Shown here piece by piece: positions 1 to 64,000 of a DNA stretch of 64,000 nt (positions are counted from its first letter, which is position 1; each line of letters begins with the position of its first letter). Below the pieces are notes generated by a model that ran no database searches, was not told where the DNA came from, and saw only the letters and a list, made by a program, of their open reading frames with translations. A program made the translations under genes and the position numbers. Source of the stretch: Ectocarpus siliculosus (lineage: Eukaryota > Sar > Phaeophyceae > Ectocarpales > Ectocarpaceae); contig FN648327.1 in the NCBI GenBank assembly GCA_000310025.1, positions 1-64,000 on the forward strand, in the 5' to 3' direction.

Positions 1-465
1 CAGTTTGTGGATGTCGTCGGCCAAAGGCCTCTCTCGGGCCTCTCTCGGGCATGCGTCGTGGATTGATCACGCTCGGAGCAACCAGAAAAAAAAAGGCAGC
101 GTTAAAAAAAGTCAACATCGCAACACACTTCGGTTCACGTTACAGGTCGTGTGCAATCAAAACTGGACAATACGCTCTGCTTCTGGGACGCGAGCAGAGC
201 GATTGTGTATGATCACACTCCATTGGCAGTAGTTTGTGGATGTCATCGGCCGAAAGCCTCTCTCTGGCATGTGTTGTGGACTGGTAGCGGGTGACACACG
301 GAGCAAACACGCGGCGGAACAAGAAAACAGTAAAAGAAGTCAACACCGCAACGCACTTCGGTTCACGTTTATAGCCTGTGTGCATTCAAAACTGGACAAT
401 ACGATGTGTTTCTGGGACGCGAGCAGAGGGTACGCATATGATCACACGCCACTCGCTGCAGTTTT
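1..465. repeat. Tandem duplication, unit about 232 bp
   Basis: Bases 1-232 and 233-465 are two diverged direct copies. Each opens with TTTGTGGATGTC, passes through GTCAACA-CGCAAC-CACTTCGGTTCACGTT and ACTGGACAATACG, and ends with TGATCACAC. A partial, more diverged third copy seems to continue to about 660 (it shares GGTCACACA and a GGCC-AAAGG segment). Both strands have short reading frames here, but they exist only because the same block is repeated. I see no protein similarity. Confidence 0.75.
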
Positions 466-1639
466 GACTGGTCACACATGCAGCAGGCACAAAAACGGCT
501 CTTTTCGGCCCAAAGGAAAGAACGTCAGCAGATCAATGTGGCAGGGTTGACGTTATCGGCTCTGTTGTGCGGCCAACACGACACAGAACGCCCTGAATTT
601 TTGATACCTGCAGAGGGTTTGTGCATGGCCTAATGATACTGGCCTCTCTTTCGCCAGCAGGCGGTGTAGTTCCTCGTCCTGGCACGATCGGGGTGTGACC
701 AGGGGGTACCCCCCCCCAACTCCAAACTGGAAATTATCAGCCGATCCAGTTTGGAAAATGGGCCTATTTTCCAACGCGGCAGCTGGGATCCTAGGAAATA
801 TTCGGCGATTTGGAATTGGGCGTTTGGAATTGGCCAAATTCCTCCGCGTAAGACGCTCAAATAATTATTTGGGCTGAGAAAAGGACCCCCCCCCCAATAA
901 CTTTTCATTCCAGTTCCGAAATTATCACGACGTAAGACTCGGCCTGAGCATTGCAGTGAGGACATGTGATATTTTGTGGATCGTCCAAATCCGTGCGTTT
1001 GAGCTCGAAAGGTGCCGAGGGGAAGTCGAATGATTGCGAGTCAATGTCTTGCACTCCAAGGCGCCTTTGTTACCGAGCTTGGGTGATGTCGTCTATCGAA
1101 GCTGCACTGCGTCTAGGATGTGCGTAGTTTGATCGTAAGTCACCACCTACCATGGACCCATTCGCCAAGGTTGATGTCGATGCAGCAAAACATTGTCATC
1201 TCGTTGGACACTGCCTTTCGTAACCTAATGCCTCCATCATATGTTGAATAATATGAACCTCAGTAAACCATGGATGCCTGTGGTCGCGTGTTCGTTGAGG
1301 CTATTTCCGGCGACGTGAAACCAAATGGACGCCGACACGCACGCACGTTCACCAAGTGCTGCCTGTGTGAGTATCAATACATTACATGCTACTCTCCTCC
1401 CCGGCCTGCCCCCCCCGTCCCTGGGGTAGGCCGAGGTTCCGCAAGTGCATCAAGGCCTCGAAAGACCATCCAGTGAAGACGGATATACGGTCCCTAGCAC
1501 TGTTGAGAGGGGGATCCTGAGTTTGGCGGTTGGGAGATACTGCTGTCGTGAGATCGGGGTAGCTCGTGAACCGCCAGCTTTGGTAGCTGCAAAATGAGAC
1601 TGGATCCTGACACCGGGGCTATGCAGCAGCAGAGAGCAC
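466..1639. other. No gene seen
   Basis: Apart from the degraded third repeat copy and short homopolymers (C-run near 707-718, C-run near 885-895), I find no splice-supported exon and no recognisable protein here. It may include the 5' untranslated part of the LINE that follows, whose 5' boundary I cannot fix. Confidence 0.4.
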
Positions 1640-1786
1640 GGTGAGGGTGGGCGGAGTGACCGCACGCCGTGGGGGTATGCCCCAGAGAGAGGAAAGGAGA
1701 GAGTCCAGAGATGGAGGGCCACACCGCTCCGGGACAAGAAGACAACTCTATGGGAAACAAGGCAAGACCCGGGGTAACTATCACGT

Positions 1787-2581
1787 TAGCCCGAGTGTTC
1801 GCAAGAAAATAGACAAAAAAAGAGGGGAAGATGGAGGAAAAGGAGGGGTCGGGCGGCGCGTAGGCTAGCTAAGAGAGCAGCGCGCGCCGCTCGAAAGAGA
1901 CAGCAGGGTCAACAGCTTAGGGTAGCAACTTGGAATGTGCGGACTTTGGCTGTAAACGGGGCCAATGGATACGGGCGAGCCTACAGCGTTCTACACGAGG
2001 CAGCGAGACAAGACGTATCGGTGGTAGGAATGCAGGAGACACGGAGGGCAGGTCAAACGGAATTTGCAGCAGCGGGTTTCCGGGTGTTCTGCTGTGGCAC
2101 GGAGACTGGTGGAGTCCATGGTGTGGGGATAGCCGTCAAAGAGTCACTGTGCAAGACATCCACGTTCACTACGGAGTTTATCGACGAACGCCTTATGGTC
2201 ATGAGGTTTCTGTTGGCAGGCCACCGTGGAGCGGTCAACTTCGTAGCCGCGTATGCTCCAACCGAACCTTCAACCGCCGACAGCAAGCGCGTGTTCTGGG
2301 GAAAACTTGACAGTCTCGTGCGGGGGATCCCTTCCAAAGAATTTGTGTATGTCCTAATGGACGCCAACGCGCGGACGGGAGATAGGTTGGACGGAGGGGA
2401 CGGAAGGGTAATAGGAATGTACGGGCGTGATGAGCTCAACGACAATGGCATGCTACTGTTGAATTTCGCAACGGAAAACAGGCTAGCTCTCACGAACACG
2501 TTCTTCGAGACACGCAAGGGCGGAATATGGCACATACAACGGTGTCGGGAAACGAGTGCAAGCGCCTTGACTACATCCTGA
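1787..2581 (+). pseudogene. LINE endonuclease segment (EEP fold), broken
   Basis: In frame 2 a strongly basic leader (many Arg/Lys, 1802-1912) runs into the classic endonuclease start L-R-V-A-T-W-N-V-R-T-L at 1916-1948. Then come M-Q-E-T-R-R (catalytic Glu), Y-A-P-T and M-D-A-N-A-R-T-G (catalytic Asp and Asn). The frame is lost near 2525. The missing end, R-L-D-Y-I-L-T-R and S-D-H-N-M-V (catalytic Asp-His), continues in frame 1 from 2527. All active-site residues are thus present but split over two frames. Upstream, an ATG at 1711 opens a short peptide that stops at about 1812 near an A-run, so the leader may also be frameshifted. Role in an intact element: nicking target DNA to prime reverse transcription. 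Confidence 0.85.
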
Positions 2582-4899
2582 CAAGGCAGGCACATCACGG
2601 CCGAGTATCTAACGTGGTTGTCATCCCCCAGCCGGTTCGCCCAGCCAAAGCAGACTCAGACCACAATATGGTAGTAGCCACCGTCAACCTCGGTGGCAGG
2701 CTTGCCCACAACCGTGCAGTCCAGACTAAACCGAAACAGCAGCAATTCAACCGACGGGAATTGCAGTTCGAAGCAGCACGGTGTGCGGTGACAAATCGGT
2801 TCCTCCTCAACCTCGACACACGACTGGACGAGCGAACAACCACCGCCGCGGAATTGGCGACCGACTTTACCAATGCTCTCCTCGAAGCAGCGCGGACGAC
2901 CCTAGGGGAGGAACCGCGGAGACGCCGCACGCAGGAGTGGTGTGAGACCCCAGAGACGAGAGCAGCGCTGGAGCAGGCCCTTACCAAACGGCGGGAAGCG
3001 CGCCGGGCGATGAGGGGCAACTGGAACTCAGCAACGTGGGGAACTCTCAAAGCAGCGTGTAAGGGAGTGGCTACAGCAGTCGAAACGGGCATTTATGCCC
3101 ACCTGGACGGATATGTGACTGAACTCGAAGCAATCTACAAAGATCGCGACATGAGAGGACTGTACCAACACCTCAAGAGATCAGTGGGCCTCAGCGGGAG
3201 ACAAGCGGGGGGACAGCAGTTCGTCGCGGATGAGAACGACGTGTTGCTCCGGAACAGGAACGACATCCTCCAGCGGTGGGCGAGATTCTTCAGCACCCTA
3301 CTCAACACCAAATCCCCCACCCTGAACCCAGACATCATCGAACGAGTATTGCAGCGGCTAGCGACACGTGACACTCAACGGTTGGGAGAGGTGCCAGAAC
3401 TCGAGGAGGTGGCACGGGCAGCGAAAGGCCTCAAGAACTGGAAGGCACCCGGCCATGACTCCCTCCCTGCCGAGTTGCTCAAGATCGATGACGACGAACC
3501 CTTTGTCCTGGAACACCTCCATACCATCCTCGTCAAGGTGTGGAACGGAGGAGATATCCCGCGAGAGTGGAAGGATGCAACCATCAAGGTGCTGTGCAAG
3601 AAGGGTGACCGGTCAAACTGTAACAACTACAGGGGGATTTCGCTACTATCTCACGTAGGCAAGGTCCCCATCAAGATCATCACCAACCGTCTAAGCGCCT
3701 TCTGCGAAGCCAACAACATCCTACCGGAGGAACAGTGCGGATTTCGACCCGGGCGATCCACCGTCGACATGCTGTTCGTCGTGCGCCGCCTCCAGGAGCT
3801 GGGGCGGAGAAAGAAAATACCGCTCTACATGTGCTTCGTCGACTTGAAGAAGGCGTATGATTCGGTGGACCGAGAGATGGTATGGAAGGTGCTGGCCAGG
3901 GCCGGGATTCCCGCGAAGCTGATCAAAGTCATCCGCCAATTCCACGATGGAATGCGGGCCCAGGTGCGCATGGACGACGGGGAACTATCGGACTGGTTCT
4001 TCGTCACACAGGGCGTGCGACAAGGGTGCGTGCTATCCCCACTGCTGTTCAACATCTTCTTCGCCGAGGTCCTCGAGGTTGTCGTCATCCGATTCAGCGA
4101 GGATGATGTTGTTCTGCGAAACCTGGTGTGCTTGGAGGAGGGGAAGACGGAAGCGGGGGGGGGGGAGGAGACACCCCTTGACCGAGTACGGAGGGCAGTA
4201 TGGGGGATGCTGTATGCCGATGATGTCGGCGTCGTATCGAGGTCTGCAGAAGGACTGGAGAGAATGATGACCATCATCGTTGAGGTGTTCGGGGAGTTCG
4301 GGCTAACGGTGTCGGAGAAGAAGACGGAGACGCTCCTGATGCGCGCGAAGGACAAGCCGACTACAACATCACAGCCCCCCCCGCCTCCACCGCTGACCAT
4401 CGAAGCCGCGGGACAGAATTACGCGCAGACGACCGAGTTCCGGTACCTCGGTGGCCTCGTCAACGAACATGGCGACCTCACCCGGGAGATCAACTACAGG
4501 AGCAGAGGAGCGTGGGCGTGCCTCAGGCGATATGGCCAGGAGCTCTTCGACAGACCGAAAGCGCCATTCCGACTCAAGATCCGCCTGCTCCAGGCGGAGG
4601 CGATGGAGGCACTACTGTACGGCTGCATGACATGGTCACCACTCAGCGGCCACTATCAGACGCTGCGGTCGACACACCACCGACTGCTCCTTCGAGTTAT
4701 CGGGTACAAGCGCAAGAAAGACACCTACCGGCAGCTCTCTTATGCCCAGACGCTGAAGAGGGTCGAATGCCAGAGCGTTGAAGCCACGATCCGACAACGA
4801 CGCCTACTGTTCGCTGGAGCACTGGCAAGGCAGCCGGACGGGCGACTCCCGAAACGACTGATGCTCGGCGAACTGGCGGGGGGGAGAGAAGCCACGTAG
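2527..4899 (+). pseudogene. LINE reverse transcriptase
   Basis: This 790-codon open frame holds the end of the endonuclease (D-Y-I-L-T-R, S-D-H-N), a 250-residue linker, and a complete non-LTR reverse transcriptase. Visible RT motifs in order are N-W-K-A-P-G-H-D (about 3439), N-N-Y-R-G-I-S-L-L (3623), C-G-F-R-P-G-R-S-T (3737), motif A D-L-K-K-A-Y-D-S-V (3841), motif B G-V-R-Q-G-C-V-L-S-P-L-L-F-N (4012), motif C Y-A-D-D (4213), motif D and F-R-Y-L-G (4439). The catalytic aspartates are intact. The apparent ATG at 2527 is not a natural start; the frame is entered by a shift from the upstream endonuclease. The frame ends at a TAG beside a seven-G run at 4897-4906. Confidence 0.92.
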
Positions 4900-5130
4900 G
4901 GGGGGACAGGAACAGAACTGGCCGAAGTGTGTGCTCGACGATCTGAAGGCATTCGGGGCCGACCACGGATCTACGAAAACCAATCCATGTTGTCTCGGAA
5001 TCCCGGTACCGAAAGACACGGCACCGAAGTTAAAGTGGACGGAAGCCGCGAAGGTGGAGGGGGAGTGCCCTGGCATGCGGCGGTGCTGCAGGGAGCTGAG
5101 AGGGTCATGACCTCCTGGCACGAGAAGGAA
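4900..5130 (+). pseudogene. Out-of-frame C-terminal tail of the LINE protein
   Basis: Just past the TAG and G-run, another frame reads G-Q-E-Q-N-W-P-K-C-V-L-D-D-L-K-A-F-G and runs about 65 codons to a stop near 5109. N-W-x-x-C-V-x-x-D-L is what LINE proteins of this type carry after the RT, so a single-base change in the G-run probably removed it from the main frame. The next basic stretches (to about 5280) shift frame again. Confidence 0.6.
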
Positions 5131-5900
5131 GAAGAGGCCAGCCGACAATGAGCGCTCCAACGAAACCACAAGCCAACAACCAATGGGGCGGGAGGGGGGC
5201 AGGAGACGGACGAGACGGCGAGGGAAGAAAGCAAACGAGAAGAGGCGGACCGAGTGGCGCGATACGTGCCGGATTGAATTTCTGTTGGCCAATTCCCCCC
5301 CCCCAACGCTGCACCATTGCACCAACCCCCCACTAGTGATGACGTACCATTACGATGTATCGCTGGTTGGTGGCCATGTTTGCGTGTTTGCTTGTTCGTT
5401 AGTGGTCTCTCCAGCCGTGTGCCCTTTTCTGCCGCTTATTTCTTGTTATTTTCGGCCTGGTCTCTTTTTGCCCTCGCTTTTTTCATTTTTATTTTCTCTT
5501 TCCTTCCTGTTTCCTTTTTATTTTTTCTCTTTTTCTCTCCTTTTTTTTTGTCTCTCTTTTTCTGTGCCAAATGGCCTTGTCTCTGCTTGCGTTGTGAAGT
5601 ACCAAGATTGAACCAAGGGGGTGTACCTCTTTCTCTCCGGCCGGTGACAGTGACTCCTAGTCTCAGTTGATACCTCGCATAGCGCGCGGAGGGAGTGGAG
5701 GACTCCAGAATATCTGTCGTTGATTTGTATTGACTTGCGGACCCCTCGGGGCCAGTTTATTTGAGTGTACCTTTTTAGGGTAAGTTAACCTGTGACCACG
5801 GGAATCGACCGCGTCGAGTGTTGGATCAGTACGGACATACGAAGGTACTGGGTAGAGAGAGATCGGAACGGTTTTTAATGCGAAGACAACAACAGCAACA

Positions 5901-5920
5901 ACCCTAACCCCTAACCCTAA
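5901..5920 (+). repeat. Interstitial telomeric repeat (CCCTAA)n, short
   Basis: Three CCCTAA-like units, one with an extra C, lie between the CAA tail of the LINE and the start of the tRNA-derived element. The unit matches the TTAGGG telomere type. A second array is at 24955-24983. Confidence 0.85.
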
Positions 5921-6238
5921 GCCCCGGTGGTCTAGTTCGTATCCTCGAAACCTTCTAGAGGTCAGGTCAGGGGTTCAAATCCCGGCGTAAGCGAGCTTTT
6001 CTTGCAAAGTGAGGTTTTCTCTCGCTTCCGCTCCTGGCCTAGAGTGGATAGCGCTACAGTAGTTCGTGTGTACACAGAGGAAAGAGAGTGCTGAACTCTT
6101 CTCGCATTAAAAATCGAAGGCAAAGTACCGCAGGAGGGGAGGGTAGAGAGGGGCTCTTCTGTGTGACCACGGGTAAGCGGCACTAGACTATTAGTGCTGT
6201 GAGCGCTGATTTGAAGTGAAGACAAAAAAAAAAAAAAA
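5921..6238 (+). mobile_element. tRNA-derived SINE with poly(A) tail
   Basis: The head resembles a degenerate tRNA. It starts GCCCCGG, has an A-box-like TGGTCTAGTTCG at 5928-5939 and a B-box-like GGTTCAAATCC at 5972-5982, with spacing normal for an RNA polymerase III internal promoter. The cloverleaf stems are poor, so it is not a working tRNA. A body of about 230 bp follows and ends GAAGTGAAGAC plus 15 A (6224-6238). Its last bases, GAAGAC followed by A-rich repeat, resemble the 3' end of the neighbouring LINE (GCGAAGAC plus CAA repeats), which hints that the LINE enzyme mobilised it. No clear target-site duplication was found. Confidence 0.7.
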
Positions 6239-6999
6239 TGCGGTAAACTTATGTATGTATGAACACAGCAGTGGTTCTCAGGGGTAATACACACACCGTT
6301 TCGGAGCTGACCACAATAAAATAAGACACGCCCCTTCTTTAGTATGAGTAATCTTCAAACGGGTCGTAGTATGCTACCAATGACACGTGTTTTGTGTCCC
6401 GTCTAGGCGGCGAAGTTGAGACAGGGAAGTCGGTACTGTTGTGGTGCAGGTGGTAAGCTGGCGACCAGGCTGCCCCGCTTTGCGCCGGTCGGAGACGACT
6501 TCTTCATGAACTCTTGACGTACAATATGGACGGATTTACGAATGGATTCCTGCGGGAGCTTCCCTGAGAGGTGTGCTGCAAGGATGTATGGACAATCAAT
6601 CTTGAGTTACCCCAATGGTCCTGGAGCGGTGGGGCTGCTGGCGTGCAGGGCACACGAGATAGCAGGGCTAACAATCTGATGGGGAGCCAGCATCTGACCG
6701 TTGTGGCCATGCACTCACCGTGGTGACCTTTTCGCTGCGCATCCTTCGCGGGAAATGCTCCTTGTCATGGTCCAAGGGTTCCCTCCGAGTTTTAGCCGTG
6801 TTGGTGCTTGAGGGGCGGAGTACTGCTGCTATGTTGATGGGTGATGACCTGGGGGCTGGTTGTTGTTCCACCGCACCTCTGCCAAAGACTGGGCTCTAGT
6901 CTACAGCAGCAGCATGCAGCAGCAGTTTGCCAGAATGGACGATCACCATGACCGGACTACCTCCAACAACATCACAAATTACAAATTACAAATTACAAA
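6239..6999. other. No gene seen
   Basis: No exon is supported. A short ATTACAA tandem repeat (about 6968-6998) directly precedes the next retroposon fragment. Confidence 0.4.
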
Positions 7000-7118
7000 T
7001 TAGGTACTTTCTGACGCTATGAATTCATTGCTAATCTGTCTCCAGCAGACTCTTTTCCAGCTGCTCTTTTCTATGATAGAGATGGATTCGTTGTGTCATA
7101 CTAAGAAAAAAAAAAAAA
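7000..7118 (+). mobile_element. 5'-truncated copy of a poly(A) retroposon
   Basis: This is the 3' end of the family also seen at 19691-20174 and 47129-47614 (both on the minus strand): GGTACTTTCTGACGCTATGAA, then CTATGATAGAGATGGATTCG, GTGTCATACTAAG and a run of A. It lacks the first 350 bases of the longer copies, as expected for aborted reverse transcription. Confidence 0.75.
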
Positions 7119-7300
7119 AGTTCGGGGCCCCGTACGAGACGCCCTCCAGTAATTAAGGAATAATAAAAACACACACAGAAAGACTACCCATTCGAGATAT
7201 ACCCACAGTCGAACGGGATGTGGTGGAGTCTTTTCAGTGAGAGTGGAGGGAAATCGGCTGGGTACTGGACTTATTTCGAGTCTTTTTAATAATATAATAT

Positions 7301-9167
7301 ATGAGGAGTAACCAGAAACGGGTATACCCGGGTACTTCATCATCATTTTCGGGTACACTTAGAAATCAACGCGCCTGCACCCCCAGGTACCCCCAGGTAA
7401 CCGGAGACATCTCCAGACCCTCTGGTGGAACCGATGCTGGTTACTGGTGTACCCGGAAACGGTCGATTTCGCACCCAGAAATGGTCCTAAAATCCCGGCG
7501 CCCAAGACTCTAAAACCCGCAGAAAAAACGTGTACCGCACATACATACATACCCGCACGACACACCATGTACCGCAGACAGACCCCAAACAAACAAAGTA
7601 GCCACACAAAACCACCAACCAACGCTTGTTGACGGGCAGTCTAATTTCACGTATTTATCAACTCGTGGGCCCGGGTTCCTCTCCTAGAGGGGGTCGAACT
7701 CGCTCGATCCGCGACTTAGCTCTCGCTATCTATATATATATAGTGCTCGTATATATATAAGGTAATGACAGAGAGACAAAACGGGCACGACCTGCCTCAT
7801 GCTTCAGAGGCACAGCAGCACAGCAGCACAGCAGCAGCACAGCAGCAGCAGCAGCAGCAGCAGAGCACGGCGGATGGTTTCGCCGCGATCTACGGAGGAG
7901 GCTGTCGGAGATTGGTATCCTTCGAGGCAATGTGCCCGTCGACGAGCGTTGTTGGTGGTTTGTGTGGCTACTGCTGTGCGTGGGGTTTGTGCGGTACTGG
8001 TTCTGGTGTGTCGTGCGGGTATGTGCGGTATACGGTTTATTCTGCGGGTTTTAGACTCGTCGGGCGCCGGGATTATATGACCATTTCTGGGTACAAAATC
8101 GACCACTTCCGGGTACACTAGTAACCAATATCGGGAACACCAGAGCGAGCAGTAATCAGAAACGGGTATACCCGGGTACTTTATCACCAATTTCGGGTGC
8201 ACTTAAAAATCAAGACGCCTGCACGCCCAGGCTGTCAGCTGATTGGCCGAAAACCATTGTGTACGTACCCGTTTCTGAGAAAAACTCCATCGGGTACAAC
8301 TTCCGCTGGAGTTAGGACGCTCTGGTGTTCCCGATATTGGTTACTAGTGTACCCGGAAGTGGTCGATTTTGTACCCAGAAATGGTCATATAATCCCGGCG
8401 CCCGACGAGTCTAAAACCCGCAGATTAAACCGTATACCGCACATACATACCCGCACGACACACCAGAACCAGTACCGCACAAACCCCACGCACAGTAGCC
8501 ACACAAACCACCAACAACAACGCTCGTTGACGGGCACATTGCCTCGAAGGATACCAATCTCCGACAGCCTCCTCCGTAGATCGCGGCGAAACCATCCGCC
8601 GTGCTCTGCTGCTGCTGCTGCTGCTGCTGTGCTGCTGTGCTGCTGTGCTGCTGTGCCTCTGAAGCATGAGGCAGGCAGGTCGTGCCCGTTTTGTCTCTCT
8701 GTCATTACCTTATATAATATATATATATATATACATACGAGCACTATATTATATAGATAGCGAGCTAAGTCGCGGATCGAGCGAGTTCGACCCCCTCCAG
8801 GAGAGGAGCCCGGGCCCACGAGTTGATAAATACGTGAAATTAGACTGCCCGTCAACAAGCGTTGGTGGTTTTGTGTGGCTACTTTGGGGTCTGTCTGCGG
8901 TACATGGTGTGTCGTGCGGGTATTATGTGCGGTACACGTTTTTTTCTGCGGGTTTTAGAGTCTTGGGCGCCGGGATTTTAGGACCATTTCTGGGTGCGAA
9001 ATCGACCGTTTCCGGGTACACCAGTAACCAGCATCGGTTCCACCAGAGGGTCTGGAGATGCCGCCGGCTACCTGGGGGTACCTGGGGGTGCAGGCGCGTT
9101 GATTTCTAAGTGTACCCGAAAATGGTGATGAAGTTCCCGGGTATACCCGTTTCTGGTTACTCCTCAT
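7301..9167. mobile_element. Foldback (long inverted-repeat) element, 1.87 kb
   Basis: The arms 7301-8148 and 8317-9167 are reverse complements of each other over about 850 bp, with a 168-bp spacer. The ends read ATGAGGAGTAACCAGAAACG and its reverse complement. Each arm is itself built of inverted blocks: the outer segment (about 7430-7632) returns inverted at about 7935-8148, so the structure looks like two foldback elements joined tail to tail. The arms carry a (CAG)n tract and an AT-rich tract in mirrored positions. No transposase frame was found, so it would be non-autonomous. Target-site duplications could not be made out. Confidence 0.85.
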
Positions 9168-9390
9168 TTTATAGCCATACCCCACAGACCCACAGACAGG
9201 CTCACACACATCACACAGTTACAGGTTCCACTCGATGTCAAGGTATCGACAACAACGACGTGTCTTTGTCGTTCATTTGGGGTCCATATAATTGTAGGTA
9301 TGGGTGGCCCTACGAGACATGCTTTGGGGCTCTGCTGCCTTCTGGGTCTGGGTCTCGCCAGCGGCAATCCTACTCGCTTCCGTGAGGTAC

Positions 9391-9391
9391 G

Positions 9392-9485
<94 letters not shown>
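9391..9485. repeat. (GA)n microsatellite, about 90 bp
   Basis: Near-perfect GA dinucleotide array, followed by two AACCGAGAGA interruptions. Confidence 0.95.
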
Positions 9486-9487
<2 letters not shown>

Positions 9488-9684
9488 AACCGAGAGAGAG
9501 AGAGAGAACAACCGAGAGACCACCCCTGACCTTGTGCCTATAACGCGGGGTGGCAGATCGCCCTTTTTGCCTCATAGGAGCAGCTGCCGTGTGCACTCGT
9601 GCTGCTGCTACTGTGTTGTTGTTGTACTCCACTCAGCTGACTCCACTACACATGGTAGGTCTCCCTTGTCCCCTATGCAACTTG

Positions 9685-10050
9685 TGCGTTCAATCCAGCG
9701 CCACAAAGTACCAAGATTGAACCAAGGGGGTGTACCTCTTTCTCTCCGGCCCATGATAGATAGTGACTGCTAGTCTCAGTTGATACCTCGCATAGCGCGA
9801 AGAGGGAGTGGAGGATTCAAGAATATCTGTCGTTGATTTCTATTGACTTGCGGACCCCTCGGGGCCAGTTTATTTGAGTGTACCTTTCTAGGGTAAGCTA
9901 ACCTGTGACCACGGGAATCGACCGCGTCGAGTGTTGGATCAGTACTGACATACGAAGGTACTGGGTAGAGAGAGATCGGAACGGTTTTTAATGTGAAGAC
10001 AACAACAACAACAACAACAACAACAAACCCCTGATTTCCTGCGTTCAATC
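9685..10050 (+). mobile_element. 5'-truncated LINE 3' end with 11-bp target-site duplication
   Basis: Bases 9704-9990 copy 5597-5880 of the LINE 3' region with few changes, from AAGTACCAAGATTGAACC through GGAACGGTTTTTAATG. The copy ends in a pure (AAC)n tail. TGCGTTCAATC occurs at 9685-9695 and again at 10040-10050, flanking the insert, and is the likely target-site duplication. Nothing here codes for protein. Confidence 0.8.
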
Positions 10051-11321
10051 TTTCACACGTGTGTGTGTGAGAGGGAGAGAGAGAAAGAGAGAGAGAGAGA
10101 AAAAAAGGAATATACTGTAGGTAGACGGAATGAGACAGGGCGAACGGGTCTTAGTTTCTTGTTGGTTCTGGACCGGAGTTACCTCTTGTCGGGTTCCTCT
10201 GTGTGGTGTGGTGTGACGCGTGACAGCCTCACAGCAGCACAGCGGTGCAGCTGTATTTGAAGATAAAACAAGCCGCGTCGTCCAGGCAGGCCCTCGCGGA
10301 TCGCAAACATGATGCAAGCAATGTTTTCGCTCGTTCATTACAAAACCGGTGCACTGCTGTTCCAGACACCTAGACTAGGGAGCGTTAATCTACGTGAGAA
10401 AACCCACAGTGCAATATCCCATGTTGACAACCGGCGTTCACGCCGGAGGGCACAAATGTGCCCAAGCAAGGGTACGGCGGTGGGGCGAAGGGCAGACTCT
10501 CTTGTTGATGTGCCCATGTCAGACACCACCCAATGGAATCAAAGTTACAAGAGGAGTGCTCCCCACCATGCGGCTGGTCCTTTTTTTGCTGCGTTGCGCT
10601 CACGTATGTACGACAGACATCAACGACCACAACGTCTATTGTTAGCAGTTACTGTAGTACAAAATCGGGCAAAAGCAGGTGCAGGAGCAGCCTCTCTCAC
10701 ACGAGACTCACTGTCGAAGCGTGCGGCAAATGCGTCCGTGGAAGCTACACCTATTTCTCGTGTATAGCGGATAAATTCTGTGTTGTCGCTCATGTATTCA
10801 GAACCTGACGTCAAACTTGACGTTAGCGGAGAGGTGATTGGACACACAAGATTCTCTGCGTACTCTCCCTCACTCCCCAGCAGTAAAACCCCTGTTCTTT
10901 TCTCTGTGATTTCCCAGGGCGGTGCCTTTGGTGTATGGACAAAATTGAAACTTCGAAATTTCGAGAGGTGACTCTCGGGTGGGGGGCCTTTACATTATTG
11001 GGCCAGGCAATGAGCTCTCGAGACGGTTGTCATGGGTGTTGGTGTACAGACCGTGACAGGTCATGGACACCTCACGGACAAATGTTACGAGAGCGCATGG
11101 CTTGACCCAGTATTGTTCCGCCCAGCGGGAGGTACTCTGTAGCGCATTGTAGTGTGTATTTTTGAATGAATCTGCAATTAATTGTCGGTTGGTAAGCAAC
11201 GAAATCAAACCAACAATAGTTAAAGTGGGGGCGGGGCGTTCGTTCTGGCATGACTATGTGATACTCCGACAGCCGATGCGCCAGTTTCTACTTGCTGTGC
11301 TCGCTACTCTCGTGTTCTCAG
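10051..11321. other. Upstream region of the esterase-like gene; first exon(s) unresolved
   Basis: A GA-rich tract lies at 10070-10103. A candidate signal-peptide exon, ATG at 10569 reading M-R-L-V-L-F-L-L-R-C-A-H before a GTATGT donor at 10605, is in the right phase to join the first certain exon at 11322, but nothing else supports it. No other coding feature is visible. Confidence 0.3.
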
Positions 11322-14300
11322 GGTTGTGGAGGGTGGAAGCACTGTTTGGAAACGCACTACTCTACTGGTTCCAAGCCCTTGATCTGGTTCGAAGCGTGGA
11401 ACCAAACAATACAACCCAAATTGGATCAGCTTCTGGTCACGTCTGGAGAGCAGCAGGAGGGCTGGCCAAAGGAGAACGGTATGTCACACTTGAGAGACAC
11501 ACACGGACAGACAGACACGCACACAGGCAGACAGGCAGACAGACAGACAGGCAGGCAGGAAGACAGACAGACACACAGACAGATAAGAAGAGACAGAGGT
11601 GCAGAGAACCATAGGCTGGTAGCGAGGAGCACCGTGGCACAACTTTCGCCGGACAAAATGCCGTAACGGCGATACAATCGCGATATTGCGGGACAGGTTC
11701 CCCGTCGGTGTTTGCCAACCGCACTTTGAATGCCATCTGAGAGACTGAAATGCGGTTTTGGTATCAACAAACGCAGGACCAAACTCACAGGAAAACCAGC
11801 CGACACCCCCCCGAGATTAAATGCCTATGTACTGGTGTCGTCTTGCGGTGTTTTCTTTTTTTTAAGCCTGCTGTGCCATTTTGCTCACCATGCAGAGTAA
11901 AACAACGCGGGTCGGCCTGCCGTGATGATGTTCCAATGATCCTCTTAGGTATACAAATGGTTTTCTCTGGAGACTCCACGATCAGGCAGCAGTTCCAGGT
12001 TCTCGGGGAGTTCCTGAAGCTTCGAAGTGATTTCCAACCGGTTGATGGGAACGCGCAGGTATGCTTGCAGCGGAAGTACAGCAACTTCACGAAGCTAAAT
12101 AGGGTTTGTGGCTTTCGGTTGGCACAATCGCGGGGCACATGAGTGAAAGGTTTGCGCTGCAGCTAAATAGGGCTGTAGGGTGCGCGAATAACATAAGCAA
12201 CACCTCCCCACTGTACTCACATGCGGTTCGTGTGGTTCGTTCCTCACGGTCTGAATCCGAAGCGTACCCTTAGGGCGAATAGGTCGTTCGGGGTCGGGCA
12301 GCAGCTGTTGTCCGTTCCGGAGGAAGACGTAACTCTCAAAGGGTGCAGCTATCTAGACTGTCGGGGTTGGCTAGATAGGTTCCCAAGGCTCGGACACAAG
12401 ACTCTCTATCCGTCAGAGACGAAAACCACATGGCATCGTTGCGTGGTTAGACTGTTCTGCGTCTGTCTTGTCCATTGCCAGCCGACAACAGGTGCAAAAC
12501 GCGCTGCTGTTCTCTCGAGGTTCAGATCGTATGGCATTGTAGCAATGTTTAGTGTTCCTCCCAACGTGGCTTGTTCCGCGTTTGTTTCGCCGGGTGATCC
12601 CCGCGGCCGCACATTCTCAGGCCTACGAGATGACGTTTGGCGCCCCGAGACATACTCCCGGGTCGGTCACTTTCCTGCTCATGCCGATATACGAAAAGTG
12701 CCTGCTCGTGAAGGGAAACCCGTACGTGGCGCAGGCCTACGCGATGTACTTCGGCTGCGGCATGCACCTGTTGCACCTGTTCCCGGTGCAGGAGTCGGCC
12801 GACGTGCCGCGAGCAATGCTCAGGCGAGTGTACCTGTCCCATCGAGGACAAGGCATCTGCGCACATATCGTAAGACGCGGTTTCAATCCGTACATCAGTG
12901 CAACGGTTTGCACAAAGAGTACGTCAACAGCTTCTATTTTTTAGCGTCAGCGTCACGCATGCTTCAATAGAAGCAAGTTGTCTCTCTCTCTCTCTCTCTC
13001 TCTCTCGCTCTCTCGCTCTCTCTCTCTCGATCTCTCTCTCCGTTTCTCCGCGTGTTTCTCGGAAAAGACACGTACCAAGAATGTTCACCCCCGACAGCGG
13101 GTTCGAACGGGAGCCGTCTACGTATCCGGCAACCCTACGTTTAGGCGTCCTGTACGCCGGTTGGGGTGTTTTGCTGGCCGGTGGGCATTGTCCTCCGTCT
13201 TGGGTTTGTGTATTCGTGTCACGCATCCTTAGCGCCTTCGTTCGCATGCGTACGCGTACACCCCTCCGGGCAATGGGGTGTCTTTTTTACACCGCCCCCC
13301 CCCCCGCCATCCGCCGTTCCGATAAGTCAGCTGGGAAAACTACGACACTCTTCTATCGGAGCGCATCGGTGGGTGGCGAGAGGTGAGCAATGTACGCTAG
13401 ATATATCACACGCCTGGACGTAGTAGGTAGCGTTCGAAGAACCGGTACATGCAGTTCGAGCACAGAAAGCGTTGGCCTTCTGGCCAGTCTCGTGTCCAAA
13501 TGATCAAATGTGCAAATTGGATCAACCTAGATTATACTTCGAGTACGTGTTGTGTCTCGGGTGTGAAAGCATCACCGCGGGAAGGTCGAAAGCTGGGCCG
13601 AAAGACAAAACATCGTACGGTGAGTTTCTGCGCCTTCTACGCTCGACTAGACTATTGATAACTTCAGCATCTGACCTGTGCCCGATTGCTGGTGAATGTG
13701 TCGATCTTAACTTCGCGGACAGCCTGCCGGGAAAGTGCGCTATGCATTCGCATTTCGTCAGGTTTCCGCTGCTTCTTGTAGCCGACTGGGTTGGCGCTCG
13801 CAGTCCTCCCGTGTTTGAGTTGCATTGACAATATTTTTCATGCGGTACCTAGCTCGGGCCGCCAGGCTCTGAATGCCTCCTGGGGATGGTGGGCATATCT
13901 CGTTTATGGATGCACCCGTGCCAATTCTTTTTCCATTTCTGGTGCGCCGGCCGAAGCGTTTGACTCGCGCACACCACCGATGGTTGTTACTGAAACTGCA
14001 AGGTCAATCCCGACATCAAGCTTGTCTACATGACCACCCACACCATCGACGAGAGCAAGTACTACGGAGAGTGGAAGACCGCGTTGGAGGGGTACAAGGC
14101 TCGAGATCCTGTGTTTCTGGAACCGTGCAAGTTGAAGGTGTGATGGACCTTGTTTCACTGTTGTGGGGTTGTTGCTTGAATCCGGAATAGCAACCGGGTG
14201 ACATGATTTGTTGGGACCCTGGCACCGCCCTGGAAGGCGCCGAAGTTTCGCGAATATAAGCGATCGGTAACATATACCGTGGTAGCTTTTACAACTTCCA

Positions 14301-15360
14301 AGAGCCCACCCAGACCAGCAGAGTGATTGCACCACAACATGCTCGAAGCTCCCTAACTATCACCCCAGGGTGTACGCATCGGTATATAGCGGCGTTAACT
14401 TGTGATGACGCCGGGTTTTCCAACGAAGGTGCATGATGGTGTGTGACTCTGGTAAAAGTAAGAAAGGGTTAAGTTTTGGGTTTGTCGCTGGCTGATGCGC
14501 GTCCCCCATCTCCACGCGACCTTCCTGTGATGTTAATTTCCCCTGCACCGACAATGTCTCCTGTTGCCCCAGTTTGAAGAGATTCTTCCCTCGGAGTCCC
14601 CCTTGCGAGATGATCTCGAGCAAGTTTGCATCGACACTGTTTTTGGGGCGCATGGGGTTCAGCTGCTCAACGAGCAAGGGTTGGCAGTGATGAAGGAAAT
14701 GGGGGTGCCGGTTGTGCCGGCGCACATGCTCGTGGAGGGGCAGCAATGGGCAACACCGGTGAGCGCACGTCGCGTTGTTGTTGTTTGTCTTCACGCTAAA
14801 ATCCATCCCGATCTCTCCACCCCGAACCCCCCTTTGTCCGTACTGATTCAACCAGACACGGCCAATCGCCGTGGTCAATTCCCGTGGTCAGAGGTTGATT
14901 TACGAAAATAAAGGAACAACAAGAATATAATGGACCCGAAGCGTCATCAGAACGATATAATCAGAAACAAACAGTCTGGAGCCTTCCGCCCCCCTCTACA
15001 CGCTATGCGAGTCGATGCAGATACGTTTTGGCGCAAGACTAAAGTTTCGGCAAAAATTACCAGAGAACGCTATGTAAGGTCTCTCTACGCCGTGGCTCAC
15101 ACCCCTCCACAATGCCTCAAGACCCTTCGCAGTTGATACGATGCGTGCCTGAGAGTAGAGAAACAGTAGTTGTGCTCCAACACGCCTCGGTAAGGGGGTG
15201 CTAGGTTATGGTCTGAAATGTCGGCCCTGCTTGTGTCTGAGTTCCCCTGTCCCCAATCCACCCGCCGTTCTTTTCTTCAGGACGGGGACGGGCGACACTT
15301 CCCGTACCTCACACCCCTGGAGCTCTTCTGGCTTTTCAACATCCTGGAGGGTTTGTCATG
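11322..15360 (+). CDS. GDS/DxxH esterase-like protein (PC-esterase or TBL type), 5' partial
   Basis: Proposed exons: 11322-11478, 11949-12058, 12621-12827, 14003-14137, 14573-14758, 15281-15360. All have good acceptors and donors and matching phases. Exon 2 holds M-V-F-S-G-D-S-T-I-R-Q-Q-F, the GDS block with the nucleophile serine. Exon 3 has F-G-C-G-M-H-L-L-H-L, resembling the conserved G-x-H block; exon 4 has a K-L-V-Y-M-T-T-H-T-I-D block; the last exon has D-G-D-G-R-H-F-P, giving the D-x-x-H dyad. This order fits PC-esterases such as the TBL/Cas1p families, which move or remove acyl groups on glycans, often in the Golgi. Exon 1 is cysteine- and tryptophan-bearing, typical of the segment before GDS. 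The frame stops at 15358-15360; an extra exon from 15693 is possible. The N-terminus (probably signal or anchor) is not resolved. Family call moderate, substrate unknown. Confidence 0.6.
11498..11588. repeat. (ACAG)n-type microsatellite in intron 1
   Basis: Imperfect ACAG/GCAG tetranucleotide array within the first mapped intron of the esterase-like gene. Confidence 0.85.
12978..13040. repeat. (CT)n microsatellite in an intron
   Basis: CT-rich dinucleotide array in the long third mapped intron (12828-14002) of the esterase-like gene. About 60 bases on, GGGTTCGAAC (near 13100) resembles a tRNA B box, a possible tRNA relic. Confidence 0.8.
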
Positions 15361-18300
15361 ATGTTTGAAGGTTCCGGTGACGCCCCTTGTCTCGCGCCCG
15401 TGTCAAGGGTTGGCTCGTTTGTGCAGCGAAGTTGCTGAGAGAGCTGGCGAACTGTGTTCAGAGCATGCGGCCCGATCGTATGACAGAGTGGTATTGAGAA
15501 AAAGCGTCGATGTTCTACCACGTGCGCATCTACCATGTGTACCGTTGGTGGTCCAAGCCTGCAGCCAGTCGCGGGGACTAGATGCGAGCAGCAGCCCTCG
15601 GGAAAGAACAGCTGCTGTGATCCATGCGACATGTGTTTTCGAGCCAGGGGGCGGAACTGAAGTAGACTCGTATAACTCTCTTTCTTTTCAAGGTTCACTG
15701 GGAACCCACTGGAAAATTCTCTGGGGCGCTGAGAGCGTGCCGTTTCGGCTCTCCTTCGGGCACTGCAGCAGTATCCATCGCGGAGCCCGCTTGTACATTT
15801 ATATGTTTCGTGTAGTATTTTGACGATGAAAACGATTGCGTGGACGGACACCAGGGCCGTCTTCGACGTTCAGGGAGGCGAAATTGGAGTGACAGTTGTA
15901 CGCCCGCGAGTTTTTGGGAAAATTGATGGCCCATTCGTCGGCAGAGGTGTACATTCCTCCATCAGCGGCGGGAGTGCCCGAAGACGCAAAACGTTGCTGT
16001 CGCGTACTGTATCAAAAAGCGCTCTAGGTACGTGCGTGCAACGAGAGTTAGCTGCGCAAACCCTAATTCGCTGGCGGTAGGTCTGAAAAATAAGGTGAAC
16101 GTGAACTGCGCGTCTATGTTGGGTGCGGTAGACCATTTTGAACGTGCTTCGGTGTTTATCATGATGGCGGGTGCGGATGATTGAACGGGGGTGTAAACTA
16201 AAATAGAGGGAAACAAATGGGAATTTCCCCTCGTCATTGTTTTTTGCGGAAAATTGGGTTGCCTTGTTGTGTACCTGTAAAGGACGACCCATGAATGTGA
16301 TGTACGTCCTTCCTCTTGTGACATGTTGAACTCTCCCCGAGTCGGTATGTGTGTGCACGAACTACAGCGACAGGTAGTGATATGTAGTCTAAGTCAGCAC
16401 GACCCCTTTAACAACTGGCAATGTCGTCAGACATGCCAGATAACGTTCTCGTGACGGTGTGGGCCAATTATACCCGGCATGAGGAACATTTAACGAATCC
16501 TTATGTTGGTATCTTCCATAGGTAAATTGTGCCTTCGCAAGTAGCTCAGACTTCCGTGCGTAAATGAGCGAGAATTGGTGTGCGCTCAGCAGCCGAATTT
16601 GCATGCGTAGCTCAGTTGTTGAAGCTGCATTCGGTGTCGCAACTAAATTACGCACGCCCAGATGTACACATTATCTTTGCCAGCATCGAGAATGAGCGCG
16701 CACCCACCCCATCCTCTCACTCCGGTCCCCACTGACCAAGAAACTACATTTCAGACAAACCATCGGCTCCTTCGGACCTCCTGTGTTCTCAGAGCTAAGG
16801 GGTCTCCTTATCGACCAATAAAACACGAAAAAAAACACGGAACCGTTTTTTCTTGAAAATATATGGAGGCGTTTTTGAACGAAAACGTGAAAAGGAGAGG
16901 GGATTTTTGGGGGCTTGCTCCTTTCACGTTTGCGTGTTTTTGACAGAAGCATCGGACAAGCGCACCGCGGGCGCTGTAACATCACTGAGAACGCTAGAAA
17001 GACCTGCCAGACTCACGTCCAGGTCTGTTGTTGTGGAGATGGACAAGCGGCAGAAGCGGCGTTCAGTCCGTTCTTGGTCCAAAACTAGACATTGCGTGGT
17101 GCTCTCGTCTTCAACTTCTGCTGTTGTTGGTGCTGGGGATTTTTTTTCGATCACACATAGCAAACACGGAAACAGTAGAACGAGTACAGCAGCAGCACCA
17201 AGACCTCCAAAGCGCTGATTCCTTCGGTTCGGCTGTCTATATGATACCATCTCCCGGCGCCGTGCTGCTTCGTGGGTATTGGTTGCTTGGGTGCTGCTCA
17301 ATAAGGTGTGTGAAAGACGTGTGCCACCTCACCAAAATGCCGTTGGAAAAATTGCGGCGAGATGATCTGTTTTTGGTCGGACACATCAACATCAATCCAC
17401 GGCGCCACGCAGCAGTAGAGCAACAGGGTCTCCAACACGCTATTTCTTTCGGATTGGCCATCTATATGATGCTGGCCGTCAGCGCGGCTGCCGCCCTATG
17501 ATTGTTGAGCTCGTCTACCTTTGGGTAGGTGGTGGTCAAAGATGGGAGTCGCAACCGTAAAAAATGAGCTGGCAAACTGAAGAAATCGCAAGCAACACCC
17601 AGGTTGCGACACTCTGCCGTGCGCCTGTTGTTGCTGAAAACTGAAAACAGCAGGCCGGGTGGACGGGACCTTTCTAAGTATGTTGTCCTCTGTGCCGGGT
17701 GCTGCTTATTGCGCTTTTATCGCTGCTCTATGGTGAGCAATACCATGTCAACCTGTTGTGTGCCGAGCAAAGCGTGTATTCAGGGAAGGAAACGTACTTT
17801 TTGCGATAACATCACGAAAAGAACAAGCAAAAAAAAGTCGGGTTTTCTTTTAACCGTTCCGTTTGAAAAAGAACGATTTCGACGTTGCGTTAATAATACC
17901 CCTATAACCCTCATCGTTCTACGAAAAATAGTCCGGTGGCACAACAGTGAGTTCGTCCGCCGCGCTGCAGCTCTACAGTGGACGCACAGGTTCACACGTA
18001 GCCCTTGACCCTATGACAATATATGGCACAAACGAGAGGTGCTCTGCTTGGGTACGTCATCAGTGACTGTACCCATGTTCCGCTGGCGCGACAAGCTGCC
18101 GAGAGAACACATTCAACGTGAATCGAATAGGGACACGTCTTCCAACAGCCAACAACGACTCATGAGAGAGAATTAACGAATTAACACCAGGCAGTCGTCA
18201 GCATCCCCACAAGTCCACATACATCCCGTAGAGAAGCCTGAAGAAAGACTTGAAACAGACCCCAACCGACGATTTATCCGTCAACTCCTTCATAGCTACG

Positions 18301-18688
18301 GCGAACGTCCCGCAGCTCAGACAGCTGGGCCACAATTTCCGTCCTACAACAAACAACCAATGAATGAGTTCGGGTGTGTGTGCACTTTTCGGCCCATCAA
18401 TCATCAGAGGTTGATGATGCCTCAACCCGAAATTTGTTATTGTGTCAAATCGCAAGCTCGCCGAACGAGGTCTGCGGGTTGATCATCTATAAGTACATAA
18501 CAACTCACAGGCCGCACCCCGATGGTTGTTGGCCCGCGCATGGACTATACCAGCGGAGTTGAAGACATAGGGCCACAAAGTAAGTAATCTCCTTGCTCTT
18601 CTTCTGCCAGTCAGCCAAAATTTCCACCAGTCTCAATCCGTGCCCTGCTGCTGTTGTTGCTCCTCCTCTCCTCTCCTCCTGACTGCTT
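15361..18688. other. No supported gene
   Basis: A possible extra 3' exon of the esterase-like gene (15693-15823) is the only coding candidate. A plus-strand frame at 17028-17501 is open for 157 codons and contains two similar stretches (L-Q-S-A-D-S-F-G-S-A-V-Y-M and L-Q-H-A-I-S-F-G-L-A-I-Y-M), reflecting a local DNA duplication (about 17180-17250 and 17405-17470). Its codon composition is unlike the real exons of this window. The rest shows nothing. Confidence 0.35.
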
Positions 18689-19435
18689 TTATTTTTGATG
18701 CCTTTTCTTCAGAAAATCGATGGTGCTTGGAGCAACGCCGAAGGCTTCGCCGGCTTGACTCAGCGCATTCTCGCCTTTCTCCCCCATCCCCCGCAGTATC
18801 AGCTGTATCATTGCGTCATGATGGGTGCCGTGGTGGCAGCAGAAGAAGAGCTCACGCTCGAGGTTGCTCTCGAACTCGTACTCCTTGGTGCTGTTGTTAT
18901 CGTCGCCCCCCAACCCGAGCATGAACATCGGTGCAACCCTCTTCGCACGGAGATAGCGGGCCGTGGGCAAGCTTTGGAGTTGTTGCAAAAGCGAGGAGAT
19001 GGACCTGGATGCAGCGGCCGGGTCGGTCTCAATATTTCCTCCCCTCGCCCGATGATCATACCGTATGGTCACCGGAGTTGTTGTGGGCACGGCGTCCTCA
19101 TCGGGGGCAGGTTGTTGTTGCGCCGCCTGAAGGCATTTCGAGAAGTGATCGAGTGTGTGCCTGAGGTGCCCTCCTACAGAAGCTCCGATGGCAGGGTCCA
19201 TGTGGGCGTAGTCCGCAGGGCTAAGGCAGTCCACTAGCCTCTTCTTGCCTTGAAGGAAACGCATCGCTGCCGACACCACACACCTCCCTCCGTCGCCGGC
19301 GATCCCGTCGTCGGCATTGCTGCTAGTGCTGCTGCTGCTGGCGCGCGAGCTTGGTGCTGTTCTGAGGAAACATCGGCGCCGAAAAGGCGGTGCAGCAAGC
19401 CGGAGGGACGTGACAAGCCTCGGTGAGAAGTGCAT
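18689..19435 (-). CDS. DinB-superfamily protein, intronless
   Basis: A single 248-codon frame, ATG at 19435, TAA at 18689. Residues 1-55 are Arg/Ser/Ala-rich with few acidic residues, like an organelle targeting leader. The body fits the DinB four-helix-bundle family: V-G-G-H-L-R-H-T-L-D-H-F (residues 87-98), Y-D-H-R-A-R-G-G-N-I-E-T-D (126-138), H-H-G-T-H-H-D-A-M-I (201-210) and F-G-V-A-P-S-T (232-238). In bacterial relatives these His-rich motifs bind a metal, and the family includes thiol-dependent transferases and proteins of unknown function. The gene stands alone, surrounded by intron-rich genes and repeats. Lack of introns and bacterial-like motifs suggest an acquired gene with an added leader, but a bacterial origin is not proven. 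Function cannot be named. Confidence 0.75.
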   Translation of the reverse strand: MHFSPRLVTSLRLAAPPFRRRCFLRTAPSSRASSSSTSSNADDGIAGDGGRCVVSAAMRFLQGKKRLVDCLSPADYAHMDPAIGASVGGHLRHTLDHFSKCLQAAQQQPAPDEDAVPTTTPVTIRYDHRARGGNIETDPAAASRSISSLLQQLQSLPTARYLRAKRVAPMFMLGLGGDDNNSTKEYEFESNLERELFFCCHHGTHHDAMIQLILRGMGEKGENALSQAGEAFGVAPSTIDFLKKRHQK

Positions 19436-19690
19436 TGATTGCAGGGCTCTGTCTGGCTGCTGTGTTTATTATGGCTGGCACGCACACTCTCCAAAGCTTC
19501 TTTGGACAAACCTCGCGTTGCTATAGACTATGCACCAACAAGCAGCTGCCAACAAGTGCCTCGTGTGCGGTGCAACCGTGAACTGAAATGTGAACCTGTT
19601 GAACTTGCTGGGCAGCAGCCACTGGCCAGGCTGGGCAGCTGGGCAGAACCTCTGGGAACCGTTCGACTGTGTGTGGGTATATCTCGAATG

Positions 19691-20174
19691 GGTAGTCTTT
19701 TTTTTTTTTTTCTTAGCATGACACAACGAAACCATCTCTATCTATCATAGAAAAGAGTCTGAGACAGATTAGCAATGGATTCATAGCGTCAGAAAGTACC
19801 TGTATGTCTACGATTTCCCAGACAGCATATAGGGACATCTCCCCTGCGGGTAACAGGCTCAACAAGACAGTTTGGTAGCTGTCTTGTGTGTCTCATATAT
19901 ATATGTTATGTTGGGAAGGTGCAGATGATATGTGTTAGGTACTGGTCGGGCGTTTTTTGTGTGGCACCCTTTTAGCCGTAGGGAATGCAATCTCCCTCAG
20001 TTTTCAAACGTATTTTCAATGTGGTACGCGTATGTACCGGGTATTTGGGTATATATATATGTGTGGATACATTCCGGAGTATGTGCGGACACACGGGCGT
20101 GGTCTCACCATTTGCTTACCTTTTTGTGTAATTTCGTGTAATTTCGTGCTGTGAAATCTGCAAATGGCACGGGA
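19691..20174 (-). mobile_element. Poly(A) retroposon, long copy
   Basis: Matches the copy at 47129-47614 over nearly its full length. On the minus strand it starts CTCCCGTGCCATTTGCAGAT and ends CTTTTCTATGATAGATAGAGATGG, TGTGTCATGCTAAG and an A-run (T-run at 19698-19711 on the plus strand). There is no coding capacity. Target-site duplication is not evident for this copy. Confidence 0.8.
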
Positions 20175-20979
20175 GAACATTTGTTCATCTTTTCTTCATT
20201 GCCTGCTGACGTGGTCGCCGATAGAGAGAGGCATGTGGTTGAGGTTTCATCACCGACATGTGGGTGTGTGTTAAATGCAGTGGGTATGGCTACCTATCTC
20301 GCCCGTATGTAGGCAGAAGGTATGGCTACCTCTCCCACTAGTAGGCAGCGTGGACCACAGGTAAAGACAGGGTCGATCATTTCGTGTGTGTTTTTACGAT
20401 TCCTTAAACCTTCTAGAGATCGGGGAGCGGAGCGGGTGGCGGGGTGACGGGAGCAGACCCTATTTGCAGAATGGTCCTGCAACGAAATGCTGCAGGATGG
20501 AAAACGCCTCAAGAACCCACCCATTACAAACCCAGAACCAAGCAGCGAACCAAGACACACAGAGGCACAGTCAAAACAGCGGAGGTTCGCGGAGGGCATC
20601 ACAAGGACGCTGACAGCAGTAGATACCCGAGGCACAGCCTCTCCCGGCACGCTCAGTCACTAGATTCCCGAGGATCAGCGTCTCTGGAAGCACCGTCAGC
20701 GACATGGAGGCTGCAACCACCTGGCGAGGCACGACGCGGGGTAGCGACATCACCCCAAGGCCTGCCCTCCTCTCCAGAAGGCGCTATTAGGCCGCAAAGC
20801 ACGAAGACAAGACACTGCAAGCTATCCCTCGTGAGTATTCGTGCTGCTGTGAGGGCCGTTATGCTTCCCCTACACAATTTTATTGCTGCTGTGTTGCTGC
20901 TTACTGCCGGCTGTGCACTATTTCGTAGCTGTGCTGTGCTGTGCTGTGTATAACTTGATACAATCCTTTCTATGTATAG

Positions 20980-21969
20980 CAGTACATAGACCAAGTCACC
21001 GACAAGCAGCTTGCCCCCTCAGAAATCAATCACCCGTTGCGTTTTTTTTCGTCCTGTCTTGCCACACACGCAACCCCTCGTGTCACGCAACTTCGTGTGC
21101 CGCCGCCGGGGGTACGTTGCGTTTGCTGTAGTAGTGCAGCAGCAGTTGCGTCTCTTTCCTTTGAAGGTGCATTACACTCCCGAGCACACCAACCGCCGAG
21201 CAATCCTGGCATGCCCTCTCTCTGTGTACACGCACGCTCCCTTTTGTCCACCGACTGGGATATTTCCATGCGAATATCGGCTGTTTTTTTTGCCGCTGCT
21301 GTCAGTGTGTACCGTCCTTGCTTTGATGAATGTCCGCTGCTGGGCGATACTACCGGTCATCAACGTATTCGCTGCTTGTCTGCTGCCAGGCCATGCTGCA
21401 GGGTCATGTCAGCATTTTTTCTCAACCAGTGTACAATCCCGCGTACGCGGTCTACCTATGCCCTCTGTGCTCTTATCCTCCCGTTTACAGCTCGCAGCAC
21501 ACATCTACAACGGGTACACGGCCGAAATCCAGCCGTTGTTGATGCCCCGCGGCTTCGGGCCGACGCTCTACAACTTTGGCACCCGGTCGCGGGCTGCGGT
21601 TTCAGGGCCCGGCGTACAGTGGGGAGAGAGACGTGGAGCCGAGTTTCCAACCTCTGGAGGGAGTCCGCCCTTGCGTGCTTCTCGAGATCGTCAACATCTC
21701 GGGGCCACACCGACACCCGATACCCCCAGGTGATTGCTCTCTCAATGAAAACGAGCCTTCCATAGCCCTCACAACTCCTCAGGTTCGCACGCGTCTGTAG
21801 AAGATGTAGTCGTGTTCGACCCCAGCTGAGGCCAGGTGCCGTTTTCGCACCTGTTTTTTTTTTCCTGGCAGCCTTGGTCCTCGTTTGTGGCACTCCTATA
21901 CTGCAGCAATTTACCGTCGAAGAACACTTTCTACACATTGGTTCCCGTTATGCAGGCTTTGGACAATGA
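20980..21969 (+). pseudogene. Fragments of an unrecognised gene, probably broken
   Basis: Three exon-like pieces with good splice sites: 20980-21035 (Q-Y-I-D-Q-V-T-D-K-Q-L-A-P-S-E), 21491-21729 (starting L-A-A-H-I-Y-N-G-Y-T-A-E-I-Q, ending G-P-H-R-H-P-I-P-P) and 21872-21969 (L-V-L-V-C-G-T-P-I-L-Q-Q-F-T-V-E-E-H-F, ending G-F-G-Q-stop). A further piece near 21172 reads V-H-Y-T-P-E-H-T-N; its duplicate near 22459 reads V-H-Y-A-P-E-H-T-N-A-E. The GC-rich reading switches frame inside 21491-21729 (near 21600) and again near 21200, so I treat it as disrupted. I do not recognise the family. A gene with errors in the assembly is the alternative. Confidence 0.35.
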
Positions 21970-22578
21970 AACCGGCACGCGTATTCACGCTTGTTGATAG
22001 TCATCACGAGCCTGTTCGCTGCAGCTTTTTGGTGGGAGGTACGGGTCTTGCTGTAGCTCGACTGCAGTGCGTGTGTCGGGGCTTTTCAGCAACCAGCAGA
22101 GAATATGCAATCCGGCGAGCGAACAGCAGTGCTCTTCTTTTTTTTCCGTCATACTCTATACACGAGCATACCGCGGGATTTTGCTTGTTAGAGAGAGAGG
22201 AGCGGCACCGGCCGCTGTCTTGAACACCGCTACTTATTCAGCACCACGAAACACCAGGTACGGCAGGTACGGCAGTACAACAGCAGAAGAGCAGAAGATA
22301 TGCATAGACCCCAGCACGAAGCAGCCTGCTCCTTAGGGATGAATCGCCCTTGTTTTTTTCTAGTCTTGCCTTGCCACACACTCAACCCTTCGTGTGCCGC
22401 GGGGAATACGCTTCTTTACCTGCAGCAGTGCAGCAGCAGTGCGTCTCTTTTTTTTAAGGTGCATTACGCACCAGAGCACACCAACGCCGAGAATTTCCTT
22501 CGCCGTTTGAGCCGCACTGAGCAGTATTGTTCCGGCCGCTACATAACCTCTCTCTGTGTACACGCACGCTCCCGTTGA
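20985..22578. repeat. Diverged direct duplication, copies 20985-21245 and 22305-22578
   Basis: Both copies carry AGTCTTGCC/CTGTCTTGCCACACAC, CCC-TCGTGTCACGCAAC-like text, GCAGCAG-TGCGTCTCTTT, AAGGTGCATTAC-CACC and TCTCTGTGTACACGCACGCTCCC, in the same order and orientation about 1.32 kb apart. The first copy spans the broken gene's 5' pieces, so the second is a partial gene duplication. Confidence 0.65.
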
Positions 22579-23888
22579 CCATGTACTACCCGCGGTGTGG
22601 GCATACGCTGGCGTACCTCTAGGTTAACAACCGCGCGTTGGCTTACTCCGCCGGTGGTTGCAACGGGAAGGCACAATTTAGATGAGACGCGGTTGATTTA
22701 ACCAGAAAATACCAGAATAAATCGCACTCATCATCCCCGCCGCCCCGTGTCCACGCCGTCCGTACCGTACATGAGAGAGGTATATCCCCTTCTTTAGCAT
22801 TACGCTACGCTTCTACCACGTGGCAGCAGCGGCGGGCTGAAGGTGCCTCGGGCAATAGAGAGGTGCCGGGGGGGGGAGGACAACAATTTCTCAATCCAGG
22901 GACTCCGGCGGGGTACGGGAGGTGATAGAGGAGTTGGGCGAGGTCGTCTCCCACCATCTACCATGATATCATGGACGCTGAATTGTATATGTCATTGTTC
23001 ACTTGTTGATTGTGATCCTCCATGGCGCTAGCGCTCCACCGCCACGAAGAGGCTACCGAGAATGTCGGACTGCGAGGCGGGTGACTTTTTTTCTGGATGC
23101 TATTTTGTTGAATATATTCACTCTTGTTTTGGTGTGGGGGGTAGGAGCTAAATTAGACCAGAGTCGATTATGCATCTCGTCTCCGTTCTGTTGGGTGTGG
23201 GTACGAAATGTTTCGGTCACTCGCGGCACTTGCGCGTGTTTGAATTAGGATCGACCCCGGATCGAAGCTCTCCGGTTCGATTGGAGTAGGCACGACCGAA
23301 TCAGACTGACGGGCGATTCTTTGAGATGAAAACGACTGAAAACCGTGGGTGGAAGCTTGGGCGTGGACGGAAAGGGAGGGAGTTTCATGGTGTACTGTGA
23401 GTGAAAGTGAAGCTGGTCTGTTTCATGAGACCTTTACAAGAACATGGAAGTGATCGTTGGGGAAAAACACAAAATGATACTCTACTCCTGAACCCGGCCA
23501 AACATCGGATTGACGCATGAAATGGCCCATGCTCGCCTCCGCATAACACACAAGTGGGGAACACTTGGACCGTGGGTCCCCATCAACATAGGACCACAAG
23601 GAGGTCACAAGAGTCCGAAGGCTAAACACCCGTGTTCGTGTTTGGCATTCCGTTACTTAGTACTGACGTCATCTCATTAGATGCTCATCGGACTGTCGAC
23701 CCCGGAATACCGAGAATGCACACTCAGTCACTCGTGACCACTTTTCAAAATATTTTGCTTACCCCGGTGCCCCGAATACCCCGCCGTTCGCCGTTCGTGT
23801 TTTCATGCACCCCTGGCCCTCTCGCCTTTTCTTGCAACTACACAATCTCTTTGATTCTCTGACTTCAAGGTTACGACGCAACACAAAC
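21970..23888. other. No gene seen apart from the duplicated block
   Basis: No splice-supported exon outside the duplication. GGTTCGATT near 23275, inside a short GC-rich palindromic context, resembles a tRNA B box but no cloverleaf can be drawn. Confidence 0.35.
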
Positions 23889-25128
23889 ATGGACCCAGCA
23901 CTGATGGTGTGGGGCACACCGGGGGAGAAAAAGAACCAGCCGAGCGCAGAGGCGCCGAAGAAGGTGTGCACCAAACCCCAGCAGTAGCAATAGCAGCAGT
24001 ACCATGCCGGCATGCCGACGGTTATCTACACTTCGGCCCGAGAGAAGAGAGGCAGCAGCACCAGGCAGCGACTCTTTCCTAGTTCGATGCTTGGCTTTGC
24101 CCTGAGACCTTGCCATTGTCCTGTAGAGCCAACACTTCCTCACCCACCAGCGGCCACTCTTGGCTTTTTGATGTCGTGGTGATCCAGGAAGCACAGCAGT
24201 CGTCCATAGTTGTTGAACTCGTGCCATCCAGCCCACACCGTGTAGGGAGTACCACGCACACTGCCGCTCCGCCCTTCTCGTATGCCCTGCCTCACTCATC
24301 GCGGTGCCCCAATGCCTGCAGCGTGGCGCGGTTCCCAGCGGACGAGACAAAAGTGCCGTGTATAAGCGGGGTGTTGGGCTTGCTCCCGGCTACAAGAATC
24401 CCATTTTTTTTTTAATATTTTTCAAAAAAACTCCTGCCGTTGTAGATTAGATCTGCATTTCGTGTGCAGCAGAGGAGAGCGTTCCAGTCCTGTCCCCGTG
24501 CAACGAAGTCACATCGTAGATTGAGCCATGACTAAAAAATCAGTGCACTGGATGTCGCACCGGCGCCAGTCATGTCTGACGTCCTTTCGGTGAATGTTCG
24601 CAATAATGGCATGTGTTCAAGATAGTGAGCTCCCACCGCCCATGTTCTACATGCACCCACATGCTCAACGAACTGACGCGCACTCTATGGGCAGCTCCAA
24701 AAATGCTCTCCGTATACTGTAGTGTGCGACCGCAAAGATCTTGTGGAGATGTAGTGGTTTCTCGAATTTTGCCCGGTAGCTGCCCGGTAGCTGTGCCATC
24801 CAAACTGTGGGCATGAATCCGGCGTAAGATACCGGGGGGTGTTTTTTGGCGTAGGACACCTGCAGGCTGTACAGTGCTGTTGCACCCCTGCAGGTCGCTG
24901 CCGTCTTGTTTCCTTCGAGACGTTGTTGAGTTGCACCAGTTTTTCAGCCCACATCCTAACCCTAACCCTAACCCTAACCCTAAGAAGGGCAAGGACCCTG
25001 CCAAAAGCGTGCTCCGATTGCCTACGCCGGGGACCCTGCGAAAGGCGGCCAACGCGGACGACGAGACCATCGCCAACACCGACCCCAAGGGCGCTAAGAA
25101 GTTCGGCAAGGACCACGTCAAGAACGTG

Positions 25129-25178
<50 letters not shown>

Positions 25179-28100
25179 GGTGCCAATGATGCAAGAACTG
25201 CTGCATGAAGCTGTGAATTCCCCCCCCAATCAGTAGAAGCGCTTCGGCCCGTTTTTTTTTTGGGATATGCGTTGATATGCGGCTTCTGTGAGATGTTTAG
25301 GTTGATTTCATGCAATCCGGTGTGTTGGATCCTGTCGGATACACGACTTTTAAGACACATAGATGTTGGCTATTACGTGACAAGCGGCCATCGTCCAAAC
25401 TATCCGGCCGTATGTAAGGCACTTGGGGATGGACAGATACAACCGATGAAGCGAACAGCCAACCTTGAAACTAATCCACGAAATTTACACATGTGTAAGC
25501 GTGTCACATCGAGGCGAGGCGAAACCAGGCCTATTCAGCCAAACGCTGAGAATTTCCTTTACAAATCCGTGCGTTTTGCGTGTATTTTTTGTGCTGTTGC
25601 CTCCCTTTTCCGATGCTTCCACCAGCCGAAACCAGAAGGAGTATTGCTACCAACTCAGCATTGAACGTATTCGTTTGATTGCCACCGTTTCTCTTCGCAT
25701 ATCAAAGCCTCGACGTCCGACCTCCGTTTTTTTTCAACCCTTCCACTGCAATATTACCGATTCAACAGCCAAACAACTCTTTCGGTATTCCGAAGCCGAG
25801 ACGCCTATGTGTCGTCTTCTTATTTCCGCCTTTCCCTTTGGGATGCGCTCGTTGGTTGAGATCCGCAACTGCCGCCCGAGCAAATAGTACAAACAAACCC
25901 CGCTCAGCAGGGGGTTGGTTGGCGCGTTGAATGTGCGGACTCTCCCCACTCTTTCCAGAAGTACGTTTACGGCTTGACGCTGTTGTTGGTGCTGGTGTTC
26001 TTTCTCTCGGGGCTGCTGCTTGATTTACACAGCAGCTTGTCTCGGCCACTACACTGGTTTTGCGGGTCTCGTTCGACCAAGTCCTGTCCCTCTATTGGTG
26101 GAGACAACGTCGCCCTGTAGAGCAAAACTCGACTGTCGTTGTCCCGTGGCGAACGACCTCCATCTGCACGATATTCAGGGTGGGGACGCATTGTTTTTCG
26201 TACAGAAGATGACGGGCTTCGTGCAATAGTCCGGTGTGCAAGCACCCCACCAAGCAAATGACAGGAAAAATAACGACGACACCACCCACCACCAACGATA
26301 TGTATCAACACAAAATCGAAAAATTGCAAAACATTGTGTGTATAGGTACACAAACTCGTGGACGATGACTGACAAGATGGCGGAGAAGCCCAGGCTGAAG
26401 CCTTGTACGAGTACTTCAAGGTAAGAGAAGTAACAATGGCTGGGCTCTCAACTACAGTATTTCAAGTCTCGATCTACAGCAGTAGATGCTTCCAACAGCT
26501 TGAAGACGCAAGTAAGTGGCCGGAGGGATGCTGTCGAGTAAAACTTGGGCATGAGTGGAAGAGCCGGAGCGTTCGTCCCACTCTTGATTTTTCGAAGTTG
26601 TCGACGGCGTGTGTAGAAGTCGGGAACCGCCGTGCTTGGACCTGCCGTCCTTGTGTAACAGAAAACAATCGTTCCGCCGGGTTTTCTTGTCGCCTTGACC
26701 ATTTTTCCTCGTCATTCTCCCTCATCATCGACGAATTTTTCAGCTACAGAACGCCGCACCAGTAATTTCCCTGACACGAATGCCCGAACCTACGTCAAAA
26801 TCCCCCATCGCATGCGTTCGAAGGGTTTCCAGAGGTTCGTCGGAGGCGTCTTTAACCTCGCCGTCCGTAACGGCGCCGCCTTCGAGCGGTGCCACGAGGT
26901 GATGAAAGCCCTCGCCAAATCGTGGGAGAACATGAAGAGCATCCCGGCCAGGTCCGGCATCGAGGACGAGTTCGAGGGGGACAGAAAAGAGGTACAGCAG
27001 TAGGACGGGGACGGACGCGGGTGGTGGGTCGTGCGCTCGTGATGCTGATGCATTGCCGTAGACGCATAATACCTCGCAGCCCTACATACTGCGGCGGGGG
27101 GGACGGGACACACGCAGGGTCTCCCACCGGACCAGAGCGAAATGCTGTTTTTGAAGCAGGGGCTCGGTTCGATTGTATTAGTGTTTTGCTAGCTGTCACG
27201 AAGATGACGCAAGTGTCTGAGGGTGCATCCGTCTGTGTACACGCGGGTGTCCATTTTTGTCGGCTGTTCTCACGACATGACGTGATGCTCGTGCTTGCGC
27301 ATGCGCGACTGTCTCCGTGTTCTCTCTCTGTTGCCTGTGAAACGGTTCGCTGCAAAACCACTCTCGACGTGCCGCCCTCTCCCTGTACCTGCAGCAGTGC
27401 CGTGTCCATTACGAGAAATCAGATCGCAGCGTCAAAAATCGTTCCCACGGCTTGAAACGGGGTCCTGTCCAAGAACCACAAGAGCTAATCGACCCCCTGC
27501 TGTTGTGAATGACCAGCAATAATGAAATCTGGGTACCGTTCGAGGTGGCTGTTTCGTTGAATGCTGTCAAACGGGTTGGATGCCGACGATCCTTGTATAT
27601 TCGCCTCACATGAATGGAAAGGACGACCTGTGCGTGAAGGTCGACATGGGCGAGGGGGTCGAAGCTGTCAAGTTCGGCAGTCCGGACGAGCTCTTCAGCG
27701 AGTTTTGGCCACTCCTTCTCTGGGCTGTCTCCTCCTCGGACGAGGTGATATTTTTTCTTCTTCTTTTGTTTCACTACTTATTCTATTTCATATTTTTCGT
27801 TACGCGATATGTACTCAGTATTCACCCTCGTTAAGGCACGAAGGTAGAGCCAGCCGCCAGGTTCACACGGAGTGCCTGCCTCTGAGGCCCCTCGAACCTT
27901 TTTTTTTCTGCGATGCAGGAAGTCAGTCTCATGGTGAAGGGGGGGAGGGGGTTTCACCGATCCTCCTTCCTTTTTCTTCAGACCGTTGAGGCGAATCTTT
28001 TGTGTGTATTAGCATCGACCGCGATAATCTGCTGACCAATGAAATGACGCCAGTCTCAGTGCGGTTGAAAACAGTAAATGCAAAACGCGATTACCTGGGA

Positions 28101-28757
28101 CCCCGTCAAAGTCTCCGCTCTCCGGGTGGGAGAGTCTCGTCGTTCGCTGTGCGTGACACGTCAGCTCCATTTTTTCTTACGCTGAAAAACAGAAAGAAGA
28201 CTGCCGAATATCTTTGCGGTAAGAGTTGCAGTGTTGTGGACTCTCACCCCGTCTCTCTGGGGTTTTCCGAAGCCACTCCTGCCGCTTTTCATTTCTTTGC
28301 GCGCCGACTGCTGCTGCTGTTGCTGGGTGTGCATGGTTATTTCTTGAAGATCGAAGACGGCCTCCTGTACCGCTGGATCAAGGACGCCAGCGGCTACGGG
28401 GCCAGCTTCTCGAAGAGCAACAAGTTTTTTAAGCTCGTGGCGGGCGAGACTGTCGCCAAAGACAAGACCGGGGAGGCGGCGACCGAGGCTGCCGAATCGG
28501 TCACCCTGCGCGCCCAGAAAGGTGCGCGTGTTGTGTACACACAGAACACTAACGTTTCCTGCCACGCATGCTAGCACCTCACGACCGGCGCAAAAATATT
28601 TGAAAAACCTGGGCTAGGGGCACCTTACCTCGTGTTGGAGTCGTCGCATGCAGCTTTGTTGGGCCTGACTGCCGCGCGCATTACGCCGAAACAGGGATTG
28701 TTTCCCGCCCCTTTACCCTTCAAACTTACCGATGCAGGTGTTGTCAAGTTTGTGTAA
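23889..28757 (+). CDS. Unrecognised single-span membrane protein, multi-exon
   Basis: Exons with matching phases: 23889-23963 (ATG; M-D-P-A-L-M-V-W-G-T), 24985-25125, 25959 to about 26094 (donor uncertain), 26377-26420, a 13-nt microexon 26499-26511, 26744-26991, 27622-27744, 28350-28521 and a short terminal piece from 28738 reading G-V-V-K-F-V-stop. The first 72 residues are Lys-rich and hydrophilic. Exon 3 opens K-Y-V-Y-G-L-T followed by about 18 hydrophobic residues (L-L-L-V-L-V-F-F-L-S-G-L-L-L), a transmembrane segment, so the start is probably cytosolic. Later exons give a mixed charged globular region (Y-V-K-I-P-H-R-M-R-S-K-G-F-Q-R-F-V; W-I-K-D-A-S-G-Y-G-A-S-F). Coding exons are GC-rich at third positions, which separates them from introns. 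I do not recognise the family. The acceptor at 27622 and the 3' end are weak points; an alternative end is the open frame at 28863-29147. Confidence 0.55.
24955..24983 (+). repeat. Interstitial telomeric repeat at a 3' splice site
   Basis: Almost five CCCTAA units end in CCCTAAG, and the next base (24985) starts exon 2 of the membrane-protein gene in the correct phase. The C/T-rich array therefore appears to supply both the pyrimidine-rich tract and the AG acceptor of intron 1. Confidence 0.9.
25126..25175. repeat. (GA)n microsatellite at a 5' splice site
   Basis: The donor of exon 2, GTGAGC at 25126, runs directly into about 20 GA units, so intron 2 of the membrane-protein gene begins with the array. 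Confidence 0.9.
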
Positions 28758-28862
28758 GCCACGGGTGTCGCAACCTTTCTTGAGTCCTCCCGACTTGAGG
28801 GAGGATTCCGAAAGGGACTCTCGACCGGTTGACCTATCAAAAGGCAAGCACTTGCATGTGGC

Positions 28863-29147
28863 ATGGACCTGGAGACCGGCATGTTCGCGTTCATCAACCC
28901 CAACACGACACGATCCACAAGGCGAACATTTTGCTCACATCGTGCCATGCGTACGTTTACCGCTCCTTTTGTTGTGTTCTTGTGTGTGCACGCCCGGCCA
29001 GGTGGCATGGACATGAGGGGTGGTCTCAACCGCTTCCTCAAGCTTAACGACAACACGTCAGAAAATGATGACATGCTGGCCTTGATTATGGAGTGCGGTT
29101 TTTTTATAGGACCACGGCTCTTGTGGTACATGGGAGTGAAGCACTGA
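28863..29147 (+). CDS. Possible terminal exon or separate small gene
   Basis: Open for 94 codons from an ATG at 28863 to TGA. The beginning (M-D-L-E-T-G-M-F-A-F-I-N-P-N-T) and the part from 29001 (G-G-M-D-M-R-G-G-L-N-R-F-L-K-L-N-D) have exon-like codons; the middle (about 28905-29000) does not and may be a short intron ending CCCGGCCAG. It follows the membrane-protein gene and could be its real 3' end. Not recognised. Confidence 0.3.
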   Translation: MDLETGMFAFINPNTTRSTRRTFCSHRAMRTFTAPFVVFLCVHARPGGMDMRGGLNRFLKLNDNTSENDDMLALIMECGFFIGPRLLWYMGVKH

Positions 29148-32100
29148 CAAGGATTTTACTATTGTGTGGTTGTTAATGTTGAGTTCGTTGTTGTTGATTC
29201 TTCACGAAGCAAGTGCGCTCATCGTCAACATCTGGACGTCATTCATTTCATTCGCCACTACTGAATTGTAGCATATCGTCAGGAGGTGTCGCGGGGGGTG
29301 GTAAAGCTCGTTCCTTTGCTTGGGCGACATTTTTTTTCTTGTTGAGTCTACAGGCTCAATACAAACCTCTATAGGCTCGTCCTGGCTCAATTGCACACGA
29401 CTAAAAGGCTCGCCACCCAACAAACAAAACCAGCCGATACTTGCTTTCCCGGTGTCAACGCTCGACCAAACGCGCGTGCTTGGTCCCCGTGCCCCGTCCA
29501 ACCCCTCTCGCCGCTCCCCACCGGTTGACGCCTCCGGACAGGCCGCAATGGGCCAGACTGCAGACGTGTAAGGTGACCCATAAGCGCAAGCGCGTTACTG
29601 GCCGCCACTTCGCCGGGCCGAGTAGCCGCCGCACCAGGGACTTCGACTGCTTCTGGTGATTTTGCTCGTAAGGGCTTTCGACAGCTGGTGGTGATTGAAT
29701 TGAAGAAGTTCCGCTTCTCTCTCTCTTGCTCTGAAGGGGAGGCTCAGCGTGTACCGTCGCTCTCCTGGGATACCCGCCGTCGATATGGCATCGTGGTCGA
29801 CAATCTCCCGCTTAGCCCCTTTTTACTCCTGATAAATAAAAGCGCGAGTAGGTCGCCATTTTTGTGACTTGTTGCATGAGGCAGTGGGTTGTGCCCAGAG
29901 GATCCTCCTTGTCGATGGTGATGATTTGACGGTGCCAGCAGTGACGTCGCACCGTGTTGTTGTTCGCCGCTGCAGTTGATTGGATGCCGGAGCATCCCCG
30001 CCCCCTTGTTGTCGGTACAAAATTGTAGACGAGTTGTGCTGTGCCTTTTCCCTGCTGTTTCTAGCGGCAGCACCTGTCTGAGACGTTCGGTGCTGCCCTG
30101 TCCTTCTGCCCCTTTTCCCCGCACGAAGGGCTGCGGTGCATGTGTATATATATCAAACGAGACACGTCAGCGGTCAATTGATTCACAGGAGCTACAGTAG
30201 TTGGTTGCCATCTTGATTGACTGCTGTGGCGAGCAGAGTAACGGGCAAGACCTCAGTGGTGCCGTGAAGGGCTCGACCTGAAATCTTTGTCGTTAGGATG
30301 GTGCTCAGCCATTCACGCCACGAGTCTTTCTTGCGCAAGGCTCGGTTTAGGATAACTGAGGTCGGTCGTAGTATATGTTGACGCCGGTAGATTGTCGCCT
30401 GTGCTGTCGTTGGCAGCAAAGACTTGTTGGCGGTTCCCGGAACATATTTGGTTTGGTCCCCCCCCCCCGTAACTTGTAAGTTCGGATTGTTCACGTAGCT
30501 GTGTTGTTGCTCGTTTACGTCCCTTTGTTTTGCGGCTGTACACTTTATTTGTCGCTTACAGTACATGTATGAATCAGACATATGCTATGTCCATCGCAAA
30601 TGATTGCCAGTCGCCAAGCGAAGCGTTGGTGCGTCGAAGCAGCGTCTTCTCTGCAAGAGGCGAGCGAATCGACAAGCATACACAATCTATTTGGAAACCT
30701 TTTTTGGTTCTGAAGCCTTGGGGGGTTGTCTTGTTTCACTATGTGACGGTAGAAATCAAGCCTTGCTCGGTGAGAAGAGTAAGCGCGAAGACGGCCGTGG
30801 GGTTTGTGTGACGCTGTCTGCAGGCATGGGAGTTTCTCGCTTTCTTGGGGTACAATCAGTCACCCGCGTGCGTACCCCGCACCGCTTTGTTGTTTGTGAG
30901 TTTCCCACGAGTTCAGCACCAGGACAAGCACCGCGATTCCCTGGCTGTGGCATGCCGGAGCTGATCGGGTCATTTCACGTGAAACATTCTCAGAGAGGCA
31001 AAAGGGTGGATGTTTTCATTGTGTTGCAGTGATTTTACTGGGTAGTGCAAAGTTCCTGTGTGACCCCAGCTGATGCATCAGGCATACACTGCGACTTGGT
31101 GTTTAGACCTGCGCCAGAAAACACGGGGGCACACGCACTCCCAGGCTCACTTCGCTCGCATCGTTGTGCGACGAGTCTACTTGATTGCGACCTGCATGTT
31201 GGGCGCTTGGTACGTACGTTGCCGGAATACAGAGCGAAATGACAGTTTCTCGAATCGCTTGCTCTTGGCCAAGCCTATTTGATGTGTATCCCGCTGCCCC
31301 TGCGGAGGACTCATTGGAGATTGTCGCACATCCAGGCCATGTACTACAGGCCGCAATAGTTCAAAAATCGGTAAGGGGAAGACAATTTCCGGCGCCTTGT
31401 ACCAACCCAGACGGAGGAGGGGCCCGGCTACACAAGATGCGTATTGCCGCAGGATGAACCGATAGAACACACATCGCTTGCGAGCTCACTTTTAGCGACG
31501 ACTAAACTTGTTCGCGTTCTGCTCTTGAGGAAGGCAAGCGATGGAAGTGAAAAACGCCCACCAGGTAGAACCGGTCGTTTGACTTGAGCGAATCTTACGC
31601 CAAGAGAGGAAATTGCCGAATGTACGTGTAACGGCTTGACACTGCACACTCTGCAGATGATCCTGCCACCCTTGAATACACGAAGAGATTGCTAGAATTT
31701 CCGAGTGATCGCATCCTCCTGGTCAGACCTCATATCAGCGCGAGATTATTCCTCAATCGAGAGGACGCCATTCGGCGGCTATGGAACGGTCCCATCGACA
31801 ACTTTCCTCAGACCATTCGGGCGGTTTTGGCCCCCTTTTCGCCTGGTAGTTACGGACGATTGCTTCACAGATTCACTCATATGGCCTTCAGAGAAGTACC
31901 GCACACTGTGGACAGACAAACACCTTTCCCTCCATGATGCAATCGGCACACAACAACCTCGTTGTCGATTAACCTGGATGCGGCCCTGGCGATAGAACCG
32001 CGTCGCCCAGAAAAGCAAACGTCATTTCCGGAGGGACCAGGAGACCAAGAGAACGAAGGGCGAAGAGTGAAACCGCACTAGAAATTCAACGCTGATTGTT

Positions 32101-32350
32101 CCTCATGGCGGGTGTCTATATTATTGGTCCAACCGGGGAAGTGAAACGCATACAGTCACTTTCAGCCAACGCGTTGGTGAGGTTGAGCTTTCGAAACATC
32201 TACCTGAAGCTGTTCGTCAGGTGTAGCCAAGGGTGGGTGCGGTACTGCAGCACCGACACGGCACGATAATCACTCCTGCTTTGCTGGCTTGACGCAATCT
32301 GCTGTCGCTCCAAAACGTTACAGAGCAACAGCAGCAGCAGCAGCAGCAGC

Positions 32351-32400
<50 letters not shown>

Positions 32401-33238
32401 CGCAGGTACACTCTTGTAACTGATAAGAATAAATGAACCACAGTATCGTCATCCGTCTTGGCATCCCCCAGCTAACCCCCCCTGCATCCTGAGCATCCAG
32501 CCGAGCTGGGTGCGTGGAAGGGCCACTGGGCACGATACGCTGCTGGGCTACTTTTTGCTATATGGATGCGCAACCGGTAGAACAAAAAGCAGTACATATC
32601 TAAATCATGTAACAACACTACCCCAAATCATGAACAAAATTGGAGGGGTTTTCCCGGGACCTCGCCCTCTCGATCCCAGCCACAACAAGAACATATAGAA
32701 GGCGTTGAAATGTACAACACTATCTCCTCGAGCGCGTACAAGATACGGATTTTTCTGCGAATCTTGCTCAGGCGTGTCTGAGGGCAAATCGACTGCAAAC
32801 ACAGGCAAGCTTTGACTACCCTGCTGATCAACACTGTCTCGCATGCTTGTCTTGACTGTTCAGTAGGGAGCAAAGACCAGAGCCATGAATAGGCTACTCT
32901 ATAATATCGAGCTAGAGGAAAGTAAAAAGCTTTCAACGCATGTTAAAAGTGGGAACAAACAGGACACCAGCCTACTTTGTGCGAGGGCATCCGAGAAAAA
33001 TTTCTCTGTTCCTGGAACTTTCTAGGTCGCACATAGCGGTAAACTATGGAGGGCCAAGGTTAGTCCGCCTCGTGCCCAGACGACGCGCCAGGGTGTGCGC
33101 AGTATACCAGACGCCGTCACTGCAAAACTCGTCGTGCGTAACGTAAAACACCTCGGCGCAAGACTGGAAATTGGAAGAAGGCGATGGGGACCAAAGAAAG
33201 GCCGGCTCTCTCTCCCTTCCGTCTTCCTGCTGAAAGCC
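29148..33238. other. No supported gene
   Basis: Four kilobases between the membrane-protein gene and the 3' end of the minus-strand WW gene. Open frames of 60-140 codons occur on both strands, but none has paired splice sites, exon-like codon composition or a known motif. It presumably holds 3' untranslated sequence of both genes. Confidence 0.4.
32324..32401. repeat. Compound (CAG)n(CAA)n microsatellite
   Basis: About nine CAG units followed by about 17 CAA units. The trinucleotide makes open frames of poly-Leu, poly-Cys or poly-Val on the minus strand, which are artefacts of the repeat. Confidence 0.95.
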
Positions 33239-36200
33239 TTAGCTACGGGGGGCCTCCCACTACAAGGACAAGGATCACGTCATTCACACGTGGGAGGGGT
33301 CAAACGAAGGGCGGGCGTTAATGCGATTCTCGCCTCGAAGCGGACGCCTGGGGCTGTGTCGAACACGCGAGGCGAGAGTAACAGCAGTTCGGTTCGACGT
33401 TCCATTCCAGGCTTCTCGAGCGCTACAGAAACGGGCCGCGGGGGTGCCGAAAGACCCTCACGGTGTCGAATAGAGCGTTCTGGGTGCTGGTCCAAACTGT
33501 GGACAACCACTTGCAGGAACGGGCAACATGTACATGATGTGTGGTGCCGCGGAGCTCACGCAGCGGAGAATACACTGCACGTACTCTAGAACGCTTCACA
33601 TTGCGTGCAACTGGTGTTGGGGCAGACTGTAGCGTGTTCGCTTGAGGAAGAAAAACGCGGTGTCCTGTAGAGGCAACGTTTTTTCCCACGGCCAATTTGG
33701 GTAACTTGGGGGCCCAATCCGAGGTTGTGGTTGCTCTTGGGGTGGGACAATACGCACACACGGAGAAGCTCGTTTCGCTGGTCCATTGTGCAACTTCCAA
33801 GATATCACGAGCAAACCCAACGAGGGCCATTCAGGGAGGGAGAAAGAGCAATGACTCAAATCTTCACCTTGGACTCGCGGGTGACGGTGTTGACGTAGTC
33901 TGATTGTTTGGAAACGCCCACGGTGCAGTCGCCGTCCAACATCCGTTGCATGTGCAAAACGGGGTCATGTCCATTCCGTACCATTGAACGTTACGGGCAG
34001 CCCCACGCGAAAAGAGCAAGGTGCGAGGAAAGGGTCAGTCGGGTTGTGATGTCCCTAGCAAAGATGCGTTCGACATGGACAGCAGTGGCAAAACGGAGGT
34101 GCATCGATGGTTGGCTTCATTTTTATCAGCAAATTCACACATATAATGCGGGAATCTAAATGGCTGTGCAAGAAAGGGTGACTGCAAATGCTGAGCCCAT
34201 TTCGGTAACTCGCTTGGAAGCTACTGTACGACTGCCCACGAGTATTCCATCCTCCCGCGTCGAATTGTCTTGGCTGAAATAACCACGGCTCGGCATGGAA
34301 CAAAAACCGCACCATGACTTGAATAAAGCCCACCTCTCCACGCGCATGATAGGGTAAGCAAAAAACTCACATGGCCGGTTGTTTGACGCGGTACGCCTCT
34401 CCCAGTTCGGGGGAAGGGGGCCGCCGCCGCCGTCGACCTGTGCCCCCCCAACCGCCCCCCCCCCCGCCGCCGCCCCGGCAGCCGTCTGTGCTGAACGGTT
34501 GGACAGATACACGGCCGTTTTGTAGGAAGGGGCGGCGGGGAAGCTCCCCCAAGCGGGGGGAGGCGAAGGGTCCCCCGCCGCACTTTCGCGACCGTGCGGG
34601 TGGTCGTGCGCGTGGGACGAAGAGGAACGGCGGGAGTTGTCGGCGGAGGAGGCGTTCGAGCCACGGCGCGTGTGCGCCATCGGCATGTCGATGACCTCCG
34701 GCCGGCCGCTGGAGACGCTGCTGGAGCGAGGGTGCTGGGTGGGCCTCTCCCACTGGGTTGTCTTGCTCACCGTGTCCTGGAAGTCTGGAAAACGCAAGGG
34801 AGTGGATCGAATCGGAGCAAGGGCAGGCCGGCGTACCGATTCCAAGGGGGGCGTGCGATGGGAAAACGTGGGTGGGGCGGGCGTTGTGCGGTCGAGCATG
34901 GGTGCTGACATGCTGGGGAAGTTCTTGAGCCCAGATGACTGAACTGGAAAAACAACCATCCCGTTTCCTGCACCCCCCCCCACCGAAACTCACCGCAAGC
35001 TAATGGGAATGGGTCGAGAATGGTGTGTGCACAAAAGTAGGTGTACAGTAGTTTCGCTTCAGCCTATCGGTGGAAGAATGGAATAGGCCGCGGGATGACT
35101 AGACAACGGGATTTCTTACGGGAACAAACACCCTCCCCAACCTGGCGAAGAAACGCTGACAGGCGCGCGCACACGGCCGGCACTAAACAGGCAGCTACCA
35201 ACCCTTAAGCCTGAAGCTATGGTTGCCGCCATTACCTCGCACGACGAGTTGGGTGATTGTCGCACGAAAGACCGACGACATGTGTGTGTCTGTGTACGTG
35301 CGCGAGCAAACCTCAACGGCACGGGCGGCCGGAAGGGGCTTCGGCACTCACAGGTCTTGCCGCTGTCGTCTGTTCGCGAGATCCAGCCTGGAGGAAGAGG
35401 GTCGCCCTGGCAAGACATGAGATGGAGGTTGCCAAGACATGGCAGAGCAATGACTAGTGAGCGCGAGCGAGGCCTGGTGGAAACGAGGAGACGAACACGC
35501 CTCCTGAACGATTGAGGAAGGTCTCGCCATGCCGCCGGTAAGCTATTTAGAGTGGGGAGGCGAAAACATGAACACTATTTAACTCGCAGAGGGGTAATGT
35601 TGACGTGTTGTTCGCAGCGTTCATGCACGGTTACGTCGAGGTTCCCCTTCATTCCTGACAGGACTTATGTATGTGCCACACGGAGTCCAACACGGGTAGG
35701 TAAACATGCAACCCGTAGCTCCCGTCGCAAACGGTCGCAGGAAAATCGAAGCAATACTGCAAAACCCTGGGGAATCCTCTCGCTTCTCACCGACAGCTGC
35801 CCATGTTCCCGCGAAACACCAGCACCCGACGAAGCGTGCGCGGGCTGACGAGCGAAACAGAGATGCGGAGGGGGGTCGGGGCCGGGACAGACGGAATGGA
35901 TGGGCTTGGTAAGTCGACCACAAGGCGCCGGTTTCATGCTCGGAACTGGGTGCTTCTCGGGCTAACGCCATACGGACCGACAGTTCTCCAAATGACGCCG
36001 AGGATCAAGACGGGCTATAGCCGGAGAAACGAGGATAGAGCGTGCACTGCCCCACGTTGGTTGCTGCCCCCCAAGAACGAGGAGCAACGTTCGGCTAGTT
36101 TCTATGGAAACGTGCAACAGCGGTAGCGCCTGCCTCTGTGTTGACGCGCCTCTGACACCACTCTTGCCTGCCACAGAAGGACAATTGAGCCTCGCTCTGA

Positions 36201-39200
36201 ACCGAAGCGGAACGGGGCGCCACCAGCACGGCCCCCTTGCGGCCAAAATTATCCCTGACCCCTCAAAAAAGAGTCACACTCCCAGCCAAATTATCCGACC
36301 TACCTGTGCAGGAGAGGTGTGCACGTCGCAGAGGGCATCGTTTGGGCAAACGACAAATTAACTCTCCGCAGACGCCCCGCCGCCGTTCGGCAACGGCAAC
36401 CCGCATCTCTACGCCCATCGGCGTGGAATATCGAAACAGAGTGGGTCTTTCTTCGCACCACCGCGTGCGGACTCACCCGGAAGATTCGATTCAACGCCGT
36501 ACCGGAGGCCTGCGGGCCCCCTCTAGCGCTGCCTAGGGCGTCAGGAGGCGTGCTCTGTTTCTTGCCGGTCAGGGGGTGGAAGTAGTAGATGCTCCCGTTG
36601 GCCCTCTGTTTCTTGACCCAGTCCGCGGGTAAGTCTTCCTCCGAGGCGTCGAGCTCGATATCCTGCAGGAACATGTTTCCCGATCAGGCACGCCGCGAAG
36701 CGATGCGGGCCGGAATCACGTATTCGTGGGTGAGAAGGGGAGGGATGCAGTAGTGATATCAAAGTGCTTGAGTGAGAGAAAGAGAGAGAGAGAGAGCCAA
36801 ACGGAACGGGTGTCCGAAAGGAGAAATGAGCTTTCCTCTGTGTGGAGGCGGACGACACAGAACCCCCCCCCGGCTAAACATAGAAAGCGAAATCAACCAG
36901 CGTTGAGCTCCACGACCATGCAACACTCCTCTCGAACAACACAGGGCGATGAGTGCTACCCGACAAAATCATCGACCCCCGTTTGTTATCTAAAGTAAAC
37001 AGTCAGGCTACAAGCTTCACGGTCTCCCACCCAAACCTGGTTCGATATCGACGAGCGGGAGCCGAGGGTGGACAGGCGCTTGTTGACTATGGAGGCCGGC
37101 TTGGTCACCGACTTCCTGAAGTTGCGCATCTTGCGGTCGGGCGACTGCTTCACGGAGTACACGAAGAACAGCCCGAACCCGGTCACCACGAACTCTTCGA
37201 CCGATTTGTGTTTGTGTGTTTGTGCAGCAGAGAGCAACAACAGCCAGAGCAGGGGTGACGGCGAGCGGGAGAGGGTTTTCGTCAAAAAGCAAGGGCGTTG
37301 TAAAGCTTGCCAACTCACCAAGAAAACTGACGCAACCAGGTGAGCCGTTTTTTTTTTTAGCTCTTTTTTTTTGGCGGTAACCATAATGGTGGTCGAGTAG
37401 ATCATGCTGTGCGGGGTGGAGAAACCTCACTCCGCGCAAGGGGGATGATCGCACCACGTTGTGTTAAATTGGTCAAGCATCCTCGAGGCAATTACACAGT
37501 GCTTATAGCTGTCTCTGGAAGTGAAAGCACCAGAAAATAAATGAAGTCATACGCAGCTGTCATCCGTACGCAAGGAAGTAAGCACAAGATGCCGAACACC
37601 CTTAGCAGGATGCAGCTCACCCTTCATGCGACTCGCCGAATACCTCACGGTGCTTCGCGCTTGGTGATGTGACAGCCTGGTCCGGTGAGAACCCGGCATG
37701 CTCCGTGCCGGCTTTGTAGGGATGCGAGGTCAATGGTCTAACGACTACGGCATGCACGACTATGAGTACCCCCCCCCCCTCCCCCTTCACCGCGTTTCCT
37801 TGGGGAATTCCTCGGCATCCTCGCCCCCCGCGCCATTGATATGTCGTTCATGTAATCGTTACCCTTGTTCCCCCGTCCAACTATCTTCAAGAAAAAAATT
37901 ATACCAAGCAGATGGCAAGCGTCAGGGACTCTCGTCTCAATATCCGAAAATGCAGTTCCACCAAATTAGGTTCCAGAACCACGGGGACACAATTCCAAGC
38001 AGAGGGCACAGCAGTCAAACCGTTGTTCAGAACCGCAAGAGACTCTCCGCATGAGCCAAGATATGAGCGACAAAACAAAAGAAAGAGCTGTCCCTCCTTT
38101 CGAGGTGTTGGTACTCACGCCAAATGCCCCCGATGGCCCCGATGATCGACCACCCGTCAACAGGATCGACCTCCTGTGGGATAACGAGCACGCGGAACAC
38201 CGGAGCGGCGGGACACCACAAGCGAGCGTCAGCCTCAACTAGTGCTGAACAAGAGGGAGGCGGCGGCCGCCCAGGTGGTGCACACGCGTTCATGTGCTGA
38301 CAGCGCTGTCGGGTGTCGTGTGGGCTGGGTTTGAAGCATCGATTGCTGTGCTTTGTTGTAAAGCGGTACGGACGTGAATTCGCCAAATCGGACCTAGTTC
38401 GACACGTTGTCTTCATTGGCAACAGCTAGGCCACCAGGCACACACCTCTTGAAGCATGCTTCGGGAAACTCGTCGAGTTATCCAGAGGATCACAAAAGAG
38501 AAGAAGGCACTAACTACGAAGGCAGAAGACAGTTTGGTGTCATCGTCAACAAGTCCAACAAAAACTGGCGTTTCTTGCATCACAAACACATGCTTCCAGA
38601 CAGGTACCACAAGTACACGGGTCTTCCCTGTTGCTACGTACGTATATCGGGAAAGGAAGAGCGTATTGGCAAAACGGCGGCAAAGCAAACCCAAGGGGAG
38701 ACCTCTTCCTTGCTTCGTTTGTTCACTTGCCACGATGGACGTGTACTCGAACTTCGGGATGGACACGTCGACCATAATGAGCGCGAACTCCAACTCGATC
38801 GTCTCTTCGGTCCAGTACCAGTTCTGCGTTCCCGTCGTCGTGCTCTGAGAGTAGGTCCGCTGCCGCTCCTCCCGGTTGCCGTTGTCGTCAATCCCCGCAA
38901 ACTCCGTCAGGCCCATCACCTGCACTCGTTTTCGACCAACGGCGTGGGGTTGCTTTTCTCCGCCGTTTTTTCTGTGCTTTCCTCCTAGGAGTCACAGCTC
39001 CGATCCTGGCGTCTGTCGCCCCTCCCCGCGGGAGGAACCAGGCATCCACGCCAACTCCTCTTTCGCAACATGTACAACACCGGGCCACCCCAAACAACAG
39101 CACATGATCGCACCGAGATCTCCCACGACCACGCATTGCACGCTGACCTACGGGGACCACAACTCCTGCGGCTGTACCGTGGTGGTTCCCGCATACACGC

Positions 39201-42200
39201 TTCTTTTTTGAGACCGCGGAAAGCGGACATTTTCGCTGCCCACAAAAAAACACATTTCACAGTCCGCCTCCTGCCAAAATTTGCGGGATGGCACCACGAA
39301 CAGCTCGACCCTTCTACCGAGAGCGGTAAACTCGACACGTTCGGGGTCCTCCGGAGTGGGAAGGGCAGGGGGGGGGGGGGGGGGAGGGGGGGGGNNNNNN
39401 NNNNNNNNNNNNNNNNNNNNNNNNNNNNNNNNNNNNNNNNNNNNNNNNNNNNNNNNNNNNNNNNNNNNNNNNNNNNNNNNNNNNNNNNNNNNNNNNNNNN
39501 NNNNNNNNNNNNNNNNNNNNNNNNNNNNNNNNNNNNNNNNNNNNNNNNNNNNNNNNNNNNNNNNNNNNNNNNNNNNNNNNNNNNNNNNNNNNNNNNNNNN
39601 NNNNNNNNNNNNNNNNNNNNNNNNNNNNNNNNNNNNNNNNNNNNNNNNNNNNNNNNNNNNNNNNNNNNNNNNNNNNNNNNNNNNNNNNNNNNNNNNNNNN
39701 NNNNNNNNNNNNNNNNNNNNNNNNNNNNNNNNNNNNNNNNNNNNNNNNNNNNNNNNNNNNNNNNNNNNNNNNNNNNNNNNNNNNNNNNNNNNNNNNNNNN
39801 NNNNNNNNNNNNNNNNNNNNNNNNNNNNNNNNNNNNNNNNNNNNNNNNNNNNNNNNNNNNNNNNNNNNNNNNNNNNNNNNNNNNNNNNNNNNNNNNNNNN
39901 NNNNNNNNNNNNNNNNNNNNNNNNNNNNNNNNNNNNNNNNNNNNNNNNNNNNNNNNNNNNNNNNNNNNNNNNNNNNNNNNNNNNNNNNNNNNNNNNNNNN
40001 NNNNNNNNNNNNNNNNNNNNNNNNNNNNNNNNNNNNNNNNNNNNNNNNNNNNNNNNNNNNNNNNNNNNNNNNNNNNNNNNNNNNNNNNNNNNNNNNNNNN
40101 NGGGGGGGGGGGGGGAGGGGGGGGGTAGCTCCATCCGATGGCAAGCAACAGCCCTTGAGGGAAACCAATCTAATACGGCGGCGGTCTGACATGCGCCAAA
40201 AAAAGCTCACCATGTGGTTCACAGTTGTCGTGAGCTCTGTGGCGGTGGTCGGCTCGATTCGCGCGTAAGGCAGCTTGACGTCCACGCTCTTCCCCTCCAG
40301 GGGCTCGACGCCGGCTTCGACGTCGATCAGGTACGCGCTCAAGAACTGGGCGTTGATGGGGTAGATCTCTGGGTCGAACGTGTCAGCGCTCTCGTACCAC
40401 AGGAACTGAGCAGAAGAACACAAAAAAAAAAAACGCGCCCCAAGAGCGTTAGCCGTTCAGAACCGAAAATGATCTGTGTGTTACATGTATGTATGCACTT
40501 GTGTCTATTGTCGATAAAAATCAGTAGCTGAGGGCAAGCCTTTGTTTATCCTCGCGAATGGTGGAAATTGCAGGGAAGGCGGGGAAGTTGAACCCGGGAT
40601 GTGGAGTGGTCGACCACAAGGCTAGCAAGAGGTAGCATACACCTGACAAAGACGTGCTTCCTTTTCCTATGGGCAACACAGACAATACACCCCCGGCGCG
40701 AAAAAGAAGACCAAGAGTCTGCTTTGCGTGGATCGATGCCTTCCAGCAACTTCGACACAAAACTAGCTACACTTGTTTGCTACCAGACGGTGGTTACGTG
40801 CGTGCAGGAGCACGGTAAACCAGCACACGACGTCTTTGTTTTCGCCCCAAACACCCGGAGCTTTCGCTCCGGTGCTGCGCGTTCCCCGGGCGGCCAGAAA
40901 ACACCGAGGTGCGTCCGTGTGCTTTGAAGGTCGTTTTCGTTGCCCACGCGTGCTATAGTGCAGGCTCGTCTTGCACACAACGGCCCGGTCCACCCACCCA
41001 ACACCGGCCCCTTGGTCTTCTTCGACCTTCCATTCTGCCCAAACAAAAACCGAGGAATCAAACAACCTCCTCCCCATCGACGGCGGCATTTTTGCAACCC
41101 CCCGCAAAGAGCAGCACCGCACACTCTGGAGGCAGCCTCACTCTGACCGACGCTTTTCTTTCTCTCACATAGAATGAAGCGTCGAATGAATCCACGTCTC
41201 CGCTGTTGATCCCGTCTTCGTCCATCGTCAGCCGGGACAGAGGGATCACGCGGCAGTGGGGGAACTCTTCCTCTATGGCCGACGTGGCGTCCGCGTTGTC
41301 GTCGAGGAAGGTGTCGAGGTCGTCGGTGAACCCCTGGTTCGGGCGCGGAGGGATTTCGTTACCGAGAGAGTGCCACGGGTAAAACAATGCCGTAACAACA
41401 ACAACAACAACAACAACAATACTTGCATGCATGGGTCGGACGTCGAACACCAACAGCGCTTGTGTGCATACATATCACTGCCGCCTTGTGTGCGAAAAAA
41501 AAAGGGGGGGGACAAGTGCGGCATGCGGCATCTACTACCACCCTTCTCTACAGTCCGGGACACGTGCCCGACCACACATGACTACGAAGAAGCGTCCGCC
41601 CGAATCAGCTCTACCCCCGGCCCCAAGTGACCACCGCGTAGGCTGGAAATAGTTCCTCCGGGAAGCTGAGAGGGATCGAACGGGTTTTGTCGTGCATACA
41701 CGTCATTGCGGAGGTAGATGCGTAACGGCCGGGGGCAGAGCCTACCGGTGTGTCCGCACGCCAAGGCCCGATGTTCGATTCCGAGGCCGATCAGAGTGTG
41801 CGCGACACGGAACAAGCCCGGGCCACCCAGAAGCAAGGCCTACCTGATTTATTTTACCGACTCAATGTGCGACGACGACATACCTCGGCGGAAACCATAG
41901 CGCCCGCTGAGAAATCGAAGCAAGAGTTGGTTTCCTCCAGGCAGCCGTTGGTGAACTCCGTGCAAAACATGATGTCAGCAAACTCGTAGTGCTCTTGCTG
42001 CTCGTTAGGAAAGGGGGTGCGCGAGAAAAAAGCAACAGCAGGCGCGCGGGATAGCAGCAGCGGACGCGGTGGAGCCGGCGGCAGGCGATCGGAAAACAGA
42101 ACTCTGGCAGGCTTGCAGAGGAACAAAAAACGCTTGCCAGCATGAAGACAAGCACCATGGCTTGTTTTTTCCTGGGAAACTGCTAGGCCGAAGCACGACG

Positions 42201-45200
42201 GCTTGGGAGCATGATCGCAGCATGCCATTTGGGGGTGTAACATGAACAGGTCCTATCTAGCAACGCCAATCAAGAGGGTTTGTCTTTGTCGTTCACCCTA
42301 CCGCCCTCTGCGATCGCTCTTACTGCCTCGACCACGTTGCGGGGTCTTAAGAAGCCGACATCAAGCCGTTAGACTATGTAGTCTGTGTTACGGTTTGATT
42401 TCGGCTTCTGTAACAGGCTGCCGACAGTTTCACACTGAGGAGGGTGACTCCCCTCGCCAGCGCTGCTGTCCATCCAATGTATAACTGGCTTCATGTTCTC
42501 GATGGTCACCCGCACGGTTTGATTTCGGCTGCTAAAAGGTCCGTCGACATTGAGAATGAAGTGGACATGGGGGAGCCTGAAAACAGAGGTTTCACGTATG
42601 GCTCAGGTCCACGTTGAAACATACGAACAACAAGAAAGACCACGAGTTTGTTGTCTATCTTCTGGCCTCGCTGCGCGTTCTTTTGTGGCGGTCATCGTAC
42701 CTTTAGCTCGATGCTTGAAGCCGGGTCCTTTCTGGACTCGATTGTCTGCCATATGATGTACGCCACGTAACCCAGAAATCCCAGGAGAAGAAGGATCCAG
42801 ATGACGGTCGCTTTCTGGCGGTGCCTCTTCACGACAAGCCTCGGCAGCCTGGCCGATCCACGTCAGTGGGGGCGGGGTTAGTCGTGGCGGACGGCATCAC
42901 GCTGGGTAACACACACACACCGGGTAGGCGCCACTTCAATCGAGTACATGGTGGTATGTGTGATGCCAATTTGGCCATCCGACAGCAGCAAGTGAAGCTT
43001 ATGACTCTTTCGAACAAAACCAGCAAGCTTATCAGAAAAAAGAGACAGCAGTCGTCATGAATGAGGCATGCATGACGGTTCACGGATGCCATGACATGCC
43101 ATTGACTCGGTCGGGACCCTCTCCCGTATTTTGGTCGTTCAGAAACCTGGCCTTAAATCCTTTCCATGGTGACCAAACCTTGGCGACCGTTCGTGAGAAG
43201 GTTTGGGTCTCACGCGTGGGTAAGGGTTCTGCCAAAACATGATCGTCATGACGGGGTCCACCAAATGATGTCAATACCCGGAAGAGACTCTGTCAAGAGC
43301 CCTAGCCTCCGCCCTTCGACGGCAACGAAAACGGTCCTCGATGCGCCACAAGGTGATTGGGGTTCGGGCTTGGAATGGGCGTAAACGCAAACGAGAAAAC
43401 TGGAGGTTTGTGTCGAGAGAGCACTCAAAGGACTGGATTCACCTCCTACCGTAAAGGCAGAGGGCAACCCATCGAGGGAAACTGGCCGCCGGGCAAACTT
43501 CATCCCACGAGTTCACCGAATTGAACTCGCGGGAAATTGCGGCCGCTCATCGTAGCTCCCCCTTACTTTCGATGGAACCTGGCCGCCGTGCTTCAATGCT
43601 GTTGCTCAAACGTTTGGCTCCCAACCCCTCGGGACACGCATCGATAGTCCTTGAAAGCTTCAATGGGATATGTAAAACGTGGCTTGTTTGAAGCTACAGC
43701 AACCGTTCTTTAGGAGTGCAAGAAAACTATTCCAAGCCTGCAAAGCTTTCCGTGGAGGCTTGACCGCGTCCCATGGCAGTTAGCATGCTGTTCTTTTAGT
43801 CAATATAGGAAAATACGAAACTACTTTAGTCTACACATGGCAAAGAATGGACGGTTCATAATATGGACCATTCTTGTGTTTCCGTTGTGATTTCTGATGC
43901 CTTCCTGACAGTTTTGCCACCGTACTTCGTACCACGTACTCGAGTACTTTGTACAAGCTAGTGGTGGCTACGGTTTAAGAGAGGGTCGGGACAAACCAGT
44001 ATTTCTCTCTAAACTTCCGGCTTTCTCTCATACCGGTTTAACGTACCAATAATGAAGGTGAGGGAATTATAGAGCGGATGCCTTGCCTAGAGCGGATGCC
44101 TTGCCTACACTGCCATATGAAGATGCTCATGATGGAGGACATGATAACAATCGTGCTAAACACTGCGTCAACGCCTTGTTGTGCCTGCTTGGCACATACC
44201 ACAAATAAAGAACAAAAACGCGAGTCACCGAAATAACCCCAAGAAAAAGATGTGGCAGACACCTGACGTGTCGGATATGTCATGGGTGTTTAGTCTCAGA
44301 TCCAGAAGAGGAGCTCGATCATTCTGAACAAGGAGGAACGGGCGATTCGTCCGGGGCAACCGTAGTGCGTCCGCCACTGTACTCGGGGCTAGGAAAACAC
44401 TGTTGTAGTTGTCAACTCGAGGATATCGCCGAGCAAGAAGTTCGGCATGCACAACGCCATGTTTGTGAGGTCAACGTAGCACGGATGAACGAATATGGGT
44501 CGAGGAAAGCAAAGTAGCAAAGTAGACGTGCACAAGAGAGACTTCATGTTACGTGGCACAATGGTACCGCGGTAGGACATAATTCTACTAAGGCCGGGAC
44601 TGGGGGGGGGGGGGGGTGCACAGACAGCCAGCTGGGTCGCAGACACGGTGCATCTCGTCGTTGTCGCCACGTGGGTCAACCATACCGCCCGTGGAGTTAG
44701 CCTCCACAGACCCTGTACTGGCGCGTCGTGAAGTCTGGCGAGGCTGGCTTGCAATCGGAGGCACTCCAGCAGTGGCTGCCCGCTGCCCAGGGCATGGTAC
44801 GTACGGTTTTGGGTGTGCGTATAATTGCGGCTTGTCCTCCGCCAGGGTTCGAATTAGGAGAATGCCGTAAGGATGCGAGTCGGCGCACAGGGGTGCGAAC
44901 GATTTCAAGGCGTATTTTCTCCACAACCCGGAGGTTACCACTGCTGTCGAATAGGGCGGTTTTGGAAATATCTCATCTGGAGCTTTCCTGAGGAGTATCA
45001 TTTGGCGCTCGCACCCTCCTGGTTGTGGAGAAATTACGCTTTGAAAATCGATCGCTCCCCTGTGCGCCGACTCGCAACCTTACGGTACGAAGGTACCAAC
45101 CCCACTGTCGTCAGAGGGTCATGGGGGGGAAGCGTTGGTACCCAACAGCCGGTTATTCTGAAATGGAGACCACTTCAACCTCTCAACACTTGCGTGGTAA

Positions 45201-46287
45201 GCCCTATACAGCCCCACCACTGCGAGGATGAAAACCCGAGGAGCATATATACATCAACGAGGTCCATGTGATACCTCCACTTGAAATGCACATCACGACA
45301 CACTTTTCGCCACTAAATTCACTCGGTCACCACCTGTCGTTGCATCAGAATCATCTGCGGGCAGGCAGCCTTGAATTCATCAAAGGTCCTGAACTTGTCA
45401 TGACCCAATCTTGAACCCTACAACTGCAAATGCAAGTACACAGCAGCCACGAGCTGCAGCCGCTCGAGACAACACACCCCACGGCCCGCTACACCCGATT
45501 TGGTATGTACAGCAGTACAGCAGTGTCCGGTAAAAAATCATTTGGTTTATGCCACATGCCATCGGGTGCTGCCTCCGCATGTGATTTGAACGCAACGGTT
45601 TATCTACAGTAGAGCGGAAATACGATGATGGCAGGCACACTATGTAGATCTGGCCCAACATGACCTAGACTATATCTAATCTAGAGAGTTCCGGCCTGCG
45701 TGTGCAGACTGCGCGTATTATATACATGTGGTATGTATTGATACACTAGAAGCTGCCAGCCTTCAGATTTACCGACTTTATGTACGATGGCCTGCAACTC
45801 GTCCCGGTTCGATGGGATGCCAGAGCGAGCCTACGGGCAACAAGGAGGTCTGACTCCTGACAATACGCCCCCTCGTTGTGTGCGTGTGGAAGAATGCGAA
45901 GTGCCCTCTTTCAGTAGGCGGAGGATGAAATGGACCACACCCGATTGAAGAAGACGAACTACAGCAGTACTTTATACACACCGCAGTACATGTCCAGGCA
46001 ACCATCGGACGGCAACGTACCGATTCGGAAAGCGGTTGGAATCTTTGCAGCAGTTTTTGTACCAGGAACAGCAGTTTGTTGGCACTGAAAATTGCAAGCT
46101 CCAAACTACAGCAGTACTCCGGAGTACATAACAGCACGCGTGGTCCTCCTCGCAATCATTCTCACCACAACCCCGGGGGCGAGGCAAAGCGATCATCTTC
46201 GTCTTCGTCGTCCACATCCTGGATTGGCTGCACAGCTGCTGGCGCTGCGGGCGCTGCCCCAGTTCGCTCTGCCCCGTGACCACGCAT
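33239..46287 (-). CDS. Two-pass membrane protein with three WW domains, copy 1
   Basis: Thirteen exons on the complement: 46287-46166, 42848-42701, 41997-41884, 41333-41169, 40405-40211, 38919-38731, 38173-38119, 37194-37037, 36662-36477, 35406-35352, 34784-34371, 33899-33868, 33259-33239. They join to 617 codons plus TAA. Residues 1-41: acidic leader ending D-R-F-A-S-P-P-G-L-W. About 55-74: first membrane segment. 91-311: loop with Cys residues (F-C-T-E-F-T-N-G-C). About 319-342: second membrane segment with I-I-G-A-I-G-G. Tail: WW1 (about 393-425, first Trp and Y-Y-F present, second Trp absent), WW2 (about 447-477, complete, ends T-T-Q-W-E-R-P), a Ser/Gly/Ala-rich linker, WW3 (about 586-615, ends W-E-A-P). 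WW domains bind proline-rich ligands. The donor after exon 6 reads GTG/GCAAGT, apparently a GC-AG intron. Intron 5 contains the assembly gap. Function otherwise unknown; see the channel hypothesis in the findings. Confidence 0.88.
37721..37772 (+). repeat. tRNA-like fragment shared with 52178-52227
   Basis: GGTCAATGGTCTAACGACTACGG and flanking bases match a 50-bp stretch in intron 2 of the plus-strand paralogue. It has an A-box-like TGGTCTAAC and is followed in both places, within a few bases of GAGTAC, by a long C-run. It lies in intron 7 of copy 1. A 5' tRNA half or the head of a tRNA-derived repeat is likely. Confidence 0.5.
39395..40101. other. Assembly gap (707 N) between G-runs
   Basis: The unknown bases are flanked on both sides by G-runs broken by a single A (39369-39394 and 40102-40125). 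The gap is inside intron 5 of the minus-strand WW gene, so no coding sequence need be missing: exons 5 and 6 on either side join in phase and match the paralogue. Confidence 0.98.
41394..41421. repeat. (AAC)n microsatellite
   Basis: About nine AAC units in intron 3 of the minus-strand WW gene. Confidence 0.95.
41725..41795 (+). repeat. Possible tRNA relic in intron 3 of copy 1
   Basis: GATGTTCGATTCCGAGGCC at about 41770 contains the B-box core GTTCGATTC, about 45 bases after a GAGCCTACCGGTG stretch. Stems do not pair well, so this is at best a degraded tRNA-derived repeat. Confidence 0.3.
44065..44112. repeat. 18-bp tandem duplication
   Basis: AGAGCGGATGCCTTGCCT occurs twice in a row in intron 1 of the minus-strand WW gene. 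Confidence 0.85.
44865..45085. repeat. Inverted repeat, arms about 70 bp (MITE-like)
   Basis: 44865-44934 and 45015-45085 are near reverse complements; both contain GAGTCGGCGCACAGGGG and TTTCTCCACAAC. The loop is about 80 bp. It lies in intron 1 of the minus-strand WW gene and gives similar short frames on both strands. Termini and duplication of the target were not resolved. Confidence 0.75.
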
Positions 46288-48824
46288 TCCCGTCCTTCCT
46301 TTTTCTTTTTCCCCCTCTGCCGTGAGAGGAAGGAAACCAAACAACGCACACACTTAGCACACAGTCCGATCTGAATAGCACCGGCGGTTCCAACACTTCC
46401 GCGAACAAGAGTAGGCGGCCACTGGCGCTGGAGGAGCTGCTGTTTTCTCTTCCAGGAGCGGGGGCGCAGGCAGCAGCAGTGTGCAACAATCTGAGCCAGC
46501 GTGGCAGGAAAATACGCGGAAATTGTTCAACGCTCGCAGCTGACCAACTGACGGTCTCTTGAGACTCTTCTCGTTCTTCGAACGAACAGCGCCGAAACTC
46601 GCCTTTGTTTGCAAAACATATTTTGGATCTTTCCATCATATTATGTTGAAGAACATTACTTGCCGCTCGATACGTAGGTACAAGTCTGCTCGTGTACAAA
46701 TACAACCTCCTGCTGTATTGGATTGGCAGTAGAGGGCACCACCGCGACCGCAAAAAAAAACTATTCGTTTTCGGAAAGCTCTCGAGGGGTCGATTTCAAC
46801 GCCGCCATTTATATTTCGGCACCGCCACTCTCCTCTATCTAGGCTCTCGTTGTTCACACTTTCAAAAATCAAAATCGGTCCGGGGGGTGTGATATCTTAC
46901 GTGATACAAGGTCTCCCTTCGGGAAGTGGGTGTCTACCCTCCCTCAGGTGACGCAAGACCAACATGCGCATTGCCCGAAGAGGGACTGTTTGTCTTACAA
47001 CGCTTGTATTTCAACACAAAACATCGCGCACGTTGTTATTCTACATTAATTATTGGTTGGAGCCAGCTCGAGCGGACAATATTTGGAAGCGAAAACAAAC
47101 TCAGACTCCAGACTTCCATGATGTCTTTTTATTTTTCTTAATATGACACAACGAATCCACTCTATCATAGAAAAGAGTCTTGAGACAGATTAGCAATCAA
47201 TGAATTCATAGCGTCAGAAAGTACCTGTATGTCTACGATTTCCCAGGCAGCATAGAGGGACATCTCCCCTGCGGGTAACAGGCTCAACAAAACAGTTTGG
47301 TAGCTAGCTGTCTTGTGTGTCTCATACATCATATATATATATGTTATGTTGGGAAGGTGCAGAAGAAATAAATGTGTTAGGTACTGTTGGTTGGGTAGTC
47401 GGGCGTTGTGTGGCACTCTTCTTTTAGTCGTAGGGCATGCAATCTCCCTCAGTTTTCAAACGTATTGTCAGTGTGGGGTATGCATAATATGTACGGACAC
47501 ATTTCGGAGTATGTATGTGCGGAACCACCATTTTTCCACGGGAGTGGTATCACCATTTTCTTACCGGTTTGTGTAATTTCGTGTCGTTAGATAGATGTGC
47601 AAATGGCACGGGAGATGATGTCTTTGATTGATGATGGCACTGTGTGGGTAGAGGATGGTCTGCTGTGCTTGCGGTGTGTGCTAAGTGCTGAGTGCTGCTG
47701 CTGACTTTCTTTGTGCTGTGTGCGGGGGGGGCGCAGGTTGAAATAACCCCCCCCCCAGTGACGCCCCCCCCGGAACTGAAAAATAACCTGGGATTTCCAG
47801 GGTACCTACCGCTGAACCCTGTAACCGGTTATAACCGGTACCCGTTATGGACATTCCTGGTATTAGCGCAGTTCTCTACTGGGTCAACAACAAAAAAAAA
47901 CACATCAGACATGCCGCAGTGTGCCGTCCTCTCGCGTGTAATTTTAGAGCGAGAACGAACGGTTCAAACATTCAAACCGGCTGCGTGAGCGTAGACAATA
48001 TGCTGATCTATAGACTAATCTAAGAGACCCCGGGCTCCCGCGGGCTGCTTCTCGCTCGAATGTAAGAAAGTGTGGCGGTCACCTGGAAGCAAGTAGAAGG
48101 CGTGCTTCAACCTGGATCCCGCCCAAGCAAACAGCAGGGCATTTCATGTTCCTCCGTCATCGGAGATTGGAGCGAGATGTAGTTCAGGAGGATGATCTCA
48201 CATTATGTAATATTGTACGGTGTAGGGCAGACTGGTGTATGTACAGCCACATTGCACACACGCACACACAGACAGGGAGAGAGAGGGTGGGGGGTGGGGC
48301 GTGGAAGGAAAAGGAGGAAGGGTGTATATCCCGCGAAGCAAGGGAATGATCTACATGTACTACAGTACTTGGGTGAGGGATTTACAGTAGTTCTTCACAA
48401 AAATATGCACCTGTTCGCTTCAAGTAAATCTGTCAAGTCCTATCACTTTGTGTTTGTGGTTGGTTATTTTTTCCTGCCGCGGACGCCTCCCGCACCCGGA
48501 GAAAAAAACGCGGGCATTCGGCGAACCTGCAACACAACAAGAAGCAACAGGAGCCAGAGGCAAGTGGCAGAGCCGAGCGAAGCCAGGACAGGGAAACGGG
48601 CATACCGTACCACCCACGGTTCCACGACCGCAAGGGGTACCGCAAACCATCGACGACAGAGTGGGGGCGACGGCATCAAACAAGTTTGGCGGAGAGCTGA
48701 CAACGGGTCCTCGTCATAAGTCAAAGTGGGCAAACAACCTTGGACAGCAGCTGTGAGAGACTACTACAGCAGTACTGCTGTACTGTAGTCTACCCTAACC
48801 TCTGGCTACATACAACCTTGACCT
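46288..48824. promoter_or_regulatory. Shared upstream region of the divergent WW genes
   Basis: The 2.5 kb between the two start codons must hold the 5' untranslated regions and promoters of both genes. I see no convincing TATA box or CpG-type feature. It contains a retroposon insertion (47129-47614), G- and C-runs near 47725-47770, and one perfect instance of a dispersed motif, CTACTACAGCAGTACTGCTGTACTGTAGT at 48761-48789, a near-palindrome 36 bases before the copy 2 start codon. Confidence 0.45.
47118..47625 (-). mobile_element. Poly(A) retroposon with 11-bp target-site duplication
   Basis: The element (47129-47614, minus strand, 486 bp) is the same family as 19691-20174 and 7000-7118. It is flanked by ATGATGTCTTT at 47118-47128 and at 47615-47625. 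That duplication fixes both ends: 5' CTCCCGTGCCATTTGCAC, 3' CATATTAAGAAAAAT. The A-rich 3' end and variable 5' truncation among copies show LINE-type mobilisation. No coding capacity and no clear pol III boxes were seen, so its origin is open. Confidence 0.85.
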
Positions 48825-51449
48825 ATGGCGACCCTTCCAGCACCATCCGCGGGAAGTACGGCACAGGCTGCCGTACAACCAGCTGATGAGGACGATCGCT
48901 TCGCCTCGCCGCCTGGACTATGGTGAGTGGCATCCTATCACCCAACCTTGCAAACCCAACCTCAATCTACCCCTTGTCTGCCGGACAAGGGTGCTGCTGC
49001 CATCGCATTCGAAGCGGCAGAATGCATGCATGCGTAGTTTACACGGACGGACTCAAACGATGTGTCAATATTGTTGTTGGTGCGTTCGTGTATCTATGTG
49101 CGTTGGAAGTAGGAAACGGCGTGTTCGCTATGGCTGCCCTGCACGTTCGTGATTCAGGTACGGTGGTGTGCGCAGTCTTTTGTATCATACAGCAGTACAC
49201 GACGAGAGCGGTGCGGCAACTGCTGTTTTCAGCCAACACCGAACAGAAGCGGGTTGGTTGTCCGTAAAGCAATGGCTTGAAAAACCAATCGGTACCAACA
49301 GCTGCTGACCTACCTCAGACTCCCAGTTGAGGCGATCGGGTCTGTCTGTGACGGCGAGCTGCAGTAAAAGATGTTGGTGTGGACCCACGTTTGAGGACTA
49401 TTCGGACGCAGCAGCCGTAAGCACTAATACAAAGCTGCAGCCGTCACATTCTCAATAGCACAGCCCAACAAGAGCGCTCTGATCGATCGCGCCAAAGCTG
49501 TCTGTGAATACTTTGCTCAGAAGTTATCAGGAACTGATTGTAAATGTAACATTTCAGATGGCACCCGCCAACACCACATCGGTACTTCAGCACATAGGCA
49601 TAGCAGTGCTGTGTTTGTTGTTTGGGCACCAGTACCTTCATACAGACCTTCCGTTGCGGTGTACATCAGTATAGAACGGGCCCGTTGTTGGGCACCTGTC
49701 AGTCCATGTACACCTTCCGTTGCGGTATGTAGAACGGGCCCGGCGGTAAGAAACGTCATAATCGAGCCGAACCTCCGTTCCTTCTTTTGGGTCGAACGAC
49801 CAGCCGAAGTTCCATTTTCTCATTGACTACTGCTGTAGGTTTCTTTCTTATTGTGGGGCTATCGTATGCTGCTGATAAGAATACATCCAAGAGCCTCGTT
49901 TTGATTTCTGAAGGTGAAACATCTCGTTCAAGCCCTCCAAGACAGAGGTGGCGGAGATTGGTACTTCGAAGCGTTGAAGTACTGCTGTGTGTACCAAACC
50001 CGTGGAGCAGACAGAATGTGTGGTCCGCGACTTGTGGCAGTAGTACTCGTGATCCCCAATATACCGCGGTGTACTACAGTAGTGACAGGCAACAACCCTT
50101 GTAGCAGCGAGGTGTATGTAGTGACGGCCCTTCGTTCAGGGGTTTACGGTCCGTGGCGGTGAGCACGACGTTGACAAATGTTGGGTTCCGACGCAGATGT
50201 CGGACTGTTTTCAGAAGCTGCTTCGACCGTCGATAATTCGATATTTCAGCTCCAGTAGCAAGCCTGAACGTGCCAGTAAACACGACGCCTCTTCATGGTG
50301 TCCTCTACTGGTAACTGTAGAATAGAAGTACAAAATATCTGAACGGCGGGAAGGCTGCTTTTCTCTTTCATGTTGGGTTTAAGTATGTATGAAAATAGAG
50401 TCAGCGTAAAATAGTCTTCAATCCCTTCAAGGTACAGACAGCGTGATTTCCTGGTGGAGACCATCCCCAACCTCTGCTCTGCTGTGCAACAACACCCACA
50501 GATTTTTTCGTGTCCAGCGGCTTCCAAATGGTCAGGTGTATGTATCTAGTGTGTGGTGGCTGGGCGCTCTTTTGGTTGCTTTCAAAATCAGCCAAGAACC
50601 GAGATCAGTAGCCTTCGATCCTTTCACCCTCTTTTACCGCAACAGTGCACACCACATGAGAATAATACAGCAGTAGTGGGTATGTAGCTTGGCGTTTGTG
50701 TGATCGCTCCCACACCCTAAAGTCTGGGGGTATCGGCCCGGTTGCATTCCCAAAGAGCTGCCCGGAATAGCAGAGACACTTCTCTGCGAAAACCCAGTCT
50801 GCGAATGGCGACAAAAAAGCAGGCGATACAATACAAGGAGTTCTCCGAAGATGCACTTCCTTCGTACTCGGCCACGCAGCTACCAGTGCTAGCAGCCCCG
50901 TGTTGGTGGCTTGGTTCGCAACGGGACATCGTGATTCGCAACAGGACCTCGTGATGCTCTGCAGTGTCTGGGCAGGGGTGTGTGCGTATGCACGCAATGT
51001 GGGCGAGGATGCCCTTTGGCGTCTTTGTGTTTATGTTCTTGCCCATGTCTCATGTACCCAACCACTTCGCAAGCATCATGGCGAAGCAACCACGATCATC
51101 CTGCGTTGTAGAGCGCGGATGCTCATGCCTCCATACAGCAAAGTTGTTTTGTGCATCCCTCGCTCCTTCTTTGACCAGTGGGGAAACCGCAAGAGATTAT
51201 ACCCAATATAGGTTTTAGTGGGGGTCGGTTCAAGTTCTAATTTCTTGTAAGGCGGTGCATCCGTTGATCAGAGGATCAGCTACGGGTGCTGTCAAGGACA
51301 GCCATTCCCCAAGCAGTACAAGGGAATCTATGTTCGTGTTACCTTGCAACCTGATCGTGGGCGCCCTAGGCCTGTCACGCGCTTTCTTGATTTCGCTGGA
51401 ATCGGAATAGCCAACGTCCAAGCAGCCAATCGTTCCTTTGTTGCTGTTG

Positions 51450-51481
<32 letters not shown>

Positions 51482-54400
51482 TGTGCTGCTGTCACCAACG
51501 CGCTCTTTTGCCTGTGCCCGGCCCCGTTCATTGCCTCCTCGCCACGACCAACTCGACGCGACTGATCGAAATAGGCTTCCAAGAATGGTGGTCAAGGAGC
51601 ACCGCCAGAAGGCCACGATCATCTGGATAGGCCTCCTGGTGGGCTTCCTGGCTTACGTTGGGTACATCATATGGGAGACTGTTGAGTCTCGAAAGGACCC
51701 CGCTTCGAGCATCGAGCTCAAGGTACGATGGACCACCTCACATTCGCTCCACCCCTTCCCGTACCACCAATGGATGCAGGGAAAAAGCTGAAGGTCAAAT
51801 TTAGAGCCGGGGGCATTGGCCTCCAGAACGTAGGCGAAGATTTGGGAAGGTAGACGATGACAAGTTCCGGTGTGATTGCGGCTCCGAGTTCGAAGACCGG
51901 GTTCATGTAGTTGCGGAATTCCGCCGTTCTACAAGGAGAGGGACGTGTACGTGACTGAGCTGGGAAAAGTAGAAGGAAGATTGAGGGAGATGTTTGAGGC
52001 ATGGAACAGCCAGGAGAAGACGGTAGCGGCAATGGGGCATAGCAAGTGGGTATGCGGGATATCGATAGGATATGGATAGACAAGGGAAGACATTCTGAAC
52101 CACCGTCGGCAAAGTAGGAAGGAAGGATTGGCCATCAGTGATCGGTCGTGTGGGAACAATGCTCTGTCCTCTCGAGGGTGCGTGGTCAATGGTCTAACCG
52201 CTAAGGCATGCTAAACGTAAGAGTACGCCCCCCCCCCCCCCTCCCGTACTATCTAAGCCCTGGCCAAACAGCGGTCAGAAGCTGAAACTTCTCGAGGGGA
52301 TACTGAACATATCACAGGCAACGTTTTTTTTTCACATCTATGGTAGAGGACAATGGCGCAACAGCTATGGACGGACTGTTCGCGCGGTGTTTCCTTTCCG
52401 ACGCAAGACTGGCGTCGTCCCGCTACAAATGGCGCATTTCGCGTGAGGGAAACTTCTGTGTTCCGAGAAAATACAGACTGTTGAGCGTAGGTTTGCGGGA
52501 AGAGGGAAGAAAATGCCCTCACCAGCGCACAACGCTTTCGCGGCCGTCCTAAAAGCAAGGATTCTTTCGGCTCGAGTGCCTAGGGTACCACGCTCCTTGT
52601 GGTGGACTGACTGTAGTTGTAGGTTTGAGAGACCTGTATGAGCTCGTGTGGACTTTCTGAAGCGCACCACCTTCTTCCCTCATGTATCTCCGCCGCAACC
52701 GCTTGATACTGGCCACCTTGCGTGGTGGCCACCGGCAACGCAGCAAGAGCACTATACGTTCCCTGATGTGGCGCTCTGCACCACGTTCGGGAAGGGGTGC
52801 CTCGACTACGACAACGATTGCTTCGAGGACCTCAGTTTTACTTCTATGTTCAACCAAACGGTGAGTAACAGCCGTGACCTAGTCCGCTTCCCGTATCTTG
52901 GGCCTCGACGTTGGGGCGTGTGGTTTGAGGTTTGGCTAGGGGCTGTTTTGCTTCTCTCGTTTGCGCTCTGCAAGCACTCGGTATTTTCAAGGATGCACAT
53001 AAAAGCATGGTGCTTCCCTACGCGCTCCACGAGAAGCAGAAGTCACGTATTTATGCGTCAGTCAAGGGACCCCAATATGCTGACGTGCATGGTTTCGGTT
53101 TCTGTGGAAGGGGTTTTCCCCACTGGACATGCTGTTGCCCATTTGTGTGGAGTGAGCCTACTCCCAGCGCCGATTCTAGACAACAGGCACAAGCTAGTGT
53201 TGAAGAACGAAGTAGAAATGTCTGTTGTCTAAACACTGAAGAAGCTGAGAACAGGATGTTGTGCTTTCACATGAAACGAAGCAATATGCCCGATTTTCGT
53301 CGTGTGTCCGGCATTCCTTTAGTGTACCCCCTACCCCCCTCCAACGCAGGCAGGTATGCAGTGCCCGAACTGCTTCAGCCGAGGCGCCTCAAGGTATTGC
53401 TGCTGTTGGGGTAGTCGCCCGAAGGATGCCCTTGCCGCGTTGCTGAACCCCTCGCGAGACCCATTGTATGTTGACGTTCCTCTCTATGTATAGATGAAAA
53501 TAGCCGTTTTGAGCGCCTCCGCTGCTCGTCCGAGGCAGCTCAAGTTCTTTTGCTGTGTTCCTTGCATGAGAGTGTACGAGTGGGACCAGATGTACCCTTG
53601 CCGCGACTCAACTTCGTTTCGGCGGAGTGCGGGTCTTTCTGCCCCGCTTGACCTGGCCCCATGTGCATTGCTAGAGTTTGGGCAATTCGCCCGATGGCGT
53701 TCACCACCGGTCAACCGCTTACCAGCACAGACTGCTTCAGGAGGGGCACTGTCCAACCCCCGCGTCATACGGCTACGGTGCTAGCCTGCGTCGAGCCACA
53801 TGATTTGGAGCCGTGTGCGTTTCCTGTATTGCCAGGGGTGGGCTTGAGACGTCAACACTACGCAGAAACTTGGGCCATAGCCTAGAGAAAACGTGCCCGC
53901 TGCGCCTCACTGAATCACTAGCAAGACCCGGCAATGGAGTCGAAATACTTTTGGTAGCCAGACCAACTGTCCCTCGCTCTTTTGCCTGCCGGGTTGGGTT
54001 CACGAACGCACCAACGATAATTATCCAGGGTTTTCTCGACTACGACCAGAACTTCACCGACGACTTCGCGTACGTGAGCGAGCCTTTCGAGGAGGTGTAT
54101 CCCAACTGCAAGTTTGTTCCTTTGTCCATGATGACGGTGGACGAGACCGGAGTCAAGAACGGAAGCGTCACCTCCTTTTCGACGGCTTTCTACGTGAGGA
54201 TAGAAGTGTAAATCGCAGGAGTGGTAGTGGCTTGGGTCTACCGGCGATACAACCGCGCGTGGGTGTGGTGCATTGGAACATCGATTCTGCTGTCTGGCAC
54301 TCGTTGCGCACGTAGTCGGCTTGATGGAATCACAACTCCCGCCGACGCCTTTTTGTTCGAGCACGAAATCTCAACAGACGGTACGACTCTCAGTTTGTTA

Positions 54401-57400
54401 GCCATCCGAAACAACGTCGTTGGGAGATAAGACCTTTTTCATTGAGAGCCTTGTGAAAATTTGCACGGTTCGGTGTGGGTGCCGTAGTTGAGGAGATTTT
54501 CGGCTTTTGTGGCCGAGGGCTGGTCGTATTCGGTAGTCCCAAGAGCGGTGACTGGTGTTACCAGCGTGTTTTTCGTTGGAAGGTCGTGCGAGCATACAGT
54601 CAAACAAGGTGAGTTGTGGGGGTTGGATGTATATCCCAGGTCAAGCAGACCTTGATGTGTATCGTTAGGGAGTATTTCCCTTTGCCTGTAAAAGGTGGTG
54701 TTTGAGTTTGTAGTCCGTGCAGCATGCTTTTGAAAGCTAATCGCTCCACCACTAGCTCAAACACAACCACGGGGAACGTTGAGAGCAAGCAGAGGAGAGT
54801 AGCAGATGTGTTCGCTTCCCCACATTGAGAGAGCAGACCTAAGTGCACCGTACAAAATGCATCAACCGCATGACATTTTCATGGCAACGCGATGATTCTG
54901 CTAACAATCGCCAAATCTTGTTGATGCCCATGGAGTCATGATGCGCCGAGATTGTGGTACGTGTGGTGCGATTGGCAACTTGAAATTACGCCAGGGCGTT
55001 AGTTCTTCGGGTTGGATTCCCCTAGTCTTTTCCCCGCCACGGTCTTTTCCCCGCCACGGACGGTGCATGCACGCGCAGAGCGCTTCCTTCCTCTTCAGCC
55101 CCCCCGCAATTGCTTTGATGTTTCTTTCGCGCAGGTCTTGTGGGACGAAAAGGATACCTTCTACGACCATTCCTACTACCTCATCAACAGGCAGTTCCTC
55201 GATATGTACCTCATCCCGCCTGACTCCAGCATAGAGTCGTTCACGAGCGCGAGCGTAGACGCCAAGGTGCCATACTCGCGGCTGAACTTGACGACCGACA
55301 CCGCCTTCGAGGCGACAATAAACCATATGGTGAGACGCATCGTCTTGGCAGACTTTTGCCACCAACGAATGGTAGCACCAGAGCATCGTCCCTCGAGGCG
55401 GGCCGTAGGCCACAAGGATGCGAGAGTTGTGGCGCGGCCGTCTGGCTCGCTTGCTGGAATGGAAGCAGATGGTGGCGTCGGGCATGCCCTGCAGAACATG
55501 TTCATGCGAGGGCTCATCCCCTCGCAGGCGCTGAAGTGGACGAAAGCAGCCAGTATGAAACGTTTTGCATGCCAATAACCAAGAAAACTCCTATTCATTC
55601 CACTTTTTTCGGTTACGTCGACAACTTTTTTGTGTTTTTTTGCGGACGAGGTTTGTTCTGTCGGCCGCATCCGCTTTGTTGTTGCCCCGCAATCCACCCT
55701 TCTTTTGATCCCGTGTCGTTCCACGGCCGAGTCAACAACTACGCCGACCTATGGCCGCTGTTTTTTCAGGGTTAACCTTGGAGCCTGTACACGAGAGAGA
55801 TTTCCTGTCAACTTCACCACATCTTCTTTGCGTACATAGTTCGCCATGACGCGTTAAATACCTCCATCGTTCCGCCGCCCCGCGTGCCTCATTCGGTGCG
55901 TCGTTTTGCGTTTGGCCGGAGCACTCTGTGTCGTTTTTGGTTTCATACGTTGATCGGTCCCGAACCTCAATCGAGGTACGAACGTTCGACAGGCCTCGGC
56001 AAGCTCTTGCCAAGGTCTGTCTGTCCTTGTCGGCCCTGCTAGTGCCTCCAGGGAATCCGAAACAGATTACCTTGCCAGCATGTGTACAGGTTAACCAGAC
56101 GTCCGTTTTTTTTTTTTCTCAACAAATTGTCAGAGGCTTACAAGAGCGATGTTTGTAACCGTCGACACGCGTGCGTGTTAAATGCCCTCCCATTTGTTAT
56201 GGACCCCGATGTTTTCGTTTTCGAAGCGGAAGACCACAAAGGATTTAATATTGTTGTCGACCTGTAGTCTAATACCTCGTGCGGTGCACGCCTCCAACTT
56301 TGATCGTTGTCGCCAGGAGGGTTTAGCCATTCCTTTCCCTCGTTGACAAACCGAAGTTCGTGCACACACGAATCGGCGCTATCCGCGTCTGTTTGGGAGT
56401 ATGGCGAGAAACTACCCCAGTTCGTGCCATTTGCACCAAGAGTGGAACTTGCGTCCAAAAAGTGGCGAACGCTGCGAGGTTACCAGCGCCGAAACGATGC
56501 AAGTTTGCTCGCGCCATGGCATGTTGATTGGAGAAGATCCGCGTTTGTCCTTCTCTGTGCAGGTGCTGGGCGTCACGGAGTTTACGGGGATCAACGAGAA
56601 CGGCAACAAAAAGGAGAAACAGCGATCGTTCTCCCAGGCAACGATTACGGGTGTCGAACACTGGTGGTGGGGCGCCGAAGACTACGACAGCGTCGAATTC
56701 GGGTTCTTCATGGTGGAATTGTCCATCGGAAAGTTCGAGTTCACCTCCATCGAGGTCGGTCTTGTTACATGCCGATGTGCTGAAACTACTAACCCACGAT
56801 CGCCGCGATTTCCATTGAATGTGACATGCGTTCGCTCTTTTCAGCGCCGAACATCTAGCAGCTACTTCGAATACACCCGGTCCGAGCTGACGAATGGTAG
56901 CCCGTGTTTTGCGCAAATGCAACTGTTTGGCGCCGTGAGCCGTGTCCGCGGTGGTCTCATTGCGGAAGCTGGAGCGGGGCGCTTCCTGCGTTATGTAGAA
57001 AACGCTGGGGGGCGCGTAGGTGCCTGGCCAATTACATGTTCGTTCGAAAGTCATAATATTCCTGTGCTCGTGTGCTACCACCTACTCCGCACGCACCCCG
57101 CAGCTCTGCTTAGCACGGTGCCGTGTTTGTACCTCGCGCCTGATACGTAAATCCTTTGCCTCTCATCCTCACTCGTTGGTGCTTTCTGTGGGTGCTTTGC
57201 TCGTCCATGCCGCGATGCACACGTTTTTCAATCTACCCACCAACAGGAGGTCGATCCTGTGGATGGGTGGTCAATCATCGGGGCCATTGGAGGAATCTGG
57301 CGTAAGTCGTCCGCCGCTCATAAGCAAGCACGCACTTGTACTGTAGGGGCCGCACACGCCGAATTGTGGAAGTATGCGACGCGGTGCACCTGTACAGTTG

Positions 57401-60400
57401 CACCAGAAATGAAAGCGCTTCGGCCCCTTCGGCGACCGTATTTTCGAGGCGGGATGCCTGCACCGTGTTTCGAGGGCTGGATAGTCGACGGGTTGATGGA
57501 TTGTCGCTGACCTTACCCGTGCGTCGTTACCTGCTGTACGATGTTGTGCACTGCTGTGTTCTGTTGCCGTATTCGTCGACAATTGGACAATAAAAAAGAG
57601 TTCGTGGTGACCGGCTTCGGGCTGTTCTTTGTTTTCTCCGAAAAGCAATCGCCCGACCGGAAGATGCGCAACTTCAGAAAATCCATCGGGAAACCAGCCG
57701 AATTCGCCAACAAACGCCTGTCCATTCTCAACACCAGCTCCCGGTCATCGAATCAGGTACGATTGGACGATGTCTGCTGCCGGATATCAGTAAAGTCGTC
57801 TCACAGAGTTACCGAATAGTGGCTATGGTGATCCGTAGTGTTTTTAACAGGCATTCCCCCCGAAAGGCAGTCAGGACCGGCGTTGATGTTGATTCCTCTG
57901 GTAAGAGCAGGCGCACTCGCTTGAACCACTATTCGGGTCGATACTGATATTGTTGACGTTGTTGTCGTCTCTGCCGTGCGCATACCTCGTTTCGCTTTCA
58001 TCTAGCGCGAACGTGACCCTCGGCAACGTGGATACGTGTGCCCTCTCCTCGCCTGAAGCCGCTAGATCAATACCAATCGCGGACATCCCCCAGCATCACA
58101 TCGCCTCGTTCTTGCTGTACGAATGTTTTTTGTATCTTTTAACAGGATGTCGAGATCGATGCGTCGGAGGAAGACTTGCCCGTGGAATGGGTCAAGAAAC
58201 AGCGGCCTAACGGGAGCATATACTACTTCAATGTCATGACTGGAGCCAAGCAGACCGCGTCGCCTAACCACCTGGATAACGCCGGTGGCTCTGCTCCGCC
58301 ACCATCCAACTCTGCATTGGGCCGCATTTTCCAGGTGAGAAAGTACATTGTTTCCGCGAGCTCCCTGTTTCACGTGTCATGTCGCACTAAATAACGATGG
58401 ACGCTTTCACACTTGGGCTCATGGTATATGTCTGCCCTGAACGTTGCTTGTTTTGTCTTGATTCCTTTGAAGGGCAACCGGTCAGCACGCCCAAACAGCG
58501 GGCCATTACCTGCAGGTTGGATAGAGGGCACCGACGGCGACGGGAAAAAATGTAAGTGTCAGCAATATCGGTTGTCGGCTTCTGAAGTAGTTGTCTTTCT
58601 CTTTCAACCACCGCAGTGAATCGCAGGCACCATAGCAGAGCGCTCGTAGCTATGTGACGGACTTTGTAGTGCTTGGCACGGAGTCGCCCCCCCCCGGCGT
58701 TTCCTTTGGCAACCTCACACGCTTATGACCCTTCTTGGGACGGGAGTTGGAATTACGGCGCACAATATGGGCTTGTTCTCCCATTCTGCCCAAAAACCCG
58801 GACGAAAGCCGATTTTTGGGGTACGCACTGTCGACTGTTACCGGTCGAAGAGGGAGGGAGACGGCCGCATCTATCTCGCAAATACCCCCAAGGCAAGATG
58901 CGTCGAAAAAAGGCTCGAAGTAAAGTAGAATCAACTAACAGAAACTGTGCGGAGTTGTTCCTGTGTGACTCGGCCTGGTCCGTCCACAATATTTGACCGA
59001 AATACCCCATCTGGTGTGGCCACACACTTTTATCGCCTTCAACCTTAGACCCCAAAAACATCGGCAGCGCGCGCAAGAAAGTCCTCCGGAGTAGCGTCGC
59101 TGGTTTGGTATCTCGTGCTACGAACACAATCGTTACTTTTCAGACTGGATCGATGTACAGCATGGTTCGCCAGACGTGAGAGCATTCGTCATCTTGACAA
59201 ATGACCTCCTCACGGGACGAACAGGTAGATACTTATCGTGATCGGGTTGCTGCTGTCGGTCGCTCCACACAGCACCCAATACGTGAGGCAATGTCCCCCT
59301 AGCTGCAGATGGGCGTGCAGCATCAATTTCGTGAATGGTTCTGTCACGCAGCAACTGCTTTTGAGATGCTGTCAGGTGGAGGTTGCCCAGGTCCGTCTCC
59401 GCACCAAATTTTCTCCCTACTTGACCCTCTTTGACCCTCTTCTCGACTCCCGTGGGAGCGACGTTTCTCTCACCGTTCTTAATGCTCCTCTCTTTTTCCC
59501 GCTGTGTCCCAGACTACTTGGACACGATCAACAAGACCACTCAGTGGGAGCGACCATTGCAACGGGAACATTCCTCCGGCGGTCCCGACAGACGGCCACA
59601 GGCTGTCGACGCACCGATGTCACAGTCACGCCGGTATTCGCACGCTTCCTCGGACAATTCTCACCACTCCGCTTCATCCCAGGCTCCCCACCACCGTCCC
59701 AGCTTGGCTGCTGCTAGTGCTGCATCTGGCGTTGAGGGCAATCCTCCTGCTGGCGGCGCGCCGGCGCCCTCGCGGGGTGCTATTCCCGCCGCGCCTTCAT
59801 ACCGCACGGCGGTGTACCTGTCCAACAGGTCGTCAACGGCAGCGGCATCCGAGGGTGGAGGCACAACGCACCCGCAGCAGCAGTGGCCGGCTCCTGCTGG
59901 AACCACGTCGACGGACTCGAGGGCTGGAGCTCGCAGTGCTGCCTCCCACGTTGACGCGCCTCTCCCTCAGAACTGGAGCAAGCGTACCGCGCCCGACAAC
60001 AGGACATGTGAGTGTTGCGCTTTTGCAACATATCCGCCCTTGCCCTGGAGATGTGATAAACGAAGCGCGTTTGCCGGCTCCACATATCCGGCACCTGAAA
60101 TATTAATATTTACCAAGAGCGTGGTTGGGGCGAAAGTTACAACCTTTAACGCACCTCGAGGTCTAATTGTGCTTCCCGTAGGCCACGTTAGAGGACTCTA
60201 CAGTGTAGGAGTGCCTGTGGCGGAATCACCTCTCCGAAGACTATTGTTTCAGAATGCTGAAACGTTACACGACCCGGCCGGGGGCGTCTCAGGTTTGTCC
60301 TCTATGCTCAGCAAAGCATGCGCCCTTGCTCCTACGCTGTTATTGCGCATCTCTTGTGTTTCTCCGGCTGCCCTGGATGGGGCGTATTGGTCCGGCGTCG

Positions 60401-61022
60401 ACGGTGTGGTCCGGCCAAACAACCAGACTACGTCAACAGCGTCACCAAAAAGACTCAGGTGAGCCAATTAGCATCTCACACACCGCAGTCCCGTCTCGTC
60501 GATCTTCCTCGCTGTCTTGTTGAACAGCTGGTCATCAGGTCTTGGCGCTGTGGTTGTGACGTTGTGATATGCGCCTCAGTGGTGAGCTTTGGCATACCAC
60601 CAGGATCACCAGCGCTTTCTGTGTAGGAGAATAGGACGCCGGCAACGTCAAGCATGTAGCTCCTCGGTCGCGCTCAACGTGTGTAGCATTAGAGCCGTGT
60701 CATGTCTTATGCCTCAGCATCTGCGAAGCGGAGGCTCCCAGTAGATATCCCGCCTGTGGACAAGTGCTTCTATCTATCACACCTTTCTCGGACACTGCCG
60801 CAGCCTGCACGATGACTTTCGTTTCTAACCTCAAACTATGAAGTTCTCGACTCGCCTTCGACCTAGCTTCTCACGCCATCTCCATCTGTACCATAACGGT
60901 TTCAAACCCGCGGCACCTCATCTATGAGAGTATCGTGCACACTTGACCGCCTTCGGCTTTTTGCCCCACGCCCGTTTGAACGAAATTCCTCTTCCTTCCA
61001 GTGGGAGGCTCCCCTTTACTAA
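48825..61022 (+). CDS. Two-pass membrane protein with three WW domains, copy 2
   Basis: Thirteen exons: 48825-48922, 51575-51722, 52744-52860, 54029-54193, 55135-55329, 56563-56754, 57247-57301, 57599-57756, 58146-58334, 58473-58551, 59513-60007, 60427-60458, 61002-61022. They join to 647 codons plus TAA. Residues 1-33 end D-R-F-A-S-P-P-G-L-W as in copy 1. First membrane segment about 47-66; loop 83-311 with F-P-D-V-A-L-C at 88-94; second membrane segment about 313-336 (W-S-I-I-G-A-I-G-G); basic stretch after it (P-D-R-K-M-R-N-F-R-K). WW1 about 387-419 lacks the second Trp; WW2 about 450-480 is complete (Y-Y-L-D-T-I-N-K-T-T-Q-W); WW3 about 615-645 is spread over exons 11, 12 and 13 and ends W-E-A-P-L-Y-stop. 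Exon 7 encodes the same 18 residues as copy 1. The start at 48825 is the first ATG of an exon whose 3' half matches copy 1. Confidence 0.9.
51438..51487. repeat. (CTG)n microsatellite
   Basis: A TTG/CTG trinucleotide array in intron 1 of copy 2, about 90 bases before the acceptor of exon 2. It creates a spurious poly-Leu frame that runs in phase into exon 2 and can be mistaken for a signal peptide. Confidence 0.95.
52178..52227 (+). repeat. tRNA-like fragment shared with 37721-37772
   Basis: GGTCAATGGTCTAACCGCTAAGGCATG lies in intron 2 of copy 2 and is followed by GAGTAC and a long C-run, as in intron 7 of copy 1. Because the host introns differ, this is a dispersed repeat and not part of the gene duplication. 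Confidence 0.5.
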
Positions 61023-64000
61023 TTCCCGCACCGGTCGACTTGGCGTGAGATCACCTAGGAGGCATGTGCCACGGTTCCGGCGACCTCTGCGTCCCCACAA
61101 AGCTGCCTCTCGCGGGGACATCAGATTCAACGCGTCCGCCGTCTATAAGCAGCGACAGGTGCCGTTTCGTACCGTTAGATTTCCGTCGTTTTTTTTCGGC
61201 GTCTTCGATGGGAGCGGGATGCAGGAAGCTTGCATCACTACCGCGTTTGTAGGGTACCACCCCCAGAAGTGACTGGAGGAATGCTGCCATACGTCTGCGC
61301 TCCATTGATGGCTGTACTATTTCGAACGAAGACGTGCCCGCTGCCGAGCCTCCTCGCCTGCAAAGGGACGAGGCAGAAACCCGGAATGACTACTGCTACA
61401 AAAATTTGCCATGGCCGGGAAACGGCAACGATTGACTGGCGTGTGACGATCTGAGGGTTGCGGATAAGAGAAGGTTGACGTCGTGTTTTCGGAGGAGGCG
61501 TGGCGGGTCTGAGATCCTATTTTGTGTGTTTTGCTGTTTTCTTTCTTGATATCCCCGTTTGATGCCCGGTCGGCGATGAACCTTGTTGAGAGACCCCGGT
61601 CTGAATGTCGGCGTGTGGAGATAGACATGCTATATCTCCATGGATAGGGTAGGGTGTGTAGCGCGTCTTTACTGTGATCCATGTGCATCGCCCTTTTCAC
61701 ACCTCTAGAGCATGGGCGATGGTTTAGTTGACAGGCGAGTAAACTATTAATACTCCCTTTTATGGATGCGTGCCGCCCTTTTTCACACCTGTAGGGCATA
61801 GACTGCCTTTTAGTCGGTAGGCGAACAAGTACTCCCCGGTTTGGTGCGGGTGAACGGATAGGTTGTCCACGTATTTGGTTCTTGTAGCGATATTCCTTTT
61901 GAGTTTTTAATTCTGTTTGCGAACGGGAATCCGAGCTGAAGCAATGTTTTCTGGTGGATTCATTTCAAGCTGGGTTCGTTGGGGATTGTCTAGATGTCCT
62001 CGTTCTTGCCGACACGTGAGGCGTTTGCTTTCCCTCTCTTTTCTCGGTCGGTTTACATGTTGTTAATACACTAGTAGTTGTTCTGGGTGAACTAGTGTGA
62101 GTTCCCAACACCGTCTACTTTTGTTGTTAAGGGGGCGGAAGAGCATGTACGGCAACAGGATATTTTGTTAAGGAAAGTGTTCGACGCTTTCATCACTGCT
62201 GCGGCTGCAATAGCAGCCCATGTGTCACGCATGCCCCCATTGGTACTGTTGCGTTCCAGTGTACTGACAGCTCCCGCTCGGGCGTACCCTACAAAGTCAT
62301 TGTCACAAGTTTTCTTCGTCCGTGGATAGTCTAGGCTGATGGGTGGATGGTGATAGGCCTCTCCTGGTGTTGCTTGATGACATCTTCACGGGTGGAACGT
62401 CCTGAGCGGCGAAGGGAGGGAGGGAGGTTACATATCTCAGTACATCTGTATCTTTGTACTAACTTCGGACAAGGTCGGCACCCGACGATATTCGACGAAT
62501 GCGTATTGGTTGAGGTGGTGGGGGGAGTTTTCGAGCCAAAATATGTCAGCGTTGCGCGTTTGCGTTTACACCGCGTGTGAAAAAACCCGCACACCGCGAG
62601 GGAGATCTTTTAGGCACGTACAAGCCTGTTGTTTTGAGAAAGACACCGCACCGTGTACCAGAGTATTTACCGGCGGATTTACGACAGCAGTGTCAGTTAC
62701 GGGTTCATCAGATTGACAAGGTTCTCTGCGATCGCAAGGTGTCAAACGGTATGTACATGAGAGGTTCATTGTTTGCTCTCATGCGCACGTTGCCTACACG
62801 GAGGTGTCTATTCCCGTTTAAAAAAAGAAGGCCGCCGCCCACGGTGTGTGCGTATGATATCCCGTTTGTTCTGGACTTTATTAGCAGTACCAGCAGGGGT
62901 CACACGGGAGGAAGGGATGGCCCCACACGAAAGTATTTTTGTACCGTCATTAGTTTCTCCAACTTGTATTGGGGTGGCTGCCATACGTTTCATCGCGAGA
63001 AGGAACTCGGTGGTTCCTTTTGCTCGCTGCCCATGATGTAAACGTTGGTGTATTTCATACCATCTACATGTAGTCTAACCTCCTCATCCACTTTTGTCTG
63101 TGAAAGCTGTGAGAAATATTCCACTTCGTGCAACTGCGCTGAGATTCAAACTTCCGTGTCCAACGGTTGGCAGGTCGCGAGGTCACCAAATGAACCACTG
63201 GGAAACCCCTGGGGCGATCAGCGAAGTATAGACGCATACTGTAGCGCTGCAGGCCTATCGATATTTCGAAAATGTCAGGCGCGGGGGTTGGGCTGGCGTA
63301 ACAACTACGAACCATCCACTCGGCTCATGAAGCCTCAAATCTTCTTAGACAAAGCCCCTGGAATTCCGATGCCAGATATTATTCTTCCTCGTGAAAGTGT
63401 TAGTCCCCACGTTCTTCGCTCTCCCCGTCACATCGACGACGCGTGGCGCGCGTTACTTGGCGAGGCAAAGGTGGGATTCACGGGTGCGTGGCCGACCTTC
63501 CTGGAACAGGTTGCTTCCGCAAGAACGTGCCTCCAACAAGATTCACGCTCCTCATTGGCATGAGAAACTCAGTGGTGCTGGTGGTATCGCTTCGGCCTTG
63601 GTGCCGTCCGTCTCAGCACGCAAAACGTAGTTCATTAGGCGGCAATGCTGTTTACGACACCGGTGTTGTTTTTACGACACGGCACAAAATGCTTCGAAAC
63701 CACATTGCCTGTCGCGCAAGCCACCTTTCGACCTAAAGCGACCGGTTGTTGCTAAGATATGACCCAACACGATGTCCCGGCACCACCTCGGCTGTGCCGA
63801 TTTCATGCTTCTTTACGATACGGCGCGAATCTCTTCAAAACGCACCCCCAATGGGCACGAAACCAACTGCGCCGTGTTTTCCCACGGCCGACGAAGGTGG
63901 GAATACAGATGTGGGAAGGCACACGTTCAAAAGAAGCCGACAGGGACGGCATTTATGTCGGAGGAGGGCGCACGAGCCGCTAGGGGTTGGCTTAACACTT
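61023..64000. other. 3' flank of copy 2; no further gene supported
   Basis: Begins with the presumed 3' untranslated region of copy 2. A frame open for 172 codons at 63045-63563 has no splice support, motif or exon-like codon use. Nothing else was identified up to the window end. Confidence 0.4.
61680..61845. repeat. Imperfect tandem duplication, about 85-100 bp
   Basis: CGCCCTTTTCACACCTCTAG-GCAT and the following TTTAGT-G-AGGCGA and ACTCCC recur about 100 bases later (CGCCCTTTTTCACACCTGTAG-GCAT, TTTAGTCGGTAGGCGA, ACTCCCC), probably in the 3' untranslated region of copy 2. Confidence 0.65.

Follow-up and report, generated by a model that had tools for sequence, protein, structure and literature searches.

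Divergent genes for putative DEG/ENaC-related two-pass membrane proteins with WW-domain tails in the genome of a brown alga

Two head-to-head genes, A and B, in a 64,000-nucleotide stretch of the Ectocarpus siliculosus genome (hereafter the window) probably encode paralogous two-pass proteins, subunits of an ion channel that is related to the DEG/ENaC superfamily and has a putative cation pore and a tail of WW domains. The genes lie on opposite strands and diverge from each other. Gene A, on the minus strand, codes for 617 amino acids and gene B, on the plus strand, for 647, with 357 of 603 aligned residues identical. That the product is a two-pass protein with three WW domains had been proposed in an earlier note on this DNA, and the rebuilt protein sequences agree with it. 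The exons of both genes and the stretch between them are as follows.

46166..46287, minus strand: gene A exon 1, start codon at 46287 (gene model)
42701..42848, minus strand: gene A exon 2, first transmembrane segment (TM1); the Pfam ASC match starts here (gene model, Pfam)
41884..41997, minus strand: gene A exon 3, post-TM1 motif FADIMFC and C-x6-C (gene model)
41169..41333, minus strand: gene A exon 4, ectodomain with conserved cysteine no. 4 (gene model)
40211..40405, minus strand: gene A exon 5, ectodomain (gene model)
38731..38919, minus strand: gene A exon 6, GC donor, ectodomain as far as the pre-TM2 stretch (gene model)
38119..38173, minus strand: gene A exon 7, VDPVDGWSIIGAIGGIW, start of TM2 (gene model, hhalign)
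37037..37194, minus strand: gene A exon 8, remainder of TM2 and basic juxtamembrane stretch (gene model)
36477..36662, minus strand: gene A exon 9, WW1, without second Trp (gene model, Pfam)
35352..35406, minus strand: gene A exon 10, N-terminal half of WW2 (gene model, Pfam)
34371..34784, minus strand: gene A exon 11, C-terminal half of WW2, loose linker containing PAAPSYKTAVYLSNRS, N-terminal half of WW3 (gene model, Pfam)
33868..33899, minus strand: gene A exon 12, middle of WW3 (gene model)
33239..33259, minus strand: gene A exon 13, WEAPRS and stop (gene model)
46288..48824, no strand: stretch of 2,537 bp separating the start codons of A and B (gene models)
48825..48922, plus strand: gene B exon 1 (gene model)
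51575..51722, plus strand: gene B exon 2, TM1 (gene model, Pfam)
52744..52860, plus strand: gene B exon 3, post-TM1 motif FPDVALC and C-x6-C (gene model, hhalign)
54029..54193, plus strand: gene B exon 4, ectodomain with cysteine no. 4 (gene model)
55135..55329, plus strand: gene B exon 5, ectodomain (gene model)
56563..56754, plus strand: gene B exon 6, ectodomain as far as the pre-TM2 stretch (gene model)
57247..57301, plus strand: gene B exon 7, start of TM2 (gene model, hhalign)
57599..57756, plus strand: gene B exon 8, remainder of TM2 and basic juxtamembrane stretch (gene model)
58146..58334, plus strand: gene B exon 9, WW1 (gene model, Pfam)
58473..58551, plus strand: gene B exon 10, N-terminal half of WW2 (gene model, Pfam)
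59513..60007, plus strand: gene B exon 11, C-terminal half of WW2, linker, N-terminal half of WW3 (gene model, Pfam)
60427..60458, plus strand: gene B exon 12, middle of WW3 (gene model)
61002..61022, plus strand: gene B exon 13, WEAPLY and stop (gene model)

Each protein contains two hydrophobic segments, located in A near residues 51-78 and 318-344. The segments are about 240 residues apart with basic tail sides, and a topology like that of DEG/ENaC channels is thus predicted. Since the tail sides adjoining the membrane segments are basic, both termini of A and B are probably cytosolic, as expected from the positive-inside rule.

Apart from WW, the best Pfam match of both proteins is ASC (PF00858, amiloride-sensitive sodium channel), with E 1.5e-4 and 21.4 bits for whole A and E 1.1e-3 and 18.5 bits for whole B. 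When the channel halves are searched alone, ASC is the sole match (A, E 3.4e-5, 23.5 bits; B, E 2.8e-4, 20.5 bits). Protein search of the host genome yielded two paralogues, gene C on contig C4 and the more distant D on contig C17, for which ASC is likewise the sole match (C channel half, E 0.099, 12.1 bits; TM1 part of D, E 0.0086, 15.6 bits). None of the four reaches the curated ASC cut-off of 23.6 bits, the 23.5 bits of the A channel half being the best score. All four matches begin at model positions 13-16 and cover TM1 plus the following FPxVxxC motif, which reads FPDVALC in B, FPDLAVC in C, LPDVVLC in D and FADIMFC in A; in hhalign, FPDVALC of B is aligned to FPAVTLC of ASIC1. Shuffle controls against Pfam comprised ten proteins made of 100-residue pieces. 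The two unaltered pieces matched ASC with 20.3 and 20.9 bits. With TM1 intact and the ectodomain shuffled, all three A pieces still scored 13.7-16.1 bits, and both B pieces gave no ASC match. Neither of two pieces with shuffled TM1 matched ASC, nor did a reversed B stretch. TM1 thus accounts for part of the ASC signal, to which the residues leading up to FPxVxxC also contribute. Exon-by-exon search of the whole genome with PF00858 returned no matches at all; because A and B themselves were missed, such a search is blind to this family.

Between the membrane segments, each of the three full proteins has four cysteines (A 102, 109, 116 and 155; B 94, 101, 108 and 148; C 97, 104, 112 and 147). 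The C-x6-C spacing of A and B, x7 in C, equals that of CHFRGEVC in ASIC1. Ectodomain sequons for N-glycosylation number four in B, two in C and none in A. In DEG/ENaC channels, the thumb is cysteine-rich and the ectodomain has about 14 cysteines, an HG gating motif precedes TM1, and GxS in TM2 serves as selectivity filter. The four ectodomain cysteines of A, B and C do not amount to such a thumb. The HG motif is missing before TM1 in B and C, and A has HG only at residues 4-5, where it is not conserved. GxS is absent from TM2 of A, B and C, which reads IGGxWQFVVxxFGLFF (QFVVTGFGLFF, QFVVIAFGLFF). Because filter, thumb cysteines and HG motif are missing, we call A and B related to DEG/ENaC and do not file them as members. 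The architecture, which the earlier note could not place, can accordingly be placed near these channels, short of membership.

A and B could instead be a lineage-specific two-pass adaptor or receptor, derived from DEG/ENaC or merely similar to it, that does not conduct and whose membrane half is an anchor or sensor presenting the WW tail. We regard this as unlikely, yet of some weight. The missing GxS filter and the mere four cysteines speak for it, as does the fact that WW domains are scaffold modules. Stramenopiles also provide a precedent, since WW-tailed membrane-anchored calpains are described from Ectocarpus and oomycetes in the part of PMC10762896 available to us; these resemble A and B as stramenopile membrane proteins with a C-terminal WW domain, and differ by a calpain protease core and a multi-pass membrane domain, and nothing in the present analysis relates them to A and B. 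Against it stands the pattern of conservation between A and B: TM2 with the start of the tail is among the best kept parts (58 of 71 residues identical; 40 of 49 around TM1, 103 of 221 in the ectodomain), above what would be expected of a plain anchor.

Relation of the channel half to DEG/ENaC is read from both its ends in profile comparisons. Using hhalign, a profile of A, B, C and D was compared with ASIC1 and ENaC alpha, delta and gamma. The two top local matches, the pre-TM2 block and then TM1, are collinear, their order being kept in both families. The former spans 39 columns without gaps (score 29.9, P 0.0057, probability 6.5) and the latter runs over 54 columns from TM1 to FPDVALC (score 29.5, P 0.0065, probability 5.8); by comparison, scores rose no higher than 23.5 in 60 column shuffles, and the reversed profile gave 17.9. 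When ten family sequences are used, one of them being LETITEDAPVTIGELLGDIGGFWG, set beside ASIC1, the pre-TM2 block aligns over 35 gapless columns to "NYET...LLGDIGG" of ASIC/ENaC (score 37.8, P 4.5e-6, probability 86.5), and none of 200 column shuffles reaches this score (maximum 19.1). These values apply to a block picked after its likeness had been noticed, with members gathered by their likeness to each other, not to ASIC. The NYET...LLxDIGGQ block entering TM2 is thus found with ten members and also with four; A and B alone show it weakly.

Further, a DEG TM2 profile was built from seven PDB chains and a background of 5,801 ORFs was searched with it. The best of all ORFs is the one containing the D exon (E 0.91). 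Fragments trimmed to the block rank above every unrelated ORF in eight of ten cases (0.0016-0.41 versus 1.1), the two misses, beyond E 5, being those of A and B. Without trimming, the spliced proteins match this profile badly (C at E 20, D at 21 and A at 72, with no match of B within 100). In Pfam, ASC was matched by one of seven fragments (0.22) and, in a second set, by one of five (0.093, model positions 405-439), while another of these five matched an unrelated family at 0.2. PDB profile searches starting from the A/B family found no DEG/ENaC chain at E up to 10.

The negative PDB searches, ASC scores under the Pfam cut-off and the portion of the ASC score that comes from TM1 alone would suit a two-pass family unrelated to DEG/ENaC, its likeness due to convergent hydrophobic helices and a GG motif. 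Convergence is nevertheless improbable: the similarity covers two distinct blocks that correspond in order and position, one of which aligns without gaps at P 4.5e-6, well beyond all shuffles, and no Pfam family other than ASC is matched at E up to 10 by the channel half of A, B or C.

The gene models on which the proteins rest were fitted to the DNA by eye and by script. In a comparison of six-frame translations, the minus strand at 33.8-46.3 kb and the plus strand at 48.8-60.5 kb are linked by a series of protein matches far above chance (for example, 1.2e-28 for the TM1 exon and 1.0e-35 for exon 11). All acceptors are AG and all donors GT across the 13 + 13 exons, with the GC donor at A exon 6 as the sole exception. 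In both genes the frame is open through to the stop, and 12 of 12 intron phases are equal. Exon lengths in A/B are 122/98, 148/148, 114/117, 165/165, 195/195, 189/192 and 55/55 nt for exons 1-7 and 158/158, 186/189, 55/79, 414/495, 32/32 and 21/21 nt for exons 8-13. The earlier description of 13 exons per gene on opposite strands, in the same order and with 12 equal phases, is therefore reproduced, and so are its seven identical exon lengths and the remaining differences in multiples of three. The 21-nt terminal exon of both models supplies the last Trp-x-x-Pro of WW3. A gap of 707 N (39395-40101) lies inside intron 5 of A and may hide an exon, of which B has none.

Gene C comprises 12 exons and 575 residues, an extra intron splitting TM1; its tail carries WW1 and WW2 (Pfam WW 1.8e-17, two stretches) and stops before any WW3. 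That the 13-exon models, being read from DNA, are wrong and that WW and channel exons belong to separate transcripts is very improbable, as A and B agree in order, phases and open frame and the unlinked gene C also has its TM, WW1 and WW2 exons consecutive in frame.

An inverted duplication had been suggested as the source of the pair, and this is supported: in a comparison of the three full genes, the closest pair is A and B, with channel-half identities of 219/368 for A-B, 181/365 for A-C and 173/361 for B-C. The duplication is old, since once exons are masked a single 66-bp stretch (E 1e-3) is all that the two gene regions have in common. Over 603 codons, dN is 0.316 and dS 1.18; dN below dS points to purifying selection on both copies. 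The sequences thus support descent of the pair from an old inverted duplication, with both copies retained under purifying selection. A promoter common to A and B, which the earlier note thought possible, gains no support here, nor is there evidence against it; 2,537 bp separate the start codons.

The family extends beyond these genes. With a distant pre-TM2 exon as query, ten contigs yielded 21 matches at E up to 1 (12 below 0.01, nine at 0.09-0.32), eight of them on contig C489; A, B and C are not among them. At least 15 well supported loci are thereby counted with A, B and C included, or 24 together with weak matches. Seven of the 21 loci were translated (D, L042, L043, L044, L046, L047 and L048, where L047 is from the weak group); in D, the second half of TM2 was not identified. 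When the 21 loci were compared by eye with at least 136 WW matches, no WW match lay within 100 kb of any of them; WW tails thus seem confined to one branch of the family, A, B and C. The channel halves of A and B were also searched against 20 regions around other WW places, eight WW loci and three regions beyond the window, where, at E up to 1, all that appeared was a single weak stretch shared by two overlapping loci (0.38). Scans of viral contigs and prokaryote genomes, each based on a pair of short N-terminal-side peptide patterns that distant relatives could escape, confirmed no relatives.

DEG/ENaC channels are trimers that are permeable to Na+ and carry an amiloride-sensitive current. 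In the channel reading of A and B, the two membrane segments, with IGGxW leading into TM2, and the compact extracellular domain of some 240 residues between them would likewise assemble into a trimeric cation pore, as homo- or heterotrimer of A and B subunits, with ion conduction and gating of its own. The cytosolic C-terminal tail with three WW domains would dock cytosolic partners or cluster subunits; such a platform may bind partners with proline motifs and could regulate placement, turnover or clustering. In animals, PPxY is located on the ENaC tail and the WW domains on Nedd4-2. By analogy, polarity would be inverted here, with WW domains on the channel side. More tentatively, and as a possibility we hold at somewhat less than even, algae would own an expanded family of minimal DEG/ENaC-type cation channels with palm-like core and no thumb, one branch of which has WW domains in cis, so that the ENaC PPxY-Nedd4 WW link recurs in reversed polarity: WW from the channel, proline motif from its partners.

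Likeness of A and B to DEG/ENaC proteins (ASIC, ENaC, FaNaC; PF00858) thus consists of two membrane segments, FPxVxxC after TM1 and a gapless pre-TM2 block with the IGG motif. They differ by a shorter ectodomain and by having WW domains and no PPxY, besides the hallmarks and the cut-off discussed above. DEG/ENaC is described as an animal channel family. The host is a photosynthetic eukaryote and not an animal, as judged from 87 matches of the light-harvesting family PF00504 in 189 Mb of its genome, and A and B hint at an earlier origin or a wider spread of this kind of channel than has been assumed. A survey reports DEG/ENaC sequences outside animals in only a few protists, Cafeteria roenbergensis and Tunicaraptor unikontum, with Symbiodinium also among the candidates searched (PMC10507113, as far as its accessible part tells). 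Like A and B, these homologues are of DEG/ENaC type outside animals, one of them in a stramenopile; unlike A and B, they cluster with animal channels, and the accessible part of that source mentions neither WW domains nor brown algae (PMC10507113). Among the literature matches listed, with subscription papers and preprints outside the scope, no title or opening of an abstract describes a DEG/ENaC-like protein with a WW tail, or the A/B family in brown algae. If our reading is correct, expanded relatives in a photosynthetic alga would bear directly on the history of these channels, which may have arisen early and been lost many times, or may have passed from one lineage to another. They would also offer a minimal DEG/ENaC version for work on structure and gating, and the WW tail a natural experiment in channel regulation by WW domains.

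The WW domains themselves exceed the curated Pfam score (PF00397) in three stretches per protein (A, 86.8 bits, E 9.2e-25; B, 96.1 bits, E 1.1e-27). In PDB profile search, the best matches of this part are WW domains of NEDD4L and Itch. Likeness to Nedd4/Itch ligases is limited to WW domains; the remaining ligase parts are not found in A and B, where, unlike in the ligases, the domains are fused to a channel-like protein. Both tryptophans are present in WW2 and WW3, and the second is lost in WW1. A phase-1 intron splits WW2 and WW3 at the same tyrosine codon, and within each gene WW3 is nearer to WW2 (14 and 15 of 34 residues) than to WW1 (8 and 11 of 34). WW3 was thus probably derived from WW2. 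The PPxY motif occurs in none of the A, B and C proteins. Within the otherwise loose linker, A and B have in common a PAAPSY-TAVYLSNRS stretch, a possible ligand or sorting motif.

Eight of the 21 host-genome matches (E up to 1) to one distant pre-TM2 exon are located on a single contig, at C489:594247-885705. All eight are weak (E 0.09-0.32); these channel-family exons are regarded as a possible cluster. WW domains are very common in the host genome, with at least 136 matches (E up to 10), and form runs at several places, for example:

C15:1688048-1696493, WW matches from the host-genome search
C3:5116099-5119490, WW matches from the same search

Matches to light-harvesting proteins (PF00504) are clustered in the host genome, on contigs C92, C232, C488 and C16, many of them with equal score.

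Three further features were detected in the window:

2434-4896, plus strand, open frame with reverse transcriptase domain (RVT_1, E 1.7e-35; 820 residues of the frame scanned)
18695-19465, minus strand, 257-residue frame with weak DinB-superfamily match (E 1.1e-4, under the family cut-off)
44864-45086, near-palindromic stretch inside intron 1 of gene A, the minus-strand paralogue

Judged by its RVT_1 domain, the first is assigned to a retroelement. The near-palindromic stretch, recognized by similar translations from both strands, may represent a mobile element or an inverted repeat of small size.
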